Origin: a virus
Virus record (IMG/VR): IMGVR_UViG_3300032893_000005
Span: 90,092-154,091 of that record
Direction: 5' to 3' (one strand)
Length of the DNA: 64,000 nucleotides
Both the position numbers and the translations under genes were made by a program. This document shows positions 1 to 64,000 of this stretch, one piece after another (the stretch's first letter is position 1; every line of letters starts with the position of its first letter). Under the pieces are notes generated by a model. The model did no database searches. It saw only the letters and a list, made by a program, of their open reading frames with translations, and was not told the DNA's origin.

Positions 1-2
1 TT

Positions 3-80
3 GAGAAGTTTGTGACTGAGTGCATAATGAAGTTGCTCGATCCCCAGGAAGAGATCAACAAGTTGGAGGAAACCCCGTGA
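3..80 (+). CDS. 3' end of a gene cut by the window edge
   Basis: The frame starting at base 3 is open from the left edge to a TGA at 78-80 and encodes a charged C-terminal tail ending in K-L-E-E-T-P. Its stop overlaps the GTG start of the next gene in a GTGA junction, the arrangement used repeatedly in this cluster. This supports a real, truncated upstream gene. Its function cannot be judged from 25 residues. Confidence 0.6.
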   Translation, partial: EKFVTECIMKLLDPQEEINKLEETP

Positions 81-262
81 AGTACCTTATCCTTGCCCTT
101 GTCCTGATGGCTGGATGCTCGAAGGGGCCGGACCCGATCGAAGTCTGCCGCGACTACTGCACTGGTTACCTTGACACCATAGTAAGGATCGGGACCGAGC
201 GCAGCGACAACCTTTACCACTGCCGCTGCAGCAACAGCGGGAAGAGGAACGGCGATGAGTAA
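77..262 (+). CDS. Small lipoprotein (lipobox), function unknown
   Basis: This encodes a 61-aa predicted lipoprotein. The GTG at 77 is chosen because GGAGG lies 7 nt upstream and because translation from it gives a classic signal peptide: M-K-Y, a hydrophobic run, then L-M-A-G-C with the lipidated cysteine at residue 14. The in-frame ATG at base 20 would bury this signal. The mature part holds four more cysteines in two pairs (residues about 23-27 and 48-50). It would sit in the inner or outer membrane facing the periplasm. Small lipoproteins can act as outer-membrane spanin subunits or superinfection-exclusion factors, but no inner-membrane spanin partner is adjacent, so neither role is assigned. 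Confidence 0.75.
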   Translation: MKYLILALVLMAGCSKGPDPIEVCRDYCTGYLDTIVRIGTERSDNLYHCRCSNSGKRNGDE

Positions 263-551
263 GGTTAAGATGACCGTAGCCAAGCTGAAGACGATCAAGG
301 AGATGCGGGACCTAGCCCTCAAGCGCTTCAACAAGCTGGACGCGCAGCTCCGTAAGGCCTGCACGCATCCCAAGCGCATGTGCTACACTACCGAGAGCTA
401 CCATACCGATACCCTTGGGAACAACGGATACGGTGAGTACCAAGACCACTGCGGCTGCTGCGAAGCTTATCTTGGAGAGTCTTATAGAGCTGACGACCGT
501 CGCTACGGTGGTACCATGAACGAGCCAAACTACGAACTGAGAGAGGACTAA
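255..551 (+). CDS. Small Cys/His-rich protein, unknown
   Basis: This 98-aa protein starts at an ATG overlapping the end of the lipoprotein gene by 8 nt. The N-terminal 35 residues are basic and helical. The middle carries C-x6-C, then H and C-x-C-C clusters (residues about 36-71) that could bind zinc or form disulfides. No family is recognised. It sits in the plus-strand cluster of overlapping small genes and is probably co-translated with its neighbours. Confidence 0.75.
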   Translation: MSKVKMTVAKLKTIKEMRDLALKRFNKLDAQLRKACTHPKRMCYTTESYHTDTLGNNGYGEYQDHCGCCEAYLGESYRADDRRYGGTMNEPNYELRED

Positions 552-552
552 C

Positions 553-756
553 GTGAGGTACCTGGTCAAGATAACCTTGCCTGACGGCGAGCAGGTCGAA
601 GGTCAAGTAGTCCATCCCGACGGCCCGGACGGGCCAAAGCCTAAGGATCTTCGGCAGGCTCGCGAGATCGCTAAGAACATGCAGTGGCTGGACCAGAATG
701 ACGGTGAGTCTGTCAACGTCGTGAACAAGAAGAAGATAAAGGTGTGGGAAGCATGA
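553..756 (+). CDS. Small hypothetical protein
   Basis: This 67-aa protein starts with GTG at 553, preceded by AGAGG about 7 nt upstream. It begins with a beta-like stretch (R-Y-L-V-K-I-T-L-P-D-G-E) followed by a charged helix, and resembles no family I can name. Its TGA overlaps the ATG of the next gene (ATGA), indicating translational coupling. Confidence 0.75.
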   Translation: MRYLVKITLPDGEQVEGQVVHPDGPDGPKPKDLRQAREIAKNMQWLDQNDGESVNVVNKKKIKVWEA

Positions 757-1076
757 GATCGATAGACTTCGGAGAATATGGACAGGGCGCTCGCTGGGTA
801 ACGCTGGAGCAGGCTGACGAGGCCAGAGAACTTCGACTAAGCTGTCAAAGCGGCATAGGTCAAGTATTCATGCACAAGGAGTACGGCGACATCATCATAG
901 CGTGGCCTGTGAGCTTTGACTCGCACTACCAGCCCGGCCAACCCACCAAGCACACTATCCATTACAAGATCGAGGGTGAACATTCACCTGGTTCCTACTA
1001 CGCCGACATGAGGGGTAATCCGTTCCTGTACAACTTCGAGTACCTAGGGGAGTTCGGAGACATGCATGAAGATTAA
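753..1076 (+). CDS. Hypothetical protein
   Basis: This 107-aa protein is unrecognised. The start is placed at the ATG at 753, which forms an ATGA overlap with the preceding stop and has GGGAAG just upstream. A GTG at 744 would add three residues and is less likely. It is rich in aromatic residues and predicted mixed beta/alpha. Its 3' end overlaps the next gene by 11 nt. Confidence 0.75.
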   Translation: MRSIDFGEYGQGARWVTLEQADEARELRLSCQSGIGQVFMHKEYGDIIIAWPVSFDSHYQPGQPTKHTIHYKIEGEHSPGSYYADMRGNPFLYNFEYLGEFGDMHED

Positions 1077-1410
1077 CGCTGGGTTCGAGCAGAAGGATAA
1101 GACGCGCATAGTCTGGATCATTGACCAGAACCTCAACGTAGTGAGGGTTCGCGCCAGGTACAGAGCTGCGTTCTCGAGCTGGTCGTACACGTCCGTCGAC
1201 GGTAAGTCAGGCGGTTCCCACCTGTTCCCGTACTATCCGACCGTCGGCATGGGACGTCGCTCCTACTACGGAGACGGCCCGCACTACACGACTCGCAGCG
1301 AAGCCGTCGAAGACCTGCGCCCCATCGTACTGAAGGTCATGCGAGAACTCAGGAAGAGCATGCGAAAGGCCTTGAACTCACAGCTCGAAGAGTTGCGGAG
1401 TAAGCTCTGA
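1066..1410 (+). CDS. Hypothetical protein with basic C-terminal helix
   Basis: This 114-aa protein has a Tyr/Gly/Ser-rich middle and a C-terminal helix of about 35 residues with many Arg, Lys and Glu. The helix could mediate dimerisation or nucleic-acid contact, but no motif fixes a function. The stop TGA shares its A with the next ATG (TGATG). Confidence 0.75.
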   Translation: MKINAGFEQKDKTRIVWIIDQNLNVVRVRARYRAAFSSWSYTSVDGKSGGSHLFPYYPTVGMGRRSYYGDGPHYTTRSEAVEDLRPIVLKVMRELRKSMRKALNSQLEELRSKL

Positions 1411-1754
1411 TGGAGACCGTGGAGGAACTCAAGGCTGAGGTCAGTCGCTTATCCACCGAACTGCTCGAGTGGGAGACTTCCTACACGGTAAAGCGCTTCA
1501 ACAAGAGCATCGCCCAGTCGATCCAGGACCTCGTGATGACGATCGGCTATCGCCACGATCCGAAGCAGTTTAAGATCATGCTGCCCCAGACTGTCATAGA
1601 CATCTTCAACGAAGAGCGCGACGAGTTCAACGACCGCGATACGAAGGTTACCTGGGACGCAGAGACTAGATCTCTGCAGCGCTTTCCTGTTAAGATAAGG
1701 AAAAACTTCCTAGAGTACATGGGAGTCGAAGTGGAGCTGGTGCCTTATGAGTAG
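1410..1754 (+). CDS. Hypothetical protein, N-terminal coiled coil
   Basis: This 114-aa acidic protein starts at an ATG that overlaps the previous stop (TGATG). Residues 1-22 are strongly heptad-like (E, L and V alternation), suggesting a short coiled coil. The remainder is mixed alpha/beta. It matches no family I recognise. It is coupled to its neighbours in the same plus-strand run. Confidence 0.75.
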   Translation: METVEELKAEVSRLSTELLEWETSYTVKRFNKSIAQSIQDLVMTIGYRHDPKQFKIMLPQTVIDIFNEERDEFNDRDTKVTWDAETRSLQRFPVKIRKNFLEYMGVEVELVPYE

Positions 1755-1929
1755 GGAAGATATGATCGACGACCTAATAACGGCTGACGTTAAAGAGATC
1801 GTAGACGCTGTCAAAGCAGGCAACGAGTACACGCCAGGCGACATCCGCCACATCCTCGCTTACGGTCGTGGGTACGATACCTGGACCGACGAGGAAGTCT
1901 TGAAAGAGTGGAAGGAACGGCATGAGTGA
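1747..1929 (+). CDS. Small acidic hypothetical protein
   Basis: This 60-aa, highly acidic, largely helical protein overlaps the preceding gene by 8 nt through the string ATGAGTAG, in which the new ATG and the old stop interleave. The same 8-nt overlap type recurs at 255 and 1922. No function is assignable. Confidence 0.7.
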   Translation: MSREDMIDDLITADVKEIVDAVKAGNEYTPGDIRHILAYGRGYDTWTDEEVLKEWKERHE

Positions 1930-2440
1930 CGAGATGTTCTCAAACTTTGGCTCTGACCAGTCTGCGGTCCTTGACACAAGCGCTGTCCTGACTCAGGAGA
2001 TCATCGAAGAGGCCGCGCAGCGTTGCCTGGACAACTTTGGCCAGTACGATCCGCCTTACATGGTCAGTCCTGAGACCTACGCCCACCTTGAGCTGCACCA
2101 TAACCCCGTCTTCTACGACATCGTAGTCGAAGCGTACGTCACGCACCGTGGCCGGGTATCCAAGCGCCGGTTTAAGAACATCCTAAAGATGCGCAAGAAG
2201 CTCTTCGCAAAGATCATGATGGAGCACCTGTCCAACGAGAACGCCCATACCGTAGGCCGCCAGATCTACATGGCGATGGGAGCCAAGGCTGCGTGCGAGG
2301 AACTCGAGAAGTACCAGGACTCACCGGCCAAGGAAGCGGCACTCGCCCTGGTTACCTCCAAGGACCCTATCCGCTTCACGACAGACCACGTCCCTACCGG
2401 CTTCAAGCTCTACCGAGGCGAAGATGGTACAGACACCTAA
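1922..2440 (+). CDS. Hypothetical protein
   Basis: This 172-aa, mainly helical protein has a basic patch around residues 75-95 (T-H-R-G-R-V-S-K-R-R-F-K followed by K-M-R-K-K-L). The patch could contact nucleic acid, but no established DNA-binding fold is evident. It starts with an 8-nt overlap on the preceding gene and overlaps the next by 17 nt. It is not recognised. Confidence 0.75.
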   Translation: MSDEMFSNFGSDQSAVLDTSAVLTQEIIEEAAQRCLDNFGQYDPPYMVSPETYAHLELHHNPVFYDIVVEAYVTHRGRVSKRRFKNILKMRKKLFAKIMMEHLSNENAHTVGRQIYMAMGAKAACEELEKYQDSPAKEAALALVTSKDPIRFTTDHVPTGFKLYRGEDGTDT

Positions 2441-2726
2441 GGCCCAGACGTTCGAGCAGCAGGTCGAGGAGTTCTACTACTCCGTCATCGGAAGCCCGTA
2501 CACACCCGGCATAGAGGACAGCGTGATGAACATGCTTATCTTCTGGCAAAGATGCTACGACTCTGGTACTATCACCCATCAGCAGTTCGAACTGGCGAAG
2601 CCTTACGGTTTTAAGCTAATAAAGGCCATAAGGAATGTAGCGCACCGAGGATATGCCGGTCAGATAGAAGAAGCCGTGTGGATAGATGCACCGAACTACG
2701 ATGCGAAGTTTAAGTACAGAACATAA
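2424..2726 (+). CDS. Hypothetical protein
   Basis: This 100-aa helical protein begins inside the end of the preceding gene. The ATG at 2424 is the only early start. There is no recognisable domain. It ends 13 nt before the start of the 402-aa gene, which has its own strong ribosome binding site, so the co-translated run appears to break here. Confidence 0.75.
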   Translation: MVQTPKAQTFEQQVEEFYYSVIGSPYTPGIEDSVMNMLIFWQRCYDSGTITHQQFELAKPYGFKLIKAIRNVAHRGYAGQIEEAVWIDAPNYDAKFKYRT

Positions 2727-2739
2727 AAGGAGAACTAAC

Positions 2740-3948
2740 ATGAAGACCAAGAACCAAGAAGATAAGCCTGCGACCCCAGTCCCATCGCTGCTGACGTACT
2801 CTGCACTGAAGCGTCAGACACGCCTGACGGATGAAGAGATGATGCTCATCGTCCGTAAGTACTTTGCCTGCGAAGGATTCTTGAGCGAGAAGACTGAGGC
2901 TGCAATTAACAGCCCTCTGTTTAACGACTATAACTTCAAGTCAAGACTCTTCATCGAAATACTTAAAGTCGAGGCTTCGTCTATGAAGCTGTACAATAGT
3001 GAGGACATATACGACTACATGGTCGACACCAAGCTCATCAACAAGAGCGCAGAGTCCCGGCTTGCTGTCATAAGCACCGTGAGTAACCTCGTGAACGACG
3101 GCAAGCTTCGCGGCCTAGACTACGCACTCGTGAACTTCGACAACGGCAAGCGAGAGAGTAGGCTCTACCGCTTCGAAGACGTGCAAGGCCGGATCATCAA
3201 GAAGTTGCTCAAGCATGTGACCGTGAAGTCGCACCGCGTGGTGAAGGCTGAGCCCGTGATCAAGGCTGGCGAAGGGAAGAAGACCATCATCAGGAAGAGT
3301 ACTACGGTTACCCAGCCAACTTCGAAGGAAGTGTCCGAGCTTAAGGCTCAGCTCGCGTCTGCCAACGAAACGATCGTGCGCATGACTGCGGAGAACGAGT
3401 CTCTGAAGGAAGAGCTGAGGACGCTCAGGAACTTGGAGCGGAGCAGTATCCAGAAGATCTTGGAAGCTACGACCAGCATCGAGGAGAAGCTGTCCAAGTC
3501 CGCGCCGCAGCCGACGCCAAGACCAACCGCAGAAGTCGCCCAGCCCTTGCCCATAGACCAAGTTTTGGACATACCCGTATCGATCACCGATGCTCGGCTG
3601 ACGACGCCAGACAACCACCTGTGCCTGGTGCTACTCAACTACCTAACGCGGACGAGGGGTCCGTACACCACCAAGGTTGAGACCTTGAACTTGTGGGAAA
3701 AGTGGCTCGACGACGCCACTGACGGAAACCTCCTGCCGGGCCAGATGTACTGCGTAGTTCACAACTACGTCCTCGGTGTCTTGAACAACTACACGTTCCT
3801 GCAGTCTCAGTTCTCCAACCTGTACGACACTACCAAGACGTACCTGACGGCGAACGCTGAGGGTAAGAAGAACTACGTGAACTTGCTTGGGCAGTGGCAG
3901 GCAAACACCAACCGTACCGTTCCAGTTACTGGTAACATCGTCGTATGA
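2740..3948 (+). CDS. 402-aa coiled-coil protein, unknown
   Basis: This is the largest gene of the left cluster. The start at 2740 is set by AAAGGAGA seven bases upstream; an in-frame ATG at 2686 would overlap the previous gene and lacks such a site. Residues about 20-165 are alpha-helical and could contain a winged-helix-like region. Residues about 185-260 are a long heptad coiled coil ending in R-S-S-I-Q-K-I-L. A Pro-rich linker (about 265-290) follows, then a C-terminal helical domain of about 115 residues. The architecture suggests an oligomeric scaffold or regulator. No family is recognised, and catalytic motifs are absent. Confidence 0.8.
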   Translation: MKTKNQEDKPATPVPSLLTYSALKRQTRLTDEEMMLIVRKYFACEGFLSEKTEAAINSPLFNDYNFKSRLFIEILKVEASSMKLYNSEDIYDYMVDTKLINKSAESRLAVISTVSNLVNDGKLRGLDYALVNFDNGKRESRLYRFEDVQGRIIKKLLKHVTVKSHRVVKAEPVIKAGEGKKTIIRKSTTVTQPTSKEVSELKAQLASANETIVRMTAENESLKEELRTLRNLERSSIQKILEATTSIEEKLSKSAPQPTPRPTAEVAQPLPIDQVLDIPVSITDARLTTPDNHLCLVLLNYLTRTRGPYTTKVETLNLWEKWLDDATDGNLLPGQMYCVVHNYVLGVLNNYTFLQSQFSNLYDTTKTYLTANAEGKKNYVNLLGQWQANTNRTVPVTGNIVV

Positions 3949-4136
3949 ACAAGGGCGACGTCGTCAACCTCACAGAAGACTTCGAGTACCTGGGCGTCGG
4001 GCGCACGAGCCTCGGCGTCATAGTGAGCATAGCAGACACCGATGTAGAGGTGAAGTTCGTCGGTCGTCGTGGTACGATCATATGTCAACTGGATGAGTTA
4101 AAGGTGGTGCAAGATGGAGAAGAACGTAATGGCTAA
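3945..4136 (+). CDS. Small KOW/SH3-like protein
   Basis: This 63-aa protein starts in an ATGA overlap with the 402-aa gene. The sequence reads like one small SH3-type barrel: N-K-G-D-V-V-N-L, then Y-L-G-V-G-x-T-S-L-G-V-I-V-S-I, then V-E-V-K-F-V and a C-terminal Q-L strand. This is the pattern of KOW or phage 'DUF' barrels that bind RNA or protein. The fold call is inference from strand spacing; the function is unknown. Confidence 0.7.
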   Translation: MNKGDVVNLTEDFEYLGVGRTSLGVIVSIADTDVEVKFVGRRGTIICQLDELKVVQDGEERNG

Positions 4137-4392
4137 GGTGTACGTAATTGCGTACCTGATCTTACTGGGAACGCTGCTCGGCTTCGTGGCAGGCGGCATC
4201 GTCCAGAAGCACGAGATGAAGCCGATCGTACTGCACGACTTCAACGTGGGCCGGAACCAGGGCTTCGTGATCGGCTGCCAGTTCGCAGCCTCGAGCATGC
4301 GCGGGGTCGATCCAGGTGATCCGTTAGTTGAGATGTACAAGGAGTGGTGCACGAAGAACGCGATGGCCTTCAGCAAGATGGCGGATAAATGA
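4114..4392 (+). CDS. Single-pass membrane protein
   Basis: This 92-aa protein has one clear hydrophobic segment near the N-terminus (residues about 8-27: V-Y-V-I-A-Y-L-I-L-L-G-T-L-L-G-F-V-A-G-G) followed by a polar domain with two cysteines. The likely topology is N-in with the soluble part in the periplasm, or a signal anchor. The start is 4114, with AAGGTGG upstream; the ATG at 4129 is an alternative five codons in. Its neighbours give no functional hint. Confidence 0.75.
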   Translation: MEKNVMAKVYVIAYLILLGTLLGFVAGGIVQKHEMKPIVLHDFNVGRNQGFVIGCQFAASSMRGVDPGDPLVEMYKEWCTKNAMAFSKMADK

Positions 4393-4622
4393 AGATGATC
4401 AACGAGGTCAGGATAAAGGCTCCCATGCGCCAGGTGATCGAGGTTCCAGACGCTCGGTACGACCGCGAGTGGAAGACCTACTTCTTGCCGATCACCGTCA
4501 CGGAAGAGCATCCTAAGGACAGTAATCCCATATCAGAGCTTGTCACGATCTGCCTCAACGACAAGGCAGACGCAGAGAGGCTCATCAGCCTGATCAGGAA
4601 GGCGACGAGGAAGATCAAGTGA
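4389..4622 (+). CDS. Small hypothetical protein
   Basis: This 77-aa protein starts in an ATGA overlap with the membrane-protein gene. It is predicted alpha/beta with a basic C-terminal helix (R-L-I-S-L-I-R-K-A-T-R-K-I-K). No family is recognised. Its stop overlaps the GTG of the next gene as GTGA. Confidence 0.75.
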   Translation: MKMINEVRIKAPMRQVIEVPDARYDREWKTYFLPITVTEEHPKDSNPISELVTICLNDKADAERLISLIRKATRKIK

Positions 4623-4861
4623 GCGAGTACGGCTATCACTACAACGTGATTCAGACCAACGGCGAAGGCTGGCACGTCCTGACCTTGATGGAGGACTACC
4701 AGCAGCATGGGTATGAGTCGTTCGGAACGATGGTCGACGCGAAGACTGGCGTCCTCTGCATACTGATGCGCAAGCCGATGACCGCCGAAGAAGCTAGGCA
4801 GAAGCGCATGAAGTGGGCCATTGACCAAGAGCGTCGTGAGAAGAAGGCTAGGTCAAAGTGA
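4619..4861 (+). CDS. Small hypothetical protein
   Basis: This 80-aa protein starts with GTG in a GTGA overlap and ends in another GTGA overlap. The N-terminal half is beta-like (H-V-L-T-L-M, G-T-M-V-D, G-V-L-C-I-L-M) and the C-terminal third is a highly charged Lys/Arg/Glu helix. It is not recognised. Confidence 0.75.
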   Translation: MSEYGYHYNVIQTNGEGWHVLTLMEDYQQHGYESFGTMVDAKTGVLCILMRKPMTAEEARQKRMKWAIDQERREKKARSK

Positions 4862-5511
4862 AGGTCTCGTTCGACGAGAAGATCAACCTGCTGCACGTCA
4901 CTTACCCGACCCAGGTCGAGCTGGCTCAGGCACTCGCTCGCTTCCAGGAACACTACGAGAACCCAGAACTTCGCGGCAAGGTCTTTACCCTAGGAGAACT
5001 CCGCGAGTGGTACACCAATTTCCACGGAGCTTGGACGTACTACGTGGACTGGAGCGGTTTTAACTTCCCATCGCACGTCCTCGAATACTTCAAGGACGGA
5101 TCGTTTGATCCCCTGACTGCACTGGAAGAGGAGTTCCTGGAAGCCGTCCGCTACCGGCGCGGCAAGTTCTACATCATCGGAACCTACGATGGCGACGACT
5201 CCACGGTCAAGCACGAGAAGCTGCACGCACTCTGGTACTCAAACGAGGCCTACAAGGAAGAAGTGCAGAAGTACTTCTCGATATGCTTTCACCTGAGCCC
5301 GCTGGCCGCTCACCTCCGCAAGAAGGGCTACCACGAAGAAGTCATCGAGGATGAGATGCAGGCGTACCTTGGAGCTTCGCACGAGTACCTGCAGGACCAA
5401 GGGCTGATCACGACGAACTGCGACATGAGCCCAGAAGCTCACTTATTTACTCACGCCTTGAAGATCGAAGAGATCGCTAACAAGTACCTGGAAGCGCAGA
5501 GGGGAAGATAA
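4858..5511 (+). CDS. Putative zinc metallopeptidase (HExxH), phage accessory
   Basis: This 217-aa protein has a GTG start in a GTGA overlap. It contains H-E-K-L-H at residues 119-123, matching the zincin HExxH motif with two His ligands and the catalytic Glu. Forty-one residues later comes E-D-E-M-Q-A-Y (E164, E166), a plausible third zinc ligand of gluzincin type. The motif follows a beta strand (K-F-Y-I-I-G-T) and a helix runs on from it, as in real zincins. There is no signal peptide, so it would act in the cytoplasm, for example cleaving or binding a host protein; ImmA/IrrE-type proteases are a comparison, not an assignment. It could also be an inactive fold relative. Confidence 0.6.
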   Translation: MKVSFDEKINLLHVTYPTQVELAQALARFQEHYENPELRGKVFTLGELREWYTNFHGAWTYYVDWSGFNFPSHVLEYFKDGSFDPLTALEEEFLEAVRYRRGKFYIIGTYDGDDSTVKHEKLHALWYSNEAYKEEVQKYFSICFHLSPLAAHLRKKGYHEEVIEDEMQAYLGASHEYLQDQGLITTNCDMSPEAHLFTHALKIEEIANKYLEAQRGR

Positions 5512-5976
5512 GTGAACGGCAGCCTACTCCACTTCGAGAAGACGGACAAGGTCGTCGTTCACTACGCGAAGCTCAACTCCGTGGACCTGGGGGTCGAATT
5601 CTTCACGATGATCATGAGGCCGATCGCGTTCGCGACGCCAAGCCACGAGTACGTGAGGGTAGGTTACCAGGAGATGATGGCTGATCCGCGCGGGGCCTTG
5701 GGATGCCTGAAGCGGGCCGTGCTGAAGCGCTACGTGGGCATGCTGAACGCATCTGTCAACTCTTCAGACGAAGAGAGGCTGATGCAGGAGGCTGGCTTAG
5801 GATGGATGTGGGAGATCAACGACGTCGAGCTTGTCGAGTGTCGCCTGCTTGTCCCGAAGATGCCTGTCTACGACGTGCCGCACGCTCTGCTCGTCTCTCA
5901 CGTAGCCGATGCTCACGTCCTTCCTCATCCAGAAGGTTATGCACCGCCACTCGCATTCCAAGAACTGCAGCAATAA
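5512..5976 (+). CDS. Hypothetical protein, last gene of the left plus-strand cluster
   Basis: This 154-aa protein starts with GTG immediately after the preceding TAA. It is mixed alpha/beta with several hydrophobic strands and no recognised motif. It is the last gene of the cluster; 30 nt later the convergent minus-strand block ends. No strong hairpin with a T-run was found in the 30-nt gap. Confidence 0.75.
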   Translation: MNGSLLHFEKTDKVVVHYAKLNSVDLGVEFFTMIMRPIAFATPSHEYVRVGYQEMMADPRGALGCLKRAVLKRYVGMLNASVNSSDEERLMQEAGLGWMWEINDVELVECRLLVPKMPVYDVPHALLVSHVADAHVLPHPEGYAPPLAFQELQQ

Positions 5977-6006
5977 CCAGACAACCAACAGGGATGAGCG
6001 GACCCA

Positions 6007-6189
6007 TCAGTTCTGCCCCTGCTTCTTCTTGAGTTCCTTAGCCCGCTTGCGAGCCTTGGCCTCTTCGCCGACCTTGTAGCTGAAGCCGCAGGTCGGACAC
6101 TTCTTGTAGAACGAGTTCGTAGGGTGTCCTAGGACGTAGGAGAAGCACACCGGGCAGTGCTGGATGGGAGCGTCGCTTGAGTCTTCCAT
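6007..6189 (-). CDS. Zinc-ribbon protein
   Basis: This 60-aa protein has two C-P-x-C knuckles, C12-P-V-C15 and C31-P-T-C34, the signature of a four-cysteine zinc ribbon, followed by a very basic Lys/Arg helix. The start is placed at the ATG at 6189, 7 nt after the upstream gene ends; the longer in-frame extension would overlap the upstream gene by about 80 nt. It is the last gene of the first fibre block. Its role is unknown and could be nucleic-acid binding or a folding accessory. Confidence 0.7.
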   Translation of the reverse strand: MEDSSDAPIQHCPVCFSYVLGHPTNSFYKKCPTCGFSYKVGEEAKARKRAKELKKKQGQN

Positions 6190-6196
6190 GAAGATC

Positions 6197-6919
6197 TTAT
6201 AGGTCGATGAGCGGAGTATTAGACCAGGCAGCGATCGGTACTCGATACTGGCCAGACTCAATCTGACCTGTAGCAAACGGAGAGGCGTTACCGTTCATGG
6301 GCGTACCGTTCAAGGTGTTGGCAGTGTTGAAGTACAGGTTGGATGTGGTTTGTCCAGGGAGAGCGACGAGGCGAGTCTCGCCCACGTTACTGTTGTTCAA
6401 GCACGTTCCCAAGAACAGTGTTCCAGAAGGGATCAGGGTTGAGTCGACCAGGATGTTCGTAGGCAGAGGAAGAAGTGCTATAGCAGAAGAAACGGTACCG
6501 GTGGTGAAGCGGTAGTCGCAGGTGATGTTCTTCCCGTCGCGGTTGTAGTAGAAGTTAGCCCCAGTGAGAGTGCCTAGACCGCCGCCAGCCGTGCCTTGAA
6601 ACAGGAGGGTTGTCTCTGTGCGTGGTAAGCCTACGATCGTGACGAACGATCCGAACGCTCCGCTGCTGTCAGCCAGGAAAGCCCCAACCAGGAGTGCACC
6701 AGAGTTCGATCCTCGAAACGTACTGGAGACGCTAGAGCTGACTTGTAGAGCACCGTTCAAGAGGTAGACGTAGTACATGGTTCCAGCAGTCAAGCTTGGA
6801 ACTGCGACGGTCAGCGTAAATCCAGCTACGGTAGCAGATATGATGCCGGAGCCCTGTGACAGACTGCTTGGCAGAACGTACGTAAGTCCGGGGGTTGTGA
6901 AGAGGTTGGTAGCTGGCAT
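6197..6919 (-). CDS. Virion/fibre-associated structural protein
   Basis: This 240-aa protein is rich in Ser, Thr, Gly and Asn, with the alternating hydrophobic pattern of all-beta fibre proteins and almost no Lys or His. It starts M-P-A-T, like the 7267-9903 and 44763-46439 genes (M-P-A-S), which hints at a common N-terminal attachment style. It lies at the distal end of the fibre block and is probably a tail-fibre tip, decoration or receptor-binding subunit. No enzymatic motif was seen. Confidence 0.7.
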   Translation of the reverse strand: MPATNLFTTPGLTYVLPSSLSQGSGIISATVAGFTLTVAVPSLTAGTMYYVYLLNGALQVSSSVSSTFRGSNSGALLVGAFLADSSGAFGSFVTIVGLPRTETTLLFQGTAGGGLGTLTGANFYYNRDGKNITCDYRFTTGTVSSAIALLPLPTNILVDSTLIPSGTLFLGTCLNNSNVGETRLVALPGQTTSNLYFNTANTLNGTPMNGNASPFATGQIESGQYRVPIAAWSNTPLIDL

Positions 6920-6920
6920 G

Positions 6921-7265
6921 TTACTGTCCCATCAGCGCGTTGATCTCGTCGTCGGTCAAGCCCAGCGCCTTGAGCTTTGATAGACCGGAAGCCTTGGCCT
7001 TGGCCTGAGCGTTGGCGACGTCAGCTCTGCGATCCTCTGCGGACTGGTAGTTCTTGTACTCAGCCGACTTCTTGTTGATCTTGTTCCAGTAGCTGACGAC
7101 CGCACTGCGGACGTCTTGACCGGGCTCATCAGTGAAGTGAACCTGGAACTGTGAGTTCGCAGAGCATCCGCAGTACTTGTCGCCCGCGTTCTTGGCGAGC
7201 CAAGCGTGGACGAGGTTCATGTCTACTTTGAAGGCTTTCCAATCAAGGTTGATGTCGATGGTCAT
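6921..7265 (-). CDS. Small helical protein in fibre cluster
   Basis: This 114-aa protein differs in composition from the fibres around it. It is Lys/Ala-rich and helical, with a C-G-C motif near residue 33 and a C-terminal L-T-D-D-E-I-N-A-L segment. Small helical genes next to fibre genes often encode fibre-assembly chaperones or hinge proteins, but that is inference from position only. It lies 1 nt from each neighbour, so it is co-transcribed. Confidence 0.7.
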   Translation of the reverse strand: MTIDINLDWKAFKVDMNLVHAWLAKNAGDKYCGCSANSQFQVHFTDEPGQDVRSAVVSYWNKINKKSAEYKNYQSAEDRRADVANAQAKAKASGLSKLKALGLTDDEINALMGQ

Positions 7266-7266
7266 G

Positions 7267-9903
7267 TTACCTCTCCCTCACGGTGAGTATGCGAGCGCCG
7301 ATGTTGCCTGTACTCGTGTTTACAAACCAGTACAGGTCTACCTTGTGATAGCCAGGGGCAACCTGAACGATGAAACTGTCAGTAATGGTAGAACCGGCTG
7401 TTCCCACCGCACTAGCCTTAGAGTTACCCACCGCAACACCGTCTACGTAAACTTGGAGGTTAACTGAGTCTCCAGCACCACCGCTGTTGGAGACGACGGC
7501 GGAGTAGCTTATGTCTAACGGTCCCCCGTTCGTCTTGATGGTGCATGATAGGTCGGGAACAGGGATTGCTGTAGTAGACGTCGTGGTCGGCGTTGCCGTG
7601 ACTCCAACTGCCTGCGACCACGCCTTCACTGCAGGCAAAGCATCCTTGACCGGAGTTGACTTTCGGTTATCGCTGATCGAGTTAGATCCAATGTTCAGGG
7701 TGTTCTGGAGATCCGCGTAGACGTTCGGCTTGTACGAGTGGATCGGAACGATGAGTTGGATGTCCGGGAAGAAGAAGCTTCCAGTTCCAGCACTCCTCTG
7801 GATGGTGATCGTGTGGATGCCTAAGCTTAGTCCAGAGATCGAGATGCGACCGGGGATCAGTCCAGTTGCAGTAGTGGTGGTGTACGTTCCACCACCGCCG
7901 TTGCTCATGTTCTGAAGGGCAGTTGCGGTAGCATACAGACTTCCGTCAACGGAGACCTGAACGCTGAACGTGCCTCCGACGGAGTTTTCTACGGTTAATA
8001 CTGCCCCAGTACCGAAGAAAGTGTACGATGCTGGTTGGCTGTTGTTGGTGGAAGTACTCGTGTCCCATCCAGAGGGGTACGTGGTGCTCGACTGTATCGT
8101 CCAGTTGGCACCCGTGTAGACAAACTCTCTGGCAATGCTCTTGTACAGTGTTCCCTGAGCTAAGATGAGAGCACCGTTCGCAGTGTTGTCTGTGAGTGCA
8201 GAAGTGCTGAAGTTTGCCATCACGTTGTAGTCAGCAATCTCCACGGTTCCAGAAGGAAGCGAAGGCTTCTTGGGCTGGTAAACCATGAACTTGACTATGC
8301 CGCCTAAACCGCTGGTAACAGCAGTCAGGGTGAGCTTAAACGTGTGGCTGCCGTAGGGCAGTCCAGACACGACCTTTACGATCTGTGTTCCACTAGTCGG
8401 CAAGGTGATGGCAGCCGCAGTGCTACCGTCGATTGCGTAGGTAAAGCTTGCTCCCACTAACGAAGACGCGGTGTACTGTATGTCAAGGCCAGTGCCGACG
8501 AACGTCAGGATATGGCTCTGCGATGAAGCGCTGTGCCCTAGCGCATCATAGCCGTTGATGGCTGAAAAGTTACAACCAGTCGACGATAACGTGGTCGTAC
8601 CGTCGTCCAAGGTAAATGCGGCAACTTGGCTACCCGACACTCTGCTGAAGTCGTCAGTGCGGCCTGCACCAAACTCACGCGGGAAGTATGTTTTAGCAAC
8701 TTCTTCGTTCGTGTGGTCCGCAGATGTCAAGAGTGCAGAAGAGGTGTTGACTGCCTGCCACGCACTTCCGATAGACCCGTCACCGTTCTGGTAGACCAGG
8801 ACTCGTCCGCCTCTGGTGCCGGTAGCGATAGCGTTGTACGCGAACGTAGACTGAGCAGAAGTGGTGTACTTCTTCCCTTGAACGTACCCAACACCAGGGC
8901 TAACCGTGATGTTCGATGACTCGTTCAAGAACTCAAAGCCCTGAACCCCGATCTGGACTGCGGACGTGAAGTTGATCTTTACGGTGTGAATGCCGAGGGT
9001 AAGGCCGGAGACCGCCTTGATGATCCCGTCCGATGCGTAGTTCCTTCCAGAGAGCACGTTTGAGAACGAGCTGCTCCAGATGTTAGCCCCAGCGGCACCG
9101 CCGTCGGTCGCAACGGTGATGGTCGCTGCCGCACTGCCGATCGCAAACAGGCAGTTCAGGCCAGTCCCGTAGAAGGTAACTTCGATGTAGTCAGAGCCAG
9201 AAGTTGACGGTAAGATGTAGAGGCCGGAAGTAGTAGCTCCGCTGTTCGTCCAGTTACCGACGAACCTTACTTGTCCGAAGGTATCGTTGATTAAGCCAGA
9301 GACCGTCTCCCCGTTTGGACCATACTCGTTTTGAATCTGAAAGATCGACTGAGAAGGTATGCGTTCAACGCCCATCCTCGCCTTCAAGTTCTGGGAAAGG
9401 TCAGCCATCGAAGCGCGGTTGGTTATGGTCGAGTAGAACGTGCCAGCAGCCGGAGTTCCGGTAGTGGTAGTGGCGGTTATCGTACTGTCAGTCTGACTGA
9501 CGAAGCCCTGGAAGCCAGACGCCATCTCAGCATAGAGCTGAGTGAACCGGTTGTCGGTCAGGAACTCAGACTCCTTCTTCAAGCCCAGCTTGTAAGCGAG
9601 GATGTTCAGGTTAGCGGGCAAGTTGTAGTTGAGCGTAACCTGCGAAGAGGTGTTGTCAGAGGCGATGCTGGTGAAGGTGTAGTCGTTCGACGAGCCGAGC
9701 GTGAGAAGCTTGCCATCTACGTACAGCAAGAACTGGTCAGTCAGGGACTGGTCGATGCTGAAGGTCATGTTGATGACGTTCTGGTTAGCGGTCGACGTCG
9801 CCGTGTACTTCGAGAGGACCGGTTGGATCGGCGAGTACGGGAGGTCGTTGGTCGTCGTCCGCTTGACCGTGCCTTTGGGATTTAGTACTTGTGATGCTGG
9901 CAT
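7267..9903 (-). CDS. Large tail-fibre protein with repeated beta-sandwich domains
   Basis: This 878-aa fibre has a short N-terminal module with Y-V-D-G-K-L-L-T and N-D-Y-T-F-T that resembles the 'NGQxLxxxxDY' module of the 13670-13972 gene. Three related domains follow at residues about 210-325, 450-545 and 600-720. Each has a G-T-G-L-type strand, a D-G-G or D-G-S turn and a terminal G-x-H-T-x-x-I strand. A fourth, diverged copy forms the C-terminus (G-Y-H-K-V-D-L-Y). The pattern is that of carbohydrate-binding jelly-roll modules. It is likely a receptor-binding fibre; the glycan target cannot be inferred. Confidence 0.8.
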   Translation of the reverse strand: MPASQVLNPKGTVKRTTTNDLPYSPIQPVLSKYTATSTANQNVINMTFSIDQSLTDQFLLYVDGKLLTLGSSNDYTFTSIASDNTSSQVTLNYNLPANLNILAYKLGLKKESEFLTDNRFTQLYAEMASGFQGFVSQTDSTITATTTTGTPAAGTFYSTITNRASMADLSQNLKARMGVERIPSQSIFQIQNEYGPNGETVSGLINDTFGQVRFVGNWTNSGATTSGLYILPSTSGSDYIEVTFYGTGLNCLFAIGSAAATITVATDGGAAGANIWSSSFSNVLSGRNYASDGIIKAVSGLTLGIHTVKINFTSAVQIGVQGFEFLNESSNITVSPGVGYVQGKKYTTSAQSTFAYNAIATGTRGGRVLVYQNGDGSIGSAWQAVNTSSALLTSADHTNEEVAKTYFPREFGAGRTDDFSRVSGSQVAAFTLDDGTTTLSSTGCNFSAINGYDALGHSASSQSHILTFVGTGLDIQYTASSLVGASFTYAIDGSTAAAITLPTSGTQIVKVVSGLPYGSHTFKLTLTAVTSGLGGIVKFMVYQPKKPSLPSGTVEIADYNVMANFSTSALTDNTANGALILAQGTLYKSIAREFVYTGANWTIQSSTTYPSGWDTSTSTNNSQPASYTFFGTGAVLTVENSVGGTFSVQVSVDGSLYATATALQNMSNGGGGTYTTTTATGLIPGRISISGLSLGIHTITIQRSAGTGSFFFPDIQLIVPIHSYKPNVYADLQNTLNIGSNSISDNRKSTPVKDALPAVKAWSQAVGVTATPTTTSTTAIPVPDLSCTIKTNGGPLDISYSAVVSNSGGAGDSVNLQVYVDGVAVGNSKASAVGTAGSTITDSFIVQVAPGYHKVDLYWFVNTSTGNIGARILTVRER

Positions 9904-9913
9904 GTCTTATCCT

Positions 9914-11029
9914 TTATAGTCCGCAGTCAACTGTCCAGTGAGCGGTATAGAAGTGTCCGGCAGTAAGAACAGCACCGCCCTCTATCGTCACGTAGTTCTC
10001 TCCCCAGTTGAAGTTGGTGGGAGTGATCGACGTATCGCTGGAAGAGTTGTTGTCGTGAACCTTGCCAGCGGTACCAGTAGTGTCCGAGTAGAACTGCACC
10101 AGAGTGTATGTTCCAGGAAGGCGCTTAGGTACCTTGAACCAGGCCTTACCACCGTCACTCATCGTTTGAGTATCGGTAGCGATGTTGCGGTAACATCCAT
10201 TTTCGTTGGCGGTGCCAGGAGCAACTCCTTGCGGATAGCTCTTCTCGTAGTAGCGCTGACACAGCGCAAGCTCTTGCTGGATGCTTCTGCCGTTGCGAGC
10301 AAACCCAGTCGCCGAGAAGCCCAAGGGTCCTTCGACGATCGAGAACTGAGCAATCTGGAAAGTTGCGCTGCTGGTAGCCATCCAGTTCGTGGCAGAAGAA
10401 GCAACTACGTAGCTGCCAGCCTGCCAAGAGTTGAGGGTAGAAGTCGCGTACGTGGTTCCGGCATAACTTCCTATGTCGACGTACAGTGCGTTCGTGTTGT
10501 CGAAGTTCCACGTGCCAACAGTGTCCATCTGGACTGAGATAGAAATAAACTGCCACGTACTGGCTCCGTTGATGGTAAACGTAGTGACGTAGCTTCTGTT
10601 GGTAGACCCATTTCTAAGAGCGAACGAGTAAGTTCCAGTTACGGAAGCTTGAGCCCAGAACCCAAAGGTCACTGTTTTTTGATGGATCTTCTCAAAGTCT
10701 AGCCCTTCCATTCGGTACTGACAAACCTCTACGTAGTCCGAGGCTGCGAAGGATGCTATCCCCGTAACCATCGTTGCCAGTAAGCTGTACGTACTCTGAA
10801 ATCCTGACTGGGCTACGGTAGGTATCGTAGCAGACCTAGCTATCGAGTAGTTCTTAACAGTTGATCCTCCAGAATCGTAGGTGAACATGTCGGCGGCATA
10901 TCCAGAAGTTGTGGTCGCAGTGTTGACCGTCGTGGTGCTACCCTCGACGCGCTGCCAGAAGTCGAAGGCACCGTTGATCGCCAGGTTCCTGATCTCAGAT
11001 GGTGTATGTGCGCCTATGATCTTACTCAT
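9914..11029 (-). CDS. Tail fibre with 'NGAFDFWQR / CQRYYEKSY' architecture
   Basis: This 371-aa protein begins near N-L-A-I-N-G-A-F-D-F-W-Q-R, followed by a beta-sandwich of about 200 residues. A short helix-strand motif, L-A-L-C-Q-R-Y-Y-E-K-S-Y, comes next (about residue 260), then a beta-rich tip of about 100 residues. I recognise this order from many phage fibre and collar proteins, where the first part resembles a carbohydrate-binding module. The adjacent upstream gene (11038-13659) ends with the same architecture, so the two are paralogous at their C-termini. It is likely a receptor-binding subunit. Confidence 0.8.
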   Translation of the reverse strand: MSKIIGAHTPSEIRNLAINGAFDFWQRVEGSTTTVNTATTTSGYAADMFTYDSGGSTVKNYSIARSATIPTVAQSGFQSTYSLLATMVTGIASFAASDYVEVCQYRMEGLDFEKIHQKTVTFGFWAQASVTGTYSFALRNGSTNRSYVTTFTINGASTWQFISISVQMDTVGTWNFDNTNALYVDIGSYAGTTYATSTLNSWQAGSYVVASSATNWMATSSATFQIAQFSIVEGPLGFSATGFARNGRSIQQELALCQRYYEKSYPQGVAPGTANENGCYRNIATDTQTMSDGGKAWFKVPKRLPGTYTLVQFYSDTTGTAGKVHDNNSSSDTSITPTNFNWGENYVTIEGGAVLTAGHFYTAHWTVDCGL

Positions 11030-11037
11030 GTTTCACC

Positions 11038-13659
11038 TTAAATCTCCGCGTCCGCAGTCCAATGGATTTTATACGCAGTTTGCGCCGCTGGCGTGACGGA
11101 AGTACCAATAGTTACACTACCTAGTCCCACTGTCAATATAGATGATGCTATTGAAGCGCTGTTTGTACTAGTTTCCCAGGATGCTCCACCCGAGACAGGA
11201 TTGATACCGGTAACTGTCGGTGAAGCTCTCTTCTCTGCCTTGAAGCCAACTGACACTAATAGACCACCGGTAACATTTGTACCGATTGACCACCAACTTG
11301 CTGTATCTACGACTGTACCTGGAGCTGTTCCAATGTCATAACTCTTCTCGTAGTAGCGCTGACAGAGAGCAACTTCTTCACCAAAGTACCGTCCAGCTCT
11401 GGCAAATGTCATGGCAGTAGCGCCGATGTTGACTTCAGCTTGTTCAACCACGAACCCGTTGTTGAGCGCGTACAAGTTGCCGCTTGATACTCCAGTGATA
11501 CGAACCCTGATGCCTATCACGCCGCTCGCCGTTGGAGTGTTACCGCTGTTCTGGTTGAGCAGAGAAGCGAGCGTGAAGCCTGACGAGTTGACGGTGACAA
11601 GCTGCTCAGTTCCGAAGAACAAGGTCGGCTTGATCTCAGAAGTGGCGTAGGCGAACTGGATACCGACCTGGTTCACGTTGCCGAGAGCCTTGACGTACAT
11701 GCTGGCCGAGATGCTCTGGTTTATGAGGTCGATCGACATCGGGTTCTCTATCACCTGGTAAAGCTCGGTCACGTTCGCTTGCGAAGCTGTCGGGGCGGTC
11801 GTGATCTGAACAGAGCATCCATACTTGGAACCGGGCAAGGTGCCTGTAACTTGTGACATCGTGATGACGCCAGAAGTTCCGAGGCCGTTCTTCACGTACC
11901 ATCGATCGGCTGCGACGTAGGACGAGCTGCCGTTTGCGATCGTAGCCGAAGTCTGACGCTGCCACAGGTCGAAGGCGCCGTTGATCAAGTAGTTCTTGAG
12001 GCCGTTGGTCTGAAGCTGAGTGATAGCGGTCGAGTTCTGACTCGATACGTCAACGACCTGAACACGGTAGACGATCATGAAGTCAAGTGCCAGTGAGCTG
12101 TAATCCTTGTCGAGCTGGATGATGGTCGAGCTGACCTCAGTGTAGTAACCGTCAGAGGTCGGGACAGAACCAGCGACGTAGCGCGGGAGCATCTGACCGT
12201 TGACGTAGACGTCGAGGATGCCGTAAGCGTTTCCTGAGTTCACGCCGATCGGGTACTGAAGACCGCCGGTCAAGGCGATCTGTGTCTTACCACCTACGAC
12301 GGACAAGGTGCAGTTGATGGGAGAAGTCGAGCTGTTAGTTACACCGTAAGCAGACCAGAGGGTAGCGCCTGAGGCAGAGCCCAGAGCCTTCTGCATGAAG
12401 GCTTCGTAGTTGAGCAAGTTGACGAAGCCGGTGCCAGAAGACCTTGCCGAGAAGAAGCGGAGGTAGAGGCTCGTTCCCGAAGTCGGGGCCACGTCGCTCT
12501 GCATCTGGTCGGTCGTGTTCGTAGTGCGAGTCTGGAGGGTCATCCAGTTCGTGTTGTCGGTTGATCCTACGTAAGCGCAGAACGGAGCAACGTCGGGCGT
12601 CCAGAGGTTTGATCCAGAGGCCGCGTTGTCCTCGTAGTCCACCATGATCTCGGAGAACGCAGTAGAGCCGAAGGAGGCAGAGATCGCTGCGGCAGTCGAG
12701 TTCGCGTTGTAGTTGTAGATGTCAACCGTGTGGACGCACTGCGACACGCAGCAAGCCACAGCGCTCGGGTTAGAGGCAAAGGCCGACTCGATCGTGAAGG
12801 GGGTTCCCGCACCACCGTCGGAGTTGATCGATCCGATGACCGTGATCTTCCTGACCTCGCCAGTCACCAAGTTGATGACGACGTCACCAGCAGCGACCGT
12901 GAAGGCAGGTCCTGATCCACCGCTGATGTGCATGGTAACAGAAGTGTTGGCGGTTATCGTGCGCGATGCGTCGTAGTTGATCGTGTACATCTGCTTCGCG
13001 GCGTTGTACGAAGCGTTGGTGAAGCCAGTGTTCGCGTTGACGGCAGATACGGAGTTGGTCGGGCCTTCGGTGAAGGGCTCGATGAACACGGCACGGAACT
13101 GGAGGGTGTCCAGGTCGGAGCCAGAACCACTGGTACCGGAGCCTCCGCCTTGACCAAGGCGAAGCGTCTGACCAGCGTTCTGGGCGAAGCCGTTGCGCCA
13201 GTACAAGCGCTGGGTTCCGTCAGCAGCGTCTACGCGCTTGGCGATCAGGAAGACTTCCTGGTTCGCGTTGACCGCAGCAGACAGCGCAGAGCCGTTGGTG
13301 ACGATCGAGAGCGTTGCGGTTCCAGCCGTGCGGTTTAGGACCGCGACGAGCATGTCGCCGGAGTTCGTGAAGTTCTGGGAAGAAGAACCGAGGCTAATGA
13401 CCTGGGGTACAGCGCCAGAGATCTTCTGGTTGACTGTGATCTTGAGGTTGTCAGTGAACTGGACCTGAGTGCCGGTGAACGTGATGGTACCGCCGTCTGT
13501 CAGGAGGATGTTTCGATCCTCGAACAGCTTGCCCATCTCTCCGTCTATGTTAGAGAGGAGGGTGTCGACGCCGGTGTTCGCCGCGTTGCCGATCATGGAC
13601 GGAGTACTTCTCAGTATACTCTGCCTGATGTCCTGATTCGTTGTTCCTGGTCCTGGCAT
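11038..13659 (-). CDS. Large tail fibre, C-terminal paralogue of the 371-aa fibre
   Basis: This 873-aa protein starts with a 'D-Q-D-I-R-Q-S-I-L-R' helix and a strand-turn region, then beta-rich stretches. A module with Y-V-N-G-Q-M-L-P-R lies around residue 485. The C-terminal 330 residues repeat the neighbour's architecture: L-I-N-G-A-F-D-L-W-Q-R near 540 and A-L-C-Q-R-Y-Y-E-K-S-Y near 760. It is probably a multi-domain side fibre whose tip shares ancestry with the next gene's product. It is separated from that gene by 8 nt and is co-transcribed. Confidence 0.8.
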   Translation of the reverse strand: MPGPGTTNQDIRQSILRSTPSMIGNAANTGVDTLLSNIDGEMGKLFEDRNILLTDGGTITFTGTQVQFTDNLKITVNQKISGAVPQVISLGSSSQNFTNSGDMLVAVLNRTAGTATLSIVTNGSALSAAVNANQEVFLIAKRVDAADGTQRLYWRNGFAQNAGQTLRLGQGGGSGTSGSGSDLDTLQFRAVFIEPFTEGPTNSVSAVNANTGFTNASYNAAKQMYTINYDASRTITANTSVTMHISGGSGPAFTVAAGDVVINLVTGEVRKITVIGSINSDGGAGTPFTIESAFASNPSAVACCVSQCVHTVDIYNYNANSTAAAISASFGSTAFSEIMVDYEDNAASGSNLWTPDVAPFCAYVGSTDNTNWMTLQTRTTNTTDQMQSDVAPTSGTSLYLRFFSARSSGTGFVNLLNYEAFMQKALGSASGATLWSAYGVTNSSTSPINCTLSVVGGKTQIALTGGLQYPIGVNSGNAYGILDVYVNGQMLPRYVAGSVPTSDGYYTEVSSTIIQLDKDYSSLALDFMIVYRVQVVDVSSQNSTAITQLQTNGLKNYLINGAFDLWQRQTSATIANGSSSYVAADRWYVKNGLGTSGVITMSQVTGTLPGSKYGCSVQITTAPTASQANVTELYQVIENPMSIDLINQSISASMYVKALGNVNQVGIQFAYATSEIKPTLFFGTEQLVTVNSSGFTLASLLNQNSGNTPTASGVIGIRVRITGVSSGNLYALNNGFVVEQAEVNIGATAMTFARAGRYFGEEVALCQRYYEKSYDIGTAPGTVVDTASWWSIGTNVTGGLLVSVGFKAEKRASPTVTGINPVSGGASWETSTNSASIASSILTVGLGSVTIGTSVTPAAQTAYKIHWTADAEI

Positions 13660-13669
13660 GTTTTCCTCT

Positions 13670-13972
13670 TTACGGTGACCTGTCGACTCGGAAGTCTACC
13701 AAGTCTCCGACTACTAAGTTGAACGTGAACGTGACTTGCGTCTTGGTGCCTGATCCCACGTAGTTGTAGTCAGCGCTGGGTTCTAGGCGTTGGCCGTTGA
13801 AGTAGACCTGAAGCTCAGCTCCCACGTAAGATCCGCTTGCTGGGAGAGTGACTGCGGTACCCGAAGTGATCGGCGATGCGACCGTGTACCGCTGGTCGTA
13901 GACTGGCACGTAGACGTTAGCCGCCTGGGACCTAGGAAACCCGTTTACTAGGGCTAGAAAGGTCCCTGACAT
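13670..13972 (-). CDS. Stand-alone 'NGQ' fibre module protein
   Basis: This 100-aa protein consists almost entirely of one module: G-T-A-V-T-L-P, then Y-V-G-A-E-L-Q-V-Y-F-N-G-Q-R-L-E, then D-Y-N-Y-V-G-S-G, and a final L-V-V-G-D-L-V-D-F-R-V-D. The same module is embedded in 17106-20192 and 11038-13659, and a weaker copy is seen in 7267-9903. It may be a fibre joint or adaptor. Its ATG overlaps the stop of the preceding fibre gene (TAATG). Confidence 0.75.
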   Translation of the reverse strand: MSGTFLALVNGFPRSQAANVYVPVYDQRYTVASPITSGTAVTLPASGSYVGAELQVYFNGQRLEPSADYNYVGSGTKTQVTFTFNLVVGDLVDFRVDRSP

Positions 13973-16362
13973 TAGTTGACTCCAACAGGCACCGCATCCA
14001 CGTCAACGACGTTCGTAGACTTCACTATGCCGAGGCGAGTGATCGCTTGGCCAGTAGTCGACGGTGCAGTGTTACTCCAAGCACCTGCGGCCTGAAGGAA
14101 GAACGGCTTGCCCTGGTCGTTGGTAGCGAACGCAGTGTCGCTCGAGCCGAGGGTAAGAAGTCCCTTACGAACGACCGTGATGCTGTTACCAGCAGACACG
14201 GAGGTCGGGTTGTTGAACAGACCGATGACGTAGAACTCGTCGTAGGTTGAAGTGTCGATGTCGGCAGCGTACACCCGGCCAGCAGTCTCGCCGTTCTGAA
14301 CGATGGCTCTGCGGATTGCGTACGTCGTATTCGCGCTGAACGATTGACCGGCCACTTCGGTAGTGACCCAGGCGGGAGCGTTCTGAACGGCAGCGGCTGA
14401 ACCGTTACCGCCCGTGATGGTGAGCTGGTCGAAGACGTTGGTGTTGACCTTGGCAGCAGTAACCGCGTTGTTGACGAGGTCAGTCGACTGGATGCTGTTC
14501 GAGAGGTTCAACTTCGAGTACGCGATCGCAGCCGAGGCGTTGATGTCCGCGTTCACGATCGAGTTGCTCAAGCTCAGCTTGCTGTAGGCGATCGCGGCAG
14601 AAGGACTGACGTCGGAGTTGACGATAGAACCGGCAAGGCTTAACTTGCTGTAGGCGATCGCGGCAGAAGGACTGATGTCCGCGTTCACGATGCTGGCAGA
14701 CAGGTTCAACTTGCTGTAGGCGATCGCAGCCGAGGCGCTGACCTGGGTATTCGTGATACCGCCAGCCTTGACCTCGAGGTTGTTGCCGCTGAAGTCGATC
14801 GTGGTGCCGTCGACGTTTACGTTCAGCGTGTTACCGCTGTAGGACAGACCGTTACCGGCCAAGATCTTGGAAGGACCTGAGAAGTCAACCCACGAGAGGG
14901 TAGACGACACGTAGGTGTACGAAGATCCGTAGTGCTGAGAGCCAGGCGCGTTGACGTTGAACGCCCAGTTGTTTGCAGGCGAAGCGAACGTGTAGGCGTA
15001 AGAGCCAGGCGTTGCGTTCGTGACGGTCGCGATCGTGTTGTGGTGACCTGCGAAGCTGCCGCCAAGCTGCGCCGTGAAGGACGAGTACGTGATCGTAGAG
15101 TCGCCCGTGCCGCTGGACTTGGTGATAGTGCCGCTTGCCGGAGGATAACCGTTGCTCGTCGCAACTAGCGTTGTACCGCCAGCGATCGTGCTCTGGACGA
15201 TGAAGGCGTAGCCGTTAGAGTCGAGGTAGATAGCGCCAGCAGTTGCGTTCGCAGCCGTGACCGTGAACGTGAATACTTCGGGAGTGTCGATGGACACACC
15301 GAAGCGGTCGCCGACCTGCATGGCAGTCTGAGTTCCAGAGCCAAGGGGTAAGCCGTTCGAGATGTCGATCCAGTTCGCACCGTCCCACCACACGACGTGA
15401 CCAGCAAAGCCGGACCAAGCGCCCGTAGGCGATGCTCCGATGACGTAGGTCAAGCTGTAGATCGGCGATCCGGGAGGAGCGCTTAGGCTGTCGTCGGTGA
15501 TGTCTGGGTCTCTGACTGGGTTCTGCCACAGGAGGCCTGTGCTCGCAGAGGTCAACTGACCGTAGTTCACCGCGTCGTTCGGGTTCGTACCGTTCGCGAG
15601 GCCAGTGATCTTGTTGCTGTTCAGGTTGAAGTTGCCGGTAGCGGGTACTGTGCCGTCGGCCAAGAACAAGTTGCCTGACAAGATACCAGAAGCCTGGACG
15701 TAGCCAGAAGCACTCTGGATCAAGACGTCGTTGGTTGAACCACCGAGGGTAGCCAACTTCGTGTAGGCGATGGCCGCAGAGGGAGATACGTCAGAGTTGA
15801 CGATCGAGCCTGAGAGGTTCAGCTTGCTGTAGGCGATTGCCGCGCCAGCCGCGATGTTCGAGTTCGTCAGGTTCCCGAGGTCGACGTCGGCGTCGGGCAT
15901 CGTGATCGTGCGAGTGTGGCCGGTCGTGATGCCAGCAGCACTGAACGCGATCTTCTTGGTCGTGTCAGACACGTTCTCGATTCGGAAGACCGAGTCGAGG
16001 GGAGTAAGGATCGCGCCTAGGGCAGAGTCGATGCCAAGCAAAGCACCTTTGACGGTCGCAGCAGTAGGTGTGAAGTTCAGGTAGTTGTCGTAGTCACCGA
16101 TAAGGCGTGAGCCGTCGGTACCGTTGGTCGCAGCAGACAGGGAGCTGGTGCGGGTATAGACCGTGTCGTGCGTGTGGTAGGACGTGTTGACGTCGGTACC
16201 GTTCTGGAGGCTGACAAGGCGGTCTAATATAGTCTTGGTGAGTTCAGTGTTGGATACACCACCGCCTACCTTGACGGACAGCGTCACAAGCGTGTTGGCG
16301 CTTATGTCTATGCCCCTTGTTGCGGCTCCTACTAACCTGGCTAGTACGCTAATGTCTGACAT
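13972..16362 (-). CDS. Long tail fibre with SKL repeats
   Basis: This 796-aa fibre is the first gene after the motif copy at 16418. The N-terminal region has a Y-H-T-H-D metal-site-like motif near residue 62. Two blocks of a roughly 22-residue repeat (S-P-S-A-A-I-A-Y-S-K-L-N-L-S and variants, separated by S-I-V-N-S-D-V) occur at residues about 165-208 and 540-625. Such repeats are typical of trimeric fibre shafts. In between, around residues 365-435, is a copy of the 'T-A-G-A-x-Y ... S-G-T-I-T-K' module shared with the glycine-rich adhesin at 44763-46439. The C-terminal domain (about 660-796) is a likely tip. Confidence 0.8.
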   Translation of the reverse strand: MSDISVLARLVGAATRGIDISANTLVTLSVKVGGGVSNTELTKTILDRLVSLQNGTDVNTSYHTHDTVYTRTSSLSAATNGTDGSRLIGDYDNYLNFTPTAATVKGALLGIDSALGAILTPLDSVFRIENVSDTTKKIAFSAAGITTGHTRTITMPDADVDLGNLTNSNIAAGAAIAYSKLNLSGSIVNSDVSPSAAIAYTKLATLGGSTNDVLIQSASGYVQASGILSGNLFLADGTVPATGNFNLNSNKITGLANGTNPNDAVNYGQLTSASTGLLWQNPVRDPDITDDSLSAPPGSPIYSLTYVIGASPTGAWSGFAGHVVWWDGANWIDISNGLPLGSGTQTAMQVGDRFGVSIDTPEVFTFTVTAANATAGAIYLDSNGYAFIVQSTIAGGTTLVATSNGYPPASGTITKSSGTGDSTITYSSFTAQLGGSFAGHHNTIATVTNATPGSYAYTFASPANNWAFNVNAPGSQHYGSSYTYVSSTLSWVDFSGPSKILAGNGLSYSGNTLNVNVDGTTIDFSGNNLEVKAGGITNTQVSASAAIAYSKLNLSASIVNADISPSAAIAYSKLSLAGSIVNSDVSPSAAIAYSKLSLSNSIVNADINASAAIAYSKLNLSNSIQSTDLVNNAVTAAKVNTNVFDQLTITGGNGSAAAVQNAPAWVTTEVAGQSFSANTTYAIRRAIVQNGETAGRVYAADIDTSTYDEFYVIGLFNNPTSVSAGNSITVVRKGLLTLGSSDTAFATNDQGKPFFLQAAGAWSNTAPSTTGQAITRLGIVKSTNVVDVDAVPVGVN
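14491..14745 (-). repeat. Coding tandem repeat (SKL, about 66 nt, four copies)
   Basis: Four near-identical units of about 66 nt encode the 22-residue S-K-L repeat of the long fibre. Adjacent units differ by a few bases, including the shared core TGTAGGCGATCGC in three of them. The DNA-level similarity suggests recent unit duplication or gene conversion, which would allow fibre-shaft length to vary. Confidence 0.75.
15738..15866 (-). repeat. Second block of SKL coding repeats (two copies)
   Basis: Two further copies of the same 66-nt unit lie in the N-terminal third of the long fibre gene, about 1 kb away from the main block in the DNA. The copies retain the same residue frame (A-A-I-A-Y-S/T-K-L). 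The two blocks could recombine and delete the intervening domain. Confidence 0.7.
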
Positions 16363-16396
16363 CTTCTCGTTTTCCTACTTAAAAAATGATGGGAAG

Positions 16397-16660
16397 TTAG
16401 GCGGGTGTTACCTTCTGATTAAGATCTTGACCTAACTTACTGTCTTTGTTATCTTTTTCACTATCCTCAACCTCGCAGAAGTCGACGTTGAAGTTCGCGA
16501 GCTTCCAGCCGTAGGGCTTCAGGACCTTGTTGGCCTCAGCGTGGGCCTTCTTCAGGATGGCGTTCACCTGGTTACCCAGTTCTTCAGCCATCCTCATGCG
16601 CTCGCTGACTCCCATGCTTGCTAGTGGACGGGCGTTTTCTTTTACTAAGCGCTTACTCAT
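16397..16660 (-). CDS. Small helical protein
   Basis: This 87-aa protein has a long N-terminal helix (residues about 15-50, M-A-E-E-L-G-N-Q-V-N-A-I-L-K-K) followed by V-L-K-P-Y-G-W-K-L and an acidic tail. The arrangement suggests a small chaperone or connector, but no family is recognised. The C-terminal L-G-Q-D-L-N is encoded by a copy of the repeated AGATCTTAAT motif, so the last codons double as a probable promoter for the next fibre unit. Confidence 0.7.
   Translation of the reverse strand: MSKRLVKENARPLASMGVSERMRMAEELGNQVNAILKKAHAEANKVLKPYGWKLANFNVDFCEVEDSEKDNKDSKLGQDLNQKVTPA
16418..16437 (-). promoter_or_regulatory. Late-promoter-like motif, copy 1
   Basis: On the minus strand this reads GTTAGGTCAAGATCTTAATC and ends 56 nt before the start of the SKL fibre gene (16362). 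It matches the seven-copy consensus GTTAnnnnnAGATCTTAAT. It lies within the last codons of the 16397-16660 gene. It would begin the transcription unit covering the fibre cluster down to 6007. Confidence 0.6.
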
Positions 16661-16671
16661 GTGGCCCTTTC

Positions 16672-17106
16672 TTATAGTTGACCGATGATCGCGATGGCGA
16701 CCAAGAGGTCAAGCTGCGAAGGTGTGGTCTCGTTCTTAACTATGAAGCCGACTCGGACAACCCAGTCGCCTTCCACGAATCCGTCAACCCCGATGTCAGG
16801 CTTGTCGTTGGTGAGCCCACCGGAGAGCGATACGAACACCGCGTCACCGGGCGAGAACATGCCGACGTTGTAGATCGTGCCGCTCGCGATGATCGTACCC
16901 TGGCTTCCGTTACCCACAGTGGCGACCGTGAGGCCAGCCAAGGATAGGACGTCAGCTTCCAGTGTAGGATTTATAGTAGCCATGCCTGTAGCTGTAATCT
17001 TTACAGGCAAGGCAGCACCGATCGCAGACCCCGTGTTGTTGGTCGAGGTCTTGGTGATCGACTGCGCCTGCACTGGTATGCCGAAGCTCTGGGAAGAGTA
17101 GCTCAT
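16672..17106 (-). CDS. Small beta-rich virion protein
   Basis: This 144-aa protein is all-beta and uncharged, with a hydrophobic C-terminus (L-D-L-L-V-A-I-A-I-I-G-Q-L). The start is taken at the ATG at 17106, which overlaps the preceding TAA (TAATG) with GGTGGA upstream; an ATG 15 nt further upstream is possible. G-M-F-S-P-G-D-A-V-F-V-S and V-G-F-I-V-K-N resemble pieces of head/tail decoration or fibre-trimer proteins. Position between two giant fibre genes suggests a structural component. Confidence 0.7.
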   Translation of the reverse strand: MSYSSQSFGIPVQAQSITKTSTNNTGSAIGAALPVKITATGMATINPTLEADVLSLAGLTVATVGNGSQGTIIASGTIYNVGMFSPGDAVFVSLSGGLTNDKPDIGVDGFVEGDWVVRVGFIVKNETTPSQLDLLVAIAIIGQL

Positions 17107-20100
17107 TAGTTGATCCACCATTGTACCCCATCGCTCGACACGTCGATCGAGTCGCCTGGGTTCGTGAGTACCTTGGTCATCGCGAAGTCGATGTTGTCGG
17201 CTCCAGACACTGTGACGGTGTTAGCTGACATATCCTTCTTCTTGATCGTGAACCTTACGCCAGTCGCACTGCTCGCAGAAGGCAGCGAGATGATGATCGA
17301 GGCAGAAGATGCGTCAGCGAGCACGAAGTCGTCGACTCCTAGGGAGATCGTGTGATTCGCGCTGTAAGTCGTGAAGCTTCTGTTGTTCGAGATGCCTGCC
17401 AAGAACACGCCGCGAGTCTGCTTGCGGTAAGCGCCTAGGCCTACGTCGTAGATGAGCAGGTAGTTCGAGTTGTTCGCGACCGAGTCAGTCGGCAGGTGGA
17501 CGAAGTCGTCGTCGGGAGCACCGCCGCCAGTTCCAGGACCGCCAGGCATCCTGATCTTGAAGTCGAGGACGTCGCCAACGACTAAGTTCTGGTTGATCTG
17601 GATGGTAGTCGACTGAGCACCGAACACTCCAACCTCAGTCCAGCCGCCGGTCACAGAGTCTACGTTGGTGAGCGGCAGGAACTGACCGTTGAGGAACAGG
17701 TCAAGCCAACCTTTACCGACGGTGTAGTACTGCGTTGCGTTAGAGTTTCGAGAGTTGAGCGGCAAGGTGATGTTCGTGCCGGACGTTATCGGTCCGTTGA
17801 TCTGGTTGTTGCCAGAAGCACCGCTCGTGACCAACAGCAGAGACTCGTCGTACGCGGGGTTCGACAAGGTCGTGAAGATGCTGTTGATGTTACCAGCACA
17901 GATCGAGATCGCGATGGTCAGCGAGTCAGCGCTCGAGAACGTGTAAGGGCTTCCAGCCTGAGGGAAGATGGTGTAAGGCGGAGAGGTGTCGGACTCTGAC
18001 TCAGAGCCGATGAACTTCAGGATGTTGAGCAGCGTCGGATCGTCGATCTGAGCTGAGTCGCCCTGCTCGAGTACGCCGTTACCACCACGCAGTCTTAGGT
18101 AGATGCGAGGAGTCGCAGTGACAGAACCGTCGCCCGCTATGCCGCCGCCAGTCTCAGAGTAGACCTGGTAGTACGTCGTGTAGTTTGCGCTTGCGTAGCT
18201 CACGCCGCCGTTGGTAGTTGCGACCGAGTAACCGGCAGACTGAGGAGGAGTTCCGGTACTCTTCAGACGCGCAGCGTTGAAGCTGTCCGCCGTCGTACCC
18301 TTGATCATCCACACGTAGTTTCCAGCAGAGAGGCTCGGGTAGCCAGCGCCGGTGAACGTGAAGTCGATGTCTGCCAAGTTGGTGATGGCGGTCGCAGCTA
18401 CTACGTCAGAAGACGCGAGCACGGAGCCAGTGGGCACGTTGCCCGAGGCTGCGTACACGTCGATGTACACGTTGCCGGTCGGAGTTCCCATGGGGTTACC
18501 GCCGACGACCGTGATCTTACCTAAGTTGATGCCAGCGCCGAGCGAGAAGTTGTTACCCTGCCAGTCCTGAGTCGTGATCGATCCAGTGTCGAAGCCGCTA
18601 GATGGAGCAGGAGTAGCGCCGGTCAAGCCGTCTGCGACGAGAGTATAGGCCGGTGATCCGCCGGAGACGTCGGGGCCAGGGTTGTAGACCGTGAAGGTCT
18701 TAGAGCCCGTGACCGCCTGGATGTCGTACTTGCCGTCGAAGCTCGAGTCGTTGGCGCCCGCGATCGTGATCGCCTGTCCTACGACGAGGTTGTGGTTCAA
18801 AACTGTCTTAACAGTCGCGTAGTTGCTCGCCCGAGACAGACCGCCGTTCGCAGGCGTGTCGATCATGAGGGTCGTGAACGCGTTGTCGTCGCGCTTCGCT
18901 AACCAGTAAGTATCCCCTGACACTGGTACTGCCGTGGGATCAGCAGCGGTGACCGTGCCGTAAGTTCCCTGACAGCGAAGTGCCTTGCCAGTAACGGTCG
19001 TGCCGATGTAGTTGGACGCGAGGGTGATCGTGCTGCCGGACACCATGCTGACCTTGGCGTAGGCCGCGATGTTGTCAGCCGCGTACTTGACCCAGTCGCC
19101 AGCGCTGATGCCGCTTATGGTGTTCGCAGCAGTTATCGTGTTGGTGCCGTTGGTGAAGGAGAACGTGTTCGATGACTGGAAGTCTTGGTCGCGGACGAGG
19201 CTGACGTAGCAAACCTGACCGTCGTTGAGTTCGACGCTCCCCTGAGTGATAGTGTAAGTCAGCGGGCCGAAGATCGACCTGACGAGGACGTTTGAGGTCC
19301 ACTCGAGCAAGCCTGCAGTGGCTGGATCATGTACGAATGCGCCAGAGCCAGTGATGACTGAGAACTCAGCGTTGAACGCGAGGTTTGCGACGCTGGCACC
19401 AGGGATCAGCGAAGATCCGTTGACGTACCAGAGGGAGCCGCCTGACAGGTTCAGGATACGGCTCATCACCATGTCCATCCAGTCCTTGAACTTCAGGAGG
19501 TTGAAGTCACCGTTCTGGAAGGGGTCTGGCTGGCCGTTGGCCGTGACGATGAGAGGATTCTCAGCAGTTAATGACGCAGTGTAGTAAGGGTTCGGAGCAG
19601 CTCCACCTTGTCCTAGACGGAATGGCGAGTACTTGGCGTTCTCGATGCTGATCGCAGCGCCTGAGCTGTTGACGCCCACGATCGCAAGCGGCATGTTGGT
19701 GCCGAAGCCTGAGGTGTTGATGACGATCTGGTACTCGAGCACGAGCCCAAGCGGGACGTTCTTCGTGAACTCAACCTTGGCGTCGACGTCCCAGAAGCTG
19801 ACCAGGTCGTTGGTCGAGGGATCAGTCGCGCGGAGTAACTGGACAGATACGTAGTTGGTAGCCCCTGAGGTGAAGGAGCCGACGACGTTCGGGTTCGTCG
19901 CGTTCAGGATCTCGTTCGGGGTTCCAGCGGGAACTGTGAGGTAGGAGCCATCGGCCTGGCCAGGCATCCATATGACGCTGTCCGACACAGACACTTGGAT
20001 GGTCGATGCCTGAGCGTTGATGTAGTTCGCCGCGTTCGGTATGTAGAATCCCCTAAGGGTGTAGGGCGAAGTACCGATGAAGCCGGACAGTAAGGCCCTG

Positions 20101-20192
20101 AAGTCGAAGATGTTTCCATCCTCGATCATCTTGAGGTGAGGGACGTCTACGCGCTGAGCCTGAAGCCAGTTAAACCGCTGTGTATTTGCCAT
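17106..20192 (-). CDS. Very large virion structural/fibre protein
   Basis: This 1028-aa protein starts F-N-W-L-Q-A-Q-R-V-D-V-P-H-L, resembling attachment domains of large-phage structural proteins. Residues about 430-530 hold a beta module with H-N-L-V-V-G-Q-A-I-T-I and S-S-F-D-G-K-Y, closely paralleled in the baseplate-J protein (V-P-V-N-S-F-T-T-I then S-S-F-N-G-K-F). Residues about 800-885 contain the 'NGQ' module (L-F-L-N-G-Q-F-L-P). The C-terminus (about 910-1028) resembles the common fibre/peptidase-like 'S-L-P-S-A-S-S-A-T-G ... T-I-K-K' fold. It is probably a baseplate-attached fibre or its proximal stem. Confidence 0.75.
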   Translation of the reverse strand: MANTQRFNWLQAQRVDVPHLKMIEDGNIFDFRALLSGFIGTSPYTLRGFYIPNAANYINAQASTIQVSVSDSVIWMPGQADGSYLTVPAGTPNEILNATNPNVVGSFTSGATNYVSVQLLRATDPSTNDLVSFWDVDAKVEFTKNVPLGLVLEYQIVINTSGFGTNMPLAIVGVNSSGAAISIENAKYSPFRLGQGGAAPNPYYTASLTAENPLIVTANGQPDPFQNGDFNLLKFKDWMDMVMSRILNLSGGSLWYVNGSSLIPGASVANLAFNAEFSVITGSGAFVHDPATAGLLEWTSNVLVRSIFGPLTYTITQGSVELNDGQVCYVSLVRDQDFQSSNTFSFTNGTNTITAANTISGISAGDWVKYAADNIAAYAKVSMVSGSTITLASNYIGTTVTGKALRCQGTYGTVTAADPTAVPVSGDTYWLAKRDDNAFTTLMIDTPANGGLSRASNYATVKTVLNHNLVVGQAITIAGANDSSFDGKYDIQAVTGSKTFTVYNPGPDVSGGSPAYTLVADGLTGATPAPSSGFDTGSITTQDWQGNNFSLGAGINLGKITVVGGNPMGTPTGNVYIDVYAASGNVPTGSVLASSDVVAATAITNLADIDFTFTGAGYPSLSAGNYVWMIKGTTADSFNAARLKSTGTPPQSAGYSVATTNGGVSYASANYTTYYQVYSETGGGIAGDGSVTATPRIYLRLRGGNGVLEQGDSAQIDDPTLLNILKFIGSESESDTSPPYTIFPQAGSPYTFSSADSLTIAISICAGNINSIFTTLSNPAYDESLLLVTSGASGNNQINGPITSGTNITLPLNSRNSNATQYYTVGKGWLDLFLNGQFLPLTNVDSVTGGWTEVGVFGAQSTTIQINQNLVVGDVLDFKIRMPGGPGTGGGAPDDDFVHLPTDSVANNSNYLLIYDVGLGAYRKQTRGVFLAGISNNRSFTTYSANHTISLGVDDFVLADASSASIIISLPSASSATGVRFTIKKKDMSANTVTVSGADNIDFAMTKVLTNPGDSIDVSSDGVQWWIN

Positions 20193-20591
20193 TTAGATCT
20201 GCCTTCCAAGCCACTTGATGGGATCTCTGATGGACTCGTTCTGTTCTGGAGTTTGCCACGCAGAGACGCAGTAGTTGACCGGTTGAACACCGCCGACGAC
20301 GCCAGGCAAAGCTTCTACGTTGGTGCCACAAGTGACCTTGAACGGTTCCATGCCCGGAGGTAAGTCGCCGACGTAAGGTGCTGGGTAGCCGGGCCACGGT
20401 TGGACTGCAGGAGTGACGATGATGTTCGGGTGAAGGATCGTAGGAGGAATATACGGTGCCACGTAGGGAACTTGTACGGGCTGGGCCAACACTTCTGCCT
20501 TAAGCTTGAGGGCTTCGATGATCTGTTTCTGTATGTTAACCAGGTCTTTGAGAGCCTGGACCTCTTGCTCGAGGGCTTCTTCGCGGGTCAT
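20193..20591 (-). CDS. Coiled-coil/proline-rich small protein
   Basis: This 132-aa protein has an N-terminal heptad coiled coil (residues 1-36), then a Pro/Tyr/Val-rich extended linker (40-80) and a C-terminal region with two cysteines. It directly abuts the 1028-aa gene and is the first gene after motif copy 2. It could be a trimerising connector between baseplate and fibre, but this is inference from layout. Confidence 0.7.
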   Translation of the reverse strand: MTREEALEQEVQALKDLVNIQKQIIEALKLKAEVLAQPVQVPYVAPYIPPTILHPNIIVTPAVQPWPGYPAPYVGDLPPGMEPFKVTCGTNVEALPGVVGGVQPVNYCVSAWQTPEQNESIRDPIKWLGRQI

Positions 20592-20618
20592 CGTTTCACC
20601 TTAGATTGGCAGGACTGC

Positions 20619-20771
20619 CTAGGACTGGGTGTCCTCAGGATTAAGATCTTGAGCTAACCGGCTGATTTGCTTGTCTTTCTTTCGATCGTATTTGGTCTCA
20701 TCACCGTGATTTTTGTTCGGCGGTAGCTTGAGGCGCATGCTGGGCTTCTGGACCTTCTTAGGCTTTCGCAT
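20619..20771 (-). CDS. Possible 50-aa basic protein
   Basis: An open frame of 51 codons runs from the ATG at 20771 to TAG at 20619. It overlaps the 3' end of the endonuclease VII gene by 14 nt and ends before the next gene. The product is Lys/Arg-rich (M-R-K-P-K-K-V-Q-K-P) and has L-A-Q-D-L-N encoded by the promoter-like motif. No clear ribosome binding site is seen, so it may be fortuitous. Confidence 0.35.
   Translation of the reverse strand: MRKPKKVQKPSMRLKLPPNKNHGDETKYDRKKDKQISRLAQDLNPEDTQS
20639..20658 (-). promoter_or_regulatory. Late-promoter-like motif, copy 2
   Basis: On the minus strand this reads GTTAGCTCAAGATCTTAATC, ending 48 nt before the start of the 20193-20591 gene. It matches the seven-copy consensus exactly at all fixed positions and would begin the 20591 to 16397 transcription unit. 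Confidence 0.6.
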
Positions 20772-21210
20772 TGAGGTAGTCCAGGACGCTGTGAACAACT
20801 TCGGGTCGATCTTCGAGATGGCCCAGTATGATGTTGCAGCTAAAGCAGATCAGACCGCGCACTCTGCCGGTCTTGTGGCAGTGATCAACCGTCAAGTTCT
20901 TGATCTTGCCTGTTTGAGGATAAACGGCAGTCTCCGGGTTCGTGCATATCTTACAGACCCCGTCTTGCTCGGCAAGCATCTGATTATATTGATCAAGTGT
21001 TATACCGTACTTATGCTTAAGCATGCGATTCTTGGCTTCAAGCGGATTTCTCGCCCTTGTAGCTCGTTGATAGCCCCGCTGCTTTGCCCGTCTGTCTGGG
21101 TTGTTAAGACGTGAAGCATCGTAACATGCCTGACAAAGACCCTTACCGATATGTTTTCTATCGGGATGACAAGTGGGATGTTCGTAAGTGGGTGGTCTAC
21201 CAATTCTCAT
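20758..21210 (-). CDS. Endonuclease VII-family HNH nuclease
   Basis: This 150-aa protein carries the recombination endonuclease VII signature. Y-G-I-T-L-D-Q-Y-N-Q-M-L (68-79) is followed by C86-x2-C89, the catalytic D109-H110-C-H112, T-G-R-V-R-G-L-I-C122-x2-C125-N, and L-G-H-L-E-D. This is the T4 gp49-like His-Me/HNH fold with a four-cysteine zinc site. An extra Cys cluster (C14, C26, C29) is N-terminal. Family members either resolve branched DNA before packaging or act as free-standing homing enzymes. Location between structural genes and A/T-richer composition than neighbours favour a mobile insertion, but a resolvase role cannot be excluded. Confidence 0.85.
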   Translation of the reverse strand: MRIGRPPTYEHPTCHPDRKHIGKGLCQACYDASRLNNPDRRAKQRGYQRATRARNPLEAKNRMLKHKYGITLDQYNQMLAEQDGVCKICTNPETAVYPQTGKIKNLTVDHCHKTGRVRGLICFSCNIILGHLEDRPEVVHSVLDYLNAKA

Positions 21211-21222
21211 ACAATTACTTTA

Positions 21223-21663
21223 TCATGCTTTGGCGTCCGAGACCTCATTATAGTAGAAGAGACCTTGGAAGCTCGCGCTGAAGGTGTTCACGCCTTTGAC
21301 GCTAGTTGTTATACTGTCCTTGTCGAAGATCACGCCGACCACGCGGGCGTAGGTCGTGTTGAGCTTGCGGTCGATCAGCTCGATCACGCAGTACTTCTGG
21401 TTGAGGAGGTCTTGGAGAGTCGAGGCATTGATGATGCCGAAGCCTGCGGGTCCACCGATGTCGCGGACCTGAAAGCCAGCCATGGTGCCGGTGACGGAGT
21501 AGGGGCCAGTCGTCGCGATCTCCTGAGGAGGAAGAACGTCGATGCCGTAGATGGCCTTGACACCCTGAGAGCGGTTGATGGTGACGTTGGTCGCAAAGCC
21601 CACCACCTTGCCGTTGACCACGACCTTTGATGATGCGCCTGTGACTAAAGATTGCTGTGACAT
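21223..21663 (-). CDS. Second tail-tube-like protein (baseplate-proximal paralogue)
   Basis: This 146-aa protein is paralogous to the tube protein at 57371-57838. Shared features in order are V-V-N-G-K-V-V-G near residue 16, a P-x-E-I-A-T strand, G-x-x-V-x-D-I (about 68-72), L-Q-D-L-L-N (about 84-89), a D-R-K/Q strand, V-x-G-V and a C-terminal F-S-A-S-F-x-G-L. The spacing is preserved. Tube-fold proteins also serve as tube-initiator rings in baseplates (T4 gp48/gp54 are tube-like), and this gene is near the baseplate block rather than beside the sheath. It is preceded by an unusual hairpin-rich intergenic region. Confidence 0.7.
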   Translation of the reverse strand: MSQQSLVTGASSKVVVNGKVVGFATNVTINRSQGVKAIYGIDVLPPQEIATTGPYSVTGTMAGFQVRDIGGPAGFGIINASTLQDLLNQKYCVIELIDRKLNTTYARVVGVIFDKDSITTSVKGVNTFSASFQGLFYYNEVSDAKA

Positions 21664-21685
21664 AAGTTACTCGCTGTAATTGTCC

Positions 21686-21821
21686 TAAAAGACTACTTTA
21701 ATGGTCTAAAACTGGGTTAACTGCTCTTCTTAGACTACTTAAGTGGTCTAAGTATTGGGACAAAAAATGTCCCGATTGTGTCCCGATTGTCGCATAATTG
21801 CGACAAACGATGTCGCAATAC
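21686..21821. repeat. Cluster of inverted repeats in a non-coding gap
   Basis: The 158-nt gap between 21663 and 21822 holds at least four dyad elements. An imperfect dyad with arms AGAC/GGTCT lies at 21690-21707. A nearly perfect 22-bp palindrome at 21730-21751 is centred on ACTTAAGT with arms TTAGAC/GTCTAA. A hairpin GGGACA/TGTCCC with an A-loop is at 21757-21773, and a perfect 8-bp stem TTGTCGCA/TGCGACAA with a 4-nt loop is at 21787-21806. A further partial TGTCGCA lies at 21811. On the minus strand the second hairpin's loop is T-rich. They may be terminators, regulator operators or RNA-stability elements. Confidence 0.75.
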
Positions 21822-22043
21822 TCACTCCTTGAACTCCACTTCGCTGTTCACGATCGTCAAGTGCACTTTACACCCGACGAGCTGAAGGTACGAAGGGTTG
21901 ACGCTGAGCCGCTCGAGGGAGTTACCGATGCAGGTCCACATGCCGGGTCCGAAGGGGATCGTGATGCGATGCGTCCTACACTTTGGGCAGTCGAACTGGA
22001 GCCTTTGCGGTATCCACTTCGGGTTCAAGCTCTGCAACTTCAC
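21822..22043 (-). CDS. DUF6527-like small zinc protein
   Basis: This 73-aa protein starts at a GTG (22043) with AAGGAG upstream; the upstream in-frame ATG would overlap the neighbour by 116 nt and is rejected. It has F-D-C-P-K-C, then W-T-C, L-S-V-N-P-S-Y, and C-K-V-H-L-T-I-V-N-S-E-V-E-F. This order resembles the DUF6527 pattern (CPxC, 'S-L-x-P-S', Cys-His strand, final V-x-F) common in phages. The function of that family is unknown to me. It overlaps the 62-aa gene by 68 nt. Confidence 0.65.
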   Translation of the reverse strand: MKLQSLNPKWIPQRLQFDCPKCRTHRITIPFGPGMWTCIGNSLERLSVNPSYLQLVGCKVHLTIVNSEVEFKE

Positions 22044-22164
22044 GCCGGATCTCCTTCTTCGCTGCCATGCGGACCGATCCTTCGATCGCACGCTTCCACT
22101 TGCCGAACGGCTTGATGTCGAGGCTCATGTACACGTCTTGCCACTTCTTCTTATACGCCTTCAC
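21976..22164 (-). CDS. Small basic hypothetical protein
   Basis: This 62-aa protein starts at a GTG at 22164 with AGGAGA upstream, overlapping the stop of the preceding frame by one base. The product has aromatic and basic residues (K-A-Y-K-K-K-W-Q-D-V-Y) followed by a charged helix. A longer in-frame ORF from 22236 exists but lacks the ribosome site. No family is recognised. Confidence 0.65.
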   Translation of the reverse strand: MKAYKKKWQDVYMSLDIKPFGKWKRAIEGSVRMAAKKEIRREVAELEPEVDTAKAPVRLPKV

Positions 22165-22366
22165 TACCGTCTCCTGGCTGCTTGCCTGGCTGCGACGACG
22201 AAGCTGAGGGGAACGACTGGCTTCCAGTTCTTCCACGCTTCGGCGATCTCTCTTGCGGTTGGGACTTTCTTAGGTGGTACCTTCGCACCGTTTCCTTGAT
22301 CACCCACTCGTACTTCTCCTGGTCCGTGCCGTTCTCTGGGTAAGGGATGGGCGTATCGTCACTCAT
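22151..22366 (-). CDS. Small ORF, 3' half questionable
   Basis: This 71-aa frame starts at the ATG at 22366. The first 30 residues (through W-V-I-K-E-T-V-R-R) look like normal protein. The rest becomes Ser/Pro/Arg/Gly-rich, which is typical of an out-of-frame reading. The competing frame from 22307 looks more protein-like there. Either the two genes overlap or an indel separates one gene of about 70 residues. Confidence 0.45.
   Translation of the reverse strand: MSDDTPIPYPENGTDQEKYEWVIKETVRRYHLRKSQPQERSPKRGRTGSQSFPSASSSQPGKQPGDGSEGV
22164..22307 (-). CDS. Tiny ORF overlapping another frame
   Basis: This 47-aa frame runs from a GTG at 22307 to a TAG at 22164-22166 that is adjacent to the next GTG. 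It reads V-P-T-A-R-E-I-A-E-A-W-K-N-W-K-P, a plausible helix. It overlaps the frame of 22151-22366 over nearly its whole length. It may be the real continuation of that frame after a frameshift, or a separate gene with GGAG 9 nt upstream. Confidence 0.45.
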   Translation of the reverse strand: MGDQGNGAKVPPKKVPTAREIAEAWKNWKPVVPLSFVVAARQAARRR

Positions 22367-22376
22367 CTTAGACGTT

Positions 22377-22553
22377 TTACTTACTTTGTCTAGGATGAGA
22401 GCACAACTTTACAGGTTCACTGGGCTGCTTAAGCATCCATTCAAGAACTCTTGTGACAGCCTCGTACTCACCCTTCATGAACTCTTCCCATTCTTTGTTA
22501 GCTTCGATCATGATCTCGTCAGAGGTTCGTGCTTTCTCGGTTGACTCTTCCAT
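22377..22553 (-). CDS. Small acidic helical protein
   Basis: This 58-aa protein starts at the ATG at 22553, with AAGGAG a few bases upstream. It begins M-E-E-S-T-E-K-A-R-T and forms an amphipathic helix with several Glu/Trp positions (W-E-E-F-M-K-G-E-Y, then V-L-E-W-M-L). There is a single Cys-His near the C-terminus. It is probably a real small gene; the family is unknown. Confidence 0.7.
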   Translation of the reverse strand: MEESTEKARTSDEIMIEANKEWEEFMKGEYEAVTRVLEWMLKQPSEPVKLCSHPRQSK

Positions 22554-22612
22554 CCTGGCTCCTTATAGTGAGTTTACTCCAGTTTACCAATTTTTCCCTA
22601 TAAGTGCCAGTC

Positions 22613-22804
22613 TTAGGACTTTGTTTGCTTTCGTAAGTGCTCGCGCTGGCAGTGGTCAGTGCAGTAGGCGAAGAACGCTGTGCTCGAGAACTCATGGCCG
22701 CAGTTTGGGCACTTGAAGTTAAAGAACTGCGACTCGTCGATCGGTTCCAGCTTGATCGGCTGAGGCTTGATGCGTCGCGGCTTAACTGATCTCACCTTAC
22801 CCAT
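22613..22804 (-). CDS. Small zinc-finger-type protein
   Basis: This 63-aa protein has a basic N-terminus (R-R-I-K-P-Q-P-I-K-L) followed by C-P-N-C-G-H-E-F and C-T-D-H-C, which would form one zinc-binding knuckle pair. Such proteins are common accessory genes in phages and may bind nucleic acid or host polymerase. GGGGATC lies just before the ATG. It is the first gene after the 531-aa baseplate gene, 28 nt apart. Confidence 0.7.
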   Translation of the reverse strand: MGKVRSVKPRRIKPQPIKLEPIDESQFFNFKCPNCGHEFSSTAFFAYCTDHCQREHLRKQTKS

Positions 22805-22832
22805 GATCCCCTGACTCCACTATTGTAAGGAG

Positions 22833-24428
22833 CTAAGTCGCGTCTCCAGCATAGACGTCCACTATGTTGTTCATGCCTGGCCCCTTGGGATAGACAACGA
22901 TTATGTTGACAAAAATCCCTGCTGCGGCGATCGACTGAGCCAGAGCTTCTGCCTCGATGCGGCCTTGCACAGTTCCAGTCAGGTAAGTCGGGTAGTCAGT
23001 GCCATCCGTTGCCGGGCTGTAGGGCTTGGTGGTTCTAACTAGCGAGACGTCCGGGTTGGCGTGCGTCCTCTTCATGACGTATGACGCATCGAGTAACAGC
23101 GTACCGTTTGACGGGCGACCGAGGTACTTGATCGGGCCTTCCTGATTACTGGTGCCGAAGTCCAAGATGATGTTGCCTGGGCTGTCCGGGAACTGCGCGG
23201 TGCTTCCTGATGCTGACACGACGGTGTAAGGCTGACCAGCTTCCAGCGTCTGGTTGAGCGTGCACGACACGTTGCCGATGGTAACCCCTGAGGTAGGGTC
23301 GAAGCAGTAAGCACCGATGAACGTGTCAGGCCCACCGGTCTCATGGACGTGCCAACCGCCGATGAGCTGCCGCTTGATGATCTGCGTCGTCGCCGGGATG
23401 TAGATCACGATCTCGTACGGGTTCACCTCGTAGAGCGTCGCGAACCTTGAGAGGTTGTTAAGTGTGGTGCGCCTGGGAAAGTAGAAGCGGATGTCGTTAG
23501 CACTCCCCTGACTTATGACAGAGGTAGTCTGGATCAGAGGGTTGACGATCTCGAAGTAGCCGCTTCCCACCACGTCAGGGTTGACCTTGGTGATGGTGAA
23601 CGTACCAGCCTGGATGCTCGTGAACGGTGGGTTCTGGATGACAGCGTAGTCGCCAGCGAAGATGTTCTGTAAGGTCGGGTCAGGGCCAGAAGTCCAGGTG
23701 TAGCGGATGAAGCCGCCGTTGACCGTGATGGTCCACTGAGTTCCAGCAGCCTGAGTCGTAGGCCTGATCTGAGGAAACCTGAACACGTTCTGGGCTAGTC
23801 CCCCGAGTACTGTGATGGAGGAGCGTGGACCGCGTGTACCGCTGAAGAGCTGGACGTAGTTTAAGCCAGCGCTCGAGTCGAGGTAGTCTTGAGCTGTGAG
23901 GCTTGAGCCTTGTTGCAATGCAGCGCGAGCGATCACCGTCGACACTTCGACAGCAGTCGCCTGTGAGATGTCTTGGAAGTCAGCCGCGTTGAACACGACG
24001 GACACCGGTGCAGCGTCAGCGTCAGTCTGGACCAGGAAGTCCATGCCGTCCTGGAGGAAGAAAGGCTCGGCCTGAGTTGACAGCACGTTTGCGTGCACTG
24101 CGTCAGCCCCGTAGAACAGCTCGAGCACTTGAAGGAAGATGTTGGAGACCGTCTTCGAGTTGTTGATCGAGATCGCGAGGTTACGATAGGAGTCATCATC
24201 GATGCCTACGCCTGCCGGACGCTCTACGCCGATCGCGGACGTAAGCTTATCCAGGAAGCCCTGCTCTGCAGTCCATATGATCATGTTCTGCTTGGCAGCG
24301 GCAACGGTAGCCACGTTGATGTCGTCGACCGCTGCGGTTGCCTGAAGCATCGCGTTCGTGAACTTACCCTTGATGTCTCCGCGCAGGAACTGGCGAAGAC
24401 GCTGGAACGAAGTCTGGTTATCAGCCAT
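22833..24428 (-). CDS. Baseplate-type structural protein
   Basis: This 531-aa protein has an N-terminal helical region (residues 1-120, including F-L-R-G-D-I-K-G-K-F and I-I-W-T-A-E-Q-G-F-L-D-K-L) followed by beta-rich domains. Residues about 225-315 (I-R-Y-T-W-T then F-A-G-D-Y-A-V-I and Y-F-E-I-V-N) match a module that occurs at least twice in the baseplate-J protein encoded just upstream. The shared module and position support a baseplate wedge or associated structural role. No specific T4 equivalent can be fixed. Confidence 0.75.
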   Translation of the reverse strand: MADNQTSFQRLRQFLRGDIKGKFTNAMLQATAAVDDINVATVAAAKQNMIIWTAEQGFLDKLTSAIGVERPAGVGIDDDSYRNLAISINNSKTVSNIFLQVLELFYGADAVHANVLSTQAEPFFLQDGMDFLVQTDADAAPVSVVFNAADFQDISQATAVEVSTVIARAALQQGSSLTAQDYLDSSAGLNYVQLFSGTRGPRSSITVLGGLAQNVFRFPQIRPTTQAAGTQWTITVNGGFIRYTWTSGPDPTLQNIFAGDYAVIQNPPFTSIQAGTFTITKVNPDVVGSGYFEIVNPLIQTTSVISQGSANDIRFYFPRRTTLNNLSRFATLYEVNPYEIVIYIPATTQIIKRQLIGGWHVHETGGPDTFIGAYCFDPTSGVTIGNVSCTLNQTLEAGQPYTVVSASGSTAQFPDSPGNIILDFGTSNQEGPIKYLGRPSNGTLLLDASYVMKRTHANPDVSLVRTTKPYSPATDGTDYPTYLTGTVQGRIEAEALAQSIAAAGIFVNIIVVYPKGPGMNNIVDVYAGDAT

Positions 24429-24702
24429 TCTTTCTCTCTGAAGCCCTTAGGCGCTCGATCCTGTGCTTGCGGTTACAGATCCGGTAGTAGCGGTGCCAGA
24501 AGCTCGCCTGGAAGAAGTCGTCGTCGTAGCTGAGCTTGACCTTGTCTTCCTCTAGGTCTGCCTTGTACTCAACCTCGGACACTGGGTAGTTGTTTCGGTT
24601 GACGTCGTCGTGGTGGTTGTTGAACATGGCGTAGCCGAGGTTGACGCCCTGCGTCCCGTTCATCCAGTTATCAGCGTTGGACAGCCTTCTGTTGATGCCC
24701 AT
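24421..24702 (-). CDS. Small baseplate-region protein
   Basis: This 93-aa protein is rich in Asn, Asp and Tyr with a basic C-terminal helix (R-Y-Y-R-I-C-N-R-K-H-R-I-E-R-L). It overlaps the 531-aa gene by 8 nt and shares its first base region with the preceding stop. It may be a small baseplate connector or chaperone, inferred from position only. Confidence 0.65.
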   Translation of the reverse strand: MGINRRLSNADNWMNGTQGVNLGYAMFNNHHDDVNRNNYPVSEVEYKADLEEDKVKLSYDDDFFQASFWHRYYRICNRKHRIERLRASERKNG

Positions 24703-24932
24703 CAGTCGTGCTCGTAAGTTCCGGTCCCGTAGTTCATCTCGTACTCCGTAGCGTTGTACTCGACCGCTATGTGCAGGTTATCAACTTCCCAGCACTTTCT
24801 GCCAGCCTCGAGGCCGTAGCCGTTCATGCATACCTCGTCGAGCGTGCCGATCATGTTGAACTTACCGAGGTGCTTGCTGAGAAGCGGGTGTCCTTGCAGG
24901 TGAAGTGATGAGTTTACGTTGCCTGACTTCAC
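24702..24932 (-). CDS. Small baseplate-region protein
   Basis: This 76-aa protein, mostly beta-like (H-I-A-V-E-Y-N-A-T-E-Y-E-M-N), starts in an ATGA overlap with the end of the baseplate-J gene and ends adjoining the 93-aa gene. Translation is therefore coupled to baseplate J. The family is not recognised. Confidence 0.65.
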   Translation of the reverse strand: MKSGNVNSSLHLQGHPLLSKHLGKFNMIGTLDEVCMNGYGLEAGRKCWEVDNLHIAVEYNATEYEMNYGTGTYEHD

Positions 24933-27900
24933 GAAGCAAGGCTCACGATCACGTCCGTGCTGAGGCTCAGGACGATCGGCTTCTCGTTCGGCTGGCTGAT
25001 GATCTGGTCGTTGGTCGCGTTGTAGGTCGGGCTCGAGATACTGACGGCCTGGACACCAGCGATCGACTGGGCAGCAGAGACGATCTGCGAGAATACCACG
25101 GGATCACCAGCACCAAGGCTGTTGATGTAGGAGGCCACTGCGGTCTGAACTCTGTTACGCACCACGGCAAACGGAGTACCAGTCTTGTTGCGGATGACGA
25201 TGCTGACCTGGATTCTCTTCTTGAGCGCCGAGTCGATCTCGATGTAGGAGCCAGCCGCTGCGACGCCGGGGTAAGTGATCGGGTCAGAAGCCTGACCACG
25301 GATGACTTGACCCACTGCGTTGATTAGGCCGCCGTAGTGCTGGTACGAGTCCGCGCCGACCGCCACGTTGGTGTTGAAGGCAAGCTTGCTGACTGCGCTG
25401 ATGCTGGACGCGCCCGAGCTGTTGATCTTGTTGAAGAGGTCGATGCCCTCCACCACGATGTCTGCGTAGTTCACGTTGATCGGTGACTGCGCGACGTTTG
25501 CGATCTTCGCGTACTGGGTGAACGGGAACTCCTCGATCACGGTCACGTTCACGAAGTCAGCGCCCAGGGTGTTGGTAGTGACAGAGTTCTTGCTGAGCGT
25601 GGGCGTAGAGATCGCGATCTGAGTGTCAGAGCTGATGCCGGTGACCAGGTACTCACCCTTGCGAGTCTCGACGGGAACGCTCGAGTCATCGAGTAAGCTC
25701 GTTCCGAGAGAGAACGTGTCGCCAGGACGCACTGAGTCATAACTTATGACGTGGATGTCTGAGGCGCCTGTCAGGATGTAGTCGCCGACCATCGCCGACG
25801 GATTCTCGAAGTAGATGGTGCTTGAGCCGAAGGTGTTGACGACCAGGAACTCGCCAGCGTTGCCGAACGTGAAGACGCCGGAGAACACTGCGCGATCGCC
25901 CTTGTAGAGTCGCTTGAGGACTGTGCCGGACGCGGCTGCTGATACAACGTCAGGAGAACCAGACTGTAAGTACTGGAACGCCGTGGTGCTCGAGGCCATA
26001 GCACGGAACTTACCGTTGAAGCTCGAGTCGTCAGAACTCACTTCGATCGTGGTGAAGCTGTTGACGGGGACGTTGTGCGCTGCGCTAAGAGTGATGGTAG
26101 ACACACTCGAGGTGCGCTGCTTGTTAGTGACCGTCATGGTCTTCGAGAAGTTAGGAGCCGTGCCGAGGCCAGTCCAGGAAGCTGCGATGAACTTGCCCTG
26201 CTTCTCGAGCCTGATCTGAGTCGTGTTGTCAGAGTCGTGGTAGCGCTGAGTCTGGAACCATCCAGTCTGCTCGAGGTTACCGGTGTTGGAGTTCGAGATG
26301 CTGATCTGTGCAGTACCGAGGCTGGGGTTAACGCCCATGAAGCTGATCTCAGTTCCAGCACTGAAGCCTAAGTCTTTGGTAAGCTGGACGCCGTTCTGGA
26401 TCTTCACCCACTGGCCAGCCACGAAGCCGCGCATGGCAGCCTTCGGGATCGCGAACTTGGTGTAGGACGTTGACACGACGCTTCCAGAATCCTGCACAGC
26501 CCCTGAGATGGAGTTGGCAGTACCGCCGGAGACCTCGACTGCGCCAGAGGAGCCGAAGAGTTCAGAGTAGAACTGGACAGCGCCTGCGTTGTCGCAGACC
26601 CCAGCCTGAGCGAGCGAGCTTAGACCGGTGACAGCGAACACGTTTACGTACCTGGAGAGCTGGTCAGCGTCGGTCGGGATCAAGTAGAAGTCTTCGCCGA
26701 CGAGCTGAGAGCCGCTGATGGCGAGCGGAGTCTTAAGCGAGAAGTAGTTCACCGGCACCGAGACAGTGCCGATGTTGCTCACGTCTACCCAGTTCTCGCC
26801 GTCTGCCAAACCAATGAACGCCTCAGAGCCCAGGCTATCGTCGAGGGTAGAGGTGGTGATGTTGCCAGCACCAGACTCCAACTGAGAGAGTGAGATGTAA
26901 GAAGCAAGGTTCGCGGTTACGTACGTCGCCGTTGTGAGTGCCGTATCCCCTGACAAAGGGAAGAACTGGAGCGACGATGCGCTTGACAGAGTGCGTCCGG
27001 TTTCCAGCGTGCCGCCGTACTTGGTGATCTCGAAGTAGACGTTGGTGATCGCGGTTATCTTGTAGGAACCCTGATTGTTCGCGCTGAAGGTGGAGGCTGA
27101 GCTGATCGCAACGACGTCGCCGACCACTATGCTCGCAGACAAGAAGTTAGGGGCAGTGCCGATCGTGTTGTAGGTGTAACGCCATGTGTTACCGATCGGG
27201 TTGGTCACGTCGAACTGAGTGGTAGCATCCCAAGTGCCGCCGGTGCGCAGAGCCCCTGATGACAAGTAGAGCTGGACGCTGGTGTTTAGGTCGTTAGTGA
27301 TCGCGGACGACATCGGAGTGCTGGCCGCGTTCGGGTAGAAGAAGCCGACCTGCACCTGGTTACCGCTGGGACCGTAAGTGGCCGCGCGTACCAGCATCTT
27401 GTTGTTGGCGCCAGCAGGGTCAAGGACTGTTCTGGCCCTGAAGTGGACCTTGAAGTCGTTGAAGACGAAGTTGTTGCCGAAGCTTGCCGGGAAGTTCGAG
27501 GTAGGACCGAGGTCAGTGTCGTACGCGTTGAAGCTGTTTGCGCCGGTAGACGCGTAGACAGTTCCATGACGCCCCATGTTAATGTTGAACGTCTTGTTGA
27601 CCGTGTCCTTGTCGAAGATGCTGACCAGGTTGTCCTGGTAGCTGAAGTTGTAGCCCGACGCCACGTAGTAGCGATCGTTCTGGATGATGTCATCCATCTT
27701 AGGAGAGTTACGCAGTGTGACAGAAGTTCCGGTGATGAGTTCAAGCCGCTGCTTCAGTCCCCTGTTCGAGCTGATGAGCCCGTTGTAGGGATCAAGCCAC
27801 TTGAAGACCTTGTTCGGGTTAACCCCTAAGGTAGCAAGGTTCTGGTTGGTGATCGCGTTGGTGTAAGGAGTCGTTGCGTCGCCTGTCGCGATGCTGTCGT

Positions 27901-30466
27901 GGATGAACTCGATGAAGGTCTCGTCCGGGTTCGAGTCTAGGAAGGCAGTGTGAGATACGCCGCTCTGCGACAAAGTTCCGGCAACAAACCCCAGACTGGA
28001 AGCAGAGCTGTTGTAGCCTGCCATGTACAGGTAGCCGAGGTTAGAGTCGTACGTGTCGGTAGAGATGCGTACGGTGTTCCCAGCGACTGCGGCAGCGAAT
28101 CCCCCAATTAGAGTAGAGGTGATGCTGTTCGCAAGCGAGCTTATGGTCTGAAGCCCCGAAGGTAGTAAGACCTGCTGCATGTCGCCAGCAGACCGCGCGA
28201 AGAACAGGTCGCTTACGCCGCCTAGGGTCTTTGACTCGGCCACGCCGCTGGTAGACCGGCGTACGTCGAAGTAGTTCGCGGCAGTGGCATCCACGCGCCA
28301 GTAGCCTACGTTGGTAGCGGAGAAGCCAGCGTTCTCGGGCACGACGACCCAGTCACCTACGTTCACGTTGACGAAGGCGTTCGCGACGCTCGAGGTGTAG
28401 CGCCAGATGTTCGTCGTGGGGTTCGATACCGTGATGGTTGATCCGCCCGTGGAGCCATGCGTCACAGCCTGAGCAGAGCCATCGACGATGAGCCATATCT
28501 TAGGATTAGGGCTGACGGACAGGTTGATCGATCCGCCGGTGATGACTGCAGAATCGAGGAAAGCCCGAGTGCTGGTAGACCCAGCCGTGAAGACGTCACC
28601 CTTAGTCGCAGGCGTTACAAGCTCGATCTGACCGGTTGAGCGGTTGAGCGCGTAGTCGCTTGCCTTGCCGTCTTCTGACACGCCGAGGGCAAACATGAGG
28701 CCAGATGCGACTAGGGTACCGCCGGTGATCGCGATGCTCGCGACGTTGCTTGCTCCCTTGTTAGAGCTTACCTGGAGAGATCCGAGTCCGCTGTCTGCGA
28801 ACGTGGCTCCTGCGATCTTAGTGTTGAGGACGGACGCCCATGCGAGGAGCGAGTTGTTGGCGTTTACGGTAGCGTAGCCGTACGGGATGAAGTCAGAGTC
28901 GTTGACGGTTGCAGTCTGACTGATGCCGTCGACTTCGACGATGAGCGTCATACCACTCGTTATGCTTGGTGACCAGGCGCTCTGAAGGTTCGAGAATACG
29001 GTGGGGACCACGCCGTCCTTTATCAGGAGCTTCTCGTTCTTGTAGAGGCGGAGGGTGTAGGTAAGCGTGGTCGGGAAGCCCAGGAACTGGTTGGCGTCTA
29101 TTCCGGAGATCGGCGCAGTAACCTGGATGTCCTCGTTCACGAAGTCTTTGGCAAAGAGCGTTATGAACGCGTCGTTCATGAACGAGCGAGCGCTGAAGAG
29201 CAGAGTGCTGTTCGCGTTGATGGAGTTGACTACCTCGAAGGTGTCAGCCGCGTTCGGAGTTGCGAAGTCGCTGTCTGCGAACTGGTGCTGACTTAGGACA
29301 CCACCGACTAAGACGCTAAGTGTCATTCCACCGGTGATGGCGAACGGAGTCTGAAGCGTCGAGATGACGATGGCCTTGGTGAGGTCCTGGTACTGGAGCT
29401 GGAGGTACTTCTCGCCGCCGTTAGCATCGTCGATGATGGACTCAAACCCCTGACCCGAGAAGATCGGCTCGTACCCTGCACCGTTGTCGATGAAGAGAGT
29501 GCCAGGCTCGTTGCGGTTGGCGGGCTGCCTGAACTTAGCGGACGTGACCGTTTGCTGGTCATCGCTCGAGGTGATGTCGATCGCGGAGTTCTCGACGGCC
29601 AAGGTCGTAGCCTTGGTCTTCGTGGCTGCCGTCTTCTTGATGAGGTCACGGTAGTCGTCGTCGGCCATCGTGTCCCGGCCAGAGGTGAATCCGATCGGGT
29701 TAGTGGCAGTGGCGTTTGGAAACGGTGCGTTACCAAATCCCACCACGGCAGCAGCGGGTACGTTGCTCGTCGATCCAGGCGTAGTGGCCACGACGGGAAC
29801 GTCAGATAACTGCTGCTCTCCGTCAAGGAGCGTGACTGATGCCAGAGTCCTGAACGTGGTAGCGGGGCTCGTGAGAGTTGCCTGTGTCTGGACGATGGAG
29901 CCGGACTGGACAACCCTGTTGCCGCCCTGCGCCAAGATGACGGTCTCGCCGAGGTTGTGGTTCTTTGCTGTGACGGTTGACAAGGTGATCTGGAAGTAGG
30001 AGCCCACCGGCGTGATCGCAGTGTAGGCGATCGGACCTTCTAAGTTGTTGGTTCCACGACCGATGTAGATCGAGCCTTGCTGCGGGAAGGCTGAGCCGTC
30101 GGCCACGTTGACGTACTGAGAGCCAGCCGGAGGTGCTGGGGTTCCCTGGTAGACCTTGGTCGCGACCTTGACGAAGCTCGCCTGAGAGATCGTGACGGTA
30201 CCGTTGGACGGCCTTGCTTGTGGTCTGGGAACTCCCTGTCCGTTGCCGTAGTTGTCGAGGTCTGAGCCCGACAGGTTGTCGATGTCGACTGAGGCCAAGG
30301 CAGTCATGATGTCGCCCTGGATCTTGAAGTCGTTCAGGACCGCAGTCTCGGCAAAGGAGCGCCCGGCGCTTCCTACGGCGAGGTCGTTCGTTCCCGACTT
30401 GGTTACCCAAGTGCGGATGAACGTGTTAAGCATGGACGTGAATGACGTTTGTGTCGGTACTGCCAT
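24929..30466 (-). CDS. Giant baseplate-J-like protein
   Basis: At 1845 aa this is three to five times the usual length for the family. The N-terminal 290 residues follow the gpJ / T4 gp6 pattern: G-S-A-G-R-S-F-A-E-T, then L-D-N-Y-G (about 70), a strand region, and G-R-D-T-M-A-D-D-D-Y-R-D-L-I-K-K near residues 260-275. The last 140 residues carry the matching C-terminal J fold (I-Q-V-S-I-V-I-R-N, then V-A-S-Y-I-N-S-L-G-A-G, then S-I-A-G-V-Q-A-V). Between them lie about 1,350 residues of repeated beta modules. J-type proteins form the wedge ring that triggers sheath contraction. The insert may decorate the baseplate or hold fibres. Motif copy 3 lies 45 nt upstream. Confidence 0.85.
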   Translation of the reverse strand: MAVPTQTSFTSMLNTFIRTWVTKSGTNDLAVGSAGRSFAETAVLNDFKIQGDIMTALASVDIDNLSGSDLDNYGNGQGVPRPQARPSNGTVTISQASFVKVATKVYQGTPAPPAGSQYVNVADGSAFPQQGSIYIGRGTNNLEGPIAYTAITPVGSYFQITLSTVTAKNHNLGETVILAQGGNRVVQSGSIVQTQATLTSPATTFRTLASVTLLDGEQQLSDVPVVATTPGSTSNVPAAAVVGFGNAPFPNATATNPIGFTSGRDTMADDDYRDLIKKTAATKTKATTLAVENSAIDITSSDDQQTVTSAKFRQPANRNEPGTLFIDNGAGYEPIFSGQGFESIIDDANGGEKYLQLQYQDLTKAIVISTLQTPFAITGGMTLSVLVGGVLSQHQFADSDFATPNAADTFEVVNSINANSTLLFSARSFMNDAFITLFAKDFVNEDIQVTAPISGIDANQFLGFPTTLTYTLRLYKNEKLLIKDGVVPTVFSNLQSAWSPSITSGMTLIVEVDGISQTATVNDSDFIPYGYATVNANNSLLAWASVLNTKIAGATFADSGLGSLQVSSNKGASNVASIAITGGTLVASGLMFALGVSEDGKASDYALNRSTGQIELVTPATKGDVFTAGSTSTRAFLDSAVITGGSINLSVSPNPKIWLIVDGSAQAVTHGSTGGSTITVSNPTTNIWRYTSSVANAFVNVNVGDWVVVPENAGFSATNVGYWRVDATAANYFDVRRSTSGVAESKTLGGVSDLFFARSAGDMQQVLLPSGLQTISSLANSITSTLIGGFAAAVAGNTVRISTDTYDSNLGYLYMAGYNSSASSLGFVAGTLSQSGVSHTAFLDSNPDETFIEFIHDSIATGDATTPYTNAITNQNLATLGVNPNKVFKWLDPYNGLISSNRGLKQRLELITGTSVTLRNSPKMDDIIQNDRYYVASGYNFSYQDNLVSIFDKDTVNKTFNINMGRHGTVYASTGANSFNAYDTDLGPTSNFPASFGNNFVFNDFKVHFRARTVLDPAGANNKMLVRAATYGPSGNQVQVGFFYPNAASTPMSSAITNDLNTSVQLYLSSGALRTGGTWDATTQFDVTNPIGNTWRYTYNTIGTAPNFLSASIVVGDVVAISSASTFSANNQGSYKITAITNVYFEITKYGGTLETGRTLSSASSLQFFPLSGDTALTTATYVTANLASYISLSQLESGAGNITTSTLDDSLGSEAFIGLADGENWVDVSNIGTVSVPVNYFSLKTPLAISGSQLVGEDFYLIPTDADQLSRYVNVFAVTGLSSLAQAGVCDNAGAVQFYSELFGSSGAVEVSGGTANSISGAVQDSGSVVSTSYTKFAIPKAAMRGFVAGQWVKIQNGVQLTKDLGFSAGTEISFMGVNPSLGTAQISISNSNTGNLEQTGWFQTQRYHDSDNTTQIRLEKQGKFIAASWTGLGTAPNFSKTMTVTNKQRTSSVSTITLSAAHNVPVNSFTTIEVSSDDSSFNGKFRAMASSTTAFQYLQSGSPDVVSAAASGTVLKRLYKGDRAVFSGVFTFGNAGEFLVVNTFGSSTIYFENPSAMVGDYILTGASDIHVISYDSVRPGDTFSLGTSLLDDSSVPVETRKGEYLVTGISSDTQIAISTPTLSKNSVTTNTLGADFVNVTVIEEFPFTQYAKIANVAQSPINVNYADIVVEGIDLFNKINSSGASSISAVSKLAFNTNVAVGADSYQHYGGLINAVGQVIRGQASDPITYPGVAAAGSYIEIDSALKKRIQVSIVIRNKTGTPFAVVRNRVQTAVASYINSLGAGDPVVFSQIVSAAQSIAGVQAVSISSPTYNATNDQIISQPNEKPIVLSLSTDVIVSLAS

Positions 30467-30510
30467 CTTTACCTTAGGGTGACCAGAGAGGGTCGAGGTG
30501 AGTATCTCAT

Positions 30511-30530
30511 GATTAAGATCTGGGTTTAAC
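30511..30530 (-). promoter_or_regulatory. Late-promoter-like motif, copy 3
   Basis: On the minus strand this reads GTTAAACCCAGATCTTAATC, ending 45 nt before the start of the baseplate-J gene (30466). It has the conserved GTTA, five variable bases and AGATCTTAAT. It starts the unit from baseplate J through the 531-aa gene. Confidence 0.6.
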
Positions 30531-30546
30531 TATATGATCTTACTAG

Positions 30547-33045
30547 TTAAGTCTCGAGGTCAAACGACAGGGGAAGCTCGGTGCCGGTCGAGGCCACAGG
30601 GACCACGAGCGAGATGTTGAGCGCGTCTTCGTCCTCAACTACCTGGATCGACTTAACTCCAGTATACCGCTCGTCTTTCTTGAAGGCGTCCACGATCCGG
30701 TTCCTGATGTCAGTCACCGATACGTCAGCGATCGAGTCGCCCACCTCCGGCTTAGCACCGTATTGAGGATGCAGAATGACCCCGCCGACGGCTGCCGTAA
30801 GCTTGAGCTTCGCGGCTTGAATCAGGTTCGCCTTCCCGAAGGCAAGGTTCCACGTACCGTCGGCTGTAACCGCGAGGTCGTTGTTCTGGTCCAGGAGCAG
30901 GTCGATCTTCGAGAGCTTGATCAGTGCCGGGTCTTCGTTTATGAACGGAAGCGGCTTAGTCACGGTGTTGTCGATGGTAGAAGGTGCGTCCACGGGGATG
31001 TAGAGCATCTTCTGCGAGTTCACGGTGTTGGGCAGGAAAGCCTTCATGAAGGCATGCTCGTTCACAGTGAAGTCTCCGAGCGTATCGTCTCCGTCCACGG
31101 TGATGAGCCAGTTGGTCGACGAGATCTCCTGGATGATCTTGATCTTCCTCGTCTGGATAGGCTGAGTGTCAGAACCGATCATGATGATCTGCTCGTTGAA
31201 CAGGTTCTCGGTGGTGCTCACGTTGAACTGGTTTCCGTCGCCGTTGCTCAGGAAGCTGTAGGTGAACCCATCCTCGTCTATGTAAGGAGGTGAGAGGTTG
31301 TTGACCGAGACGATCTCGATCCATCGCGTTGCGTCACCAAGGTACTGCTGAGCGATCCGCTCGAGCGATACCTTGAACGGGCAGGGGATGGCGATCTTCG
31401 ACTGCGGAGTCGTGAAGTCGATGCCTGACGCTGCGGTCGTCTCTGCGTAGAAGTTGATGAGCGCAGATACGCCGCTCTGCTGGTTAGCCGTCGATACTGG
31501 GCCAAAGGTGTTGCTGGAGAGTAAGGAATACATGCCGCTCTGACTTGACTGTAAAGCATACATTATAGGCCAGATCGGGCTGTCGTCGCCCTGCGAGATC
31601 GCAGTCGGCTCGAGCGCAGTCACCGTTGCCTGGAGCTGGTTGATCAGGTTGTTGATGTCGTTGTTGGTGATCGATAGTGCGTTGAGCTTAGCTGTCGCGA
31701 CTGCGTCCTGCTGGGACTTCGTGAGCTGGAGCGAGTCAGTTGAGATCGAGTCGGTGAAGTCGACGTTGGTCAAGACCGAGTCGGTCGTGGCCACTTCCAC
31801 GTTGAAGCTGCCCTGGGCCTGGGTGGACTGAGTTGAGGCCGAAGTGTTGGTCGCGGACTTGAACTGTCCCTGGAGGTTAGGAGGTATCTGGTCGAACAGG
31901 TCGTTTGCCTGCCTGATCACGTTCTGCTGGAACGACGACTGGATCTGAGACGGAAGGTCGGCTATGGTCGCCGGGATCGAGATCGCCTCCTTAAGCGCCA
32001 GGATGACGTTGTTCATCGGACCTATGACGTTCACGTCGATGTCAGTCTTGATGGCGGTTACCACGTCCTTGGCCTTCTGGATGAGCCCGCGAGCGTTCCT
32101 CAAGGTGTTGAGGACGGCCTGGTAGTCTCCTATGTTGTTCACCAACGACTGAGAGCCAGCAGACGGACCGTCGCTGGCCGAGTCAAACTGGATCTGATCC
32201 TTTGGAACTGCTCCCCAGGCAATCCCTTGGAACGTGTAGAGGTACTCGAGCGGAGAAGACGCCGAGCGCTTCACGTTGAACATCTGAGGAGTGACGAGGT
32301 ACGTCATCTTGTCCTTAGACATCTGGAACGCAAGGCGATACTGACCGCCGTCGGGCCGCTTCTTCATGTCAGCGTAGAGTTCGAGGAAGGACCTGATCAA
32401 GTGGTACTGGTAGTAGCCAGAAGTGATCACTTCTTCGCTCGGGAGTTGATTGCCGCCGCTTGCCGTGATGTTTGAGCCAGCGATCGCACGGAAGGATGAG
32501 GCTACGTTGTTGACCGCTGCGATGGTTCCGGCGAAGACCGTACCGATCAAGCTGTGGTCGGGAGAAGTCTGGGAGAAACTAGGTCTTCGTATGAAGACTC
32601 CGGTAGACGCAGTGAACGAGATGTTCCGAAGAGGGGCAGCGTTGTTCTCTTCCAAGATGCCGCGTGAAGTGACTGTAACGGTGGACGCGAAAGGGGTCGA
32701 CACGTTCAAGTCCTGTGGGGTAATTGGCAATACTACTTCAAGCCCCGAATACTTCACGTACTTCCCACCTTGAAGACTTAATATAATGAAGCTGTACGGA
32801 AAGACCCTGTTCCAATCCTCGGGCTGTATGTATTCTAAACGCAGACCCCTCGACATCAACTGAGTGGCAGTTGACAGCGCTCGGGTATTCTGTTGGAAGT
32901 TTTCTATCGCTATGCTTAAGTCTACTACGCTAGACTGACTGTTGGACTGAGAGAGCTGAAACGGATTAACGGCGTCCAGGCCGTTCTTCTCGATCGCGTC
33001 TACTACGCTGTCCTTGATGCCGTTTAGTGAGTCAAGTATTCCCAT
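30547..33045 (-). CDS. Baseplate protein: LysM-type region plus gp25-like C-terminus
   Basis: This 832-aa protein has an N-terminal half (to about 290) resembling peptidoglycan-side baseplate hub connectors of large phages (V-L-P-I-T-P-Q-D-L-N-V-S and L-E-Y-L-Y-T-F-Q-G). A helical region (about 300-480) follows, then a LysM-like stretch near 550-580 (S-L-E-R-I-A-Q-Q-Y-L-G-D-A-T-R-W with I-V-S-V-N-N-L). The last 110 residues read as a gp25/GPW-type domain: N-L-A-F-G-K-A-N-L, L-H-P-Q-Y-G, I-R-N-R-I-V-D-A-F and D-E-D-A-L-N-I-S-L-V-V. In T4 the LysM protein (gp53) and gp25 are separate proteins; here they appear fused. Confidence 0.8.
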   Translation of the reverse strand: MGILDSLNGIKDSVVDAIEKNGLDAVNPFQLSQSNSQSSVVDLSIAIENFQQNTRALSTATQLMSRGLRLEYIQPEDWNRVFPYSFIILSLQGGKYVKYSGLEVVLPITPQDLNVSTPFASTVTVTSRGILEENNAAPLRNISFTASTGVFIRRPSFSQTSPDHSLIGTVFAGTIAAVNNVASSFRAIAGSNITASGGNQLPSEEVITSGYYQYHLIRSFLELYADMKKRPDGGQYRLAFQMSKDKMTYLVTPQMFNVKRSASSPLEYLYTFQGIAWGAVPKDQIQFDSASDGPSAGSQSLVNNIGDYQAVLNTLRNARGLIQKAKDVVTAIKTDIDVNVIGPMNNVILALKEAISIPATIADLPSQIQSSFQQNVIRQANDLFDQIPPNLQGQFKSATNTSASTQSTQAQGSFNVEVATTDSVLTNVDFTDSISTDSLQLTKSQQDAVATAKLNALSITNNDINNLINQLQATVTALEPTAISQGDDSPIWPIMYALQSSQSGMYSLLSSNTFGPVSTANQQSGVSALINFYAETTAASGIDFTTPQSKIAIPCPFKVSLERIAQQYLGDATRWIEIVSVNNLSPPYIDEDGFTYSFLSNGDGNQFNVSTTENLFNEQIIMIGSDTQPIQTRKIKIIQEISSTNWLITVDGDDTLGDFTVNEHAFMKAFLPNTVNSQKMLYIPVDAPSTIDNTVTKPLPFINEDPALIKLSKIDLLLDQNNDLAVTADGTWNLAFGKANLIQAAKLKLTAAVGGVILHPQYGAKPEVGDSIADVSVTDIRNRIVDAFKKDERYTGVKSIQVVEDEDALNISLVVPVASTGTELPLSFDLET

Positions 33046-33053
33046 TGTTCACC

Positions 33054-34472
33054 TTATAGTGTCTTAAATACTCTGGCCTTGTCAGCGAGAGTGTATGTAG
33101 CTGGTATCGCAACTGTGACCTGAACCTGAGTCGTTCCCATGAACGCAACTATCGTAGTTGATAGTTCTGGCTGGGTCTCAGAGACGGCGGTCAGAACGTC
33201 ACCGGGATTCAGCCCAGTCTGATCAGTGACGTGTATGATGTTTGATCCGTCGTTGAACGTCAGCGCCTTCGTCAAGAAGTAGCTATCGTACTGTCCCTTG
33301 ATCGAGGTGTTATCATTCAAGAACTGCTGCACGCCTCCCTGGTTAGCGGTAGCATCGTAGTACCTGCGTAAGCTGCCAGTCGCCCTGTTGATGCGAAAGT
33401 TCAACCACTGGTACCTGATGTAGTACGGGTTCGTCATGTCGACCGCGCTGAAGGTTGAGCCTGACTGAGACAGGGCGTTGCTTCCGGTGAACGACGATGA
33501 GCCCAAGGCCGTGTTGATCTGAGTTATGCGCGTAGGCAAGTACGAGTTTCGAGTGGTGATCAAGCTCTGGATAGGAGCGAGTCCTCCCGACGTGTAACTA
33601 GGTGATGCCAGCCATGCAGCTAGCACAGTGTGGGCCGAGTTCGCGTTCGTCAGGGCTGTGGCGTTCTGCGTAGCGTAAGGCGAGCGTGTGTCGTTCTGTG
33701 TGCCCAGTGCAGTTACCTGACTAGATACTTCAGTCTGCCAGTACGTGATGTTCGCCAGGATCTGAGCCTGAAGCGTGGCCGAAGTGTTTGACACGGTACC
33801 ACTTGTGATGGCGGTCGGTGACGGTATGACGCTGCTCACTGTTATGGACACGTTGACGGTCGAAGCCGTGATCGTGTACACGCCGACGTTTGAGCCGTTC
33901 GTGATCGTGACCATCTGTCCGTTGCTTAGGCCGGTGGTAGAAGCCATCGTCAAGACGAGGCCTGTCACTACTCCAGCAGGAACCGTAGTTGTGGTAGGCA
34001 AGCTCGCTGTTCCGAAGGACCCAGCAAGGTAGTAAGTGATTAGTGTAGATAGCCCCGATATGACATTCTGCTCATGTAAGACGTCAGTACTTGACGGAAA
34101 GAACCTGCCGCGTACCTCGTTGTTCGTGAAAGATCCGTCTTGGATGAGAGGTAGGGTGAGGGCGTAAGCTGGTGCCGGAGTAGTAGGGTAGAACGGAGCG
34201 ACGTTCGGCGTCTGAGCCGCAGTCGTAAGGTCAGAAGGACTGTAAGTAGCAGCGACCTGACCATCGATGGCCCGAGCTTCGTTCTCATATGACTGAACCT
34301 GTGCGTTGTAGAAGTCATAAAATTTTTGATTGGATTGGTCAACCTGTAAAAGCATAGCTTGCTGAGTAGTGAACGCGTTGGACGAAGCTTGGTACGCCTG
34401 GTTCTCTAAAACGATGTTCAAGCTTCTTCGCGTAATTGCCAAACGATCAGCGGCGGTAAATACTATACTCAT
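33054..34472 (-). CDS. Uncharacterised baseplate-region virion protein
   Basis: This 472-aa protein uses the ATG at 34472 because GAGG lies 7 nt upstream and the ATG forms ATGA with the stop of the homing endonuclease gene. The longer frame from 34508 would overlap that gene by 40 nt and is not used. It is helical at both ends with a Thr/Ser/Val-rich beta domain at about 155-235. Y-P-T-T-P-A-P-A-Y lies near residue 100. It sits between the spike and the LysM/gp25 gene and is probably a tail or baseplate component of unknown function. Confidence 0.75.
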   Translation of the reverse strand: MSIVFTAADRLAITRRSLNIVLENQAYQASSNAFTTQQAMLLQVDQSNQKFYDFYNAQVQSYENEARAIDGQVAATYSPSDLTTAAQTPNVAPFYPTTPAPAYALTLPLIQDGSFTNNEVRGRFFPSSTDVLHEQNVISGLSTLITYYLAGSFGTASLPTTTTVPAGVVTGLVLTMASTTGLSNGQMVTITNGSNVGVYTITASTVNVSITVSSVIPSPTAITSGTVSNTSATLQAQILANITYWQTEVSSQVTALGTQNDTRSPYATQNATALTNANSAHTVLAAWLASPSYTSGGLAPIQSLITTRNSYLPTRITQINTALGSSSFTGSNALSQSGSTFSAVDMTNPYYIRYQWLNFRINRATGSLRRYYDATANQGGVQQFLNDNTSIKGQYDSYFLTKALTFNDGSNIIHVTDQTGLNPGDVLTAVSETQPELSTTIVAFMGTTQVQVTVAIPATYTLADKARVFKTL

Positions 34473-35272
34473 AGTATCCTCAGTTCTTTTAATTTGGATA
34501 GGTTCCACAACTCAGAATTGGGATGTTCGGCATGAAACCAATCCCACTTTACTTTAGAATGCGGTCGCATGTATCCTTTGATTTCAACCCATAAATCTTG
34601 ATCAGGCAAATAGAGATCTGGAATATAATGCGTGCCCAGGGAAGTCTGAAAACTTTTAGGCTGCCATTCAAAAAATATCTGTTTTTGATTCAAGAAAAGT
34701 ACCACCGCTAACTCATATGAACCAGTACAGACAAGCTCTTGTCCCGTCTTCCAATGTCTTTCAATATAAGATTTATTGCTCGACCTCATAGCTTTCTGGG
34801 CCGTTACGGGATTACATAAAGCGTGCGGGTATCCTGTTTTCTTGATAAATGTGTTTTTACGATTCTCAGAACGTCTCTTGTAATGATTGGCTTTACCGGA
34901 AAAAACATGTTTAGGAATGGCCCAGAATTCGCCATATACGTCATCAATAAAACGTGCTTTCTGTTCAGTAAATGTATAAGTACTAACATCTAGAGATATA
35001 TGCCGAGGTATGCGACTGAGTACTTCTGCCAAACCTAGAGGCTTTTGAGGCTTCAAACTTGCGATTTTATGTGCGGTGTGTCGCGATCCTTGCTCGTACA
35101 CAGAGGTTGGAGTAGTCCAAAAAATTCCATATTTTTTATCTATAAATTGAGCTTGTTTTTTATATCCACAGTAAGTTTCTTCAACGAGAACCACTTCGTC
35201 ACCGTGAACATCTCTAAGACGTTTCTTAAATAATTCAACCGTGATAGGTTTTGTAGAATGATTCTTTTTCAT
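34469..35272 (-). CDS. Free-standing homing-type endonuclease (PD-(D/E)xK, EDxHD-like)
   Basis: This 267-aa protein carries two N-terminal repeats, residues about 30-66 and 97-131. Each has the pattern 'F-I-D-x-x-Y-G-x-F-W' plus a following G-x-x-H, the arrangement of DUF723-type DNA-binding repeats found in phage homing endonucleases. The C-terminus has E187 in G-S-Y-E-L-A-V, then Y-I-P-D219-L-Y and W-V-E230-I-K232-G-Y, a PD-(D/E)xK core as in I-Bth0305I-like/EDxHD enzymes. The gene is clearly A/T-richer than its neighbours and is inserted between spike and 472-aa genes with a 4-nt overlap, pointing to mobile origin. Confidence 0.85.
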   Translation of the reverse strand: MKKNHSTKPITVELFKKRLRDVHGDEVVLVEETYCGYKKQAQFIDKKYGIFWTTPTSVYEQGSRHTAHKIASLKPQKPLGLAEVLSRIPRHISLDVSTYTFTEQKARFIDDVYGEFWAIPKHVFSGKANHYKRRSENRKNTFIKKTGYPHALCNPVTAQKAMRSSNKSYIERHWKTGQELVCTGSYELAVVLFLNQKQIFFEWQPKSFQTSLGTHYIPDLYLPDQDLWVEIKGYMRPHSKVKWDWFHAEHPNSELWNLSKLKELRIL

Positions 35273-35274
35273 TT

Positions 35275-36363
35275 TTAAGTTCCTACCAATACACTACTAG
35301 AACCTGTCAAAATGGTTGATATAACTGGAAAACCCAAGTTCCCAACGCCCTGACACATGCTCACGCCTACAGCCGCACAGGGCGCAGTGCCAGCGCCAAT
35401 CATGTTGATGGTGCCCATTAACTGAGCCTGTCCACCTGCCTGAATCTGTACGTTACCGCCTGCCTGAACCATCACGTTGCCGCCAGCCTTTACCTGCCAG
35501 TTGGATGCGACCTTGGTATTAAGGTTGGCTCCGGCATCGTGCGTCATATCCTTAGCAGACTTCAACGTCGCTGCGGCGCCAGACTCCAAGTTCATGTCTT
35601 TGCCAGACTTAACGCTCGTCGCCTCGGTAGAGTTCGAGTTCACGTCCTTGCCAGCAGACATGGAGATTGACTTGGCTTCCTTATCTATCGTAACGCTCTC
35701 GCTGCCGTTCGTCCAGACCATGTTCTTTGCGACGCGGTCCAGCGTGATCGACTGCTTCTCGTTGTCAGAGATGCTGGCCCGACCATCCTTGTCTATCTTG
35801 ATGACGGTGCCTGCTGCAGCTTCGTTGAGCTTCTTACCTTCTTGGTCGATCGTCGAGTTGAAGGTGATGGTGTATGCACCGTCCTTGTCGATCAGTACGT
35901 TGAGGCCGTTGAACTGGTTCTCCCAGAACTGACCCCTGTCTTGCGAAGGCTTGTTCTTGAGTGACTTCTTGCCGCCGACGATCAATGCTCGACCAGAGAC
36001 TGAGGTGCCGTCTATGCAGAGTAAAGTAACTGTGGCGCCGCCAACAGGGACACCGTTTTCATCTAGCTTCTCAGCAGGCTGAAGGGTGAAGTCGTTGAAG
36101 TTGTTAACTGTTCCGAACATGTCGCTAACTTGGCAGTTTCTATACACCTGAAAGTTAGCACCAGATCTCATATCTCTTATAGCCACAAACACATCGTACT
36201 CGATGAAGTTCCCAGATAGATTGGCTGGATCTTCAGGGTAGTAGATCTTGAGAACCGTCCCCTGCTTGAAAGACACATCGAAAGAATAAATACTCTCCGC
36301 TGATGGTAAGGGGTCTTGACTTAAGTTTGAAGGTAGAACGCTACCGTCACCGAGCTTTGCCAT
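35275..36363 (-). CDS. Membrane-piercing baseplate spike (gp5/VgrG-like)
   Basis: This 362-aa protein has an N-terminal region (to about 150) compatible with an OB-fold adaptor. A region of short repeating strands (about 165-330) follows, including K-D-M-N-L-E-S-G-A, K-D-M-T-H-D-A-G-A, A-G-G-N-V-M-V-Q and A-G-G-N-V-Q-I-Q. Such 8-residue repeats build the trimeric beta-helix of spikes. The tail is Cys-containing (P-C-A-A-V-G-V-S-M-C-Q-G). No lysozyme domain is visible, unlike T4 gp5. It adjoins the hub gene directly, as expected for hub plus spike. Confidence 0.8.
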   Translation of the reverse strand: MAKLGDGSVLPSNLSQDPLPSAESIYSFDVSFKQGTVLKIYYPEDPANLSGNFIEYDVFVAIRDMRSGANFQVYRNCQVSDMFGTVNNFNDFTLQPAEKLDENGVPVGGATVTLLCIDGTSVSGRALIVGGKKSLKNKPSQDRGQFWENQFNGLNVLIDKDGAYTITFNSTIDQEGKKLNEAAAGTVIKIDKDGRASISDNEKQSITLDRVAKNMVWTNGSESVTIDKEAKSISMSAGKDVNSNSTEATSVKSGKDMNLESGAAATLKSAKDMTHDAGANLNTKVASNWQVKAGGNVMVQAGGNVQIQAGGQAQLMGTINMIGAGTAPCAAVGVSMCQGVGNLGFPVISTILTGSSSVLVGT

Positions 36364-38262
36364 CTATGCTATCCCATCGTTTCCAGTTATGCCCATATTT
36401 TTTTGAATGGCATCTACCTTCTCAGCCAACTGCTCACCTAACTTAGGGTTGGCTGGCGTCTGATCAGGAAGTATGTCTGGATCTAAGTGAGTTGATCTCC
36501 CCTCAGCAGACGATGCGATCATCTTCTCATTCGCGTAGATCTCTTCGTCTGTGATGCTCGGTAAGTGATCACCTTTTAGCTTAGCCCGAGTATGAACGCC
36601 ATTCGTGATGAGGCTTCCGTCTTTGTTGATGCCGTGACTGAGGCCAAGGATGGTGATGAAGCTCTTCTTACCATCAGGCGTTACCTGGTACTGATGGTCA
36701 ACGCTCTCGATGTGGAACAGCTTGCCGTCCATCTCGAAGTTGTCGCCGATGGCGATCGGTGGTTGAACACCAGCAAGAACGACCGAACCGTTCTGCTTGT
36801 AGTGGCCGTTCAGCCAGAAGTCTGCGACCAGGTTCTTCCAGTTAACGACGTCCGTCAGGGCCGTGTGATCCTTGCTGACGTCGGCGGTGCTCATAGCGAA
36901 GTGACTTCGTAGTCCGTTGCGAGCAATGTCGAGCGCATCTACGTAGATGTTATTGTTGTTGTACTGGTTGGCACGATCCCCAACTGGACTATTCTGACGC
37001 TCAAGGTTTGCCGGTTTACATATGAAAAAGTTGAAGCGTGATGAGTCAGACATCCCAAGGTTGTAGGAGATCAAAGGATATGTCTTACTCAGCCTCCACC
37101 TAGGAACACTTATAAACGGTGTGTAAGCTGTGAAGTTGCCCCCGCCGTTAGCGTCTAGTAAGTTAGGGTTGTTACTGAAAACGATCTGTCGCAGAACCAA
37201 GGTCGGCATTATACGTCCATTTTTCACTGAAGTTCTGAGCGTGCAGTACATCTCATTCAACGTAGGGTTTGAGTGTGCCTCCAAGAGAGACCATATGGTC
37301 TTGTTGTTGTAGTTATCCGGTGGGATTATGTAAGTTCCAGGGGCAGGATCGTTCAAGACTACTTGATTCTGTGTACCGCCATCGTAGTTTACAGGAATAA
37401 ATTGCTTGTATCCTGGCTGATTGCCATATTTTTGAAGGCCAATCATCAAGTGGAGCATGTCTGAATACTTGTTTCCAGCGGCATCTTCTTGTCGAGTGGT
37501 CGGCAGGCCAAGAGTGGTAAGTATAGGCGCAGGTATCAGCATAGATGCGTTTGGTGATATAACTTGTCCTCCAACAGCCTTAAATTCTTGTCCTGGACCT
37601 TTTCCCATGAACACGTTGATGAACAGCTTGATGATCTCTGATATGTTATTTGTTTCTTTCGCTTTATCGTTAGGGAAGATCGTCGTCCACATACTGTTCA
37701 TCTGATGCAACAGCCTCTGTAGATCTCCAGGTGTACCGTTGCCAGACACGCTAGAAAGCAGTGGATTCTGGAACACATATGTTCCGAACTCAGAGAATGA
37801 CTTCATGCTGACTGCGAACCGGAACTGCTTCTTGCCGTCCGCGTTCGTGTTGAGTGTCTCGCGTATGGAGTTGATGCGACCGACGAACTTGAGGCCAGAG
37901 TTGAAGTCGTTGGCCGTGGAGTTGGACAGTGCGGCGGCGGAGATCCGCTTGAAGTCTGACACGTTGTTCATCATCCACATCATGCAATGATCGCCAGGAG
38001 CTATGATGGCGCTGTAGTTCAGGTCGCCAGACGAGAGCATGACTTCGGCTGTAGACATAAAGTTTTCTTTAGATGATGATACCTTAGCAGTCAATACGTC
38101 TGAGACTATGACGATAGGGTTAGAGACTTTAAGCGCAGGGGAGTAGTTGCCCGTATAGGCGAACTGCGTAGTATCGCGATTTACGAACGACCACACCGCC
38201 AGTACAACTGCTGCCACTGACTGATGTGAGTCCTCCTGATTCTGCGCTAAGACATAAGACAT
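36364..38262 (-). CDS. Baseplate hub protein (gp27/late-control-D-like)
   Basis: This 632-aa protein lies between the tape measure and spike genes, where the hub is found in myoviruses. Features consistent with a gp27-type hub are a strand-rich N-terminus with I-V-I-V-S-D-V-L-T-A-K-V, G-D-H-C-M-M-W-M, the F-V-G-R-I-N-S-I-R-E-T strand (about 130), and later V-L-A-G-V-Q-P-P-I-A-I-G-D-N-F-E-M-D and F-H-I-E-S-V-D-H. Its role would be to connect the tube to the spike at the baseplate centre. It starts at an ATG overlapping the tape measure's TAA (TAATG). Assignment rests mostly on order and weak sequence character. Confidence 0.7.
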   Translation of the reverse strand: MSYVLAQNQEDSHQSVAAVVLAVWSFVNRDTTQFAYTGNYSPALKVSNPIVIVSDVLTAKVSSSKENFMSTAEVMLSSGDLNYSAIIAPGDHCMMWMMNNVSDFKRISAAALSNSTANDFNSGLKFVGRINSIRETLNTNADGKKQFRFAVSMKSFSEFGTYVFQNPLLSSVSGNGTPGDLQRLLHQMNSMWTTIFPNDKAKETNNISEIIKLFINVFMGKGPGQEFKAVGGQVISPNASMLIPAPILTTLGLPTTRQEDAAGNKYSDMLHLMIGLQKYGNQPGYKQFIPVNYDGGTQNQVVLNDPAPGTYIIPPDNYNNKTIWSLLEAHSNPTLNEMYCTLRTSVKNGRIMPTLVLRQIVFSNNPNLLDANGGGNFTAYTPFISVPRWRLSKTYPLISYNLGMSDSSRFNFFICKPANLERQNSPVGDRANQYNNNNIYVDALDIARNGLRSHFAMSTADVSKDHTALTDVVNWKNLVADFWLNGHYKQNGSVVLAGVQPPIAIGDNFEMDGKLFHIESVDHQYQVTPDGKKSFITILGLSHGINKDGSLITNGVHTRAKLKGDHLPSITDEEIYANEKMIASSAEGRSTHLDPDILPDQTPANPKLGEQLAEKVDAIQKNMGITGNDGIA

Positions 38263-40583
38263 TATGGCCCTTTCTTATTATTACTTGGTGTGGCAGTAGA
38301 GTAAGAGCTGTTCCCGTTGATGCGTGCTGCGGCATTCTCAAGAGCCGACGCTAGTGAGTCGGCTGCAGTCACTATATCGCCTACAGACTTGTTGAGCTGC
38401 TGAGTTCCAACTTCCTCGAACGTCTTGACGACGGTATCTTTGTACGTGCTGATGATCGAGTCGATGTTGGTCGCGATCTTGTCCTGCACATCCTTGTCCA
38501 TCTGCGCGATGCCCTTGAAGCGCTCGGTCTCAGCCTTACCCTCGGCGGTAGCTTGGGTTTTATTGTATATATCAACTTCCTGACCTTGACCTTCTTTAAG
38601 AATGTCCAAAGAACTCTTGCCAGCTAAAGCCTTAGCTCCAGCAGTACCGCCGTATAAATTACCAGAGATTATATCTACCATCTTCGCGCCGACGTCCTGT
38701 CCTGTTCCTTCTATGTCGGCAGCGTAGATAGCAGCTTGCGCTTTTTGTTGTGCCGTAGCACCTGGTTTGAACCCAGCAGAGACGTCTCTTCCCTCGCTAT
38801 ACCTTGTTAACCTAGATTCTAAGTTTTTAGCATACCACTGAGTCACTTCTTTATCAGATAGCCCAGTAGCTGTGCGCAACATGGCCGTACCTCCAGACAG
38901 CCCTTCCATTGCTCCCATCTGCTGCATCTGACTAGCCATCGATATGGCTCTAGGGCCTTCTATGCCTTTACTCTTAAGCAGTTCCAGCGCAGAGTTGAAC
39001 TTTAACTGCTGATCGAGAGTTGAGCCGCCTTTACCTCCGGCAAGAGCACCGACTCCTTGCATACCGCCTGGTAAGTTCTGCATCTCGCGGACGTCTTGCG
39101 TGTTCATGCTCTTGGCGACTACGTCGGCTACGCGACCGGCATCCATGCGAGTACCGGCTCCAGCTATCAGACCGCCGACGAGTTCCTTGAATCCGTCGAG
39201 CATGCCTGAGTCCTTGATGCCTGATGCCACACCGACGCTGAAGACTTCGCGCAAGTTGTCTGAGGCCTTCTTCTCTCCGCCGATGGCGTTTAAGGCCATG
39301 GCAGAGATCTGTCCGGTCGCGGCACCAAGGGAAGTTCCCTGCATGCGAGCTGCGGTCATCGCACCACCGGCCAAGTTCATCGCGTTCCTGTTACCGAAGC
39401 GTCGAAGACTCTGAGCAGCCTGAACTGCCTCGCCTTCTTCAAACTGGTTACCGTAGGCTCCCATGCGAAAGCCGTACATCTCACCGCTGTTCATCTGGAA
39501 CTGGTTTGCGAGTTCCATACGAGATCGCTGGGTGGACCTAAACTGGGCGAGGAGTTCTGGAGTCATGGTCTCGTTGAGCTTCTCTTGCTCAACCTGTGCA
39601 CGGACCTGCGCCTTCTCGATGTCGCGGCCCTGCAGGGCATACTTACCCTTCTGGTAGAGGCCGTAGGCACCGTGTCCCATGAGGCCAAGGCCAGTCGCGC
39701 CTGTCGCAAGTGTTACGGGAGAAGCTGTACCAAACGACGCTACGGTAGCAGCTACTGATGCTGCAGTGAGTCCAAATCCACCAACTATCTCAGCCACGTT
39801 ACCTACGCCGTAGGCGCTCTGCTGGACGTCGCGGGCACGCATTCGGTTCCGAGTCTCTTCTTCAACTTTCTTGTAGTAACCTTCTTGGCCTAGGGCGCCC
39901 CTGGTCAAGTTACCTTGGTAGCGAGCTTCTGCCGTATCCTTTAAGCGGGACGAGTAAGCTGACCTGATCTGTCCACGGTTTTCCAAGTACTCCCGAGCTT
40001 CGCCTGCTGCCCAGCCCACACCGCCTGCTACGGCACCGTACAGGTTCATGTTCCATGGCCCCCTGGCGTTCTGGATCATCATGCTGAGGGCAGACGGCGG
40101 ACCAGAATACGGCTGGGTAGGAGTGTAGCCTCGTGGGAGGTTCGGGATGCCTCCGTCGCCAGGAGCTGCTGGGACTGTGGGTCCACCCTCAGAGATCCTG
40201 TTCAAGAGAGCGTTAGCGGCCTTGATGCGATTAAGCTGGGCGTTTACTCGATCCTCTGGAGCATTGACGTTCTTAAGGCGCTCAAGCTCATCAGCCTGGT
40301 TCGCGATCAGCTTAGTGACGCGGTCGATCTTGCGGGCGAACTGCTCGACGTGGCGAGTGTTGAGTTCCTCAAGGATCTTCTTGACCTTGCCGAACTCAGC
40401 CGAGGTCTGCATGCCAGCCTTAGAGAAGCTCTGATTGATCTTCTGAAGGTTCTCGAGGGTCTTGTTGACGTCCTGCGGGCGTAGTCCACCGGCGCGAGTC
40501 ATCGCCTGTATCTGGCGCTGAACCTCAGATCCGCCTTCGGTCTTGAACTTGAGGACTATCTGCTTGACGATGTCGGACATCAT
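38262..40583 (-). CDS. Tail tape-measure protein
   Basis: This 773-aa protein sits immediately downstream of two small genes and upstream of the hub, the canonical tape-measure position. The first 120 residues are coiled coil with Q/K/E-rich heptads. A hydrophobic region lies at about 255-310 (G-F-G-L-T-A-A-S-V-A-A-T-V-A-S, then T-G-A-T-G-L-G-L-M-G-H), and long Ala/Gln/Met-rich helices follow. At about 1.5 angstrom per residue it would specify a tail of roughly 115 nm. No peptidase or lytic domain is seen. The start overlaps the preceding TGA (ATGA). Confidence 0.85.
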   Translation of the reverse strand: MMSDIVKQIVLKFKTEGGSEVQRQIQAMTRAGGLRPQDVNKTLENLQKINQSFSKAGMQTSAEFGKVKKILEELNTRHVEQFARKIDRVTKLIANQADELERLKNVNAPEDRVNAQLNRIKAANALLNRISEGGPTVPAAPGDGGIPNLPRGYTPTQPYSGPPSALSMMIQNARGPWNMNLYGAVAGGVGWAAGEAREYLENRGQIRSAYSSRLKDTAEARYQGNLTRGALGQEGYYKKVEEETRNRMRARDVQQSAYGVGNVAEIVGGFGLTAASVAATVASFGTASPVTLATGATGLGLMGHGAYGLYQKGKYALQGRDIEKAQVRAQVEQEKLNETMTPELLAQFRSTQRSRMELANQFQMNSGEMYGFRMGAYGNQFEEGEAVQAAQSLRRFGNRNAMNLAGGAMTAARMQGTSLGAATGQISAMALNAIGGEKKASDNLREVFSVGVASGIKDSGMLDGFKELVGGLIAGAGTRMDAGRVADVVAKSMNTQDVREMQNLPGGMQGVGALAGGKGGSTLDQQLKFNSALELLKSKGIEGPRAISMASQMQQMGAMEGLSGGTAMLRTATGLSDKEVTQWYAKNLESRLTRYSEGRDVSAGFKPGATAQQKAQAAIYAADIEGTGQDVGAKMVDIISGNLYGGTAGAKALAGKSSLDILKEGQGQEVDIYNKTQATAEGKAETERFKGIAQMDKDVQDKIATNIDSIISTYKDTVVKTFEEVGTQQLNKSVGDIVTAADSLASALENAAARINGNSSYSTATPSNNKKGP

Positions 40584-41101
40584 GACTTGTTACTCTCCGG
40601 GGAAAACGTAAGTGGCTTGTCCAGCTCGGCCTCGATGTCGCGCCCGACCTGCTGTTGCATGGACTTAAGCGCGTCGGCCAGGGAAGATGCAGCCTTGCCG
40701 ATCTTCTCGGATACCTGCTTCATGTCCTTGCCTGCCTTGGCCTTGTTCTTCTCTTCCTGCTCTCTGACGATCTGGTCCTGCATCGCGATCCACTCGTCGT
40801 CGGACATGCCGCCGTCGTCCGAGCCATCGCCGCTGGGGTCTCCGACGTAGAACTTGTCTTTGAGGTCAAGGAGCTTGGTCTTGATCTCTTCGAGGTCTTC
40901 GATGGGAAGCTCATCCATCTCGTTTTCCATCATAATCTGGATAGCTTCAAACGGTGTCAGTAGCTGCCTAGTGGTGTGCAGTGGAGTATGATAGGTCTGA
41001 GAATAATGCCTATATGCCTTTTCAGCATACCAAGCAAGACCTTTGGATAAACAGTTATCAACGGCCATTATCCTGATGTTGGTTATGACGTTTCTTGACA
41101 T
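40580..41101 (-). CDS. Tail-assembly protein (chaperone position)
   Basis: This 173-aa acidic, helical protein is encoded just upstream of the tape measure and ends in an ATGA overlap with it. It has an Asp/Gly-rich linker around residues 92-102 and a C-terminal coiled-coil-like region. Start at 41101 is preferred, as its ATG shares a base with the preceding TGA. The position fits the second tail-assembly chaperone gene of siphophages and myophages. A frameshift fusion with the upstream ORF is not supported by a slippery site. Confidence 0.65.
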   Translation of the reverse strand: MSRNVITNIRIMAVDNCLSKGLAWYAEKAYRHYSQTYHTPLHTTRQLLTPFEAIQIMMENEMDELPIEDLEEIKTKLLDLKDKFYVGDPSGDGSDDGGMSDDEWIAMQDQIVREQEEKNKAKAGKDMKQVSEKIGKAASSLADALKSMQQQVGRDIEAELDKPLTFSPESNKS

Positions 41102-41466
41102 CACTTCTCAGCTATCTTGTTCACTTCTTCAAGCCAAGCCTTCTGCTCGGCGTTGGTCTTCACTAGGAGGTCGTACAAGGGATCAGAGTCGATCAAGTCG
41201 CGGCCTTCGCGACTGCCTCCCCACCAGGGAGCAGTGCAGGATACGACGCGGACTCGAAGCTCGGCGATGGTCGCGTGCCTGAACTTCAGGTCGTCCTTGA
41301 CACCGTTGTCGTCCGGCAGCTCTTCCTTGTAGTTGCGCTCAACCTCGGCTTCTTCCGAGTTAGTGAGCACTACCTTGACCTTGAATGTTCCTATGTACCG
41401 CGAACCGGTCTTGTCGCCCTTACAGTCGATCTGAACCGTTCTGACGCGGTCTGGCAAAGTTTTCAT
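41101..41466 (-). CDS. Tail-assembly protein (chaperone position, first gene)
   Basis: This 121-aa acidic protein has Y-I-G-T-F-K-V-K-V-V-L-T (a beta hairpin), A-E-V-E-R-N-Y and a central conserved-looking T-I-A-E-L-R-V-R-V region. It is followed by W-W-G-G-S-x-x-G-R-D-L-I-D and a C-terminal helix. The pattern resembles the small protein encoded before the chaperone/tape-measure genes in large myophages. It is the first gene of the central tail unit, with motif copy 4 lying 53 nt upstream of its start. Confidence 0.65.
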   Translation of the reverse strand: MKTLPDRVRTVQIDCKGDKTGSRYIGTFKVKVVLTNSEEAEVERNYKEELPDDNGVKDDLKFRHATIAELRVRVVSCTAPWWGGSREGRDLIDSDPLYDLLVKTNAEQKAWLEEVNKIAEK

Positions 41467-41518
41467 GACTTACCTTTCAGAGGGTCTCCAGAGACGGAGC
41501 GAGGAGGGAGCCTTCTCA

Positions 41519-41538
41519 CATTAAGATCTGGAGTTAAG
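41519..41538 (-). promoter_or_regulatory. Late-promoter-like motif, copy 4
   Basis: On the minus strand this reads CTTAACTCCAGATCTTAATG. GTTA is CTTA here; all other fixed positions match the consensus. It ends 53 nt before the start of the 41101-41466 gene and would begin the unit running from there down to 30547, covering tape measure, hub, spike and LysM/gp25 genes. It lies in the 132-nt non-coding gap facing the plus-strand gene at 41599. Confidence 0.6.
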
Positions 41539-41598
41539 TTATTGTTATTGTTAAAGAAGATACCCATTGCGACTAGGCTAAAACTAGGGCAAAATTAA

Positions 41599-41886
41599 GT
41601 GATGATGTTAGAAGCGTTCGTTCTAAGCATGTGCGTGGGCCAGTGGAACTGCCAGAAGGCGACCGAGGCCTACTACGCGGGCAACAAGGAGCTTCAGGCT
41701 GCTGTCATACGATACGAGAAGTACGGCGAGAAGGCTGTCGGCGAGGAAGGGAAGGTCGCGGCGATGATCATCGGCCCGGCGGTAACCCTCGCGACCCACA
41801 AGACTGCCAGCGTGAAGCTGAGTAGTCTGTTATCGATCGAAGCCAGTACGACCACCCAGAAGCTCGTCTTCAAGTGGACTTTCTAA
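41599..41886 (+). CDS. Isolated small plus-strand protein, possible signal anchor
   Basis: This protein of about 95 aa (three successive start candidates) is encoded between divergent and convergent minus-strand blocks. It has a hydrophobic N-terminus (L-E-A-F-V-L-S-M-C-V-G) and a second hydrophobic stretch around A-A-M-I-I-G-P-A-V-T-L-A, separated by a polar helix. This could make it membrane-associated. The start region has no strong ribosome site. Its strand is opposite to every neighbour within 8 kb, so it probably has separate, likely early, expression. Confidence 0.65.
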   Translation: MMMLEAFVLSMCVGQWNCQKATEAYYAGNKELQAAVIRYEKYGEKAVGEEGKVAAMIIGPAVTLATHKTASVKLSSLLSIEASTTTQKLVFKWTF

Positions 41887-42109
41887 GCTTCCTCGTCCTG
41901 CGAAGGTAGGCCAGGTACTCTCGAGTATGCGACCTGTTGATCAAGTCTCCCTCGTGCGTGTGGTTCTTGTCGATCCACTGAGTGTTCACCTTGGACACCC
42001 GCTCAGCCCTAGCCGATACTCCAAACGACCAGTTGTTCAGGGAGGTCTCCTCCAAGATTCGCTGGGCGTTGTCATCGTATATCATGCGTCTGCGGGGTCC
42101 GGTTATCAC
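41870..42109 (-). CDS. Small basic hypothetical protein
   Basis: This 79-aa protein is rich in Arg and Asn, with an Arg-rich C-terminal helix (Y-L-A-Y-L-R-R-T-R-K-L-R). It is convergent with the plus-strand gene and overlaps it by 17 nt at the 3' ends. GTG at 42109 or ATG at 42085 could be the start; neither has a good ribosome site. It is the final gene of the second fibre/lysis block. Confidence 0.6.
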   Translation of the reverse strand: MITGPRRRMIYDDNAQRILEETSLNNWSFGVSARAERVSKVNTQWIDKNHTHEGDLINRSHTREYLAYLRRTRKLRKST

Positions 42110-42463
42110 TTACTGTCCTGACTTATCGCCTTCGATAGTTATGTTACCCTTAGCATCGCCCTGCATCTTGCGACCGAGGTACGCGCCGAGGCTCATGCCT
42201 AGGAACTCAAGGCTGCACATGAACGCATCGTGCATCTCCTGAGCGGTCTCCGTGTTGAGCACGAAGTCGGACTTTATCTTAGCGATGCAAGTCCCGAGCA
42301 TGAGGAGAACAGAGATAGCGCACAGGCCGCTGGACACGATGACGAGCGTGGTGGTAACAGATCCTACCTTAGTCTTTGGATCTTTGACCATGGGAAGCGG
42401 GATGCCGCTGCTGTTCATCTTGTTAACGAAGTCTAGCCACTTCCGAGTTACGTTTGCCATCAT
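42110..42463 (-). CDS. Small membrane protein, holin candidate
   Basis: This 117-aa protein has a polar N-terminus (M-M-A-N-V-T-R-K-W-L-D) and one clear transmembrane segment (about residues 37-60, V-T-T-T-L-V-I-V-S-S-G-L, then I-S-V-L-L-M-L-G). A second, weaker one is near 82-95 (F-M-C-S-L-E-F-L-G-M-S-L-G). The tail is charged. It is encoded beside a predicted cell-wall hydrolase, so a holin role is the working hypothesis. The alternative is another inner-membrane protein. Holins vary too widely in sequence for recognition by eye. Confidence 0.6.
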   Translation of the reverse strand: MMANVTRKWLDFVNKMNSSGIPLPMVKDPKTKVGSVTTTLVIVSSGLCAISVLLMLGTCIAKIKSDFVLNTETAQEMHDAFMCSLEFLGMSLGAYLGRKMQGDAKGNITIEGDKSGQ

Positions 42464-42464
42464 G

Positions 42465-42989
42465 TTACACCGCCATCAGGTTCGGGTTAAGGACGCACGG
42501 AAGTCCGAGCGATCCGAGGATAGAGTCTAGTTCAGTCGGGTCGATGTTGTCCGCGTCGTCTGGGATCTTGAGGCCCAGGAAGCCGCACACCCTTGCTGCG
42601 TTCTCAGAGCAGAAGGCGGCGCTCATCCCCTTGGCGAACGGGTTGTTCTTCACCCACTTGCACACCTTCATGATCAGGATGCCGAGGTCTTCCATCAGGC
42701 TGTACGGTATACCGAGGCTCGGGAGTATGTACTGACTCCACAAGGCGTTGGACTGATCCTGAGTCACGTCGATCTCGTACTCCTTCAAGGATTGGTTTGC
42801 GGCTACCCAGTTAAGGATGCTGTACATGTTCACCATCTCCTTCGATGCCTGGAAGATCATCCACTGACCGCTCGGCTCCTGGAAGCGAACGTAGCAGTGA
42901 TCGTAGGGACGCGCTTCAACCTTCTTGATGAGCCACGCGAACGGCTCGAACTTTCCTGTAGGGCAGGAGAACCCAATGTATATCTTCAT
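42465..42989 (-). CDS. Putative permuted NlpC/P60-like cell-wall hydrolase
   Basis: This 174-aa protein uses the start at 42989, in an ATGA overlap with the upstream gene; the longer frame from 43028 adds 13 residues. H31 follows Y-D in Y-D-H-C-Y-V-R-F, and C127 lies in A-F-C-S-E-N-A-A. The order His then Cys, with a C-S-E-N-A helix, is characteristic of circularly permuted NlpC/P60 (papain-like) amidases and peptidases of the YiiX/YaeF type. It is followed directly by the holin-like gene. It may be an endolysin or a virion-associated peptidoglycan hydrolase. Confidence 0.65.
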   Translation of the reverse strand: MKIYIGFSCPTGKFEPFAWLIKKVEARPYDHCYVRFQEPSGQWMIFQASKEMVNMYSILNWVAANQSLKEYEIDVTQDQSNALWSQYILPSLGIPYSLMEDLGILIMKVCKWVKNNPFAKGMSAAFCSENAARVCGFLGLKIPDDADNIDPTELDSILGSLGLPCVLNPNLMAV

Positions 42990-43309
42990 AAGCTTGATAT
43001 AGCCTGAACGAGCTGATTCTTCATCCAAGCTATCCTATCTTCAGTAATGAAAGGTTCCATTTCTTTGGTCACGGTGATCTGACTGAGAGCGTTGTAAGCC
43101 TCCCAGAGGGAGCCACTGTTCCCGTACATCATGACCGGGAACAAGGTGTCGGCAATCAGCTTAGTTTTACCTGACTGCGTGATGCCAAGCGCGATGTTTT
43201 CTGCACCAACCGTGACAACTATGTTATGCCAAGCATTCAGTGCGTTGTTCATGACCTGAACGCAGCGTCCGTAAGTTGGGTCTGGGATGTTGAAGAACGG
43301 CGATGGCAT
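42986..43309 (-). CDS. Hypothetical protein next to lysis pair
   Basis: This 107-aa protein starts with M-P-S-P-F-F-N-I-P-D-P-T-Y and then forms a mostly helical domain with a central G-A-E-N-I-A-L-G-I-T strand region. No family is recognised. It is coupled to the hydrolase gene by an ATGA overlap at its 3' end and is separated by 3 nt from the zinc-ribbon gene upstream. Confidence 0.65.
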   Translation of the reverse strand: MPSPFFNIPDPTYGRCVQVMNNALNAWHNIVVTVGAENIALGITQSGKTKLIADTLFPVMMYGNSGSLWEAYNALSQITVTKEMEPFITEDRIAWMKNQLVQAISSL

Positions 43310-43312
43310 GAC

Positions 43313-43531
43313 TTAGCTCTCCGTCATCACTGCTATGATGGTGTTTTCTACTGCCGGAGTAATCACGATGGGGTTATCCTGATCGTCTACTCCCATCACT
43401 GCAGGAAACGGGCCGTCGAACTGACACGAGCATGATGCCATGTACATGTTCAAGTCGTCCTGAGTTACTACGTCTTTTTCAGCAACTGCTAGGATTCTGC
43501 CGCATTTTTGACAACTGACTGTTATTTTCAT
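43313..43531 (-). CDS. Zinc-ribbon protein
   Basis: This 72-aa protein has C-Q-K-C near residue 7 and C-S-C near residue 34, forming a probable zinc ribbon. A D/V-rich beta-stranded C-terminus follows (G-V-D-D-Q-D-N-P-I-V-I-T). It lies 10 nt downstream of the glycine-rich adhesin. The function is not known. Confidence 0.7.
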   Translation of the reverse strand: MKITVSCQKCGRILAVAEKDVVTQDDLNMYMASCSCQFDGPFPAVMGVDDQDNPIVITPAVENTIIAVMTES

Positions 43532-43540
43532 ACATGTTCC

Positions 43541-44761
43541 TTAGAAGTCTAGTGACTTTGGAGTTCCGTTACCACCTAGGGCACCAACGATGCTTACGCC
43601 AAACGAAGAGTCTCCGACTGTGTCCGGCATGAGGATCGTGTCTTGGTTAGGCAAGGAGTATATGCCGGTACCGCTAGGTACGTTGTAGACTGTGATGCGT
43701 CCACTTCCACCACCGTTACCACCAGATCCACCATTTGTTGAAGCTCCGTACCCGTTGCCGCCGTTGCCGCCGTTACCACCGCTGGCCTGGATTAAATTTT
43801 TAACAGTAGGGCCAAAGCGATAGTTGTAGGCTATGTAGATCCACCCACCACCGCCGCCTCCTCCGCCTCCACCACCACCAGTAATACCGGCTGTAGCGCT
43901 TGCACCGTTACCGCCGTTGCCGCCGTTGGCCTGGATAGCTCCAGCAGCAGTAGAAGAACTGGTAACTATGGCGTTTACGTAGAGTGCCACGACTCCAGCG
44001 CCGTTTCCACCGGCACCACCGCCAGCACCGTTGTTGGTGCCGTCTCCAGAACCAGAAGACGAGCCTGAGCCGCCGACTCCACCCTGCGGCAAGAGCAGTC
44101 CTGCACTTAGCAAGGTATCGAACCGGCGCATCGCTGTCTTAAATACTGCTGAACGCGCAGCAGAACCGGCGGCAGGGTTACCGCTAGACCCAGTTCCACC
44201 TCTTCCACCGGCACTTCCTTCACCGCCCATGTTGTTAATCGGAACAGGCGCTACGCCGCCAGCAACTCCTAGACCAGTTCCACCTGCTCCACCAGAAGAT
44301 CCTAAGCACTGATCTCCTAAGGTTATGCCAGTATTTGCCGTAGGGCTACCGCCAGTAGCTCCAGAAGCATCTCCGCCGTTTGTACCGTTCCAGTTGATTG
44401 CTCCAGCCGGAGCTGCAGTTAGGTCAAGTATACCCTTAACGAACACCTTACAGCCGTTCGTGTTTAGGCTACCTGTTCCGTTGATCGTCAAGTTGTTGTA
44501 GTACATGTCCCTGGTCAGTAGAGTTACGCCTGAGGATATGGTTACGTTACCGTCAGAACCGTCACCAAAGCTGCGAAGTGGCAGTGTTTGTGTCGGACCG
44601 GTAGAGCCTTTGTACGAGAGAGAAGTCCACGTAGAAGTTCCATCGCCGATCTTAAATTGGCCAGTATCAGTCTCTACGCCTTTTTCACCCTGGGCTAAAA
44701 CTGGATTAGCCGAAGTCCACGCTGCGGCAGTTCCGTTTCGCCATTGAATTTTTATTGCCAT
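43541..44761 (-). CDS. Glycine-rich receptor-binding adhesin A
   Basis: This 406-aa protein has an N-terminal module I-K-I-Q-W-R-N-G-T-A-A-A-W with G-E-K-G-V-E-T-D-T-G-Q-F-K-I-G-D-G (residues about 3-50). It is recognisable as the attachment domain of fibres and of major-tropism-determinant proteins. D-M-Y-Y-N-N-L-T-I-N-G-T (about 88-98) follows. The remaining 250 residues consist of G-G-x-G/S runs such as G-G-N-G-G-N-G and N-G-G-S-G-G-N-G-G-G, as in T4 gp38-type polyglycine adhesins. It probably caps the fibre and contacts an outer-membrane receptor. The sister gene is 44763-46439. Confidence 0.8.
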   Translation of the reverse strand: MAIKIQWRNGTAAAWTSANPVLAQGEKGVETDTGQFKIGDGTSTWTSLSYKGSTGPTQTLPLRSFGDGSDGNVTISSGVTLLTRDMYYNNLTINGTGSLNTNGCKVFVKGILDLTAAPAGAINWNGTNGGDASGATGGSPTANTGITLGDQCLGSSGGAGGTGLGVAGGVAPVPINNMGGEGSAGGRGGTGSSGNPAAGSAARSAVFKTAMRRFDTLLSAGLLLPQGGVGGSGSSSGSGDGTNNGAGGGAGGNGAGVVALYVNAIVTSSSTAAGAIQANGGNGGNGASATAGITGGGGGGGGGGGGWIYIAYNYRFGPTVKNLIQASGGNGGNGGNGYGASTNGGSGGNGGGSGRITVYNVPSGTGIYSLPNQDTILMPDTVGDSSFGVSIVGALGGNGTPKSLDF

Positions 44762-44762
44762 C

Positions 44763-46439
44763 TTACAAACTCACTTGGTTTAGTCCACCGGCACCTACGT
44801 TGCCGCCAAAGATGCCTGAGTTGCTTGGTCCAGTAGTTCCAGTTCCAGTAAACGACTCGGAGCCAGTAGAAGTAGTGACTTGAAGAAGTGTGATGCGACC
44901 GCCGTTACCACCAGATCCCGCGCTTGCACCTGTACCAGTGGTACCAGCAGTGGACGACGAGAACGTGATGTTACCAGAGCTAGTGCCGTTCTGCTTGGTC
45001 AGCGTTCCAGACGCAGACGGTGCTCCAGTGCCTATGGTGTTTAAGGTCGTCTGCGCTCCTGTTAAGTTCGTGATGGCTGTAAAGGTCTGGCCGTTGTTGG
45101 TGAACGTAGCACCAGCCGTACATGTTTGACCAGCGGTGACAGTAAAGACGTACGTGTTTGCTCCGTTACCTCCGACTCCGCCGTTGCCGCCAGAAGCGTC
45201 TAGGCAGTTTGTAGCTGTGGAGCCAGTAAGAGAGTTGTACTGGATCAAGATCCACCCACCACCACCGCCTGCTCCACCACCGCCGCCGCCAACTCCAGTC
45301 AAGGCATTCGTTGTACCGACGCTGTCTGTGACGCTTACGGCTGTGTAGGTAATCGTAGCGCTTCCAGTGCCTGAAGCCAAGGTAAGGGTTCCAGTATTTG
45401 TTGGAACTCCCGAAGTCATTACTTGTGTCACGACCGTGGTCGCCGATGCAATTAAGGCCGTAGTGACGATGAACGTCTGACCGTTGTTGGTGTAAGTAGC
45501 ACCAACCGAGGCCGTACTTCCTGCCGAGATAGTGAATGTGTATGTTCCCTGCGCGTTGCGACCGTTTCCTCCGTTGCCGCCCAACGCTTGGATGCATGAC
45601 GCAGGTGTTGATGGACCACGGTTAATGATGTTCGCCCAAATCGCTACGACGCCGCCGCCTCCTCCTCCACCACCACCTCCACAACCGTTACCAACAGTAG
45701 TACCGTCACCAGAGCCGCCGCTGCCGCCTGGTCCACCGCCGCCAGGAATGATAAGCGCTGCTCCGCGAAATAAGTCTGTTTCATACCTCCGAATAGGCAG
45801 AGTGTTGGTAGTTGCGGTACCAGCACGCGATGCTCCACCAGAAGTTGGACCGGCATTGGGTCCGCCGTTCCCACCAGCACCGCCAGCATTTGAAGCTCCA
45901 CCGTTCCATCCGGCAGAAGCCGCAGCAGCTTGGTTACCACCAGCAGTAGTTGAGTTAGCACCTGCAGTCGCTGCAGCGCTCGCAGCTAGCGTGACGCCTG
46001 GGGCTGCTACGCCAAGTGCTCCACCAGTCTGCGTAGCCGCGTTAGATCCAGCACTGCCGTTGTTAAAGATAGCGGCGACCCCAGCCGCTGAGATGTCCAA
46101 TGTACCAGCGACGAAGATCTTATACCCGGCCATGTTGATCTGGCCAGTGCCGTTGATCGTCAGGTTGTTGTAGAACATATCTCTAGAAAGAACTGTGATG
46201 CCTGAAGATATGGTTACGTTACCGTCAGATCCGTCTCCGTAACTTTCCAAGACTTGCGTGGATGCGGGTCCTACTGGACCACCGTACGGAAGCGATGCCC
46301 ACGCAGTTACTCCGTCACCGATCTTCATCTTGCCGGTATCCGTCTCGTAACCTTCTTCACCTTGGGCCAAGGTTGGATTGGCCGTTGTCCAGGTAGCTGC
46401 GGTACTACGTCTTAACTGAATTATTGTGCTTGCTGGCAT
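44763..46439 (-). CDS. Glycine-rich receptor-binding adhesin B
   Basis: This 558-aa paralogue of the neighbouring 406-aa adhesin has the same N-terminal module (Q-L-R-R-S-T-A-A-T-W, G-E-E-G-Y-E-T-D-T-G-K, I-G-D-G) and the same D-M-F-Y-N-N-L-T-I-N-G-T. Glycine-rich runs follow. Two modules of about 65 residues with T-N-N-G-Q-T-F, ... S/N-x-G-T-L-T and G-T/N-I-T-F/Y (residues about 303-370 and 430-500) are inserted between the runs. They match a module in the SKL fibre at 13972-16362. Loss or gain of such inserts may tune receptor specificity. Confidence 0.8.
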   Translation of the reverse strand: MPASTIIQLRRSTAATWTTANPTLAQGEEGYETDTGKMKIGDGVTAWASLPYGGPVGPASTQVLESYGDGSDGNVTISSGITVLSRDMFYNNLTINGTGQINMAGYKIFVAGTLDISAAGVAAIFNNGSAGSNAATQTGGALGVAAPGVTLAASAAATAGANSTTAGGNQAAAASAGWNGGASNAGGAGGNGGPNAGPTSGGASRAGTATTNTLPIRRYETDLFRGAALIIPGGGGPGGSGGSGDGTTVGNGCGGGGGGGGGGVVAIWANIINRGPSTPASCIQALGGNGGNGRNAQGTYTFTISAGSTASVGATYTNNGQTFIVTTALIASATTVVTQVMTSGVPTNTGTLTLASGTGSATITYTAVSVTDSVGTTNALTGVGGGGGGAGGGGGWILIQYNSLTGSTATNCLDASGGNGGVGGNGANTYVFTVTAGQTCTAGATFTNNGQTFTAITNLTGAQTTLNTIGTGAPSASGTLTKQNGTSSGNITFSSSTAGTTGTGASAGSGGNGGRITLLQVTTSTGSESFTGTGTTGPSNSGIFGGNVGAGGLNQVSL

Positions 46440-46448
46440 GATAGTTCC

Positions 46449-49076
46449 TTACGGAGTTCCACCGTTTATTACTTGAGAAGGAGTGTACACGGAGTTCGCC
46501 GTTCCACCGTCGATGTTCACGACCGGGTTAGTCCACTGCAGAGTTCCAGAGTTATCGGCGGCTCCCAGGTACTGACCTGCGGTCGGAGCTGTAGGCGGCA
46601 TGGTCAAGGTAAAGTTGGCGGTCGGGTTCCATCCAAGTATAGCTTTGAACGCGTTTGCAAACGCGAGTGTCACTGAGCTAGACCCAGACTGAGTTCCTAT
46701 GGTGTAGTCTGCCCTGTAGTTTCCTGCTTCCGACGTAACTACCCACGTAGTCGCAGTAGTGTCTATGGTAACTGCGCCAGAAGTAGTCATCCTCCACACG
46801 GAACCTTGATAAACAGTTCCTAACCTGACCAGCGTGGTTATGAACTGGAACGCTTGCGTCGTTCCTCCCGACGGATACCAGGTAGGACGCGTCCAAGCAC
46901 CGCTTTGTACCACCCAAGGACCATTCTGCGATGCGGCAGACTGTGCAGTCAGTAAGACTATGGAAGTGCCAGCGGTAGTTGCTTGACCGTCGATGGTTGG
47001 TGTTCCAGACAGAGTTTGGTTAGTAGTCGCAACTACGCTGACGGCAGGCTTGTTTGCTAGAGAAGCCTTGGTGTCTGTGACGGCACCGACGGCTATCGTA
47101 GCTGGTACGTTCCCAGGGCCAGAAGCCGTGACATCGCCGGTGAGTCCGGTAATGGCCGAGGCAACGACGGCACTTATCTGAGCCTGTAACTTTCCAAAGG
47201 CTTGGACTATGCTGTCGGTAGCAGCGATTACTGCGTTGCTTCCGATAACGTACGTCGACATGATGAGGCCGCCGATTACGCCGAACGTAACTGCATGTAC
47301 GTGGTCAGACAGGGCGAAGGAAGCAGCAGATCCCCTGTTGTTGGAGGTTCCTACCTGAACAGGAGTAGCGCTGGGGATGTTGTGTACGTGGTCAGACTTG
47401 GCAAATGCGGCTGAAGATCCAGCAGAGTTCGACTGGTCTGGAGTCTGCGTGACCGGGGCTGCGCTGTCTACCGCGTGAGAGTGATCGCTTCTGGCAAACG
47501 TAGACGCAGAGCCTTGAGCGTTAGTCGTGTTCGGCGTAAGGTCTGCGACAGGAGCAGCAGTTGGGATGTCATGAACGTGATCTGCCCTTGCGAGGCTCGA
47601 CGAAGAGCCAGCAGAGTTCGACTGGTCTGGAGTCTGCGTGACCGGGACAGCAACGGCAATGTCGTGCTTGTGATCGGCTCTAGCAAACTTAGTCGAAGAT
47701 CCTTGGAGGTCAGTTCCGTCAGCGTTTGCCTGAATCGGAACATCTGTGGGGATGTTGTGGACGTGATCAGCCCTAGCAAGGCCCGACGAAGATCCAGCGG
47801 CGTTGGCTTGATCGGTGTTCTGCGTTACTGGAGTTGCAACTGCTATGTCATGCTTGTGATCGGCCCTAGCAAACTTAGTAGAAGATCCCTGAAGATCAGT
47901 TCCGTCAGCGTTTGCTTGTACGGGAACATCAGTAGGGATGTTATGAACATGGTCTGCTTTGGCAAAGTTCGGAGATGTTCCAGCAGCGTTGGCTTGATCG
48001 GTGCTCTGCGTTACGGGAGTGCCGCTCGCTACGTGGTGAGTGTGATCTTGGCGAGCAAACGCAGCAGCCGAGCCTTGCGTGTTGGTGCTGGTAGAGTCAA
48101 GGCCAGACGCAACTCCGGTAGGGATGTCATGGACGTGGTCAGACTTGGAGAAGGTCGTCGCACTTCCGTCGGAGTTACTGTTGTCTGGAGTCTGACTGAT
48201 TGGGGCTGCAGTAGGTATGTCGTGGACGTGGTCGGCTCGAGCGAGGCTTGCAGAAGACCCGGCAGCGTTAGACTGGTTAGGAGTCTGAGTAACCGGGGCT
48301 GCAGTCGGGATAGCGTGAACGTGGTCGGCCCGAGCTGCCTTCTCAGAAGTTCCAGCAGAAGCTGAGGCCGTAGCGCTCAAGTTCTGTATGTCAGACAGTG
48401 CTCCCCAGACCTGGTTCTTGTTCAAGATGACGCGAGCGTCTTCCAGGAACGTAACAGTGCTCAAGTTCGTCGAGAACATTGCCAAAGGAATGGCATTCGG
48501 AGGCAAAGTGGCGCCAGAAGTAACGGTCGCCGTTGTGTCGACGTAGACGAAGTTGTTGATTAAGCTGGAACCAAGGGTCAGGCTGCCAGCAGGCACGAAC
48601 GATACGACGCCGTTGAACTCTACGATCATGGCCGTGTAGTTTACGGACAGGCCAGAGCCGGGGTACGAAACAAGTCCTGAGTTAGCAGTCTGCTCAGCCG
48701 AGTGTATGTTCGCGGCAGTAGAACCGCCGACTGACGCAATGAGTAATGAACCAGTATCGCTCATAGTTGCGTCGCCGCTTATGTTGACCGGAACGTAGTT
48801 GGTTCCGTTCCACAGCAAGAACTGCGCGTCTGTGGGAGCAGTCGAGGATACAGGCTTCCCTTGGATACCCGTTACGGTCAATAGTGCATCACCGGGACCG
48901 TGAGCAACACCATCACCGTGCAAGTCTGTGATGTCGCTGACGGTACCGATCGCGTGCTCTATACCATCCGAGCCTTGAATGTAGAGGACGTTATCCGTCT
49001 TAAAGTAAAGGAGGCAGTATCCTGAAGGAGGAGAAGGAGGGGTCGAGGATACTTGTGAAAGTCTATGTAAAGCCAT
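46449..49076 (-). CDS. Tail fibre with twelve DHxH repeats
   Basis: This 875-aa protein begins with a stem-type region (L-Y-F-K-T-D-N-V-L-Y-I-Q-G-S-D-G). Twelve copies of D-H-[VTKS]-H run from residue about 250 to 595 at roughly 28-33-residue spacing, with common unit text A-R-A-D-H-V-H-x-I-P-T and T-Q-T-P-D-Q-S-N-A-A-G-S-S. His residues at each step would face inward in a trimer, as in iron-binding HxH needles of T4-type fibres. The C-terminal 260 residues include A-T-T-N-Q-T-L-S-G-T-P-T-I-D-G and Q-N-G-P-W-V-V-Q-S, a widespread fibre domain. Its role is probably a long, stiff side fibre. Confidence 0.85.
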   Translation of the reverse strand: MALHRLSQVSSTPPSPPSGYCLLYFKTDNVLYIQGSDGIEHAIGTVSDITDLHGDGVAHGPGDALLTVTGIQGKPVSSTAPTDAQFLLWNGTNYVPVNISGDATMSDTGSLLIASVGGSTAANIHSAEQTANSGLVSYPGSGLSVNYTAMIVEFNGVVSFVPAGSLTLGSSLINNFVYVDTTATVTSGATLPPNAIPLAMFSTNLSTVTFLEDARVILNKNQVWGALSDIQNLSATASASAGTSEKAARADHVHAIPTAAPVTQTPNQSNAAGSSASLARADHVHDIPTAAPISQTPDNSNSDGSATTFSKSDHVHDIPTGVASGLDSTSTNTQGSAAAFARQDHTHHVASGTPVTQSTDQANAAGTSPNFAKADHVHNIPTDVPVQANADGTDLQGSSTKFARADHKHDIAVATPVTQNTDQANAAGSSSGLARADHVHNIPTDVPIQANADGTDLQGSSTKFARADHKHDIAVAVPVTQTPDQSNSAGSSSSLARADHVHDIPTAAPVADLTPNTTNAQGSASTFARSDHSHAVDSAAPVTQTPDQSNSAGSSAAFAKSDHVHNIPSATPVQVGTSNNRGSAASFALSDHVHAVTFGVIGGLIMSTYVIGSNAVIAATDSIVQAFGKLQAQISAVVASAITGLTGDVTASGPGNVPATIAVGAVTDTKASLANKPAVSVVATTNQTLSGTPTIDGQATTAGTSIVLLTAQSAASQNGPWVVQSGAWTRPTWYPSGGTTQAFQFITTLVRLGTVYQGSVWRMTTSGAVTIDTTATTWVVTSEAGNYRADYTIGTQSGSSSVTLAFANAFKAILGWNPTANFTLTMPPTAPTAGQYLGAADNSGTLQWTNPVVNIDGGTANSVYTPSQVINGGTP
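47289..48326 (-). repeat. Coding region of twelve DHxH repeats
   Basis: Twelve D-H-x-H units are encoded here, each about 85-100 nt apart. Some adjacent units are close at the DNA level; for example, units 6 and 8 encode the same residues, including D-L-Q-G-S-S-T-K-F-A-R-A-D-H-K-H. This is the pattern of unequal crossing-over and could shorten or lengthen the fibre. Confidence 0.8.
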
Positions 49077-49079
49077 AAT

Positions 49080-49400
49080 TTATATGATGACTAACTCACC
49101 ATCTCCATCAATGATAACTGTTCCACCAGCGTCGAGGTCCATGTACGAAGCTAAGGTCATGGTCTCGCCAGCACCTATCTCAACCGTGTCAGTGACGTGA
49201 TTCTTTGTTACGAAGCCCTGTGCTTCGATCGCGCCGCCGTCTTGAACCGTCGTGTTCGGACTGTTCTGTATCGTATCGCCGCCGGTTCCAACCCAGCGAG
49301 CGATAGCCTTGTCGGTCGTCGGTGCCACGCCGCTCACGTTGCCTGTGGGCTGAACGTAGTAGTCGAGGGTTCCTGTAAATGGGCTGAACTTGTACGGCAT
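49080..49400 (-). CDS. Small fibre-associated structural protein
   Basis: This 106-aa protein starts P-Y-K-F-S-P-F-T-G-T-L-D-Y-Y, the short motif seen in many phage fibre/collar proteins where it precedes a trimer tip. A beta-turn-rich half follows with G-A-G-E-T-M-T-L and D-G-D-G-E-L-V-I-I at the C-terminus. It lies 3 nt downstream of the TAATG junction with the 210-aa gene and 3 nt from the DHxH fibre. It is likely a virion component of the second fibre set. Confidence 0.7.
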   Translation of the reverse strand: MPYKFSPFTGTLDYYVQPTGNVSGVAPTTDKAIARWVGTGGDTIQNSPNTTVQDGGAIEAQGFVTKNHVTDTVEIGAGETMTLASYMDLDAGGTVIIDGDGELVII

Positions 49401-50032
49401 TAGTTGTCTATCCTGAAAGCGTTGGTGATCAAGTTCTTGCTCGCGTCACTGTAATTTACGGTTACAAGCTGTACGTTGGTACCAGAGACCCCACCGACCT
49501 TCGACTGATACTGTTCCTGGGTTGAGGTAGGATAGGTGACCACGACTGCGTCGTACGGCTTCGAGAATAAGGAAACGCTGTTGACCTCGACGTTGACTTC
49601 AGAGTCCGTACTAAGACGCACTTTGCCATCGTCTCCAACGGTGGAGTCGATGTAGCGTCCGTACTTGTCGACCTGGGCTTGCCTGAGTCCGACTATCGGC
49701 TCGCGGGCGTAGACAGCGTTCTGGATGTCGTCTGGCTTGATGACGGGTATGTTCTGACGCGGTGCAGTAAGATCCGCGCTGTCAGCTACCGTGAACGCCG
49801 TCAAGTCTGAGAACTGGTTGAGGTCAGTGCTGGGAAGACCGAGCTGGACTTGCGTGGGTGAAAGGACAGCTTTGACTTGGAACGTGGTCTTAGGCTGGGT
49901 ATTCGATGCCAGGGAGACTGCCATCTTAGTGTAGAGTCCGAAGGTATCGGCAACTGAGATGATCCCGTTGAGAGTGCCGTCTGCTGTGAGTGGAGTAGTG
50001 GAATACGCATCCCACCTGCGCTCTGTGGACAT
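49400..50032 (-). CDS. Virion structural protein, first gene of second fibre unit
   Basis: This 210-aa, beta-rich protein contains T-D-S-E-V-N-V-E-V-N-S-V-S-L and D-A-V-V-V-T-Y-P-T. It begins the second fibre unit, just downstream of motif copy 7 (start 50101, 69 nt upstream). It ends in a TAATG overlap with the next gene. It has the character of a fibre-attachment or baseplate-rim protein; no family is recognised. Confidence 0.7.
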   Translation of the reverse strand: MSTERRWDAYSTTPLTADGTLNGIISVADTFGLYTKMAVSLASNTQPKTTFQVKAVLSPTQVQLGLPSTDLNQFSDLTAFTVADSADLTAPRQNIPVIKPDDIQNAVYAREPIVGLRQAQVDKYGRYIDSTVGDDGKVRLSTDSEVNVEVNSVSLFSKPYDAVVVTYPTSTQEQYQSKVGGVSGTNVQLVTVNYSDASKNLITNAFRIDN

Positions 50033-50100
50033 CTTCAGTTATCCTTGCCGTACCGACCCCAGCCATCTGGAGCCATCCCAACCGTATGAGACTCTTTCTA

Positions 50101-50120
50101 TATTAAGAACTATACGTAAC
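50101..50120 (-). promoter_or_regulatory. Late-promoter-like motif, copy 7 (diverged)
   Basis: On the minus strand this reads GTTACGTATAGTTCTTAATA: AGATCT is changed to AGTTCT, and all other fixed positions are kept. It ends 69 nt before the first gene of the second fibre unit (50032). It lies in the 185-nt divergent gap at 50033-50217, which also holds a plus-strand sigma70-like promoter. Confidence 0.5.
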
Positions 50121-50162
50121 TCTATGTTTTCATTGACTTTATTCTTCTGATTACCTCCTGAC

Positions 50163-50191
50163 TTGACATGGGGCACCAAGGATGAGACGAT
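50163..50191 (+). promoter_or_regulatory. Sigma70-like promoter of the right plus-strand operon
   Basis: A perfect TTGACA lies at 50163-50168, with GACGAT at 50186-50191 after a 17-nt spacer. The -10 is imperfect, but xACGAT recurs in the promoter at 54110. The GTG of the first gene is 27 nt downstream, preceded by AGGAGGG. This fits host-RNA-polymerase-driven (early) expression. Confidence 0.5.
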
Positions 50192-50217
50192 CTTTGTAAG
50201 TCTGACAAGGAGGGAAC

Positions 50218-50466
50218 GTGTCAGAAGTAGACGTTGCTCAGATTCGAGAAGACCTTCGGTGGAACCGGCTCGTGCTGGAGAATACCCGCCGATCAGTATC
50301 GATGGGGATCTCGGGCATGCAGGACCAGGCCAAGAGGATCGAAGCTACCGTGCTGGCCCTGGAGATCAAGCTGAAAGAGGCAGTTGATGCGAGCGGGAAA
50401 GCGAAGGGGAAACGTCATACACCTCGAAGGAAGGCTCGTAGACAGGGTAAGAAGGCGAAGCGTTGA
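50218..50466 (+). CDS. Small coiled-coil protein with basic tail
   Basis: This 82-aa protein starts with GTG at 50218 with AGGAGGG 5 nt upstream. Residues 1-55 form a likely coiled coil (R-E-D-L-R-W-N-R-L, then K-R-I-E-A-T-V-L-A-L-E-I-K-L-K-E). The last 25 residues are almost all Lys/Arg, as expected for DNA or RNA contact. Its 3' part is overlapped by a second reading frame encoding a membrane peptide (50387-50536). It is the first gene of the accessory operon. Confidence 0.7.
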   Translation: MSEVDVAQIREDLRWNRLVLENTRRSVSMGISGMQDQAKRIEATVLALEIKLKEAVDASGKAKGKRHTPRRKARRQGKKAKR

Positions 50467-50536
50467 CGTACTACTGCTAGTCGCGATACTATCGTTCCTA
50501 GCAGGCATGGCGACATGCGCGATGTGGAAAGGCTAA
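50387..50536 (+). CDS. Overlapping small membrane protein
   Basis: This 49-aa frame has an ATG at 50387, with AGAGG 6 nt upstream. It encodes a basic N-terminus (R-A-G-K-R-R-G-N, then R-V-R-R-R) and a hydrophobic stretch D-V-L-L-L-V-A-I-L-S-F-L-A-G-M. Eighty bases are shared, in a different frame, with the 3' end of the 82-aa gene. The TAA ends one base before the GTG of the next gene, matching the operon's packing. The positive-inside pattern supports N-in topology. Confidence 0.5.
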   Translation: MRAGKRRGNVIHLEGRLVDRVRRRSVDVLLLVAILSFLAGMATCAMWKG

Positions 50537-50537
50537 A

Positions 50538-51269
50538 GTGAGTAAGACCGAAGAACCCCAGACCCCAGTACTCGTACCCGAACACACCGAGTTCGAGACG
50601 AAGTACCGCGTTGATGCCGCGACTCTGACCGAGTTCAAGCGCATCATGGATGGGCTGCCTAACCTCAAGAAGTTCATCTACGTCGAGGGACCTGATCACT
50701 ACTACACGAACGAGCACATCACCAAGGCGTTCCAAGCGTTCGCCGACGGACTACCTGCTGCCCACCGCGACAAGCTCCATGCCCTGATCAACTCCACGAT
50801 CGGCGAGTTCCCACCGTTCATGCGCTTCCGTCGCCCGTCGCACGGCCTGGACGAGAACCGTCAGGAGCTGACGACCAAGTACCGCCAGGACGGGTCCAAG
50901 AACAACATCCAGCGCGAGGAGAAGAACCTTCGAGTCGACAAGACCGAGGAGAAGACCATCAAGGCCTTCGTTGCAGACGTTGGCTATAAGCCGAACTTCT
51001 CAGTGTGGAAGACTTGCCACATCTACAACCTCGACGACGCTACCCTCGTGTTCTACTCGGTGTACGATACCACCGACGGGCAGCAATCCCCTAAGGTAGA
51101 TAACTTCTTCGAGATCGAGGTCGACGAGGAGACGGTGTCCAAGATGACCGAGGCTGAAGCTTGGGGCATCATCACGAAGTACGAGAGCATCTTCGCTCAC
51201 CTTGGCATCACGGCTCAGAAGCGGCTTCGTAAGTCCATGTTCGACATGTACAAGCGTGAAGTGAAGTAG
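50538..51269 (+). CDS. CYTH-fold (triphosphate-tunnel metalloenzyme-like) protein
   Basis: This 243-aa protein has the E-x-E-x-K signature of CYTH proteins near its N-terminus: E18-F-E20-T-K22-Y-R. Later strands carry charged residues in alternation, as the tunnel requires: R-F-R-R, E-L-T-T-K-Y-R, Q-R-E-E-K-N-L-R-V and F-F-E-I-E-V-D-E-E. CYTH members act on nucleoside or inorganic triphosphates, thiamine triphosphate or cAMP (adenylate cyclase class IV). A phage homologue in an operon with MazG and a kinase suggests nucleotide or signal-molecule turnover. Fold confidence is moderate, and the substrate is unknown. Confidence 0.65.
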   Translation: MSKTEEPQTPVLVPEHTEFETKYRVDAATLTEFKRIMDGLPNLKKFIYVEGPDHYYTNEHITKAFQAFADGLPAAHRDKLHALINSTIGEFPPFMRFRRPSHGLDENRQELTTKYRQDGSKNNIQREEKNLRVDKTEEKTIKAFVADVGYKPNFSVWKTCHIYNLDDATLVFYSVYDTTDGQQSPKVDNFFEIEVDEETVSKMTEAEAWGIITKYESIFAHLGITAQKRLRKSMFDMYKREVK

Positions 51270-51500
51270 ATGAGGAACATCAACGAGTGGAAGACTTTCA
51301 TAAAGAGTAAGTTCTGGTTCTGGGGATTCGAAGATCGGTATCCGAGCGGTATCGCCGGAGTACCGACTGGCATGATCCCAGTAGAGACTGACGAAGAGAC
51401 GGGGTTACCTTCGAGCATGGAAGATAACCACCACAGAGAGATCTCCAAGCATTACGGACAAATCAACCGACGTATCTTCACTCCGAGAGGATTGCCATGA
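51270..51500 (+). CDS. Small hypothetical protein
   Basis: This 76-aa protein starts at the base after the CYTH gene's TAG. It is Trp/Phe-rich at the N-terminus (W-F-W-G-F-E) with a Gly/Pro middle and a His/Arg-rich C-terminal part. It overlaps the next gene as ATGA. It is not recognised. Confidence 0.7.
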   Translation: MRNINEWKTFIKSKFWFWGFEDRYPSGIAGVPTGMIPVETDEETGLPSSMEDNHHREISKHYGQINRRIFTPRGLP

Positions 51501-51667
51501 GTAAGGGTCACATCAACAACTATGCCGCTGGGATCAACCGGTACAACTCGCGACGCAACAAGAAGCTGTCAAACACTCACGACACCGGAGAGCGCAGTAA
51601 GGATACCTGCAAGCCTTCTGAGACAGGCTTTGCCATATCTGAGAAGAAGCATAAGGTGGAGGGCTGA
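51497..51667 (+). CDS. Small basic hypothetical protein
   Basis: This 56-aa frame starts in an ATGA overlap (51497) and ends in a TGATG junction (51665-51669), so translation would pass directly between its neighbours. The product is basic and Asn/Ser/Lys-rich (R-Y-N-S-R-R-N-K-K-L). The continuous packing supports a real gene. Confidence 0.65.
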   Translation: MSKGHINNYAAGINRYNSRRNKKLSNTHDTGERSKDTCKPSETGFAISEKKHKVEG

Positions 51668-51936
51668 TGTTCCTCTTCACACGCAGTCAGGGAATGCTGA
51701 CCCGCGCCGAACTCGAGAAGATGCCTGAGATCCCAGGGAAGAACCTGCGCATGTACCTTACACTTCCAGCGGGTCTCATCGTCGTTGCTGAGAAGGAGTT
51801 CAGCAGTGCCACGGCCTGGAACCCTCAGACCGGCGAAGTGAACGAGTATTCCTACTATGAGACGGTCTGCTACGACGTAAGTACGTCTCCCAGCTACAAC
51901 GGACACTATAAAGTTTCGCGTACTTACACAGTTTGA
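51667..51936 (+). CDS. Small hypothetical protein
   Basis: This 89-aa protein has a helical N-terminus (M-L-T-R-A-E-L-E-K-M) followed by a strand-rich half with M-Y-L-T-L-P-A-G-L-I-V-V-A-E. It resembles no family I know. It ends just before the promoter at 51947, which separates it from the next gene. Confidence 0.7.
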   Translation: MFLFTRSQGMLTRAELEKMPEIPGKNLRMYLTLPAGLIVVAEKEFSSATAWNPQTGEVNEYSYYETVCYDVSTSPSYNGHYKVSRTYTV

Positions 51937-51946
51937 GACAGGGGTA

Positions 51947-51975
51947 TTGACTTTCTTGCTGCACCGCGATAATCT
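51947..51975 (+). promoter_or_regulatory. Sigma70-like promoter of the DUF932 gene
   Basis: TTGACT lies at 51947-51952. The best -10 choices are TAATCT at 51970-51975 (17-nt spacer) or GATAAT at 51968-51973 (15-nt spacer). The gene start follows 39 nt later with AGGAGGG upstream. Confidence 0.6.
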
Positions 51976-52013
51976 GATTATGTCTTAAACACAAACTCAC
52001 TTAGGAGGGTAAG

Positions 52014-52979
52014 ATGAGTGCAGATGTAGAAAACATGTTCAGCGTCAAGGAAGTTCCTTGGCACAAGCTCGGAAGCGTCATACAGAATGCTCCGTCGATC
52101 GAAGAGGGCATCAAGCTCGCTGGCCTTAACTGGAAAGTCGCAATGGAGACCACGCACCGTCCTGACGGTACACTCCGCGCTTCCAAGAGCGTGATCCGCC
52201 TCTCGGACAACAAGGTCTTGGGCGAAGTTGGTCCCAAGTATCATCCGCTTCAAAACGAGAAGGCCTTCGCCTTCTTCGAACCCTTCATCAAGTCTGGCGA
52301 AGTCTCCCTTGAGACCGCTGGCTCACTCGATGGTGGTCGCAAGATCTGGGTCCTTGCCCAGCTCAACCGCAAGCCCCTGGACATCGGCGGCGGTGACGAA
52401 GTTCGCAAGATGCTCCTCCTCACAAACCGTCACGACGGCGTCGCCAGCGCGATGGTCGGCTTCACTCCGATCCGCGTCGTGTGCGCTAACACCTTGGCCG
52501 CTGCGATCAGCGCCACTGACTCAGCTCTCCTCCGCGTTCGCCACACCGCTGGCATCGAGACCGGCTTGGACAAGATCCAGGAGATGGTCAACACTGCCAA
52601 CCAGCAGTTCGAGGCCACTGGCGAGATGTACAAGGCGATGGCTCGCTACGGCGTGTCGACCGCTGACGTCAAGAAGTACGTCAAGCTGGTGTTCTACCCG
52701 AACATCTCTGACACCGAGATAACCGAGCGTCAGCAGACTCGCTTGACCATGCTGACCGAGAACATCACCAAGCTGTTCGAGACAGGCTTCGGCGCTGACT
52801 TGAAGAGCGCGAACGGCACCATGTGGGGCTTGTACAACGGCATGACGCAGTATCTCAGCCACGAAGCCAAGGACGACAGCGACAAGCGCTTCGACAGCCT
52901 GTGGTTTGGCACCAACAAGAACGTGAACGCTCACGCAATGTCGGTAGCGGTCAAGATGGCCGCTGGAGGTGCAGTATGA
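52014..52979 (+). CDS. DUF932 / TIGR03299-type phage protein
   Basis: This 321-aa protein matches the phage/plasmid-like DUF932 (TIGR03299) pattern, with W-H-K-L-G near residue 18, V-G-x-K-Y-x-P-L-Q-N-E (about 75-85), G-G-R-K-I-W-V-L-A-Q-L, T-P-I-R-V-V-C-A-N-T-L (about 150-160), and a C-terminal region near W-G-L-Y-N-G-M-T-Q-Y. Members are widespread in phages, plasmids and integrative elements; their biochemical role is not established to my knowledge. It has its own sigma70-like promoter and a strong AGGAGGG, so it is likely abundant early. The next gene begins in an ATGA overlap. Confidence 0.85.
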   Translation: MSADVENMFSVKEVPWHKLGSVIQNAPSIEEGIKLAGLNWKVAMETTHRPDGTLRASKSVIRLSDNKVLGEVGPKYHPLQNEKAFAFFEPFIKSGEVSLETAGSLDGGRKIWVLAQLNRKPLDIGGGDEVRKMLLLTNRHDGVASAMVGFTPIRVVCANTLAAAISATDSALLRVRHTAGIETGLDKIQEMVNTANQQFEATGEMYKAMARYGVSTADVKKYVKLVFYPNISDTEITERQQTRLTMLTENITKLFETGFGADLKSANGTMWGLYNGMTQYLSHEAKDDSDKRFDSLWFGTNKNVNAHAMSVAVKMAAGGAV

Positions 52980-53269
52980 AAACCAATAAGATCAAAGGGA
53001 ACCTGATCGTCAACCATAAGCTCATCCAAGTAATCGAAGACCCGGCGGTAGGATATCGGGTCCTGATCACCATGCAGAAAGGTGGTCAGGTCGAGACGAA
53101 CCCGTACCCTGGAAATCAGGCTGGCTTAGTAGCCGCCATGCAGATGGCGACCGAGGTGATGGCTGGCAAAGTATGGCTGTCGCACGTAGCGACGGACGCA
53201 CCGGGATGGACTGCTCCAACCTCGCACATGCTGGAAAGTGCAAAGCCGGACTTGACGCGACAAGGATAG
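52976..53269 (+). CDS. Hypothetical protein coupled to the DUF932 gene
   Basis: This 97-aa protein starts in an ATGA overlap with the DUF932 gene, so it is co-expressed. It has a K-x-K-G-N-L-I-V start, G-Y-R-V-L-I-T-M strands and a helix. A longer in-frame start inside the DUF932 gene is rejected, as it would overlap by over 150 nt. The function is unknown; proteins encoded beside DUF932 genes deserve comparison. Confidence 0.7.
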   Translation: MKTNKIKGNLIVNHKLIQVIEDPAVGYRVLITMQKGGQVETNPYPGNQAGLVAAMQMATEVMAGKVWLSHVATDAPGWTAPTSHMLESAKPDLTRQG

Positions 53270-53281
53270 TCGCTGCATAAT
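53252..53281 (+). promoter_or_regulatory. Sigma70-like promoter
   Basis: TTGACG lies at 53252-53257 and CATAAT at 53276-53281, with an 18-nt spacer. It overlaps the end of the 97-aa gene and precedes a GC-rich leader of about 85 nt (53280-53364) before the next start. The leader contains repeated GGTCTCGGGCGCC/GGCGCTCGG-like halves that could pair. It would drive the PhaR/MazG/kinase segment. Confidence 0.5.
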
Positions 53282-53364
53282 GAGACTGAACACCCGGTCT
53301 CGGGCGCCTGACCTCCCCCACCCTCGGCGCTCGGGATCGGGTAACTTTATCAAAGGAGAATACA

Positions 53365-53739
53365 GTGGCACGGATCGTAGGCGAACGAGTTGACCTGGAA
53401 GAAACCGAGAAGAACCTCAACGACGAGTTCGGTCACATCTGGCGAACTTACGGTGAAGAGGCTGAAGTAAACAAGCAGAAGGTACTGCTGGTCCGTAACC
53501 AAGTCGCGTTCGAGGCCATGGTTCGATTCGAGGATAAGGACAACTTCGCAGTCGACCTCGACAAGCTGATCGCTGCTTACAAAGCTCGCATCTACGCTGG
53601 AGCGCCCAAGGCCGAAGAGCCTGTCCGTCCACCGCAGCAGCCCGAAAAGAAGAACTCAAAGCCTGCTCGTCGCGCTGCCGCTGCCGTAGCCCCGGCTCCT
53701 GCTCCCGATGCGCAGCCGACACCGGAGAACAAGGCGTGA
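53365..53739 (+). CDS. Small protein with Pro/Ala-rich tail
   Basis: This 124-aa protein starts with GTG (AAAGGAG upstream). It has a helical domain (residues 1-80, with V-R-N-Q-V-A-F-E-A-M-V-R-F) and a Pro/Ala/Lys tail (A-P-A-P-A-P-D-A) that is probably disordered. It is not recognised; the tail suggests a hub or scaffold partner. It ends in a GTGA overlap. Confidence 0.7.
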   Translation: MARIVGERVDLEETEKNLNDEFGHIWRTYGEEAEVNKQKVLLVRNQVAFEAMVRFEDKDNFAVDLDKLIAAYKARIYAGAPKAEEPVRPPQQPEKKNSKPARRAAAAVAPAPAPDAQPTPENKA

Positions 53740-53936
53740 CCGACGCAGCACTCGCCAACCTCGAGTATAAAGAGCGCGTCAAGAAAGCCGTCGCTGGCAT
53801 GAGGGAGATCACCGTCAAGAATCCTGACGATCGCTTCCGTAAGATCACCGAACTGTTCTTGGTTCCGGCGTACAAGGACAACAAGGTCTTCTACGTCGAC
53901 CTATTCAACGCTGCGTTTGACCTGGTGTATGGCTAA
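53736..53936 (+). CDS. Small hypothetical protein
   Basis: This 66-aa protein starts with GTG in a GTGA overlap. It is helical (Y-K-E-R-V-K-K-A-V-A) followed by strands (V-F-Y-V-D-L-F). Its stop overlaps the start of the next membrane protein by 8 nt. The family is not known. Confidence 0.7.
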   Translation: MTDAALANLEYKERVKKAVAGMREITVKNPDDRFRKITELFLVPAYKDNKVFYVDLFNAAFDLVYG

Positions 53937-54210
53937 GGAAGCTCTCTTCTTCCAGGTGGAAGATCAAGTCGGGGTTTTCCTTGTCAACCACGGAGTAATC
54001 GCCGTTGGACTCTTGGTCTTAGCGTTCTTTAGCTACCAGTTCTACTTCGAGTTCTACAAGGTCAAGCGATCATCCGACGAGTACGATGCCGCGCTGTTTG
54101 AGAAGTACCTTGACTTGACGCGTCTACGTCTGCTACGATCCAGGCAGTTCACAGGAGGGAAACAAAGTGACAGAGTTCAAGAAGTACAAGAATCGAAAGA
54201 TCTACAATAA
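53929..54210 (+). CDS. Single-pass membrane protein
   Basis: This protein of about 93 aa starts at the ATG at 53929, overlapping the preceding stop; an in-frame ATG at 53917 is an alternative. It has one transmembrane segment (residues about 22-40, V-I-A-V-G-L-L-V-L-A-F-F) and a charged cytoplasmic or periplasmic tail (R-L-R-L-L-R-S-R-Q). Its 3' end overlaps the PhaR-type gene by 44 nt and contains a likely sigma70 promoter for it. The function is unknown. Confidence 0.65.
   Translation: MAKEALFFQVEDQVGVFLVNHGVIAVGLLVLAFFSYQFYFEFYKVKRSSDEYDAALFEKYLDLTRLRLLRSRQFTGGKQSDRVQEVQESKDLQ
54110..54139 (+). promoter_or_regulatory. Sigma70-like promoter of the PhaR-type gene
   Basis: TTGACT lies at 54110-54115 and TACGAT at 54134-54139, with an 18-nt spacer, inside the 3' end of the upstream gene. 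The start codon of the PhaR-type gene is 27 nt downstream after AGGAGGG. The same -35 to start geometry is seen at 50163. Confidence 0.5.
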
Positions 54211-54604
54211 GAACACGAGCAAGTACGCTACGCTCAGCGAAGTGTACTACGCATCGCTCGGCGGGCCGGTCTCCGTGACTGACGCGACCACTGGCGGAGA
54301 CATCACCGATGACACCGTCATCCGTGGCGCCCTCGAGATCTTCAGCGGTCAAACCTTGAAGGTTCTTGCTGACGAAGCGATCGCCATCGGTCGGAAGTAC
54401 TCCGTGCAGCCTGAAGAGCGAAAGCTCGAGCTGACCGAGACGGCGCAGCGTGCCATGAGTCTTGGCAGTTTTCCTCAAGAATTGAAGACCAAACTCGCAG
54501 GCCGTGGCATCGACGTCTCGAAAGAAACGCCATTCACGCCTAGTGAATTGGAAACAGTAAAAGAAGAAGTCCAAGATCTATTCTCCGGGAAAGGAGCCCA
54601 GTAA
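54167..54604 (+). CDS. PhaR N-terminal-type DNA-binding protein
   Basis: This 145-aa protein has a GTG start with AGGAGGG upstream. Residues 3-58 (F-K-K-Y-K-N-R-K-I-Y-N, T-S-K-Y-A-T-L-S-E-V, T-G-G-D-I-T-D-D) closely match the N-terminal domain of polyhydroxyalkanoate-synthesis regulators (PHB_acc_N): K-K-Y-x-N-R-x-L-Y-x-T-x-x-S-x-Y, T-L, and T-G-x-D-I-T. In bacteria this domain binds DNA and represses PHA-granule (phasin) genes. The C-terminal half is a different helical domain. A phage copy may alter host storage metabolism or act as a phage repressor. The domain identity is strong; the function is inference. Confidence 0.8.
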   Translation: MTEFKKYKNRKIYNKNTSKYATLSEVYYASLGGPVSVTDATTGGDITDDTVIRGALEIFSGQTLKVLADEAIAIGRKYSVQPEERKLELTETAQRAMSLGSFPQELKTKLAGRGIDVSKETPFTPSELETVKEEVQDLFSGKGAQ

Positions 54605-55209
54605 TGAACCCGAAGACGTACATCGAGAACGTGCTCGTTACCGAAGCCCGCGACATGAAGCCGCTCAAGAAGCGCTTCTCAGACCTCGCGAACATCCGCC
54701 TGCTCCACGGTGCCATCGGCATCATATCGGAGCTTGCCGAGATCCAGGAAGCTGCCGACGCTGACCACGTCGATCGCACGAACCTCATGGAAGAAGCGGG
54801 AGACCTCTTCTGGTACATGGGCATCATGGCTCACCAGCTCAACGTGGTCGATGAAGTGTTCATCAACAACGACATGATGGCCATCCGCACGGCACGCCCG
54901 ACGGACGCCAAGGCTCTGCTTCAGCAGAACATCAACTACATGGTGAAGAACGCTGGCTACATGGTCGATACCCTGAAGAAGACCATCATGTACGACAAGC
55001 CGCTCGACGCCAACCTGATGAAGGGTTACCTGCGCGGCATGGACTACAACATCAACCAGGCTCTCCGCATCTACGGGCTCACTTCACAGGATGCCCGCCA
55101 GTCGAACATCAACAAGCTCAAGGAGCGCTACAGTGAGAAGTTCTCTGAAGCTGCTGCCTTGAACCGGAACCTCGCCAAAGAACGTCAAGCCTTAGAAACA
55201 AAGGGGTAA
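54604..55209 (+). CDS. MazG-family nucleotide pyrophosphohydrolase
   Basis: This 201-aa protein has the all-alpha NTP-pyrophosphatase signature. E43-L-A-E46 (ExxE) is followed 17 residues later by E64-A-G-D67 (ExxD) within L-M-E-E-A-G-D-L-F-W-Y, and the C-terminal part ends K-L-K-E-R-Y-S-E-K-F-S-E-A-A-A-L-N-R. The acidic residues bind Mg2+ for cleaving nucleoside triphosphates to monophosphate and pyrophosphate. Phage MazG proteins are thought to modulate nucleotide or (p)ppGpp pools. It starts by overlapping the PhaR-type gene (TAATG) and precedes the dNMP kinase by 3 nt. Confidence 0.85.
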   Translation: MNPKTYIENVLVTEARDMKPLKKRFSDLANIRLLHGAIGIISELAEIQEAADADHVDRTNLMEEAGDLFWYMGIMAHQLNVVDEVFINNDMMAIRTARPTDAKALLQQNINYMVKNAGYMVDTLKKTIMYDKPLDANLMKGYLRGMDYNINQALRIYGLTSQDARQSNINKLKERYSEKFSEAAALNRNLAKERQALETKG

Positions 55210-55212
55210 CAG

Positions 55213-55869
55213 ATGGTCATCATCGTATCGGGAAAACAAGGTAGCGGGAAGACAACGACGACCGAGAGGCTCGTCGAGCACTACGATGGTCACCACATCA
55301 AGTTCGCCGATCCGCTCTACTCGGTTCACGAAGCCATGTGGGACGTGTTAGAGGGTTACGGTGTTCCTCGCGAGAAGAAGTCTGGCGACTTCCTCCAGTA
55401 CCTCGGCACTGAGTTTGGTCGCAAGCGTGACGCAAACATGTGGGTCAACATCGCCAAGTACCGCATCAAGCAGATCTTGGAGCAAGATCCTCACGCAGTG
55501 ATAGTCGTCGACGACTGCCGGTTCGAGAACGAGTTCTCGGCGCTGGACGAGTTCAACCCGATCAAGGTTCGCCTCGAGTGCGACCGCGACGTCCGCAAGG
55601 GCAGGGCAGACGCATGGCGCGACAACGAGTTCCACACTTCCGAGACGGCACTCGATGCCATCTCTGCCGACGGCCAGTTCGACCTGTACTTCGACACCGA
55701 GGAGCAAGACATCGACACCGTCGTTGCCTCGATCCAAGCTGCCGTCCAGGACATCGAGACGTTCGGCGACATGCAGCGCTCGCCTACGACCTTCACTCAC
55801 TTGACCAACAAGTACTTCGACAAGGGATTCAAGAAGCTCGAAGACGGTCGGAACGTGGGTACTTGGTGA
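55213..55869 (+). CDS. Deoxynucleoside-monophosphate kinase-like P-loop protein
   Basis: This 218-aa protein has a Walker A at residues 7-14 (G-K-Q-G-S-G-K-T) and a second acidic site, V-V-D-D-C-R-F at about 98-104. Its layout resembles T4 gp1-like dNMP kinases, including F-A-D-P-L, where the D-P pair contacts the substrate, and R-F-E-N-E-F. It would phosphorylate dNMPs to dNDPs with ATP in the cytoplasm, feeding phage DNA synthesis. Next to MazG it forms a nucleotide-pool cassette. The substrate specificity is not evident from the sequence. Confidence 0.8.
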   Translation: MVIIVSGKQGSGKTTTTERLVEHYDGHHIKFADPLYSVHEAMWDVLEGYGVPREKKSGDFLQYLGTEFGRKRDANMWVNIAKYRIKQILEQDPHAVIVVDDCRFENEFSALDEFNPIKVRLECDRDVRKGRADAWRDNEFHTSETALDAISADGQFDLYFDTEEQDIDTVVASIQAAVQDIETFGDMQRSPTTFTHLTNKYFDKGFKKLEDGRNVGTW

Positions 55870-56102
55870 AGAAGTCCAAGTTCTTGGCCCAGCTTACAGA
55901 CGTCGCTCGTAACACAACCAGGGAACTGGGCGTGTACAACGAGCAGCTCGTCCAAGCTCTGGTCACCAACATGTTCAACGCTATCACAGCATCAGGGATG
56001 CTTCCTCCGCGTACCGAGTACGACGTGAACGGAGTGAAGTTCTCTGACCACTTCTGGGAGTCTGAGGACACCCTTCCAACAACCCGAGCGGAGTCTCCGT
56101 GA
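55866..56102 (+). CDS. Small hypothetical protein
   Basis: This 78-aa protein starts with GTG in a GTGA overlap with the dNMP kinase gene, so the upstream in-frame extension is disregarded. It is helical with M-F-N-A-I-T-A-S-G-M-L-P-P-R near the middle. It ends in another GTGA overlap with the membrane gene. The function is unknown. Confidence 0.7.
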   Translation: MKKSKFLAQLTDVARNTTRELGVYNEQLVQALVTNMFNAITASGMLPPRTEYDVNGVKFSDHFWESEDTLPTTRAESP

Positions 56103-56305
56103 CCGTCACGATCCCAAACGAAGTCTTGATCCCGATCATAGCCTTCCTTGCAGGTGGGTTCTTGGTCTACGACATGAACAAGGATCTTGACGTTGACGGT
56201 CCAGGGATCACTTGGTGGTTGTTCATTGCAGTACTCTGGATACTAGGCATAATCTGTTACCCGTTCTACTGGGTACACGGCAAACTTACAGGAGCAAAGA
56301 GATGA
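56099..56305 (+). CDS. Two-segment membrane protein
   Basis: This 68-aa protein has two hydrophobic stretches (I-P-I-I-A-F-L-A-G-G-F-L-V at about 10-23, and W-W-L-F-I-A-V-L-W-I-L-G-I-I-C-Y at about 38-55) separated by an acidic loop, with a basic C-terminus. Small two-helix membrane proteins in phages can be holins, superinfection-exclusion or membrane-remodelling factors. No lysis gene is near, so none is chosen. GTGA and ATGA overlaps link it to both neighbours. Confidence 0.7.
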   Translation: MTVTIPNEVLIPIIAFLAGGFLVYDMNKDLDVDGPGITWWLFIAVLWILGIICYPFYWVHGKLTGAKR

Positions 56306-56916
56306 CACACGAGTTCGCACTACACTACAACATCCACAACGTAGTGATGCGCTACCAGAACACCAAGGAGACGCGGCGTAGTCGGCCAATGCGCAGTAGC
56401 ACAGCGCAGAAGTTAGCCCGCCTTCGAGCCAAGACCTTCTTCATTCGTATAGACGAGATCGACGTCATGTTCGCACTCGACCAGCTCGCTAAGAACCATG
56501 AAGGCGTATCGGTACTGATGGAGATCGGGGTATCCAGCGTGAACCCTGGAAACTTGCCGAAGTATCACATGATCAAGCAGGACATCAAGAAGATGAAGGA
56601 TAGCTTGAGGGAGATCAAGTCCGAGACGCTCAGTAAGATGACTGAAGAAAGCATCAAGAGAGCTGAAGAGGCTGCCGCCAAGGTGAAGCCGGACAACTAC
56701 TCGCGCAAGCTCGGACGAGAGCGTGCGAAGGAAGCCGCGAAGAACGCCGTCCTGAAGCTGACGTCTGCGTCCGTACAGGATGGCAGAGCAGTGTTGCGAC
56801 TTGTGAGCGATGAGATCGCGTTTGACTACGTGAAGAACTTCAAGACAGGATCGGTGCGACTGCACCTTGTGGAAGTAGACGGCATCGAAGTTGCGGCCAT
56901 GTTGCCGTACAACTGA
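56302..56916 (+). CDS. Hypothetical protein, end of plus-strand operon
   Basis: This 204-aa basic protein starts in an ATGA overlap (an upstream in-frame start is not used). A helical N-terminal half is followed by a long Lys/Glu helix (about 85-135) and a strand-rich C-terminus ending V-E-V-D-G-I-E-V-A-A-M-L-P-Y-N. No motif is recognised. A likely terminator follows 14 nt after the stop. Confidence 0.7.
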   Translation: MTHEFALHYNIHNVVMRYQNTKETRRSRPMRSSTAQKLARLRAKTFFIRIDEIDVMFALDQLAKNHEGVSVLMEIGVSSVNPGNLPKYHMIKQDIKKMKDSLREIKSETLSKMTEESIKRAEEAAAKVKPDNYSRKLGRERAKEAAKNAVLKLTSASVQDGRAVLRLVSDEIAFDYVKNFKTGSVRLHLVEVDGIEVAAMLPYN

Positions 56917-56930
56917 GCCCAGAAGCACGA

Positions 56931-56960
56931 AAAGCCCACGCCTGTGACGACGTGAGCTTT
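56931..56960. terminator. Bidirectional hairpin between convergent operons
   Basis: AAAGCCCACG and CGTGAGCTTT pair with one mismatch across a 10-nt loop, in the 73-nt gap between the plus-strand operon and the convergent tube/sheath unit. A-rich sequence precedes it and TTT ends it, so it could stop transcription from both sides; there is no long T-run. A separate 12-bp palindrome TAAGTCGACTTA spans 56981-56992 at the stop of the minus-strand gene. Confidence 0.55.
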
Positions 56961-56989
56961 CCTGCTCGATGATCGACCCTTAAGTCGAC

Positions 56990-57337
56990 TTACAGAACAG
57001 TGGTAAGGGGAGCCGGAACCGCAGCAGCGCGGAGAGCGATGTAAAGATCGCCGACGACAGCAGCCGATGGTTTAGTGCCCGCAGTAGCGACAGTCTCGAA
57101 GACCGCGTTACCGGCAACAGCCGGGATGTGCACGAGCTGATCGCCCACTGCAAGAGCCGCGAAGTCAGTCGTAGCGCTGGTGTGAGCAGCGACGATGACG
57201 GCAGCGATCATCCAGGGGTTCGATGCCTGAGCCTGACGCGTCTGAGCGACGTTCAAGATGTTGGCAACTTCGAGACCTTCCGTCTGAGCGGTCATGACCT
57301 CAAGAAGCTTCTTGATTGAGTTTAATGAAAGAGCCAT
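56990..57337 (-). CDS. Small virion-associated protein downstream of tube and sheath
   Basis: This 115-aa protein is Ala/Val/Thr-rich with an N-terminal helix (K-L-L-E-V-M-T-A-Q) and several strands. It is the last gene of the sheath unit and has AGGAGAA right before its ATG. The uncharged, beta-strand character suggests a virion component such as a tail terminator, decoration or completion protein. The family is not recognised. Confidence 0.65.
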   Translation of the reverse strand: MALSLNSIKKLLEVMTAQTEGLEVANILNVAQTRQAQASNPWMIAAVIVAAHTSATTDFAALAVGDQLVHIPAVAGNAVFETVATAGTKPSAAVVGDLYIALRAAAVPAPLTTVL

Positions 57338-57370
57338 TTTTTCTCCTTATGGTCTTATCTTAAGTTAAGG

Positions 57371-57838
57371 TTAGGTTCCCGAGAGAAGGTCAGAAGCGCC
57401 AGCCGACTCACCCTGTGAGCCCGACTCGTCTTCAGCTCTCAAGCCGAGGAAGCGTGCAGTGAACGCGCTGATCGATCGAGCAGCAACGTCAGTGTCGTAA
57501 CCTTCCGGGCGTACGCCGAGGACGGTCATGATCTGCTTGTTGGTCTGACGATCAAAGATCGCGATGCTGATGTCTTCGTGGTTCAAGAGGTCTTGTAACT
57601 TCGGGATGTCGGCTGCAACGTGAGCACCGTTGTTGACCACACGGAAGCCAGAAGCCGTCACGCGGATAGCTTCTTGAGCGGTGTACGTCAACTCAGCGGG
57701 CGAGTAGCGACCGAGGATGAAAGCAGGCTGAACATCGTATGCGACGCCCCAGCTACAGTTCGTGAAGATCCCTTGGATCTTCCCGTTGACGATAAGCTGA
57801 GCCCTCGCACCATTTAGAATTTGCTGGGTGGTTCCCAT
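57371..57838 (-). CDS. Tail tube protein
   Basis: This 155-aa protein is encoded directly downstream of the sheath, the usual place for the tube. It has L-I-V-N-G-K-I-Q-G-I-F near residue 15, G-R-Y-S-P-A-E-L-T-Y, then G-F-R-V-V-N-N-G-A-H, L-Q-D-L-L-N-H-E and I-A-I-F-D-R-Q. The C-terminal I-S-A-F-T-A-R-F-L-G-L strand is followed by an acidic tail. It should polymerise into stacked hexameric rings forming the DNA channel inside the sheath. It has a paralogue at 21223-21663. Confidence 0.8.
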   Translation of the reverse strand: MGTTQQILNGARAQLIVNGKIQGIFTNCSWGVAYDVQPAFILGRYSPAELTYTAQEAIRVTASGFRVVNNGAHVAADIPKLQDLLNHEDISIAIFDRQTNKQIMTVLGVRPEGYDTDVAARSISAFTARFLGLRAEDESGSQGESAGASDLLSGT

Positions 57839-57855
57839 GAGCTATTTACCTTTCC

Positions 57856-60663
57856 TTAAGCAGCAGCGCTGGCCTTGATGCCTTCGATCTCGAGCGTGAT
57901 CGGGGCAAAGCGAATCGAAGTGGCTTCGATGACAACTGCGTCAACGAGCAAGACGTCCTCGTCGAGTTCAGCGTTGATGCTGATCCAACCGCCGGGAGCA
58001 CCTTGCTGAGGCGACCTGACGATGAGCTTCTTGTTCAAGAACTCTTCCATCTTCGCCTTGACGAAGGAGATGACGGTCGAGGGTTGAACGTCGGCCACAG
58101 ACTCACCGACGAACGCGTCGCGGATTGCCTGAGCCAAGCTGAGGGCGATGATGTCGGCCACGTAGACAGCTTGCAAGCTGTTGTAGACGAAGTTGTTGTC
58201 GACGCCGTAGGTCGTTTGGTCAGTACGGAACCGGAACGAACCGTCTTCCATCTGACTGACGGGGATCATGCCGGACAAGATGGCCTGTTCGACCAGCGAG
58301 TCAGCCTGATCGTCGAAGCCGACGGGGTTCACGACGCCAGAGATCTGAAGAGCCTTGTTGTAGATGGCCTTGTAGAAGCCAGCGGCTTGCATACCGGCGA
58401 CCTTCGCAGCGCCCATCCAAGGTTGGAAGGTAACGATGGCGCCTTGTGAGTTCAAGTCCTTGATGCTCTGGAAGCACATCGTGCAACGGAAGCTTGCCAG
58501 GATCTCAGCAGCGGACTGCTGGTTCTGGAAGGTATCGAGCTTCGAGACCTGAGCAACGCGGTGACGCTTCACCTTAGGAGTCGACATCGCGATGACGTGG
58601 GCGCGGGCCGCAGCGTTCGCAGCGTCGACTGTGTAAGTAGAAGACTGGTCAGTAAGTCCAGCCGCCGAGTCAAGAGTTGCGTCTTGGCTGACGAGGGGAA
58701 CTACGAAGTTGCAGCGAACGGTCGACAGTGCCGTGATGGACTGAGCCATCTGCAGCGCGGTCGTTCCACCCTTGGCACCGCCAGACAAGAAGTAGGGTCC
58801 TTCGTCGTCGGGGAGACCGGCAGTAGCGATCGGCATGTAAGTGACCTGAATAGAGGAAGCGGCGATGTTGCCGGGTCCAGCGGTCAAGTCCCAGATGTCG
58901 CGCTTGATGAGTCCAGGAGCAGTGCTCGCGACGTCCGAGCAGATGCCGACGTTAGAGACTTGGTCCAAGATCATAGGCGAACGCTGAGCATCCGTGCCAG
59001 ATCCAGGCTGAGCGTAGTAGCCAGCGTTGGAGCTGATCAAGGCGCAGAGGTCAGAGATCGTGTTTACGCTGTTCAAGATGATCGACAGGTTCGTGCCCGA
59101 TCCACCAGTGACGCTGGTGGTGAGCATGAGGTTCGCGCCGCTCATGGCTATGCTCATGGTAGCAGTCGTTCCCAAGTAGCCGACTTCGAGGGCGATGTGA
59201 CCGCCGACGATCGGGCTCTCGTTCACGTTGGTGATCGAGTTTGAGAAGCTGAACTGCTTGGCGAACTCGGAAGCCGAGTCGAGCTGTTGGCCGATCCACG
59301 AAGCTGCGTTGGCAGTTCCGAGGTTCAAGAACAAGGTGTTGATGTTGACGGCACCGGCGTTGTCCAAGATCATCATGGACTTACCAACACCGCGAATCTG
59401 ACGATCCAAGACTTGGACGTCCGAGGTAGCGGCGATCGCGGTCGAGCTGACAGCGACGGGCGAGCCGTTAGACAGGCGAGAAGCCGTGACGTAGGCAGAG
59501 CCAGCGACGTTGTTCACTGCCGAGACTTGGTACCAGCCGACGTTGGCAGAACCAGCACCGGCGTAGGCCGAGCTGGAAGGAATGTGCAACCAGTCACCGA
59601 TCTGCGGATTTGAGGCAAACTTGCCAGTAGCCAGAGCGAAGGTGATGGCCGGACCAGCGACGGAGACGGAAGCGTTGACGCCGACCAGTCCAGTCAGTAC
59701 TTGTCTATCTGTTCCTGACATGTTGTTGATCGATATCGAGCTGTAGTCGACCAGGTCGTTGGCGGGAGTGGCGGAGAGGGCTACGGAGGAGACCGCGACC
59801 GGAGCACCGGCAGTGATCTTCACTGCAGATATGCTGGCCGAAGCCGACGTGTTGCTGACCGCAGTGACGATGTACCAACCGACGTTGGCGTTACCGACAC
59901 CAGCTATGACGGAGCCAGACGGGATGTTCATGGAGTCGCCGATTGCAGGCGAAGCACCGAACACAGCCGGAGCAGTCAAGCTGATGGTTACGTTCTGGCC
60001 AGAAACCGCGACTGCGATCTGGTTTGACGCACTGAGTCCAGACATGATGTTCTGGTTGACGCCGCCGACTGCGTTGAGGTTGTTCAGCGCGGTGATGGCC
60101 TGTGCAAGAGACGAGGGAAGGGTGTTCGCGCTGATCGCGAGTGCCTGCTTGGCTCCGCCGTTTACGCGGATGTCGGCAGAAGCGCCGGAAGCAGACGGAG
60201 CGTACGAGAACTTGCTGGTCGATGGAGCGACTTCGTCGACTGCGGTCGAGATGCTCTCCTTGATGCTGTTACCGGGAGCACCGGCAGCATCGGCGAGGAT
60301 CTTGCCGTGACCGTCGTCAGTCTGCTTCATGGCGTTTAAGCCAAGGTTTGACTTGACAAGGATGAATCTCTGAGGCGAACCTTTAATACGAGACGAGGCA
60401 GAAGCGGCAACGGCGCCGCGATAAGCATCGACCAGGCGGCCCGAACCGTACTTGGCCACAACGCGGTTAATGTCGCCGGGACCGAAAGAATTGCTTGAAA
60501 GACGATCTTCTTGGGACCACTGAGGACCTTGGTCAGCTTCGCCAACGAGAGCTATGACGCCAGTCGTGGCAAGACCTTGCGGATTCGAGATCACCGACGT
60601 GGCGATCGACGAGTCCGGGATAATCAGTGTTGATCCATCGGCTGTAACATAAACTCGAGCCAT
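57856..60663 (-). CDS. Contractile tail sheath protein with large insert
   Basis: This 935-aa protein is longer than most sheaths (T4 gp18 is 659 aa). The N-terminus (G-V-I-A-L-V-G-E-A-D-Q-G-P, then R-F-I-L-V-K-S-N) and C-terminus match the sheath pattern. The C-terminal part includes L-V-E-Q-A-I-L-S-G-M-I, G-V-D-N-N-F-V-Y-N-S-L-Q, and L-D-E-D-V-L-L-V-D-A, with a terminal T-L-E-I-E-G strand. Residues about 205-290 and 305-410 are two related copies of an inserted beta domain (I-G-D-x-x-x-I-P-S, V-G-W-Y-x-V-x-A-V and P-V-A-V-S-S). The insert probably decorates the outer surface. Motif copy 5 lies 28 nt upstream. Confidence 0.9.
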   Translation of the reverse strand: MARVYVTADGSTLIIPDSSIATSVISNPQGLATTGVIALVGEADQGPQWSQEDRLSSNSFGPGDINRVVAKYGSGRLVDAYRGAVAASASSRIKGSPQRFILVKSNLGLNAMKQTDDGHGKILADAAGAPGNSIKESISTAVDEVAPSTSKFSYAPSASGASADIRVNGGAKQALAISANTLPSSLAQAITALNNLNAVGGVNQNIMSGLSASNQIAVAVSGQNVTISLTAPAVFGASPAIGDSMNIPSGSVIAGVGNANVGWYIVTAVSNTSASASISAVKITAGAPVAVSSVALSATPANDLVDYSSISINNMSGTDRQVLTGLVGVNASVSVAGPAITFALATGKFASNPQIGDWLHIPSSSAYAGAGSANVGWYQVSAVNNVAGSAYVTASRLSNGSPVAVSSTAIAATSDVQVLDRQIRGVGKSMMILDNAGAVNINTLFLNLGTANAASWIGQQLDSASEFAKQFSFSNSITNVNESPIVGGHIALEVGYLGTTATMSIAMSGANLMLTTSVTGGSGTNLSIILNSVNTISDLCALISSNAGYYAQPGSGTDAQRSPMILDQVSNVGICSDVASTAPGLIKRDIWDLTAGPGNIAASSIQVTYMPIATAGLPDDEGPYFLSGGAKGGTTALQMAQSITALSTVRCNFVVPLVSQDATLDSAAGLTDQSSTYTVDAANAAARAHVIAMSTPKVKRHRVAQVSKLDTFQNQQSAAEILASFRCTMCFQSIKDLNSQGAIVTFQPWMGAAKVAGMQAAGFYKAIYNKALQISGVVNPVGFDDQADSLVEQAILSGMIPVSQMEDGSFRFRTDQTTYGVDNNFVYNSLQAVYVADIIALSLAQAIRDAFVGESVADVQPSTVISFVKAKMEEFLNKKLIVRSPQQGAPGGWISINAELDEDVLLVDAVVIEATSIRFAPITLEIEGIKASAAA

Positions 60664-60690
60664 CTCTGTCTCCTAACTCAACTTGTCAAG

Positions 60691-60709
60691 GATTAAGATC
60701 TACGGTTAA
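60691..60709 (-). promoter_or_regulatory. Late-promoter-like motif, copy 5
   Basis: On the minus strand this reads TTAACCGTAGATCTTAATC, ending 28 nt before the sheath ATG. GTTA is TTTA here; the remaining fixed positions match. It would begin the sheath/tube/56990 unit. Confidence 0.6.
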
Positions 60710-60724
60710 ATCCTTGAATTTACT

Positions 60725-60958
60725 TTACTTCTCAATGGGGATGCCAAAGTGTATGAGGCCATCGATCCACTTAGTCTGGTCATTCCACATGCCAATACGC
60801 TTGAGGTGGACCTTCGCGGACTCCTTCAAGATCTTGTCCCCGTTCTTAACGCAAGAGGCCCAGCATTGGTCAAAGCTCGTCCATACAGGTCGCTGGTGGT
60901 TCCTAACGTCCTGGTTCGACTGAGCTTCTTGCTGTTCTTCACTGCGCTTCTTAGCCAT
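60725..60958 (-). CDS. Small hypothetical protein upstream of sheath
   Basis: This 77-aa, highly charged protein has a Gln/Glu-rich N-terminus (E-E-Q-Q-E-A-Q-S-N-Q) and a basic middle (K-E-S-A-K-V-H-L-K-R-I-G). Two cysteines lie in C-W-A-S-C near residue 32. It is the last gene of the unit starting at 63425. Its role is unknown. Confidence 0.65.
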   Translation of the reverse strand: MAKKRSEEQQEAQSNQDVRNHQRPVWTSFDQCWASCVKNGDKILKESAKVHLKRIGMWNDQTKWIDGLIHFGIPIEK

Positions 60959-60967
60959 TTACTCACC

Positions 60968-62263
60968 TTACGGGAGGTTTGGTTTCTTCATGCCCTTCAG
61001 AGTGCTCAAGATCTTTGTATGCATCGCGTGAGCCTTCTGGGTGTACTGGTTCTTCAACTCAGGAACTTGAGCTGCGCGGGTCGCCGCGCCAGCCGGGGAA
61101 ACACCCTTAGGATTAACTCTCAAGACCTGATGAGCTTCACCCATCGGGATCTCAGGATGAACGCCCTTCTGATCTTTCACGACCACGGCGCCAAAGCCAG
61201 CATCTGGACGGGGAGTCGGCGTAGACGGTGCACCAGTTCCTCCGAGAGCCTTATCCATCTCTTCACCCTTGCCCCACTTAGCAGGCTTCACGCCTTCTGC
61301 TACGCAGACGGCATGTGGGTTCTTGACTTCAGGACTGTTTTCTTTCACATGTTCAACGCATCGATCGTGCTTTGACTCGCTGGCCTTAGCAACGTGCTCA
61401 GGCAACTTCTTGCCCTTAGTTTCTTCGTCCCAGTGATGAACTGCAGCTTTGCCACCCAAGGCTTTGGTTCCAGCTTCAGTATGAGCCCACTTCCTCTGAG
61501 CATCTGACTTGTAAGGCTTCATCAAGGGCTCAGCCTTGTTCACGACCTGAGGAATGAGAGACTTGTTGGCCGGGTTGACCACTTCTCGACCCTTGTCTTG
61601 GTCGATCTTGTCTTCTTTGTAAGCGTTCGCGGCCTTCTGATGCTCAGAGACCTGATCTTCATGTTCTTGGCGCTGCGCAGCTTCACTGTCTTTCCGGCGC
61701 TCGTTCGCGACGACGCCGTCGGTGATGCGCTGACGCTCCATGTCGTTCTTGCACATCTTCATGCAGCCAACAGCCTTCTGCATCCACTTCGCGAGGTGAG
61801 CTGGATCGCGTCCTTCAGACTTCGGAAGGTTCGGCTTTGGCTCTTGCATGGTGCGGTGTGCTTCGTTGCGCTGTTCTTGAACGGCAAGTCCCATGTGCTG
61901 CTTGGCATCTTTGGGAAAACCATGCTGCTTCATGTGCATTGCTGTGCGAACGATTGTTCCAATCGTCGAGTGACCAGGCTTACCTTGGGGCTGCTGCACT
62001 GCCTTGTCCATGTTCATGTTCATAGCTCCACCGCCGAACGAGCCCATGGCATCTTTCTTCATGCCTGGCGCCTTCATGCCGGGAGGAGTCGGGGGTTTGG
62101 GAGCACCGGCTACTGTCATCGGCTTCTGCACTGGAGCAGGGGCCGGAGCTGGCGCGGGAGCAGCCTTGTTGATGAGGACGCCGGGAAGCTTCGTGGCTGG
62201 ATCTGCCTTCACCAGGTCGATGATCTCGTTCACCTTCTTGATCAAGCTGTCAAAGTCACTCAT
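60968..62263 (-). CDS. Basic, His/Met-rich phage protein with KSDAQR-type motif
   Basis: This 431-aa protein has a short helical N-terminus, a Pro/Ala linker (residues about 33-65) and a long Lys/Gln/Met-rich region. Two pieces are recognisable in other phage structural-region proteins. K-S-D-A-Q-R-K-W-A-H-T-E with the following K-A-L-G-G-K-A-A-V-H-H-W-D (about 250-285) is one. The other is K-H-D-R-C-V-E-H-V, then V-C-V-A-E-G-V-K-P (about 305-335). Such motifs appear in virion or packaging-associated proteins, but no established function is known to me. It is likely DNA-binding by charge. Confidence 0.65.
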   Translation of the reverse strand: MSDFDSLIKKVNEIIDLVKADPATKLPGVLINKAAPAPAPAPAPVQKPMTVAGAPKPPTPPGMKAPGMKKDAMGSFGGGAMNMNMDKAVQQPQGKPGHSTIGTIVRTAMHMKQHGFPKDAKQHMGLAVQEQRNEAHRTMQEPKPNLPKSEGRDPAHLAKWMQKAVGCMKMCKNDMERQRITDGVVANERRKDSEAAQRQEHEDQVSEHQKAANAYKEDKIDQDKGREVVNPANKSLIPQVVNKAEPLMKPYKSDAQRKWAHTEAGTKALGGKAAVHHWDEETKGKKLPEHVAKASESKHDRCVEHVKENSPEVKNPHAVCVAEGVKPAKWGKGEEMDKALGGTGAPSTPTPRPDAGFGAVVVKDQKGVHPEIPMGEAHQVLRVNPKGVSPAGAATRAAQVPELKNQYTQKAHAMHTKILSTLKGMKKPNLP

Positions 62264-62776
62264 CTACTTCCCCTTGGGTCTGCTCAGCATAGAGCTTAAA
62301 ATTTTATTCACCTGACTGCCGCACTTACTCATGGTCTGACTAGGGTACGGATTCATGACAGCAGGGTTCTGAACGATGCGAGGTTCAGAGGTAGTTGATC
62401 CAGGATTCGCTACTACGATCGGTGTCGAAGTTGACGCAGGCATGACGTCGACCGCCTTCTTCACCGGGCTATCTTCCATGTCGCCGTACTTCGTCCGCTT
62501 GTGAGGAGGAAGTGCATTCGGGTGAAGGACCTTGCCGCCTGATCCGATGCCTAAGTACTTCTCAGACATGCGAGCGCCTTCGTAAGGATTGCGCCGGTGA
62601 ACGTCAGTAACGAAGTTCACCGCAAGCTCGCGGTGTGGATGCTCATACGGAACTGGCTCGTCGTGCCCCTTCAACTGGAGAGGAAGCTTGACGCCAGCGA
62701 CGATGTCCTCATGGTGGGACTTCGCCAAGACGTCTTTCAAGACTTCCAGCCTGTTGAGCAGAACTAACCTACTCAC
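62264..62776 (-). CDS. Hypothetical virion-region protein
   Basis: This 170-aa protein begins with R-L-V-L-L-N-R-L-E-V-L-K-D-V-L-A-K, an amphipathic helix, then becomes Pro/Ser/Gly-rich with H-E-D-I-V-A-G-V and D-V-H-R-R-N-P-Y-E-G-A-R-M. It adjoins the next gene with no gap and overlaps the preceding gene by 4 nt. No family is recognised. Confidence 0.6.
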   Translation of the reverse strand: MSRLVLLNRLEVLKDVLAKSHHEDIVAGVKLPLQLKGHDEPVPYEHPHRELAVNFVTDVHRRNPYEGARMSEKYLGIGSGGKVLHPNALPPHKRTKYGDMEDSPVKKAVDVMPASTSTPIVVANPGSTTSEPRIVQNPAVMNPYPSQTMSKCGSQVNKILSSMLSRPKGK

Positions 62777-63000
62777 TGCCTCATCCTCTCGTACGCTCTG
62801 ACGAGTTCTCTTCCGAACGGCGTCACTAGCGTATCTTCGTCAACTGCTTCGAGCTGCACCAGCTTGTAGAAGGACATGCCGAAGCAGAACCAATTCTTCT
62901 CGGGTAGGTAAGACGCTTGAGAGAGCAGGTCCATGTCACGAACAGTGAGGTCCTCGATCTTCCACTTGCGCTTCTTCTTCAAGATTACTTGGTTCACCAT
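62773..63000 (-). CDS. Small hypothetical protein
   Basis: This 75-aa protein starts K-K-K-R-K-W-K-I-E-D after M-V-N-Q-V-I-L, with a strongly basic patch, and ends R-A-Y-E-R-M-R-Q. The compact alpha/beta pattern and the G-R-E-L-V-R helix could suit a head-tail connector or a small regulator. No family is assigned. It overlaps both neighbours by 4-7 nt. Confidence 0.6.
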   Translation of the reverse strand: MVNQVILKKKRKWKIEDLTVRDMDLLSQASYLPEKNWFCFGMSFYKLVQLEAVDEDTLVTPFGRELVRAYERMRQ

Positions 63001-63425
63001 GACCCCGTCTTGTGATGATTGTTGACCACCTTCACAGCGTCCTCGACGTTTGAGAACATCTGCGGGTGACGTGCGATCGCGGAGCCATTAGCGCCTACTT
63101 GAGCGATCGATACGTGCGGTACCTTGCCCATCTTGTGGGCGTCTACCGTAACTTCATAATGCGGTGCAGCAGAACCCTTCATCCCCATCATGTGCACGAT
63201 CTTTCCGGCCTGAGTCGCCTTTCGACCTAGGTACTGGAGTGGACCTGCACTGGCACTGACCGGCGCCTTAGGCGCCTGGTTACCAGCCCTCATGAGCGGG
63301 ACGATGTTGTTGTCCTTCTTCAAGTCGGCTTCCCGGTTGAAGTGACCACGAACTTCTTGGATGGCCTGAGTCAGGTTCCTGAGTGAGGTAAGCTTCTTGT
63401 AGAGTTCTGGAGGGACGTCAGCCAT
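62994..63425 (-). CDS. Hypothetical virion-region protein
   Basis: This 143-aa protein has an N-terminal helix (L-T-S-L-R-N-L-T-Q-A-I-Q-E-V-R), a Gly/Ala/Pro linker and a strand-helix C-terminus containing H-P-Q-M-F-S-N-V-E-D-A-V-K-V-V. The ATG at 63425 lies only 10 nt from motif copy 6 and has no ribosome site, so the message may be near-leaderless or start elsewhere. The function is unknown. Confidence 0.6.
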   Translation of the reverse strand: MADVPPELYKKLTSLRNLTQAIQEVRGHFNREADLKKDNNIVPLMRAGNQAPKAPVSASAGPLQYLGRKATQAGKIVHMMGMKGSAAPHYEVTVDAHKMGKVPHVSIAQVGANGSAIARHPQMFSNVEDAVKVVNNHHKTGSW

Positions 63426-63434
63426 ACTGCGTTA

Positions 63435-63453
63435 GATTAAGATCTTGACCTAA
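63435..63453 (-). promoter_or_regulatory. Late-promoter-like motif, copy 6
   Basis: On the minus strand this reads TTAGGTCAAGATCTTAATC, identical at all 19 positions to copy 1, which is 47 kb away. It ends 10 nt before the ATG of the 62994-63425 gene, much closer than the others, and lies in the 38-nt gap after the gene that runs off the window. Confidence 0.6.
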
Positions 63454-63463
63454 ATGGTTGTTA

Positions 63464-64000
63464 TCATTGAGGATCATCGGGAGAGTCCCAGCCTTGATTC
63501 TGGGCCTCTTCCTGGTACGCGGGAGGGGTAGCTGGCATGTTCGCGATCTTGATGCCGGTAGCCTCGCCCTGGACCATCTTGTCGGTGCGCTCGATGTAGG
63601 TGTGCTCGACCCGGCCAACCATGATGACTTCCCGACCAAAGACCTGCTGGGGGTCGTTTATGACCTTATGGATCTTGCCGTAGGATACGGTCGCGGCTGC
63701 AAAGTTCTTAGAGTCAAAGAACGTGATGCGGTATCGACCGATTATGTACAGGAGGAGCGAGTAGACGTAGATCAGCTCTGCCGTCTCAGTTGCCATGCAG
63801 GTGAACGTGACTTTCTCGTGGAAGAAGAAGCTCCGGCGCGTATTCGACACGACGTTCTTCATCGCCCTGATGGTCATGCCGTCAAAGTTAGGCTGAGACC
63901 CAGCCGTGATCAGCAGAGTCTGGTCGTCTAGTACGACTTGGATCGGGTATCCCTGCCTGTTCTTCTCGTCGTAGAGGATCTGCCCGTCAAAGACACGCTT
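63464..64000 (-). CDS. C-terminal part of a gene running off the right edge
   Basis: The internal ATG at 63877 is not the start: the minus-strand frame stays open to base 64000, giving at least 178 residues with no stop. The visible part is beta-rich (Y-P-I-Q-V-V-L, S-F-F-F-H-E-K-V-T-F-T-C, Y-R-I-T-F-F-D) with a helical A-E-L-I-Y-V-Y-S-L-L-L-Y segment. It ends in an acidic Gln/Asp-rich tail. It is probably a virion protein by position; the family cannot be fixed from this fragment. Confidence 0.75.
   Translation of the reverse strand, partial: KRVFDGQILYDEKNRQGYPIQVVLDDQTLLITAGSQPNFDGMTIRAMKNVVSNTRRSFFFHEKVTFTCMATETAELIYVYSLLLYIIGRYRITFFDSKNFAAATVSYGKIHKVINDPQQVFGREVIMVGRVEHTYIERTDKMVQGEATGIKIANMPATPPAYQEEAQNQGWDSPDDPQ

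Follow-up and report, generated by a model that had tools for sequence, protein, structure and literature searches.

Late promoters of phage T4 carry the box TATAAATA at -13 to -6, and T4 gp55 is sigma-like in domain 2 only (PMC2988020, PMC1524935). The sequence of late promoters drifts with the sigma between phages, the box of Aeh1 being CTAAATA (PMC1524935). Phages phiEco32 and 7-11 combine a phage sigma with the host core polymerase and have the consensus TAATGTATA (PMC4331800). The late consensus of SPO1, transcribed with gp33/gp34, is quoted as CGTTAGA(N17-19)GATATT (PMC3601020). The genome announcement of Myxococcus phage Mx1 (PMC10720576) describes no promoter; an earlier description elsewhere is possible, as our coverage of the literature is incomplete.

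The window analysed here, 64,000 nucleotides at positions 90092-154091, lies at the right-hand end of a viral record of 154,091 bases and carries a repeated motif that a sequence-only reading took for a candidate late promoter. Strand bias, spacing, conservation in the clade, position of the core and a sigma gene all support this reading. The motif is very probably a late promoter with three boxes, probably used by host RNA polymerase with a phage sigma, in a clade of ~150-kb contractile-tailed phages distantly related to Mx1.

Comparison with T4 gp55/gp33/gp45 pointed to a shared plan, in which a phage protein of the sigma-70 family that has no recognisable region 4.2 brings the host RNA polymerase to late promoters with a compact -10-type box. 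However, the box here is A.ATCTTAAT instead of TATAAATA, two more boxes lie upstream, the sigma homology reaches regions 3 and 4.1, and no gp33-like protein was recognised in this phage. The promoter would work like the T4 late promoters but is not a member of that group. The earlier remark that it resembles neither a sigma-70 -35/-10 pair nor the T4 late box is right for the consensus sequences, neither of which matches, but the element would function as a -10 promoter of the sigma type. The major capsid proteins of this phage and SPO1 are related (~26-27% identity), and the words of the quoted SPO1 consensus resemble GTTAg and GATCTT of our motif; however, GTTA stands 6 nt from the -10 box in all copies here, compared to 19-21 nt in the SPO1 consensus as quoted, and the resemblance between the elements could therefore be a coincidence. 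In phages phiEco32 and 7-11, too, structural genes on one strand are preceded by a compact element that is conserved, but theirs is TAATGTATA compared to A.ATCTTAAT here, and the portion of PMC4331800 drawn on notes no -35-like or TTA box. Mx1 has an orthologous sigma, the same late gene order and a YAATCTT core before orthologous late genes, but lacks the TTA box, the -35-like box and the TAAT extension.

Distribution of the motif

The motif occupies seven sites on the minus strand of the window (16418-16436, 20640-20658, 30512-30530, 41520-41538, 50102-50120, 60692-60710 and 63436-63454), each within 1 nt of where it had first been placed. The spacing of GTTA-N5-AGATCTTAAT is invariant in all seven, as claimed, and the single AGTTCT copy that had been mentioned was found at site 50102. 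The leading G of GTTA is indeed relaxed, to C at 41520 and to T at 60692 and 63436, which makes three copies without G, not two. Using gene starts from a mechanical ORF call, the gap between motif and start codon measures 10-69 nt, in agreement with the 10-70 nt given before. The plus strand, where no copy had been seen by eye upstream of genes, has two near matches: the one at 63431 is site 63436 itself, read through its AGATCT palindrome, and the one at 36154 has three mismatches. The observation that conserved bases include wobble positions applies mainly to site 16418, which lies inside the end of a possible 87-aa ORF, while most sites are intergenic.

A search of the whole 154-kb record yielded four further copies, every one on the late strand (Table 1). 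Exact AGATCTTAAT occurs nine times on the minus strand and never on the plus strand of the record, and its reversed pattern does not occur there at all. With one-mismatch copies counted, the record holds 11 full GTTA-type sites, confined to the late strand, in addition to a weaker twelfth site near record position 17013. Twenty dinucleotide-preserving shuffles gave no occurrence of the bipartite pattern.

Table 1. Candidate late promoters (-36 to -4) and the genes they head. Positions are those of the window, except where marked as record positions.
Feature	Position	Strand	Basis	Predicted +1	Genes downstream
Candidate late promoter	16418..16450	-	exact motif and upstream box	16414
Virion structural gene (796 aa), first after promoter 16418	13972-16362	-	minor tail / virion structural PHROGs
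Candidate late promoter	20640..20672	-	exact motif	20636	20193-20591 and 17106-20192
Candidate late promoter	30512..30544	-	exact motif	30508
Baseplate wedge / J-like gene, first after promoter 30512	24929-30466	-	PHROG_6 (1.2e-19), Mx1 homology
Candidate late promoter	41520..41552	-	motif	41516	block 30547-41466
Candidate late promoter with AGTTCTTAAT	50102..50134	-	one-mismatch motif	50098	49400-50032, then tail-fibre genes (tail fibre PHROGs)
Candidate late promoter	60692..60724	-	motif	60688
Tail sheath gene, first after promoter 60692	57856-60663	-	homology to Mx1 tail sheath (E 1e-180)
Candidate late promoter	63436..63468	-	motif, site alignment	63432 (7-nt leader)	62994-63425 onward
Extra site	record 7539	late	whole-record search		conserved large-protein gene
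Extra site	record 9965	late	whole-record search		late block
Extra site	record 18040	late	whole-record search		gene block leading to the major capsid gene
Extra site	record 24556	late	whole-record search		block with the portal gene

Architecture of the element and the start point

Alignment of 56 sites of clade 1, to which this phage belongs, on the core revealed that the motif as first read held two thirds of the element and missed a -35-like box, A.T.A..TCA (-36 to -27), further upstream. The full element reads A(-36).T(-34).A(-32)..TCA(-27), TTA(-21..-19) and A.A[T/A]CTTAAT(-13..-4). Across the 56 sites, the -35-like box is defined by A(-36) in 53, T(-34) in 43, A(-32) in 49, T(-29) in 39, C(-28) in 50 and A(-27) in 45. 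In this phage alone, A(-36) is found at 11/11 sites and C(-28) at 9/11, and a box scan placed the box at a single offset, -32, in nine of the 11. The -10 element, which spans -13 to -4, is A.ATCTTAAT, or A.AACTTAAT in two of the phages compared. The AGATCTTAAT block is this -10 element with an extension of its own, and relatives share the ATCTT or AACTT core alone. Conservation covers -36 to -4 with the geometry of a -35 and a -10, and stops before +1.

The numbering of the window promoters is anchored on the predicted +1 of four sister phages (Mx1, G010, G019 and G024). In these, the gap between core and ATG most often measures exactly 6 nt, with 15 such cases on the late strand compared to zero on the control strand. 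This distance sets the predicted +1 and marks the core as a -10 element. With AATCTT set as -12 to -7, the A of the ATG becomes +1, so that the late mRNAs of the sister phages would be leaderless. The leaders predicted for clade 1 are short but not zero, the shortest in this phage being 5-8 nt.

Conservation among relatives

The major capsid protein (MCP) shares 51% identity with that of Mx1 (169.6 kb), and the gene order around terminase, portal and capsid is conserved between the two phages. An MCP alignment assembled 80 viral loci, whereas nucleotide and protein searches with TerL returned few relatives, and a scan of genome contigs with the MCP alignment found none. In the capsid tree, this phage falls within a clade of eight rows with 100/100 support. 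All eight carry the motif in their whole records, the TTA-N5 spacing being the same throughout and the -10 element varying from phage to phage; five rows were labelled from loci around the capsid gene, and the motif of the others was found in whole records.

Unbiased EM motif discovery was applied to the sequences upstream of all gene starts, each strand separately. The top motif was.ttA...caAGATCtTaAtc in this phage, TTA....AAaAtCTTAAT in G003, cTTagg.cAAAAACTTAATa in G006 and tta......aAactTAATat in G001, in every case restricted to a single strand. In G004 the motif was not the top result, and a pattern search gave seven copies, all on one strand. The motif search in relatives that had been suggested at the outset thus recovered it de novo in three of them and by pattern in the rest of the clade. 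The combination of a constant TTA spacing with varying -10 letters looks like the pattern expected of promoters that drift with their sigma. Motifs that the same run proposed for the early strand of this phage resemble codon background and were discarded.

In the sister phages Mx1, G010, G019 and G024, YAATCTT stands alone before late genes. The evidence there is one of position and not of count, because the bare heptamer is ~1.7-3 times as frequent as in shuffles genome-wide and hardly enriched in G024. Candidate promoters head matching genes in this phage and Mx1, whose proteins are 27-51% identical where measured, at the tail sheath, baseplate J, the 41101 gene, the 17106 block, the prohead gene and the 9141 block. 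The gene at 17106-20192 has its Mx1 homologue at 139197-141188, with TAATCTT just upstream at 139168; the baseplate gene 24929-30466 is the ortholog of Mx1 130008 (baseplate J) with CAATCTT at 129965; and the Mx1 homologue of 41101-41466 lies at 74303-74728, behind a TAATCTT at 74270. The start of the Mx1 tail sheath gene has CAATCTA just before it.

A phage sigma that ends after region 4.1

In line with the earlier suggestion to look for a sigma-like gene, one was found on the minus strand at record positions 28745-29746, encoding the only protein of the record with sigma-70 region 2 (PF04542 at the family cut-off). It is the ortholog of the annotated putative sigma factor of Mx1 (29% identity), and a search of 40 records gave the gene in 37, among them this phage and Mx1. 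Relative G006 yielded none, but its 116-kb record is possibly a fragment. The profile built from 26 orthologs matched RpoD from region 2 through 4.1 (E 2e-13), aligning continuously to residues 405-604 of 652 and stopping where region 4.2 of RpoD begins. The orthologs share the ending LKG[IV] followed by a few residues, and terminate at most ~20 residues past region 4.1; PF04539 was matched in 4/26. Sigma70_r4 (PF04545) had no match in the whole record, and neither had the RNA polymerase beta and beta-prime subunits, with positive controls in each case. The orthology and the truncation, like the sites, their strand bias, spacing and conservation, are apparent at the level of sequence. The AlphaFold model (pLDDT 80.5) agrees with a sigma fold in Foldseek, with global TM-scores of ~0.3-0.46 to solved sigmas, at which the domain placement is not reliable.

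The helix-turn-helix of sigma region 4.2 reads the -35 element, while region 2 mediates core binding and -10 recognition. Region 3.0 of the phage sigma differs by clade, being [AT].IG.H..KKLY in one and HFYPSDKRKLY in the other. No residue of the sigma matched the switch between ATCTT and AACTT, and the one that varies in region 2.3-2.4 (W, R, R, K, F) does not follow this switch. A split sigma was also considered, but the small gene immediately after the sigma gene, inspected in every frame in 16 phages, is co-chaperonin-like, not region 4.2, and has no Pfam match. Among ten proteins (clade-1-restricted and from neighbouring ORFs) inspected as possible readers of the -35-like box, a subtilase, a phosphoesterase, a UDG and a ClpP alone could be named.

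Proposed mechanism and alternative explanations

The host core RNA polymerase, bound to the phage sigma-70-family protein, most likely recognises the three-box promoter, melts the DNA at ATCTT and begins transcription 7 nt downstream, giving mRNAs with leaders of ~5-65 nt. We infer that this sigma reads this promoter, that transcription starts at the predicted +1 and that expression is late. It is unlikely that the site is read by the host's own sigma, possibly aided by a phage activator that binds the TTA or -35-like box in the manner of the T4 MotA middle promoters. Such a role would fit an upstream box sitting where activators bind, and a phage sigma without region 4.2 calls for another reader of upstream DNA; however, the TTGACA-16..18-TATAAT pair of host sigma-70 is absent from the site alignment, promoter-like matches in the 50-64 kb part of the window are about as frequent as expected by chance, and the -10 core varies between clades with diverged sigmas. 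Promoters of T7-type RNA polymerases are compact and strand-specific. A phage-encoded single-subunit polymerase of this type would account for a conserved strand-specific element of ~20-30 bp, but is very unlikely in view of the sigma-70 gene conserved through the clade, and of a core that acts as a -10 with +1 seven nt on and a conservation (-36 to -4) that ends before +1. A search with Pfam RNA_pol (PF00940) had no match, although its control was silent too.

The position of the motif just 5' of start codons would suit a function at the RNA level, the motif serving late mRNAs as leader, as processing site or as translational enhancer. We consider this highly improbable, since the ATG of relatives often lies exactly 6 nt past the core, as for a -10 box with a leaderless start, and no common fold was detected (shuffle z-scores -3.0 to +1.7). 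The palindromic AGATCT might instead mark DNA at which packaging, recombination, modification or a repressor acts. This is scarcely credible, as relatives lose the palindrome (AAATCT, AAAACT) but keep the asymmetric frame and the strand bias, and late-strand genes follow nearly all sites.

For a promoter used by host core polymerase with the phage sigma, the end of the sigma after region 4.1 means that the upstream boxes need a reader other than a normal region 4.2. Candidates are the N-terminal domain of the sigma, which is unique to it and conserved, an altered region 3.0 or a phage co-activator. We tentatively suggest, at somewhat less than even odds, that a new N-terminal domain in the sigma, or else a phage co-activator, reads the -35-like and -20 boxes in place of region 4.2, and that one sister lineage has kept the -10 box alone and makes leaderless late mRNAs. 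If so, the two clades would document how one orthologous sigma acquired or lost recognition of upstream promoter DNA. Orthologous sigmas with different promoter architectures in sister clades raise the question of which part of the sigma reads upstream of the -10, and the system also bears on how phage promoters and sigmas drift together. It further provides a predicted late promoter and a likely sigma for widespread uncultured phages, of which the nearest named relative found is Mx1.

The tie between sigma and promoter is one of co-occurrence, and the difference between the clades represents a single phylogenetic event. The two clades differ in their -10 core, and their sigmas have diverged as well.

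Genes surrounding the sigma gene and elsewhere in the record

The small GroES-like open reading frame (ORF), which Pfam did not recognize, lies directly 3' of the gene for the sigma-70-family protein, and a similar small ORF again follows the sigma gene in those relatives that were read. Within the sigma ORF of some relatives (loci L104 and L128; records G012, G015, G016 and G026), there is one in-frame TAG or TGA. Possible explanations are a recoded stop codon, an intron or a frameshift; in some cases the codon may simply mark where the ORF ends naturally within the matched region. The record also encodes a phage GroEL and several early-strand enzymes, and the endonuclease-like gene, positioned within a late block, is perhaps a mobile insertion.

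Coordinates and strands of the additional features
Feature	Position	Strand	Remark
Phage GroEL gene	record 32427-34232	plus	
Small GroES-like ORF	record 28471-28761 (L010:8471-8761)	minus	resemblance by eye
ClpP gene	record 53961-54548	plus	early strand
Subtilase gene	record 55636-56502	plus	early strand
Uracil-DNA glycosylase gene	record 61619-62056	plus	early strand
Endonuclease-like gene	window 34469-35272	minus	HNH / Holliday junction PHROGs
aGATC.a...G.tA...a, examples in G024	75698, 88725	minus	

Candidate promoter and start sites in the sister phages

The relative G024 (IMGVR_UViG_3300022213_000237, loci L156-L164) carries a second motif, aGATC.a...G.tA...a, which is distinct from the late motif and sits ~6 nt upstream of the ATG at many early-strand genes. 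It is a candidate early or middle promoter, the mRNAs of which may also be leaderless. In its sister, Myxococcus phage Mx1 (OR576727), the stretch 13002-13025 suggests that the putative prohead protease has probably been annotated with a start codon too far upstream. A CAATCTT lies there at 13010 with an ATG 6 nt beyond it, pointing to a leaderless start at 13023.

Follow-up and report, generated by a model that had tools for sequence, protein, structure and literature searches.

The window, that is the whole stretch of 64,000 nucleotides analyzed here (positions 90,092 to 154,091 of the IMG/VR virus record IMGVR_UViG_3300032893_000005), carries on its plus strand a gene (54167..54604) coding for a protein of 145 amino acids with a PHB_acc_N domain. 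Its limits, a GTG start and a TAA stop, were read from the sequence, the list of open reading frames and the match to PF07879. A Shine-Dalgarno sequence AGGAGG (54153..54158, +) lies 8 nt 5' of the start codon, and the stop codon shares one base with the next ATG in a TAATG at 54602-54606. This ATG opens the gene of a MazG-like pyrophosphatase (54604..55209, +; PHROG 229, E 5.9e-22; PF03819 at 21.8 bits, slightly below the cut-off of 22), which is followed by a deoxynucleoside monophosphate kinase (dNMP kinase; 55213..55869, +; PHROG 139, E 4.5e-31); MazG and a nucleotide kinase had been named as neighbors in the original prediction, and both are recovered by these profiles. Upstream, a small probable membrane protein is encoded by an ORF (53929..54210, +) that is in frame with a listed start at 53917 and shares its last 44 nt with the PHB_acc_N gene; Pfam and PHROG profile searches assigned it to no significant family. 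The same plus strand cluster harbors a DUF932 protein (52014..52979, +; PF06067, E 3.9e-49) and, near its start, a CYTH-like protein (50538..51269, +), which gave no match in a direct Pfam search and is 26% identical to a CYTH protein (PF01928, E 3.3e-07) encoded at 15867-16463 of the related contig L123. A search for operators or palindromes near the PHB_acc_N operon gave none that was convincing, repeats and promoter signals being no better than chance, and no near relatives sharing the DUF932 or MazG genes were found when searched for.

The presence of a PhaR-type N-terminal domain, as originally predicted, is well supported. PF07879 matches residues 5-51 of the protein with 41.6 bits (E 1.3e-10), covering most of the model, and across searches the score ranged from 41.6 to 44, against a curated cut-off of 25. 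A six-frame search of the 154,091-base record identified a single copy (42.8 bits, E 8.9e-12). Because Caulobacter was the sole genome matching among 14 control genomes, the match is specific and chance is no concern. The proposed motif letters K-K-Y-x-N-R-K-I-Y, T-L and T-G-x-D-I-T are correct in the translation, where they read KKYKNRKIY (residues 5-13), TL (22-23) and TGGDIT (42-47), and the conserved K-K-Y-x-N-R, Y, Y and D-x-T residues of PF07879 are all present. In an alignment of phage proteins and bacterial PhaRs, N9, Y13, Y20 and T47 are invariant, and K5, K6, Y7, R10 and D45 show at least 90% conservation.

AlphaFold modeled the whole protein (23 sequences) with a pLDDT of about 96 over residues 1-50 and of 58-82 in the helical C-terminus, and the domain alone (25 sequences) with a mean pLDDT of 96.2. 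The predicted domain (residues 1-60; 54167..54346, +) consists of three strands, a helix, a strand and a helix (E2-6, E12-14, E19-21, H23-32, E35-39, H47-60), and the C-terminal part (residues 61-145; 54347..54601, +) is predicted to be mainly helical (64-77, 82-98, 104-112, 125-140). The two computational checks proposed beforehand thus agree, with a significant PF07879 match and a predicted fold that contains the N-terminal domain. In structure and PDB sequence comparisons, the domain had no convincing counterpart among solved structures and matched none of the known DNA-binding folds. Among predicted viral proteins (BFVD), A0A516M636 has 83 residues and matches with E 8e-6 and 34% identity. 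The domain model (window 54167-54352) also bears a weak fold likeness to tRNA-splicing endonucleases, in their N-terminal domains (Z 4.9 and below), which rank above all other VIA-align matches (best Z 4.9, rmsd 3.1, 60 aligned). This likeness was set aside as too weak; it has no backing at the sequence level, a profile comparison with an archaeal sequence having given nothing.

Judged by its sequence, the product is a PHB_acc_N protein and not PhaR. The polyhydroxyalkanoate synthesis repressor PhaR/AniA (TIGR01848), which combines PF07879 and PF05233, shares with it the N-terminal PHB_acc_N domain and the KKYxNR, TL and DIT motifs. In contrast to PhaR, the window protein lacks the granule-binding PF05233, which is absent from the whole 154-kb phage record and was detected in Caulobacter as a control, and it scores 29.7 bits against the NCBIfam PhaR equivalog TIGR01848, far under the cut-off of 109.45. 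Its C-terminus is unrelated to PhaR, in agreement with the earlier statement that the rest of the protein differs, and no Phasin_2 (PF09361) gene is present in the record. Searches of named phages, IMG/VR (close search), plasmids and the PDB found nothing related to the C-terminal 85 residues; for the full protein, INPHARED, plasmids, IMG/VR (close search) and, by sequence, the PDB likewise gave no relative. The protein lies above the curated cut-off of the PF07879 family, yet is phage-encoded and outside the PhaR architecture. In a poorly resolved domain tree with few columns and long branches, most phage members group with no bacterial PhaR, the window protein is placed among the PhaRs of Legionella, at the end of a very long branch, and a single phage clade is not rejected (p-AU 0.66).

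Stand-alone PHB_acc_N proteins of 73-141 aa were identified in some ten other phage types of IMG/VR (L006, L100, L012, L102/L115, L112, L116, L117, L118, L143 and L144, the phage assignment of L115-L118 being that of IMG/VR alone), two with tandem copies and two in relatives of the window phage; A0A516M636 adds to this set. Homologues in other phages, which the original prediction had suggested looking for, show that the window gene is no one-off, and a tblastn search of about 50,700 named phage genomes with four such queries gave no significant match. Twelve further phage sequences match PF07879 with 29-80 bits. These proteins resemble the window protein in their domain, small size and occurrence in phage or viral records, and differ from it in that they are mostly 73-103 aa long, a longer C-terminal extension being found only in the window protein and in L143, where the two are mutually dissimilar. 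K-[KR]-Y-x-N-R-K is kept by all phage members except the second copies in L006 and L100, a uniformity of the NRK that is partly a search effect, as later searches demanded this motif or closeness to known members; for the same reason the true number of phage PHB_acc_N proteins is likely higher. PHROGs cover them by one weak match only (phrog_33295, E 0.0048, to L012), and a search of a literature collection brought up no phage PHB_acc_N protein. Apparently, they form a recurrent and undescribed group, in which an already known domain is placed in a new context.

The syntenic relatives L006 and L100 each have two tandem PHB_acc_N genes (4308-4776 and 10107-10582, respectively), with KKYxNR lost in the second copy (IRRH.N.KYYD-like), which may represent a divergent partner subunit. 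The genomic surroundings of the phage genes vary and often include phage genes of early type, with DUF932 among the neighbors in L006, replication genes alongside in L012 and, in L112 (three contigs), a position just downstream of rIIA and rIIB (PHROG E 1.2e-56 and 9e-58). The first IMG/VR scans yielded chiefly phaR genes that are truly bacterial and lie at the edges of prophages or contigs, which were set aside; L004, L005, L007-L011, L013 and L015 encode full-length bacterial PhaR, mostly at such edges. Also rejected were L014, which looks like a host PhaR cut short, L016, matched at residues 118-143 only and inside a DNA polymerase, L097 and L101, pattern matches with no PHB_acc_N frame, and DSS3_MAL1 gene 11, with no PF07879 match.

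Its structural proteins place the window phage among the myoviruses, as a distant relative of Myxococcus phage Mx1 (OR576727), the closest named phage, with 37.7% identity over the full length of the tail sheath (57856-60663, -) and 51% in the major capsid protein; the capsid also has a distant SPO1-like match. This kinship only hints at a host among Myxococcota or their neighbors. No integrase (PF00589) was found in the record, which is possibly incomplete, consistent with the lytic-type setting originally proposed, and no tRNA genes are present. Unlike the window phage, Mx1 has no PF07879 match. A scan based on the sheath recovered 22 related contigs, of which only L144 (89 aa) and L143 (141 aa) have a PF07879 match, in genes with other locations and other C-termini than the window gene. 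In L123, the equivalent cluster, on the opposite strand after the sheath, keeps the dNMP kinase and CYTH genes, and ribonucleotide-reductase-like genes, assigned by eye, replace those for DUF932, PHB_acc_N and MazG (L123 10654-16936), marking a cassette-swap site. Since flanking genes and C-termini differ among carriers and L123 swaps genes of the cluster, the window PHB_acc_N gene is, on this genome comparison, a mobile accessory cassette gene.

Taken together, the window protein is probably a small accessory regulator of the phage that binds DNA through the PHB_acc_N domain of PhaR and has been released from granule sensing, rather than a true carbon-storage regulator. The suggestion of a phage transcription regulator in the original prediction thus remains the best reading, its DNA-binding part being deduced from homologues. 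The PF07879 score, the conserved residues, the high pLDDT of the domain, its recurrence in the twelve further phage sequences with their retained basic motif and the early-type neighbors support it, as does the finding that a fragment of Ralstonia eutropha PhaR comprising residues 1-106 suffices for binding to the phaP promoter and for repression of lacZ in spite of granules (PMC3079617). The acidic pI of the full protein (5.6), the lack of a match to DNA-binding folds and the lack of a convincing operator or palindrome near the operon count against it. Such a regulator would be expressed during infection along with MazG and the dNMP kinase, would contact a promoter with KKYxNRK, the conserved basic strand-loop at its N-terminus, and would be held as an oligomer by the helical C-terminus, replacing the oligomerization and granule part of PhaR. 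It would then repress or switch transcription of the phage, most likely, or of the host; phage promoters are the likelier targets because in unrelated genomes PHB_acc_N genes are found in the company of early-type phage genes. Lacking a granule-binding domain, it would escape the titration by PHA granules to which PhaR is subject, and would be granule-blind. The domain alone may not suffice for DNA binding, since Paracoccus PhaR without residues 73-195 loses it (PMC3079617).

A considerably less likely explanation is that DNA binding was lost and that the protein acts as an oligomerization or protein-binding adaptor on a host protein, for example RNA polymerase or PhaR itself. PhaR binds DNA as a multimer and works as a tetramer (PMC10888616), which makes mixed oligomers conceivable, several phage members have an acidic pI, and the fold resembles no classical DNA-binding fold; however, nearly all phage members retain the basic KKYxNRK stretch.

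It is rather unlikely that the protein mimics PhaR, occupying host PhaR operators whatever the granule content and thereby fixing the state of central carbon genes and of those for phasin and PHB depolymerase during infection. The window domain is only 32-42% identical to those of bacterial PhaRs, and most phage members stand apart from these in the tree, with the reservation on its resolution given above. The motif CTGCN3GCAG, a PhaR-type site from the literature, is only mildly enriched when one mismatch is allowed (54 in the window, 38.7 +/- 6.4 expected), but the matches are dispersed, mostly within coding sequence and not at the PHB_acc_N operon. In favor of mimicry, a DNA-binding part of PhaR, taken by itself, keeps the phaP promoter repressed when granules are present (PMC3079617), and a PhaR reduced to its DNA-binding domain was proposed earlier as an 'untiterable' switch (PMC12542648), a layout that the window protein has. 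For the reprogramming of host carbon storage put forward in the original prediction we found no positive evidence, neither a granule-binding domain nor a Phasin_2 gene being present in the phage, and control of host carbon-storage genes by the window protein is possible at best. The wider view that diverse phages keep a granule-blind PhaR domain as a host-takeover switch, which during infection would lock the PhaR regulon, and with it carbon storage and central metabolism, in hosts that form PHA, appears improbable. Equally improbable is a degenerate or recently acquired passenger gene of no notable function, as might be thought from its presence in only few larger records of the phage family, its absence from Mx1 and a C-terminus without relatives, given the intact ORF, the strong ribosome site, the overlaps with neighbors, the residues conserved in independent phages and the tandem copies retained in two related phages.

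These data point to a group, so far without a name, of small phage proteins that share the DNA-binding domain of a bacterial storage-granule regulator. If they do bind DNA, they would be phage regulators of a new class, and their fold one for which there is no solved structure. If host PhaR targets are hit, phage infection would be tied to carbon storage, and these proteins would be natural forms of the 'untiterable' PhaR proposed by metabolic engineers (PMC12542648).

Some further features of these phages were observed. Three PHB_acc_N-carrying phage records encode lipoprotein-like putative zinc metalloproteases (HELGHC; L121 21786-22322, L006 8413-8910 and L100 5027-5581), possibly a sign that their hosts belong to one group. 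The window phage seems to have two tail-tube-like paralogues (21223-21663, - and 57371-57838, -), both matching one Mx1 protein encoded beside the tail sheath (28% and 55%, respectively). Finally, its record harbors, outside the window (L106), its own chaperonin Cpn60 (PF00118; 2336-4141) and a DNA polymerase III alpha subunit with a PHP domain (12411-15860), and the PHB_acc_N phage L012 likewise has a Cpn60-like gene, 28% identical.
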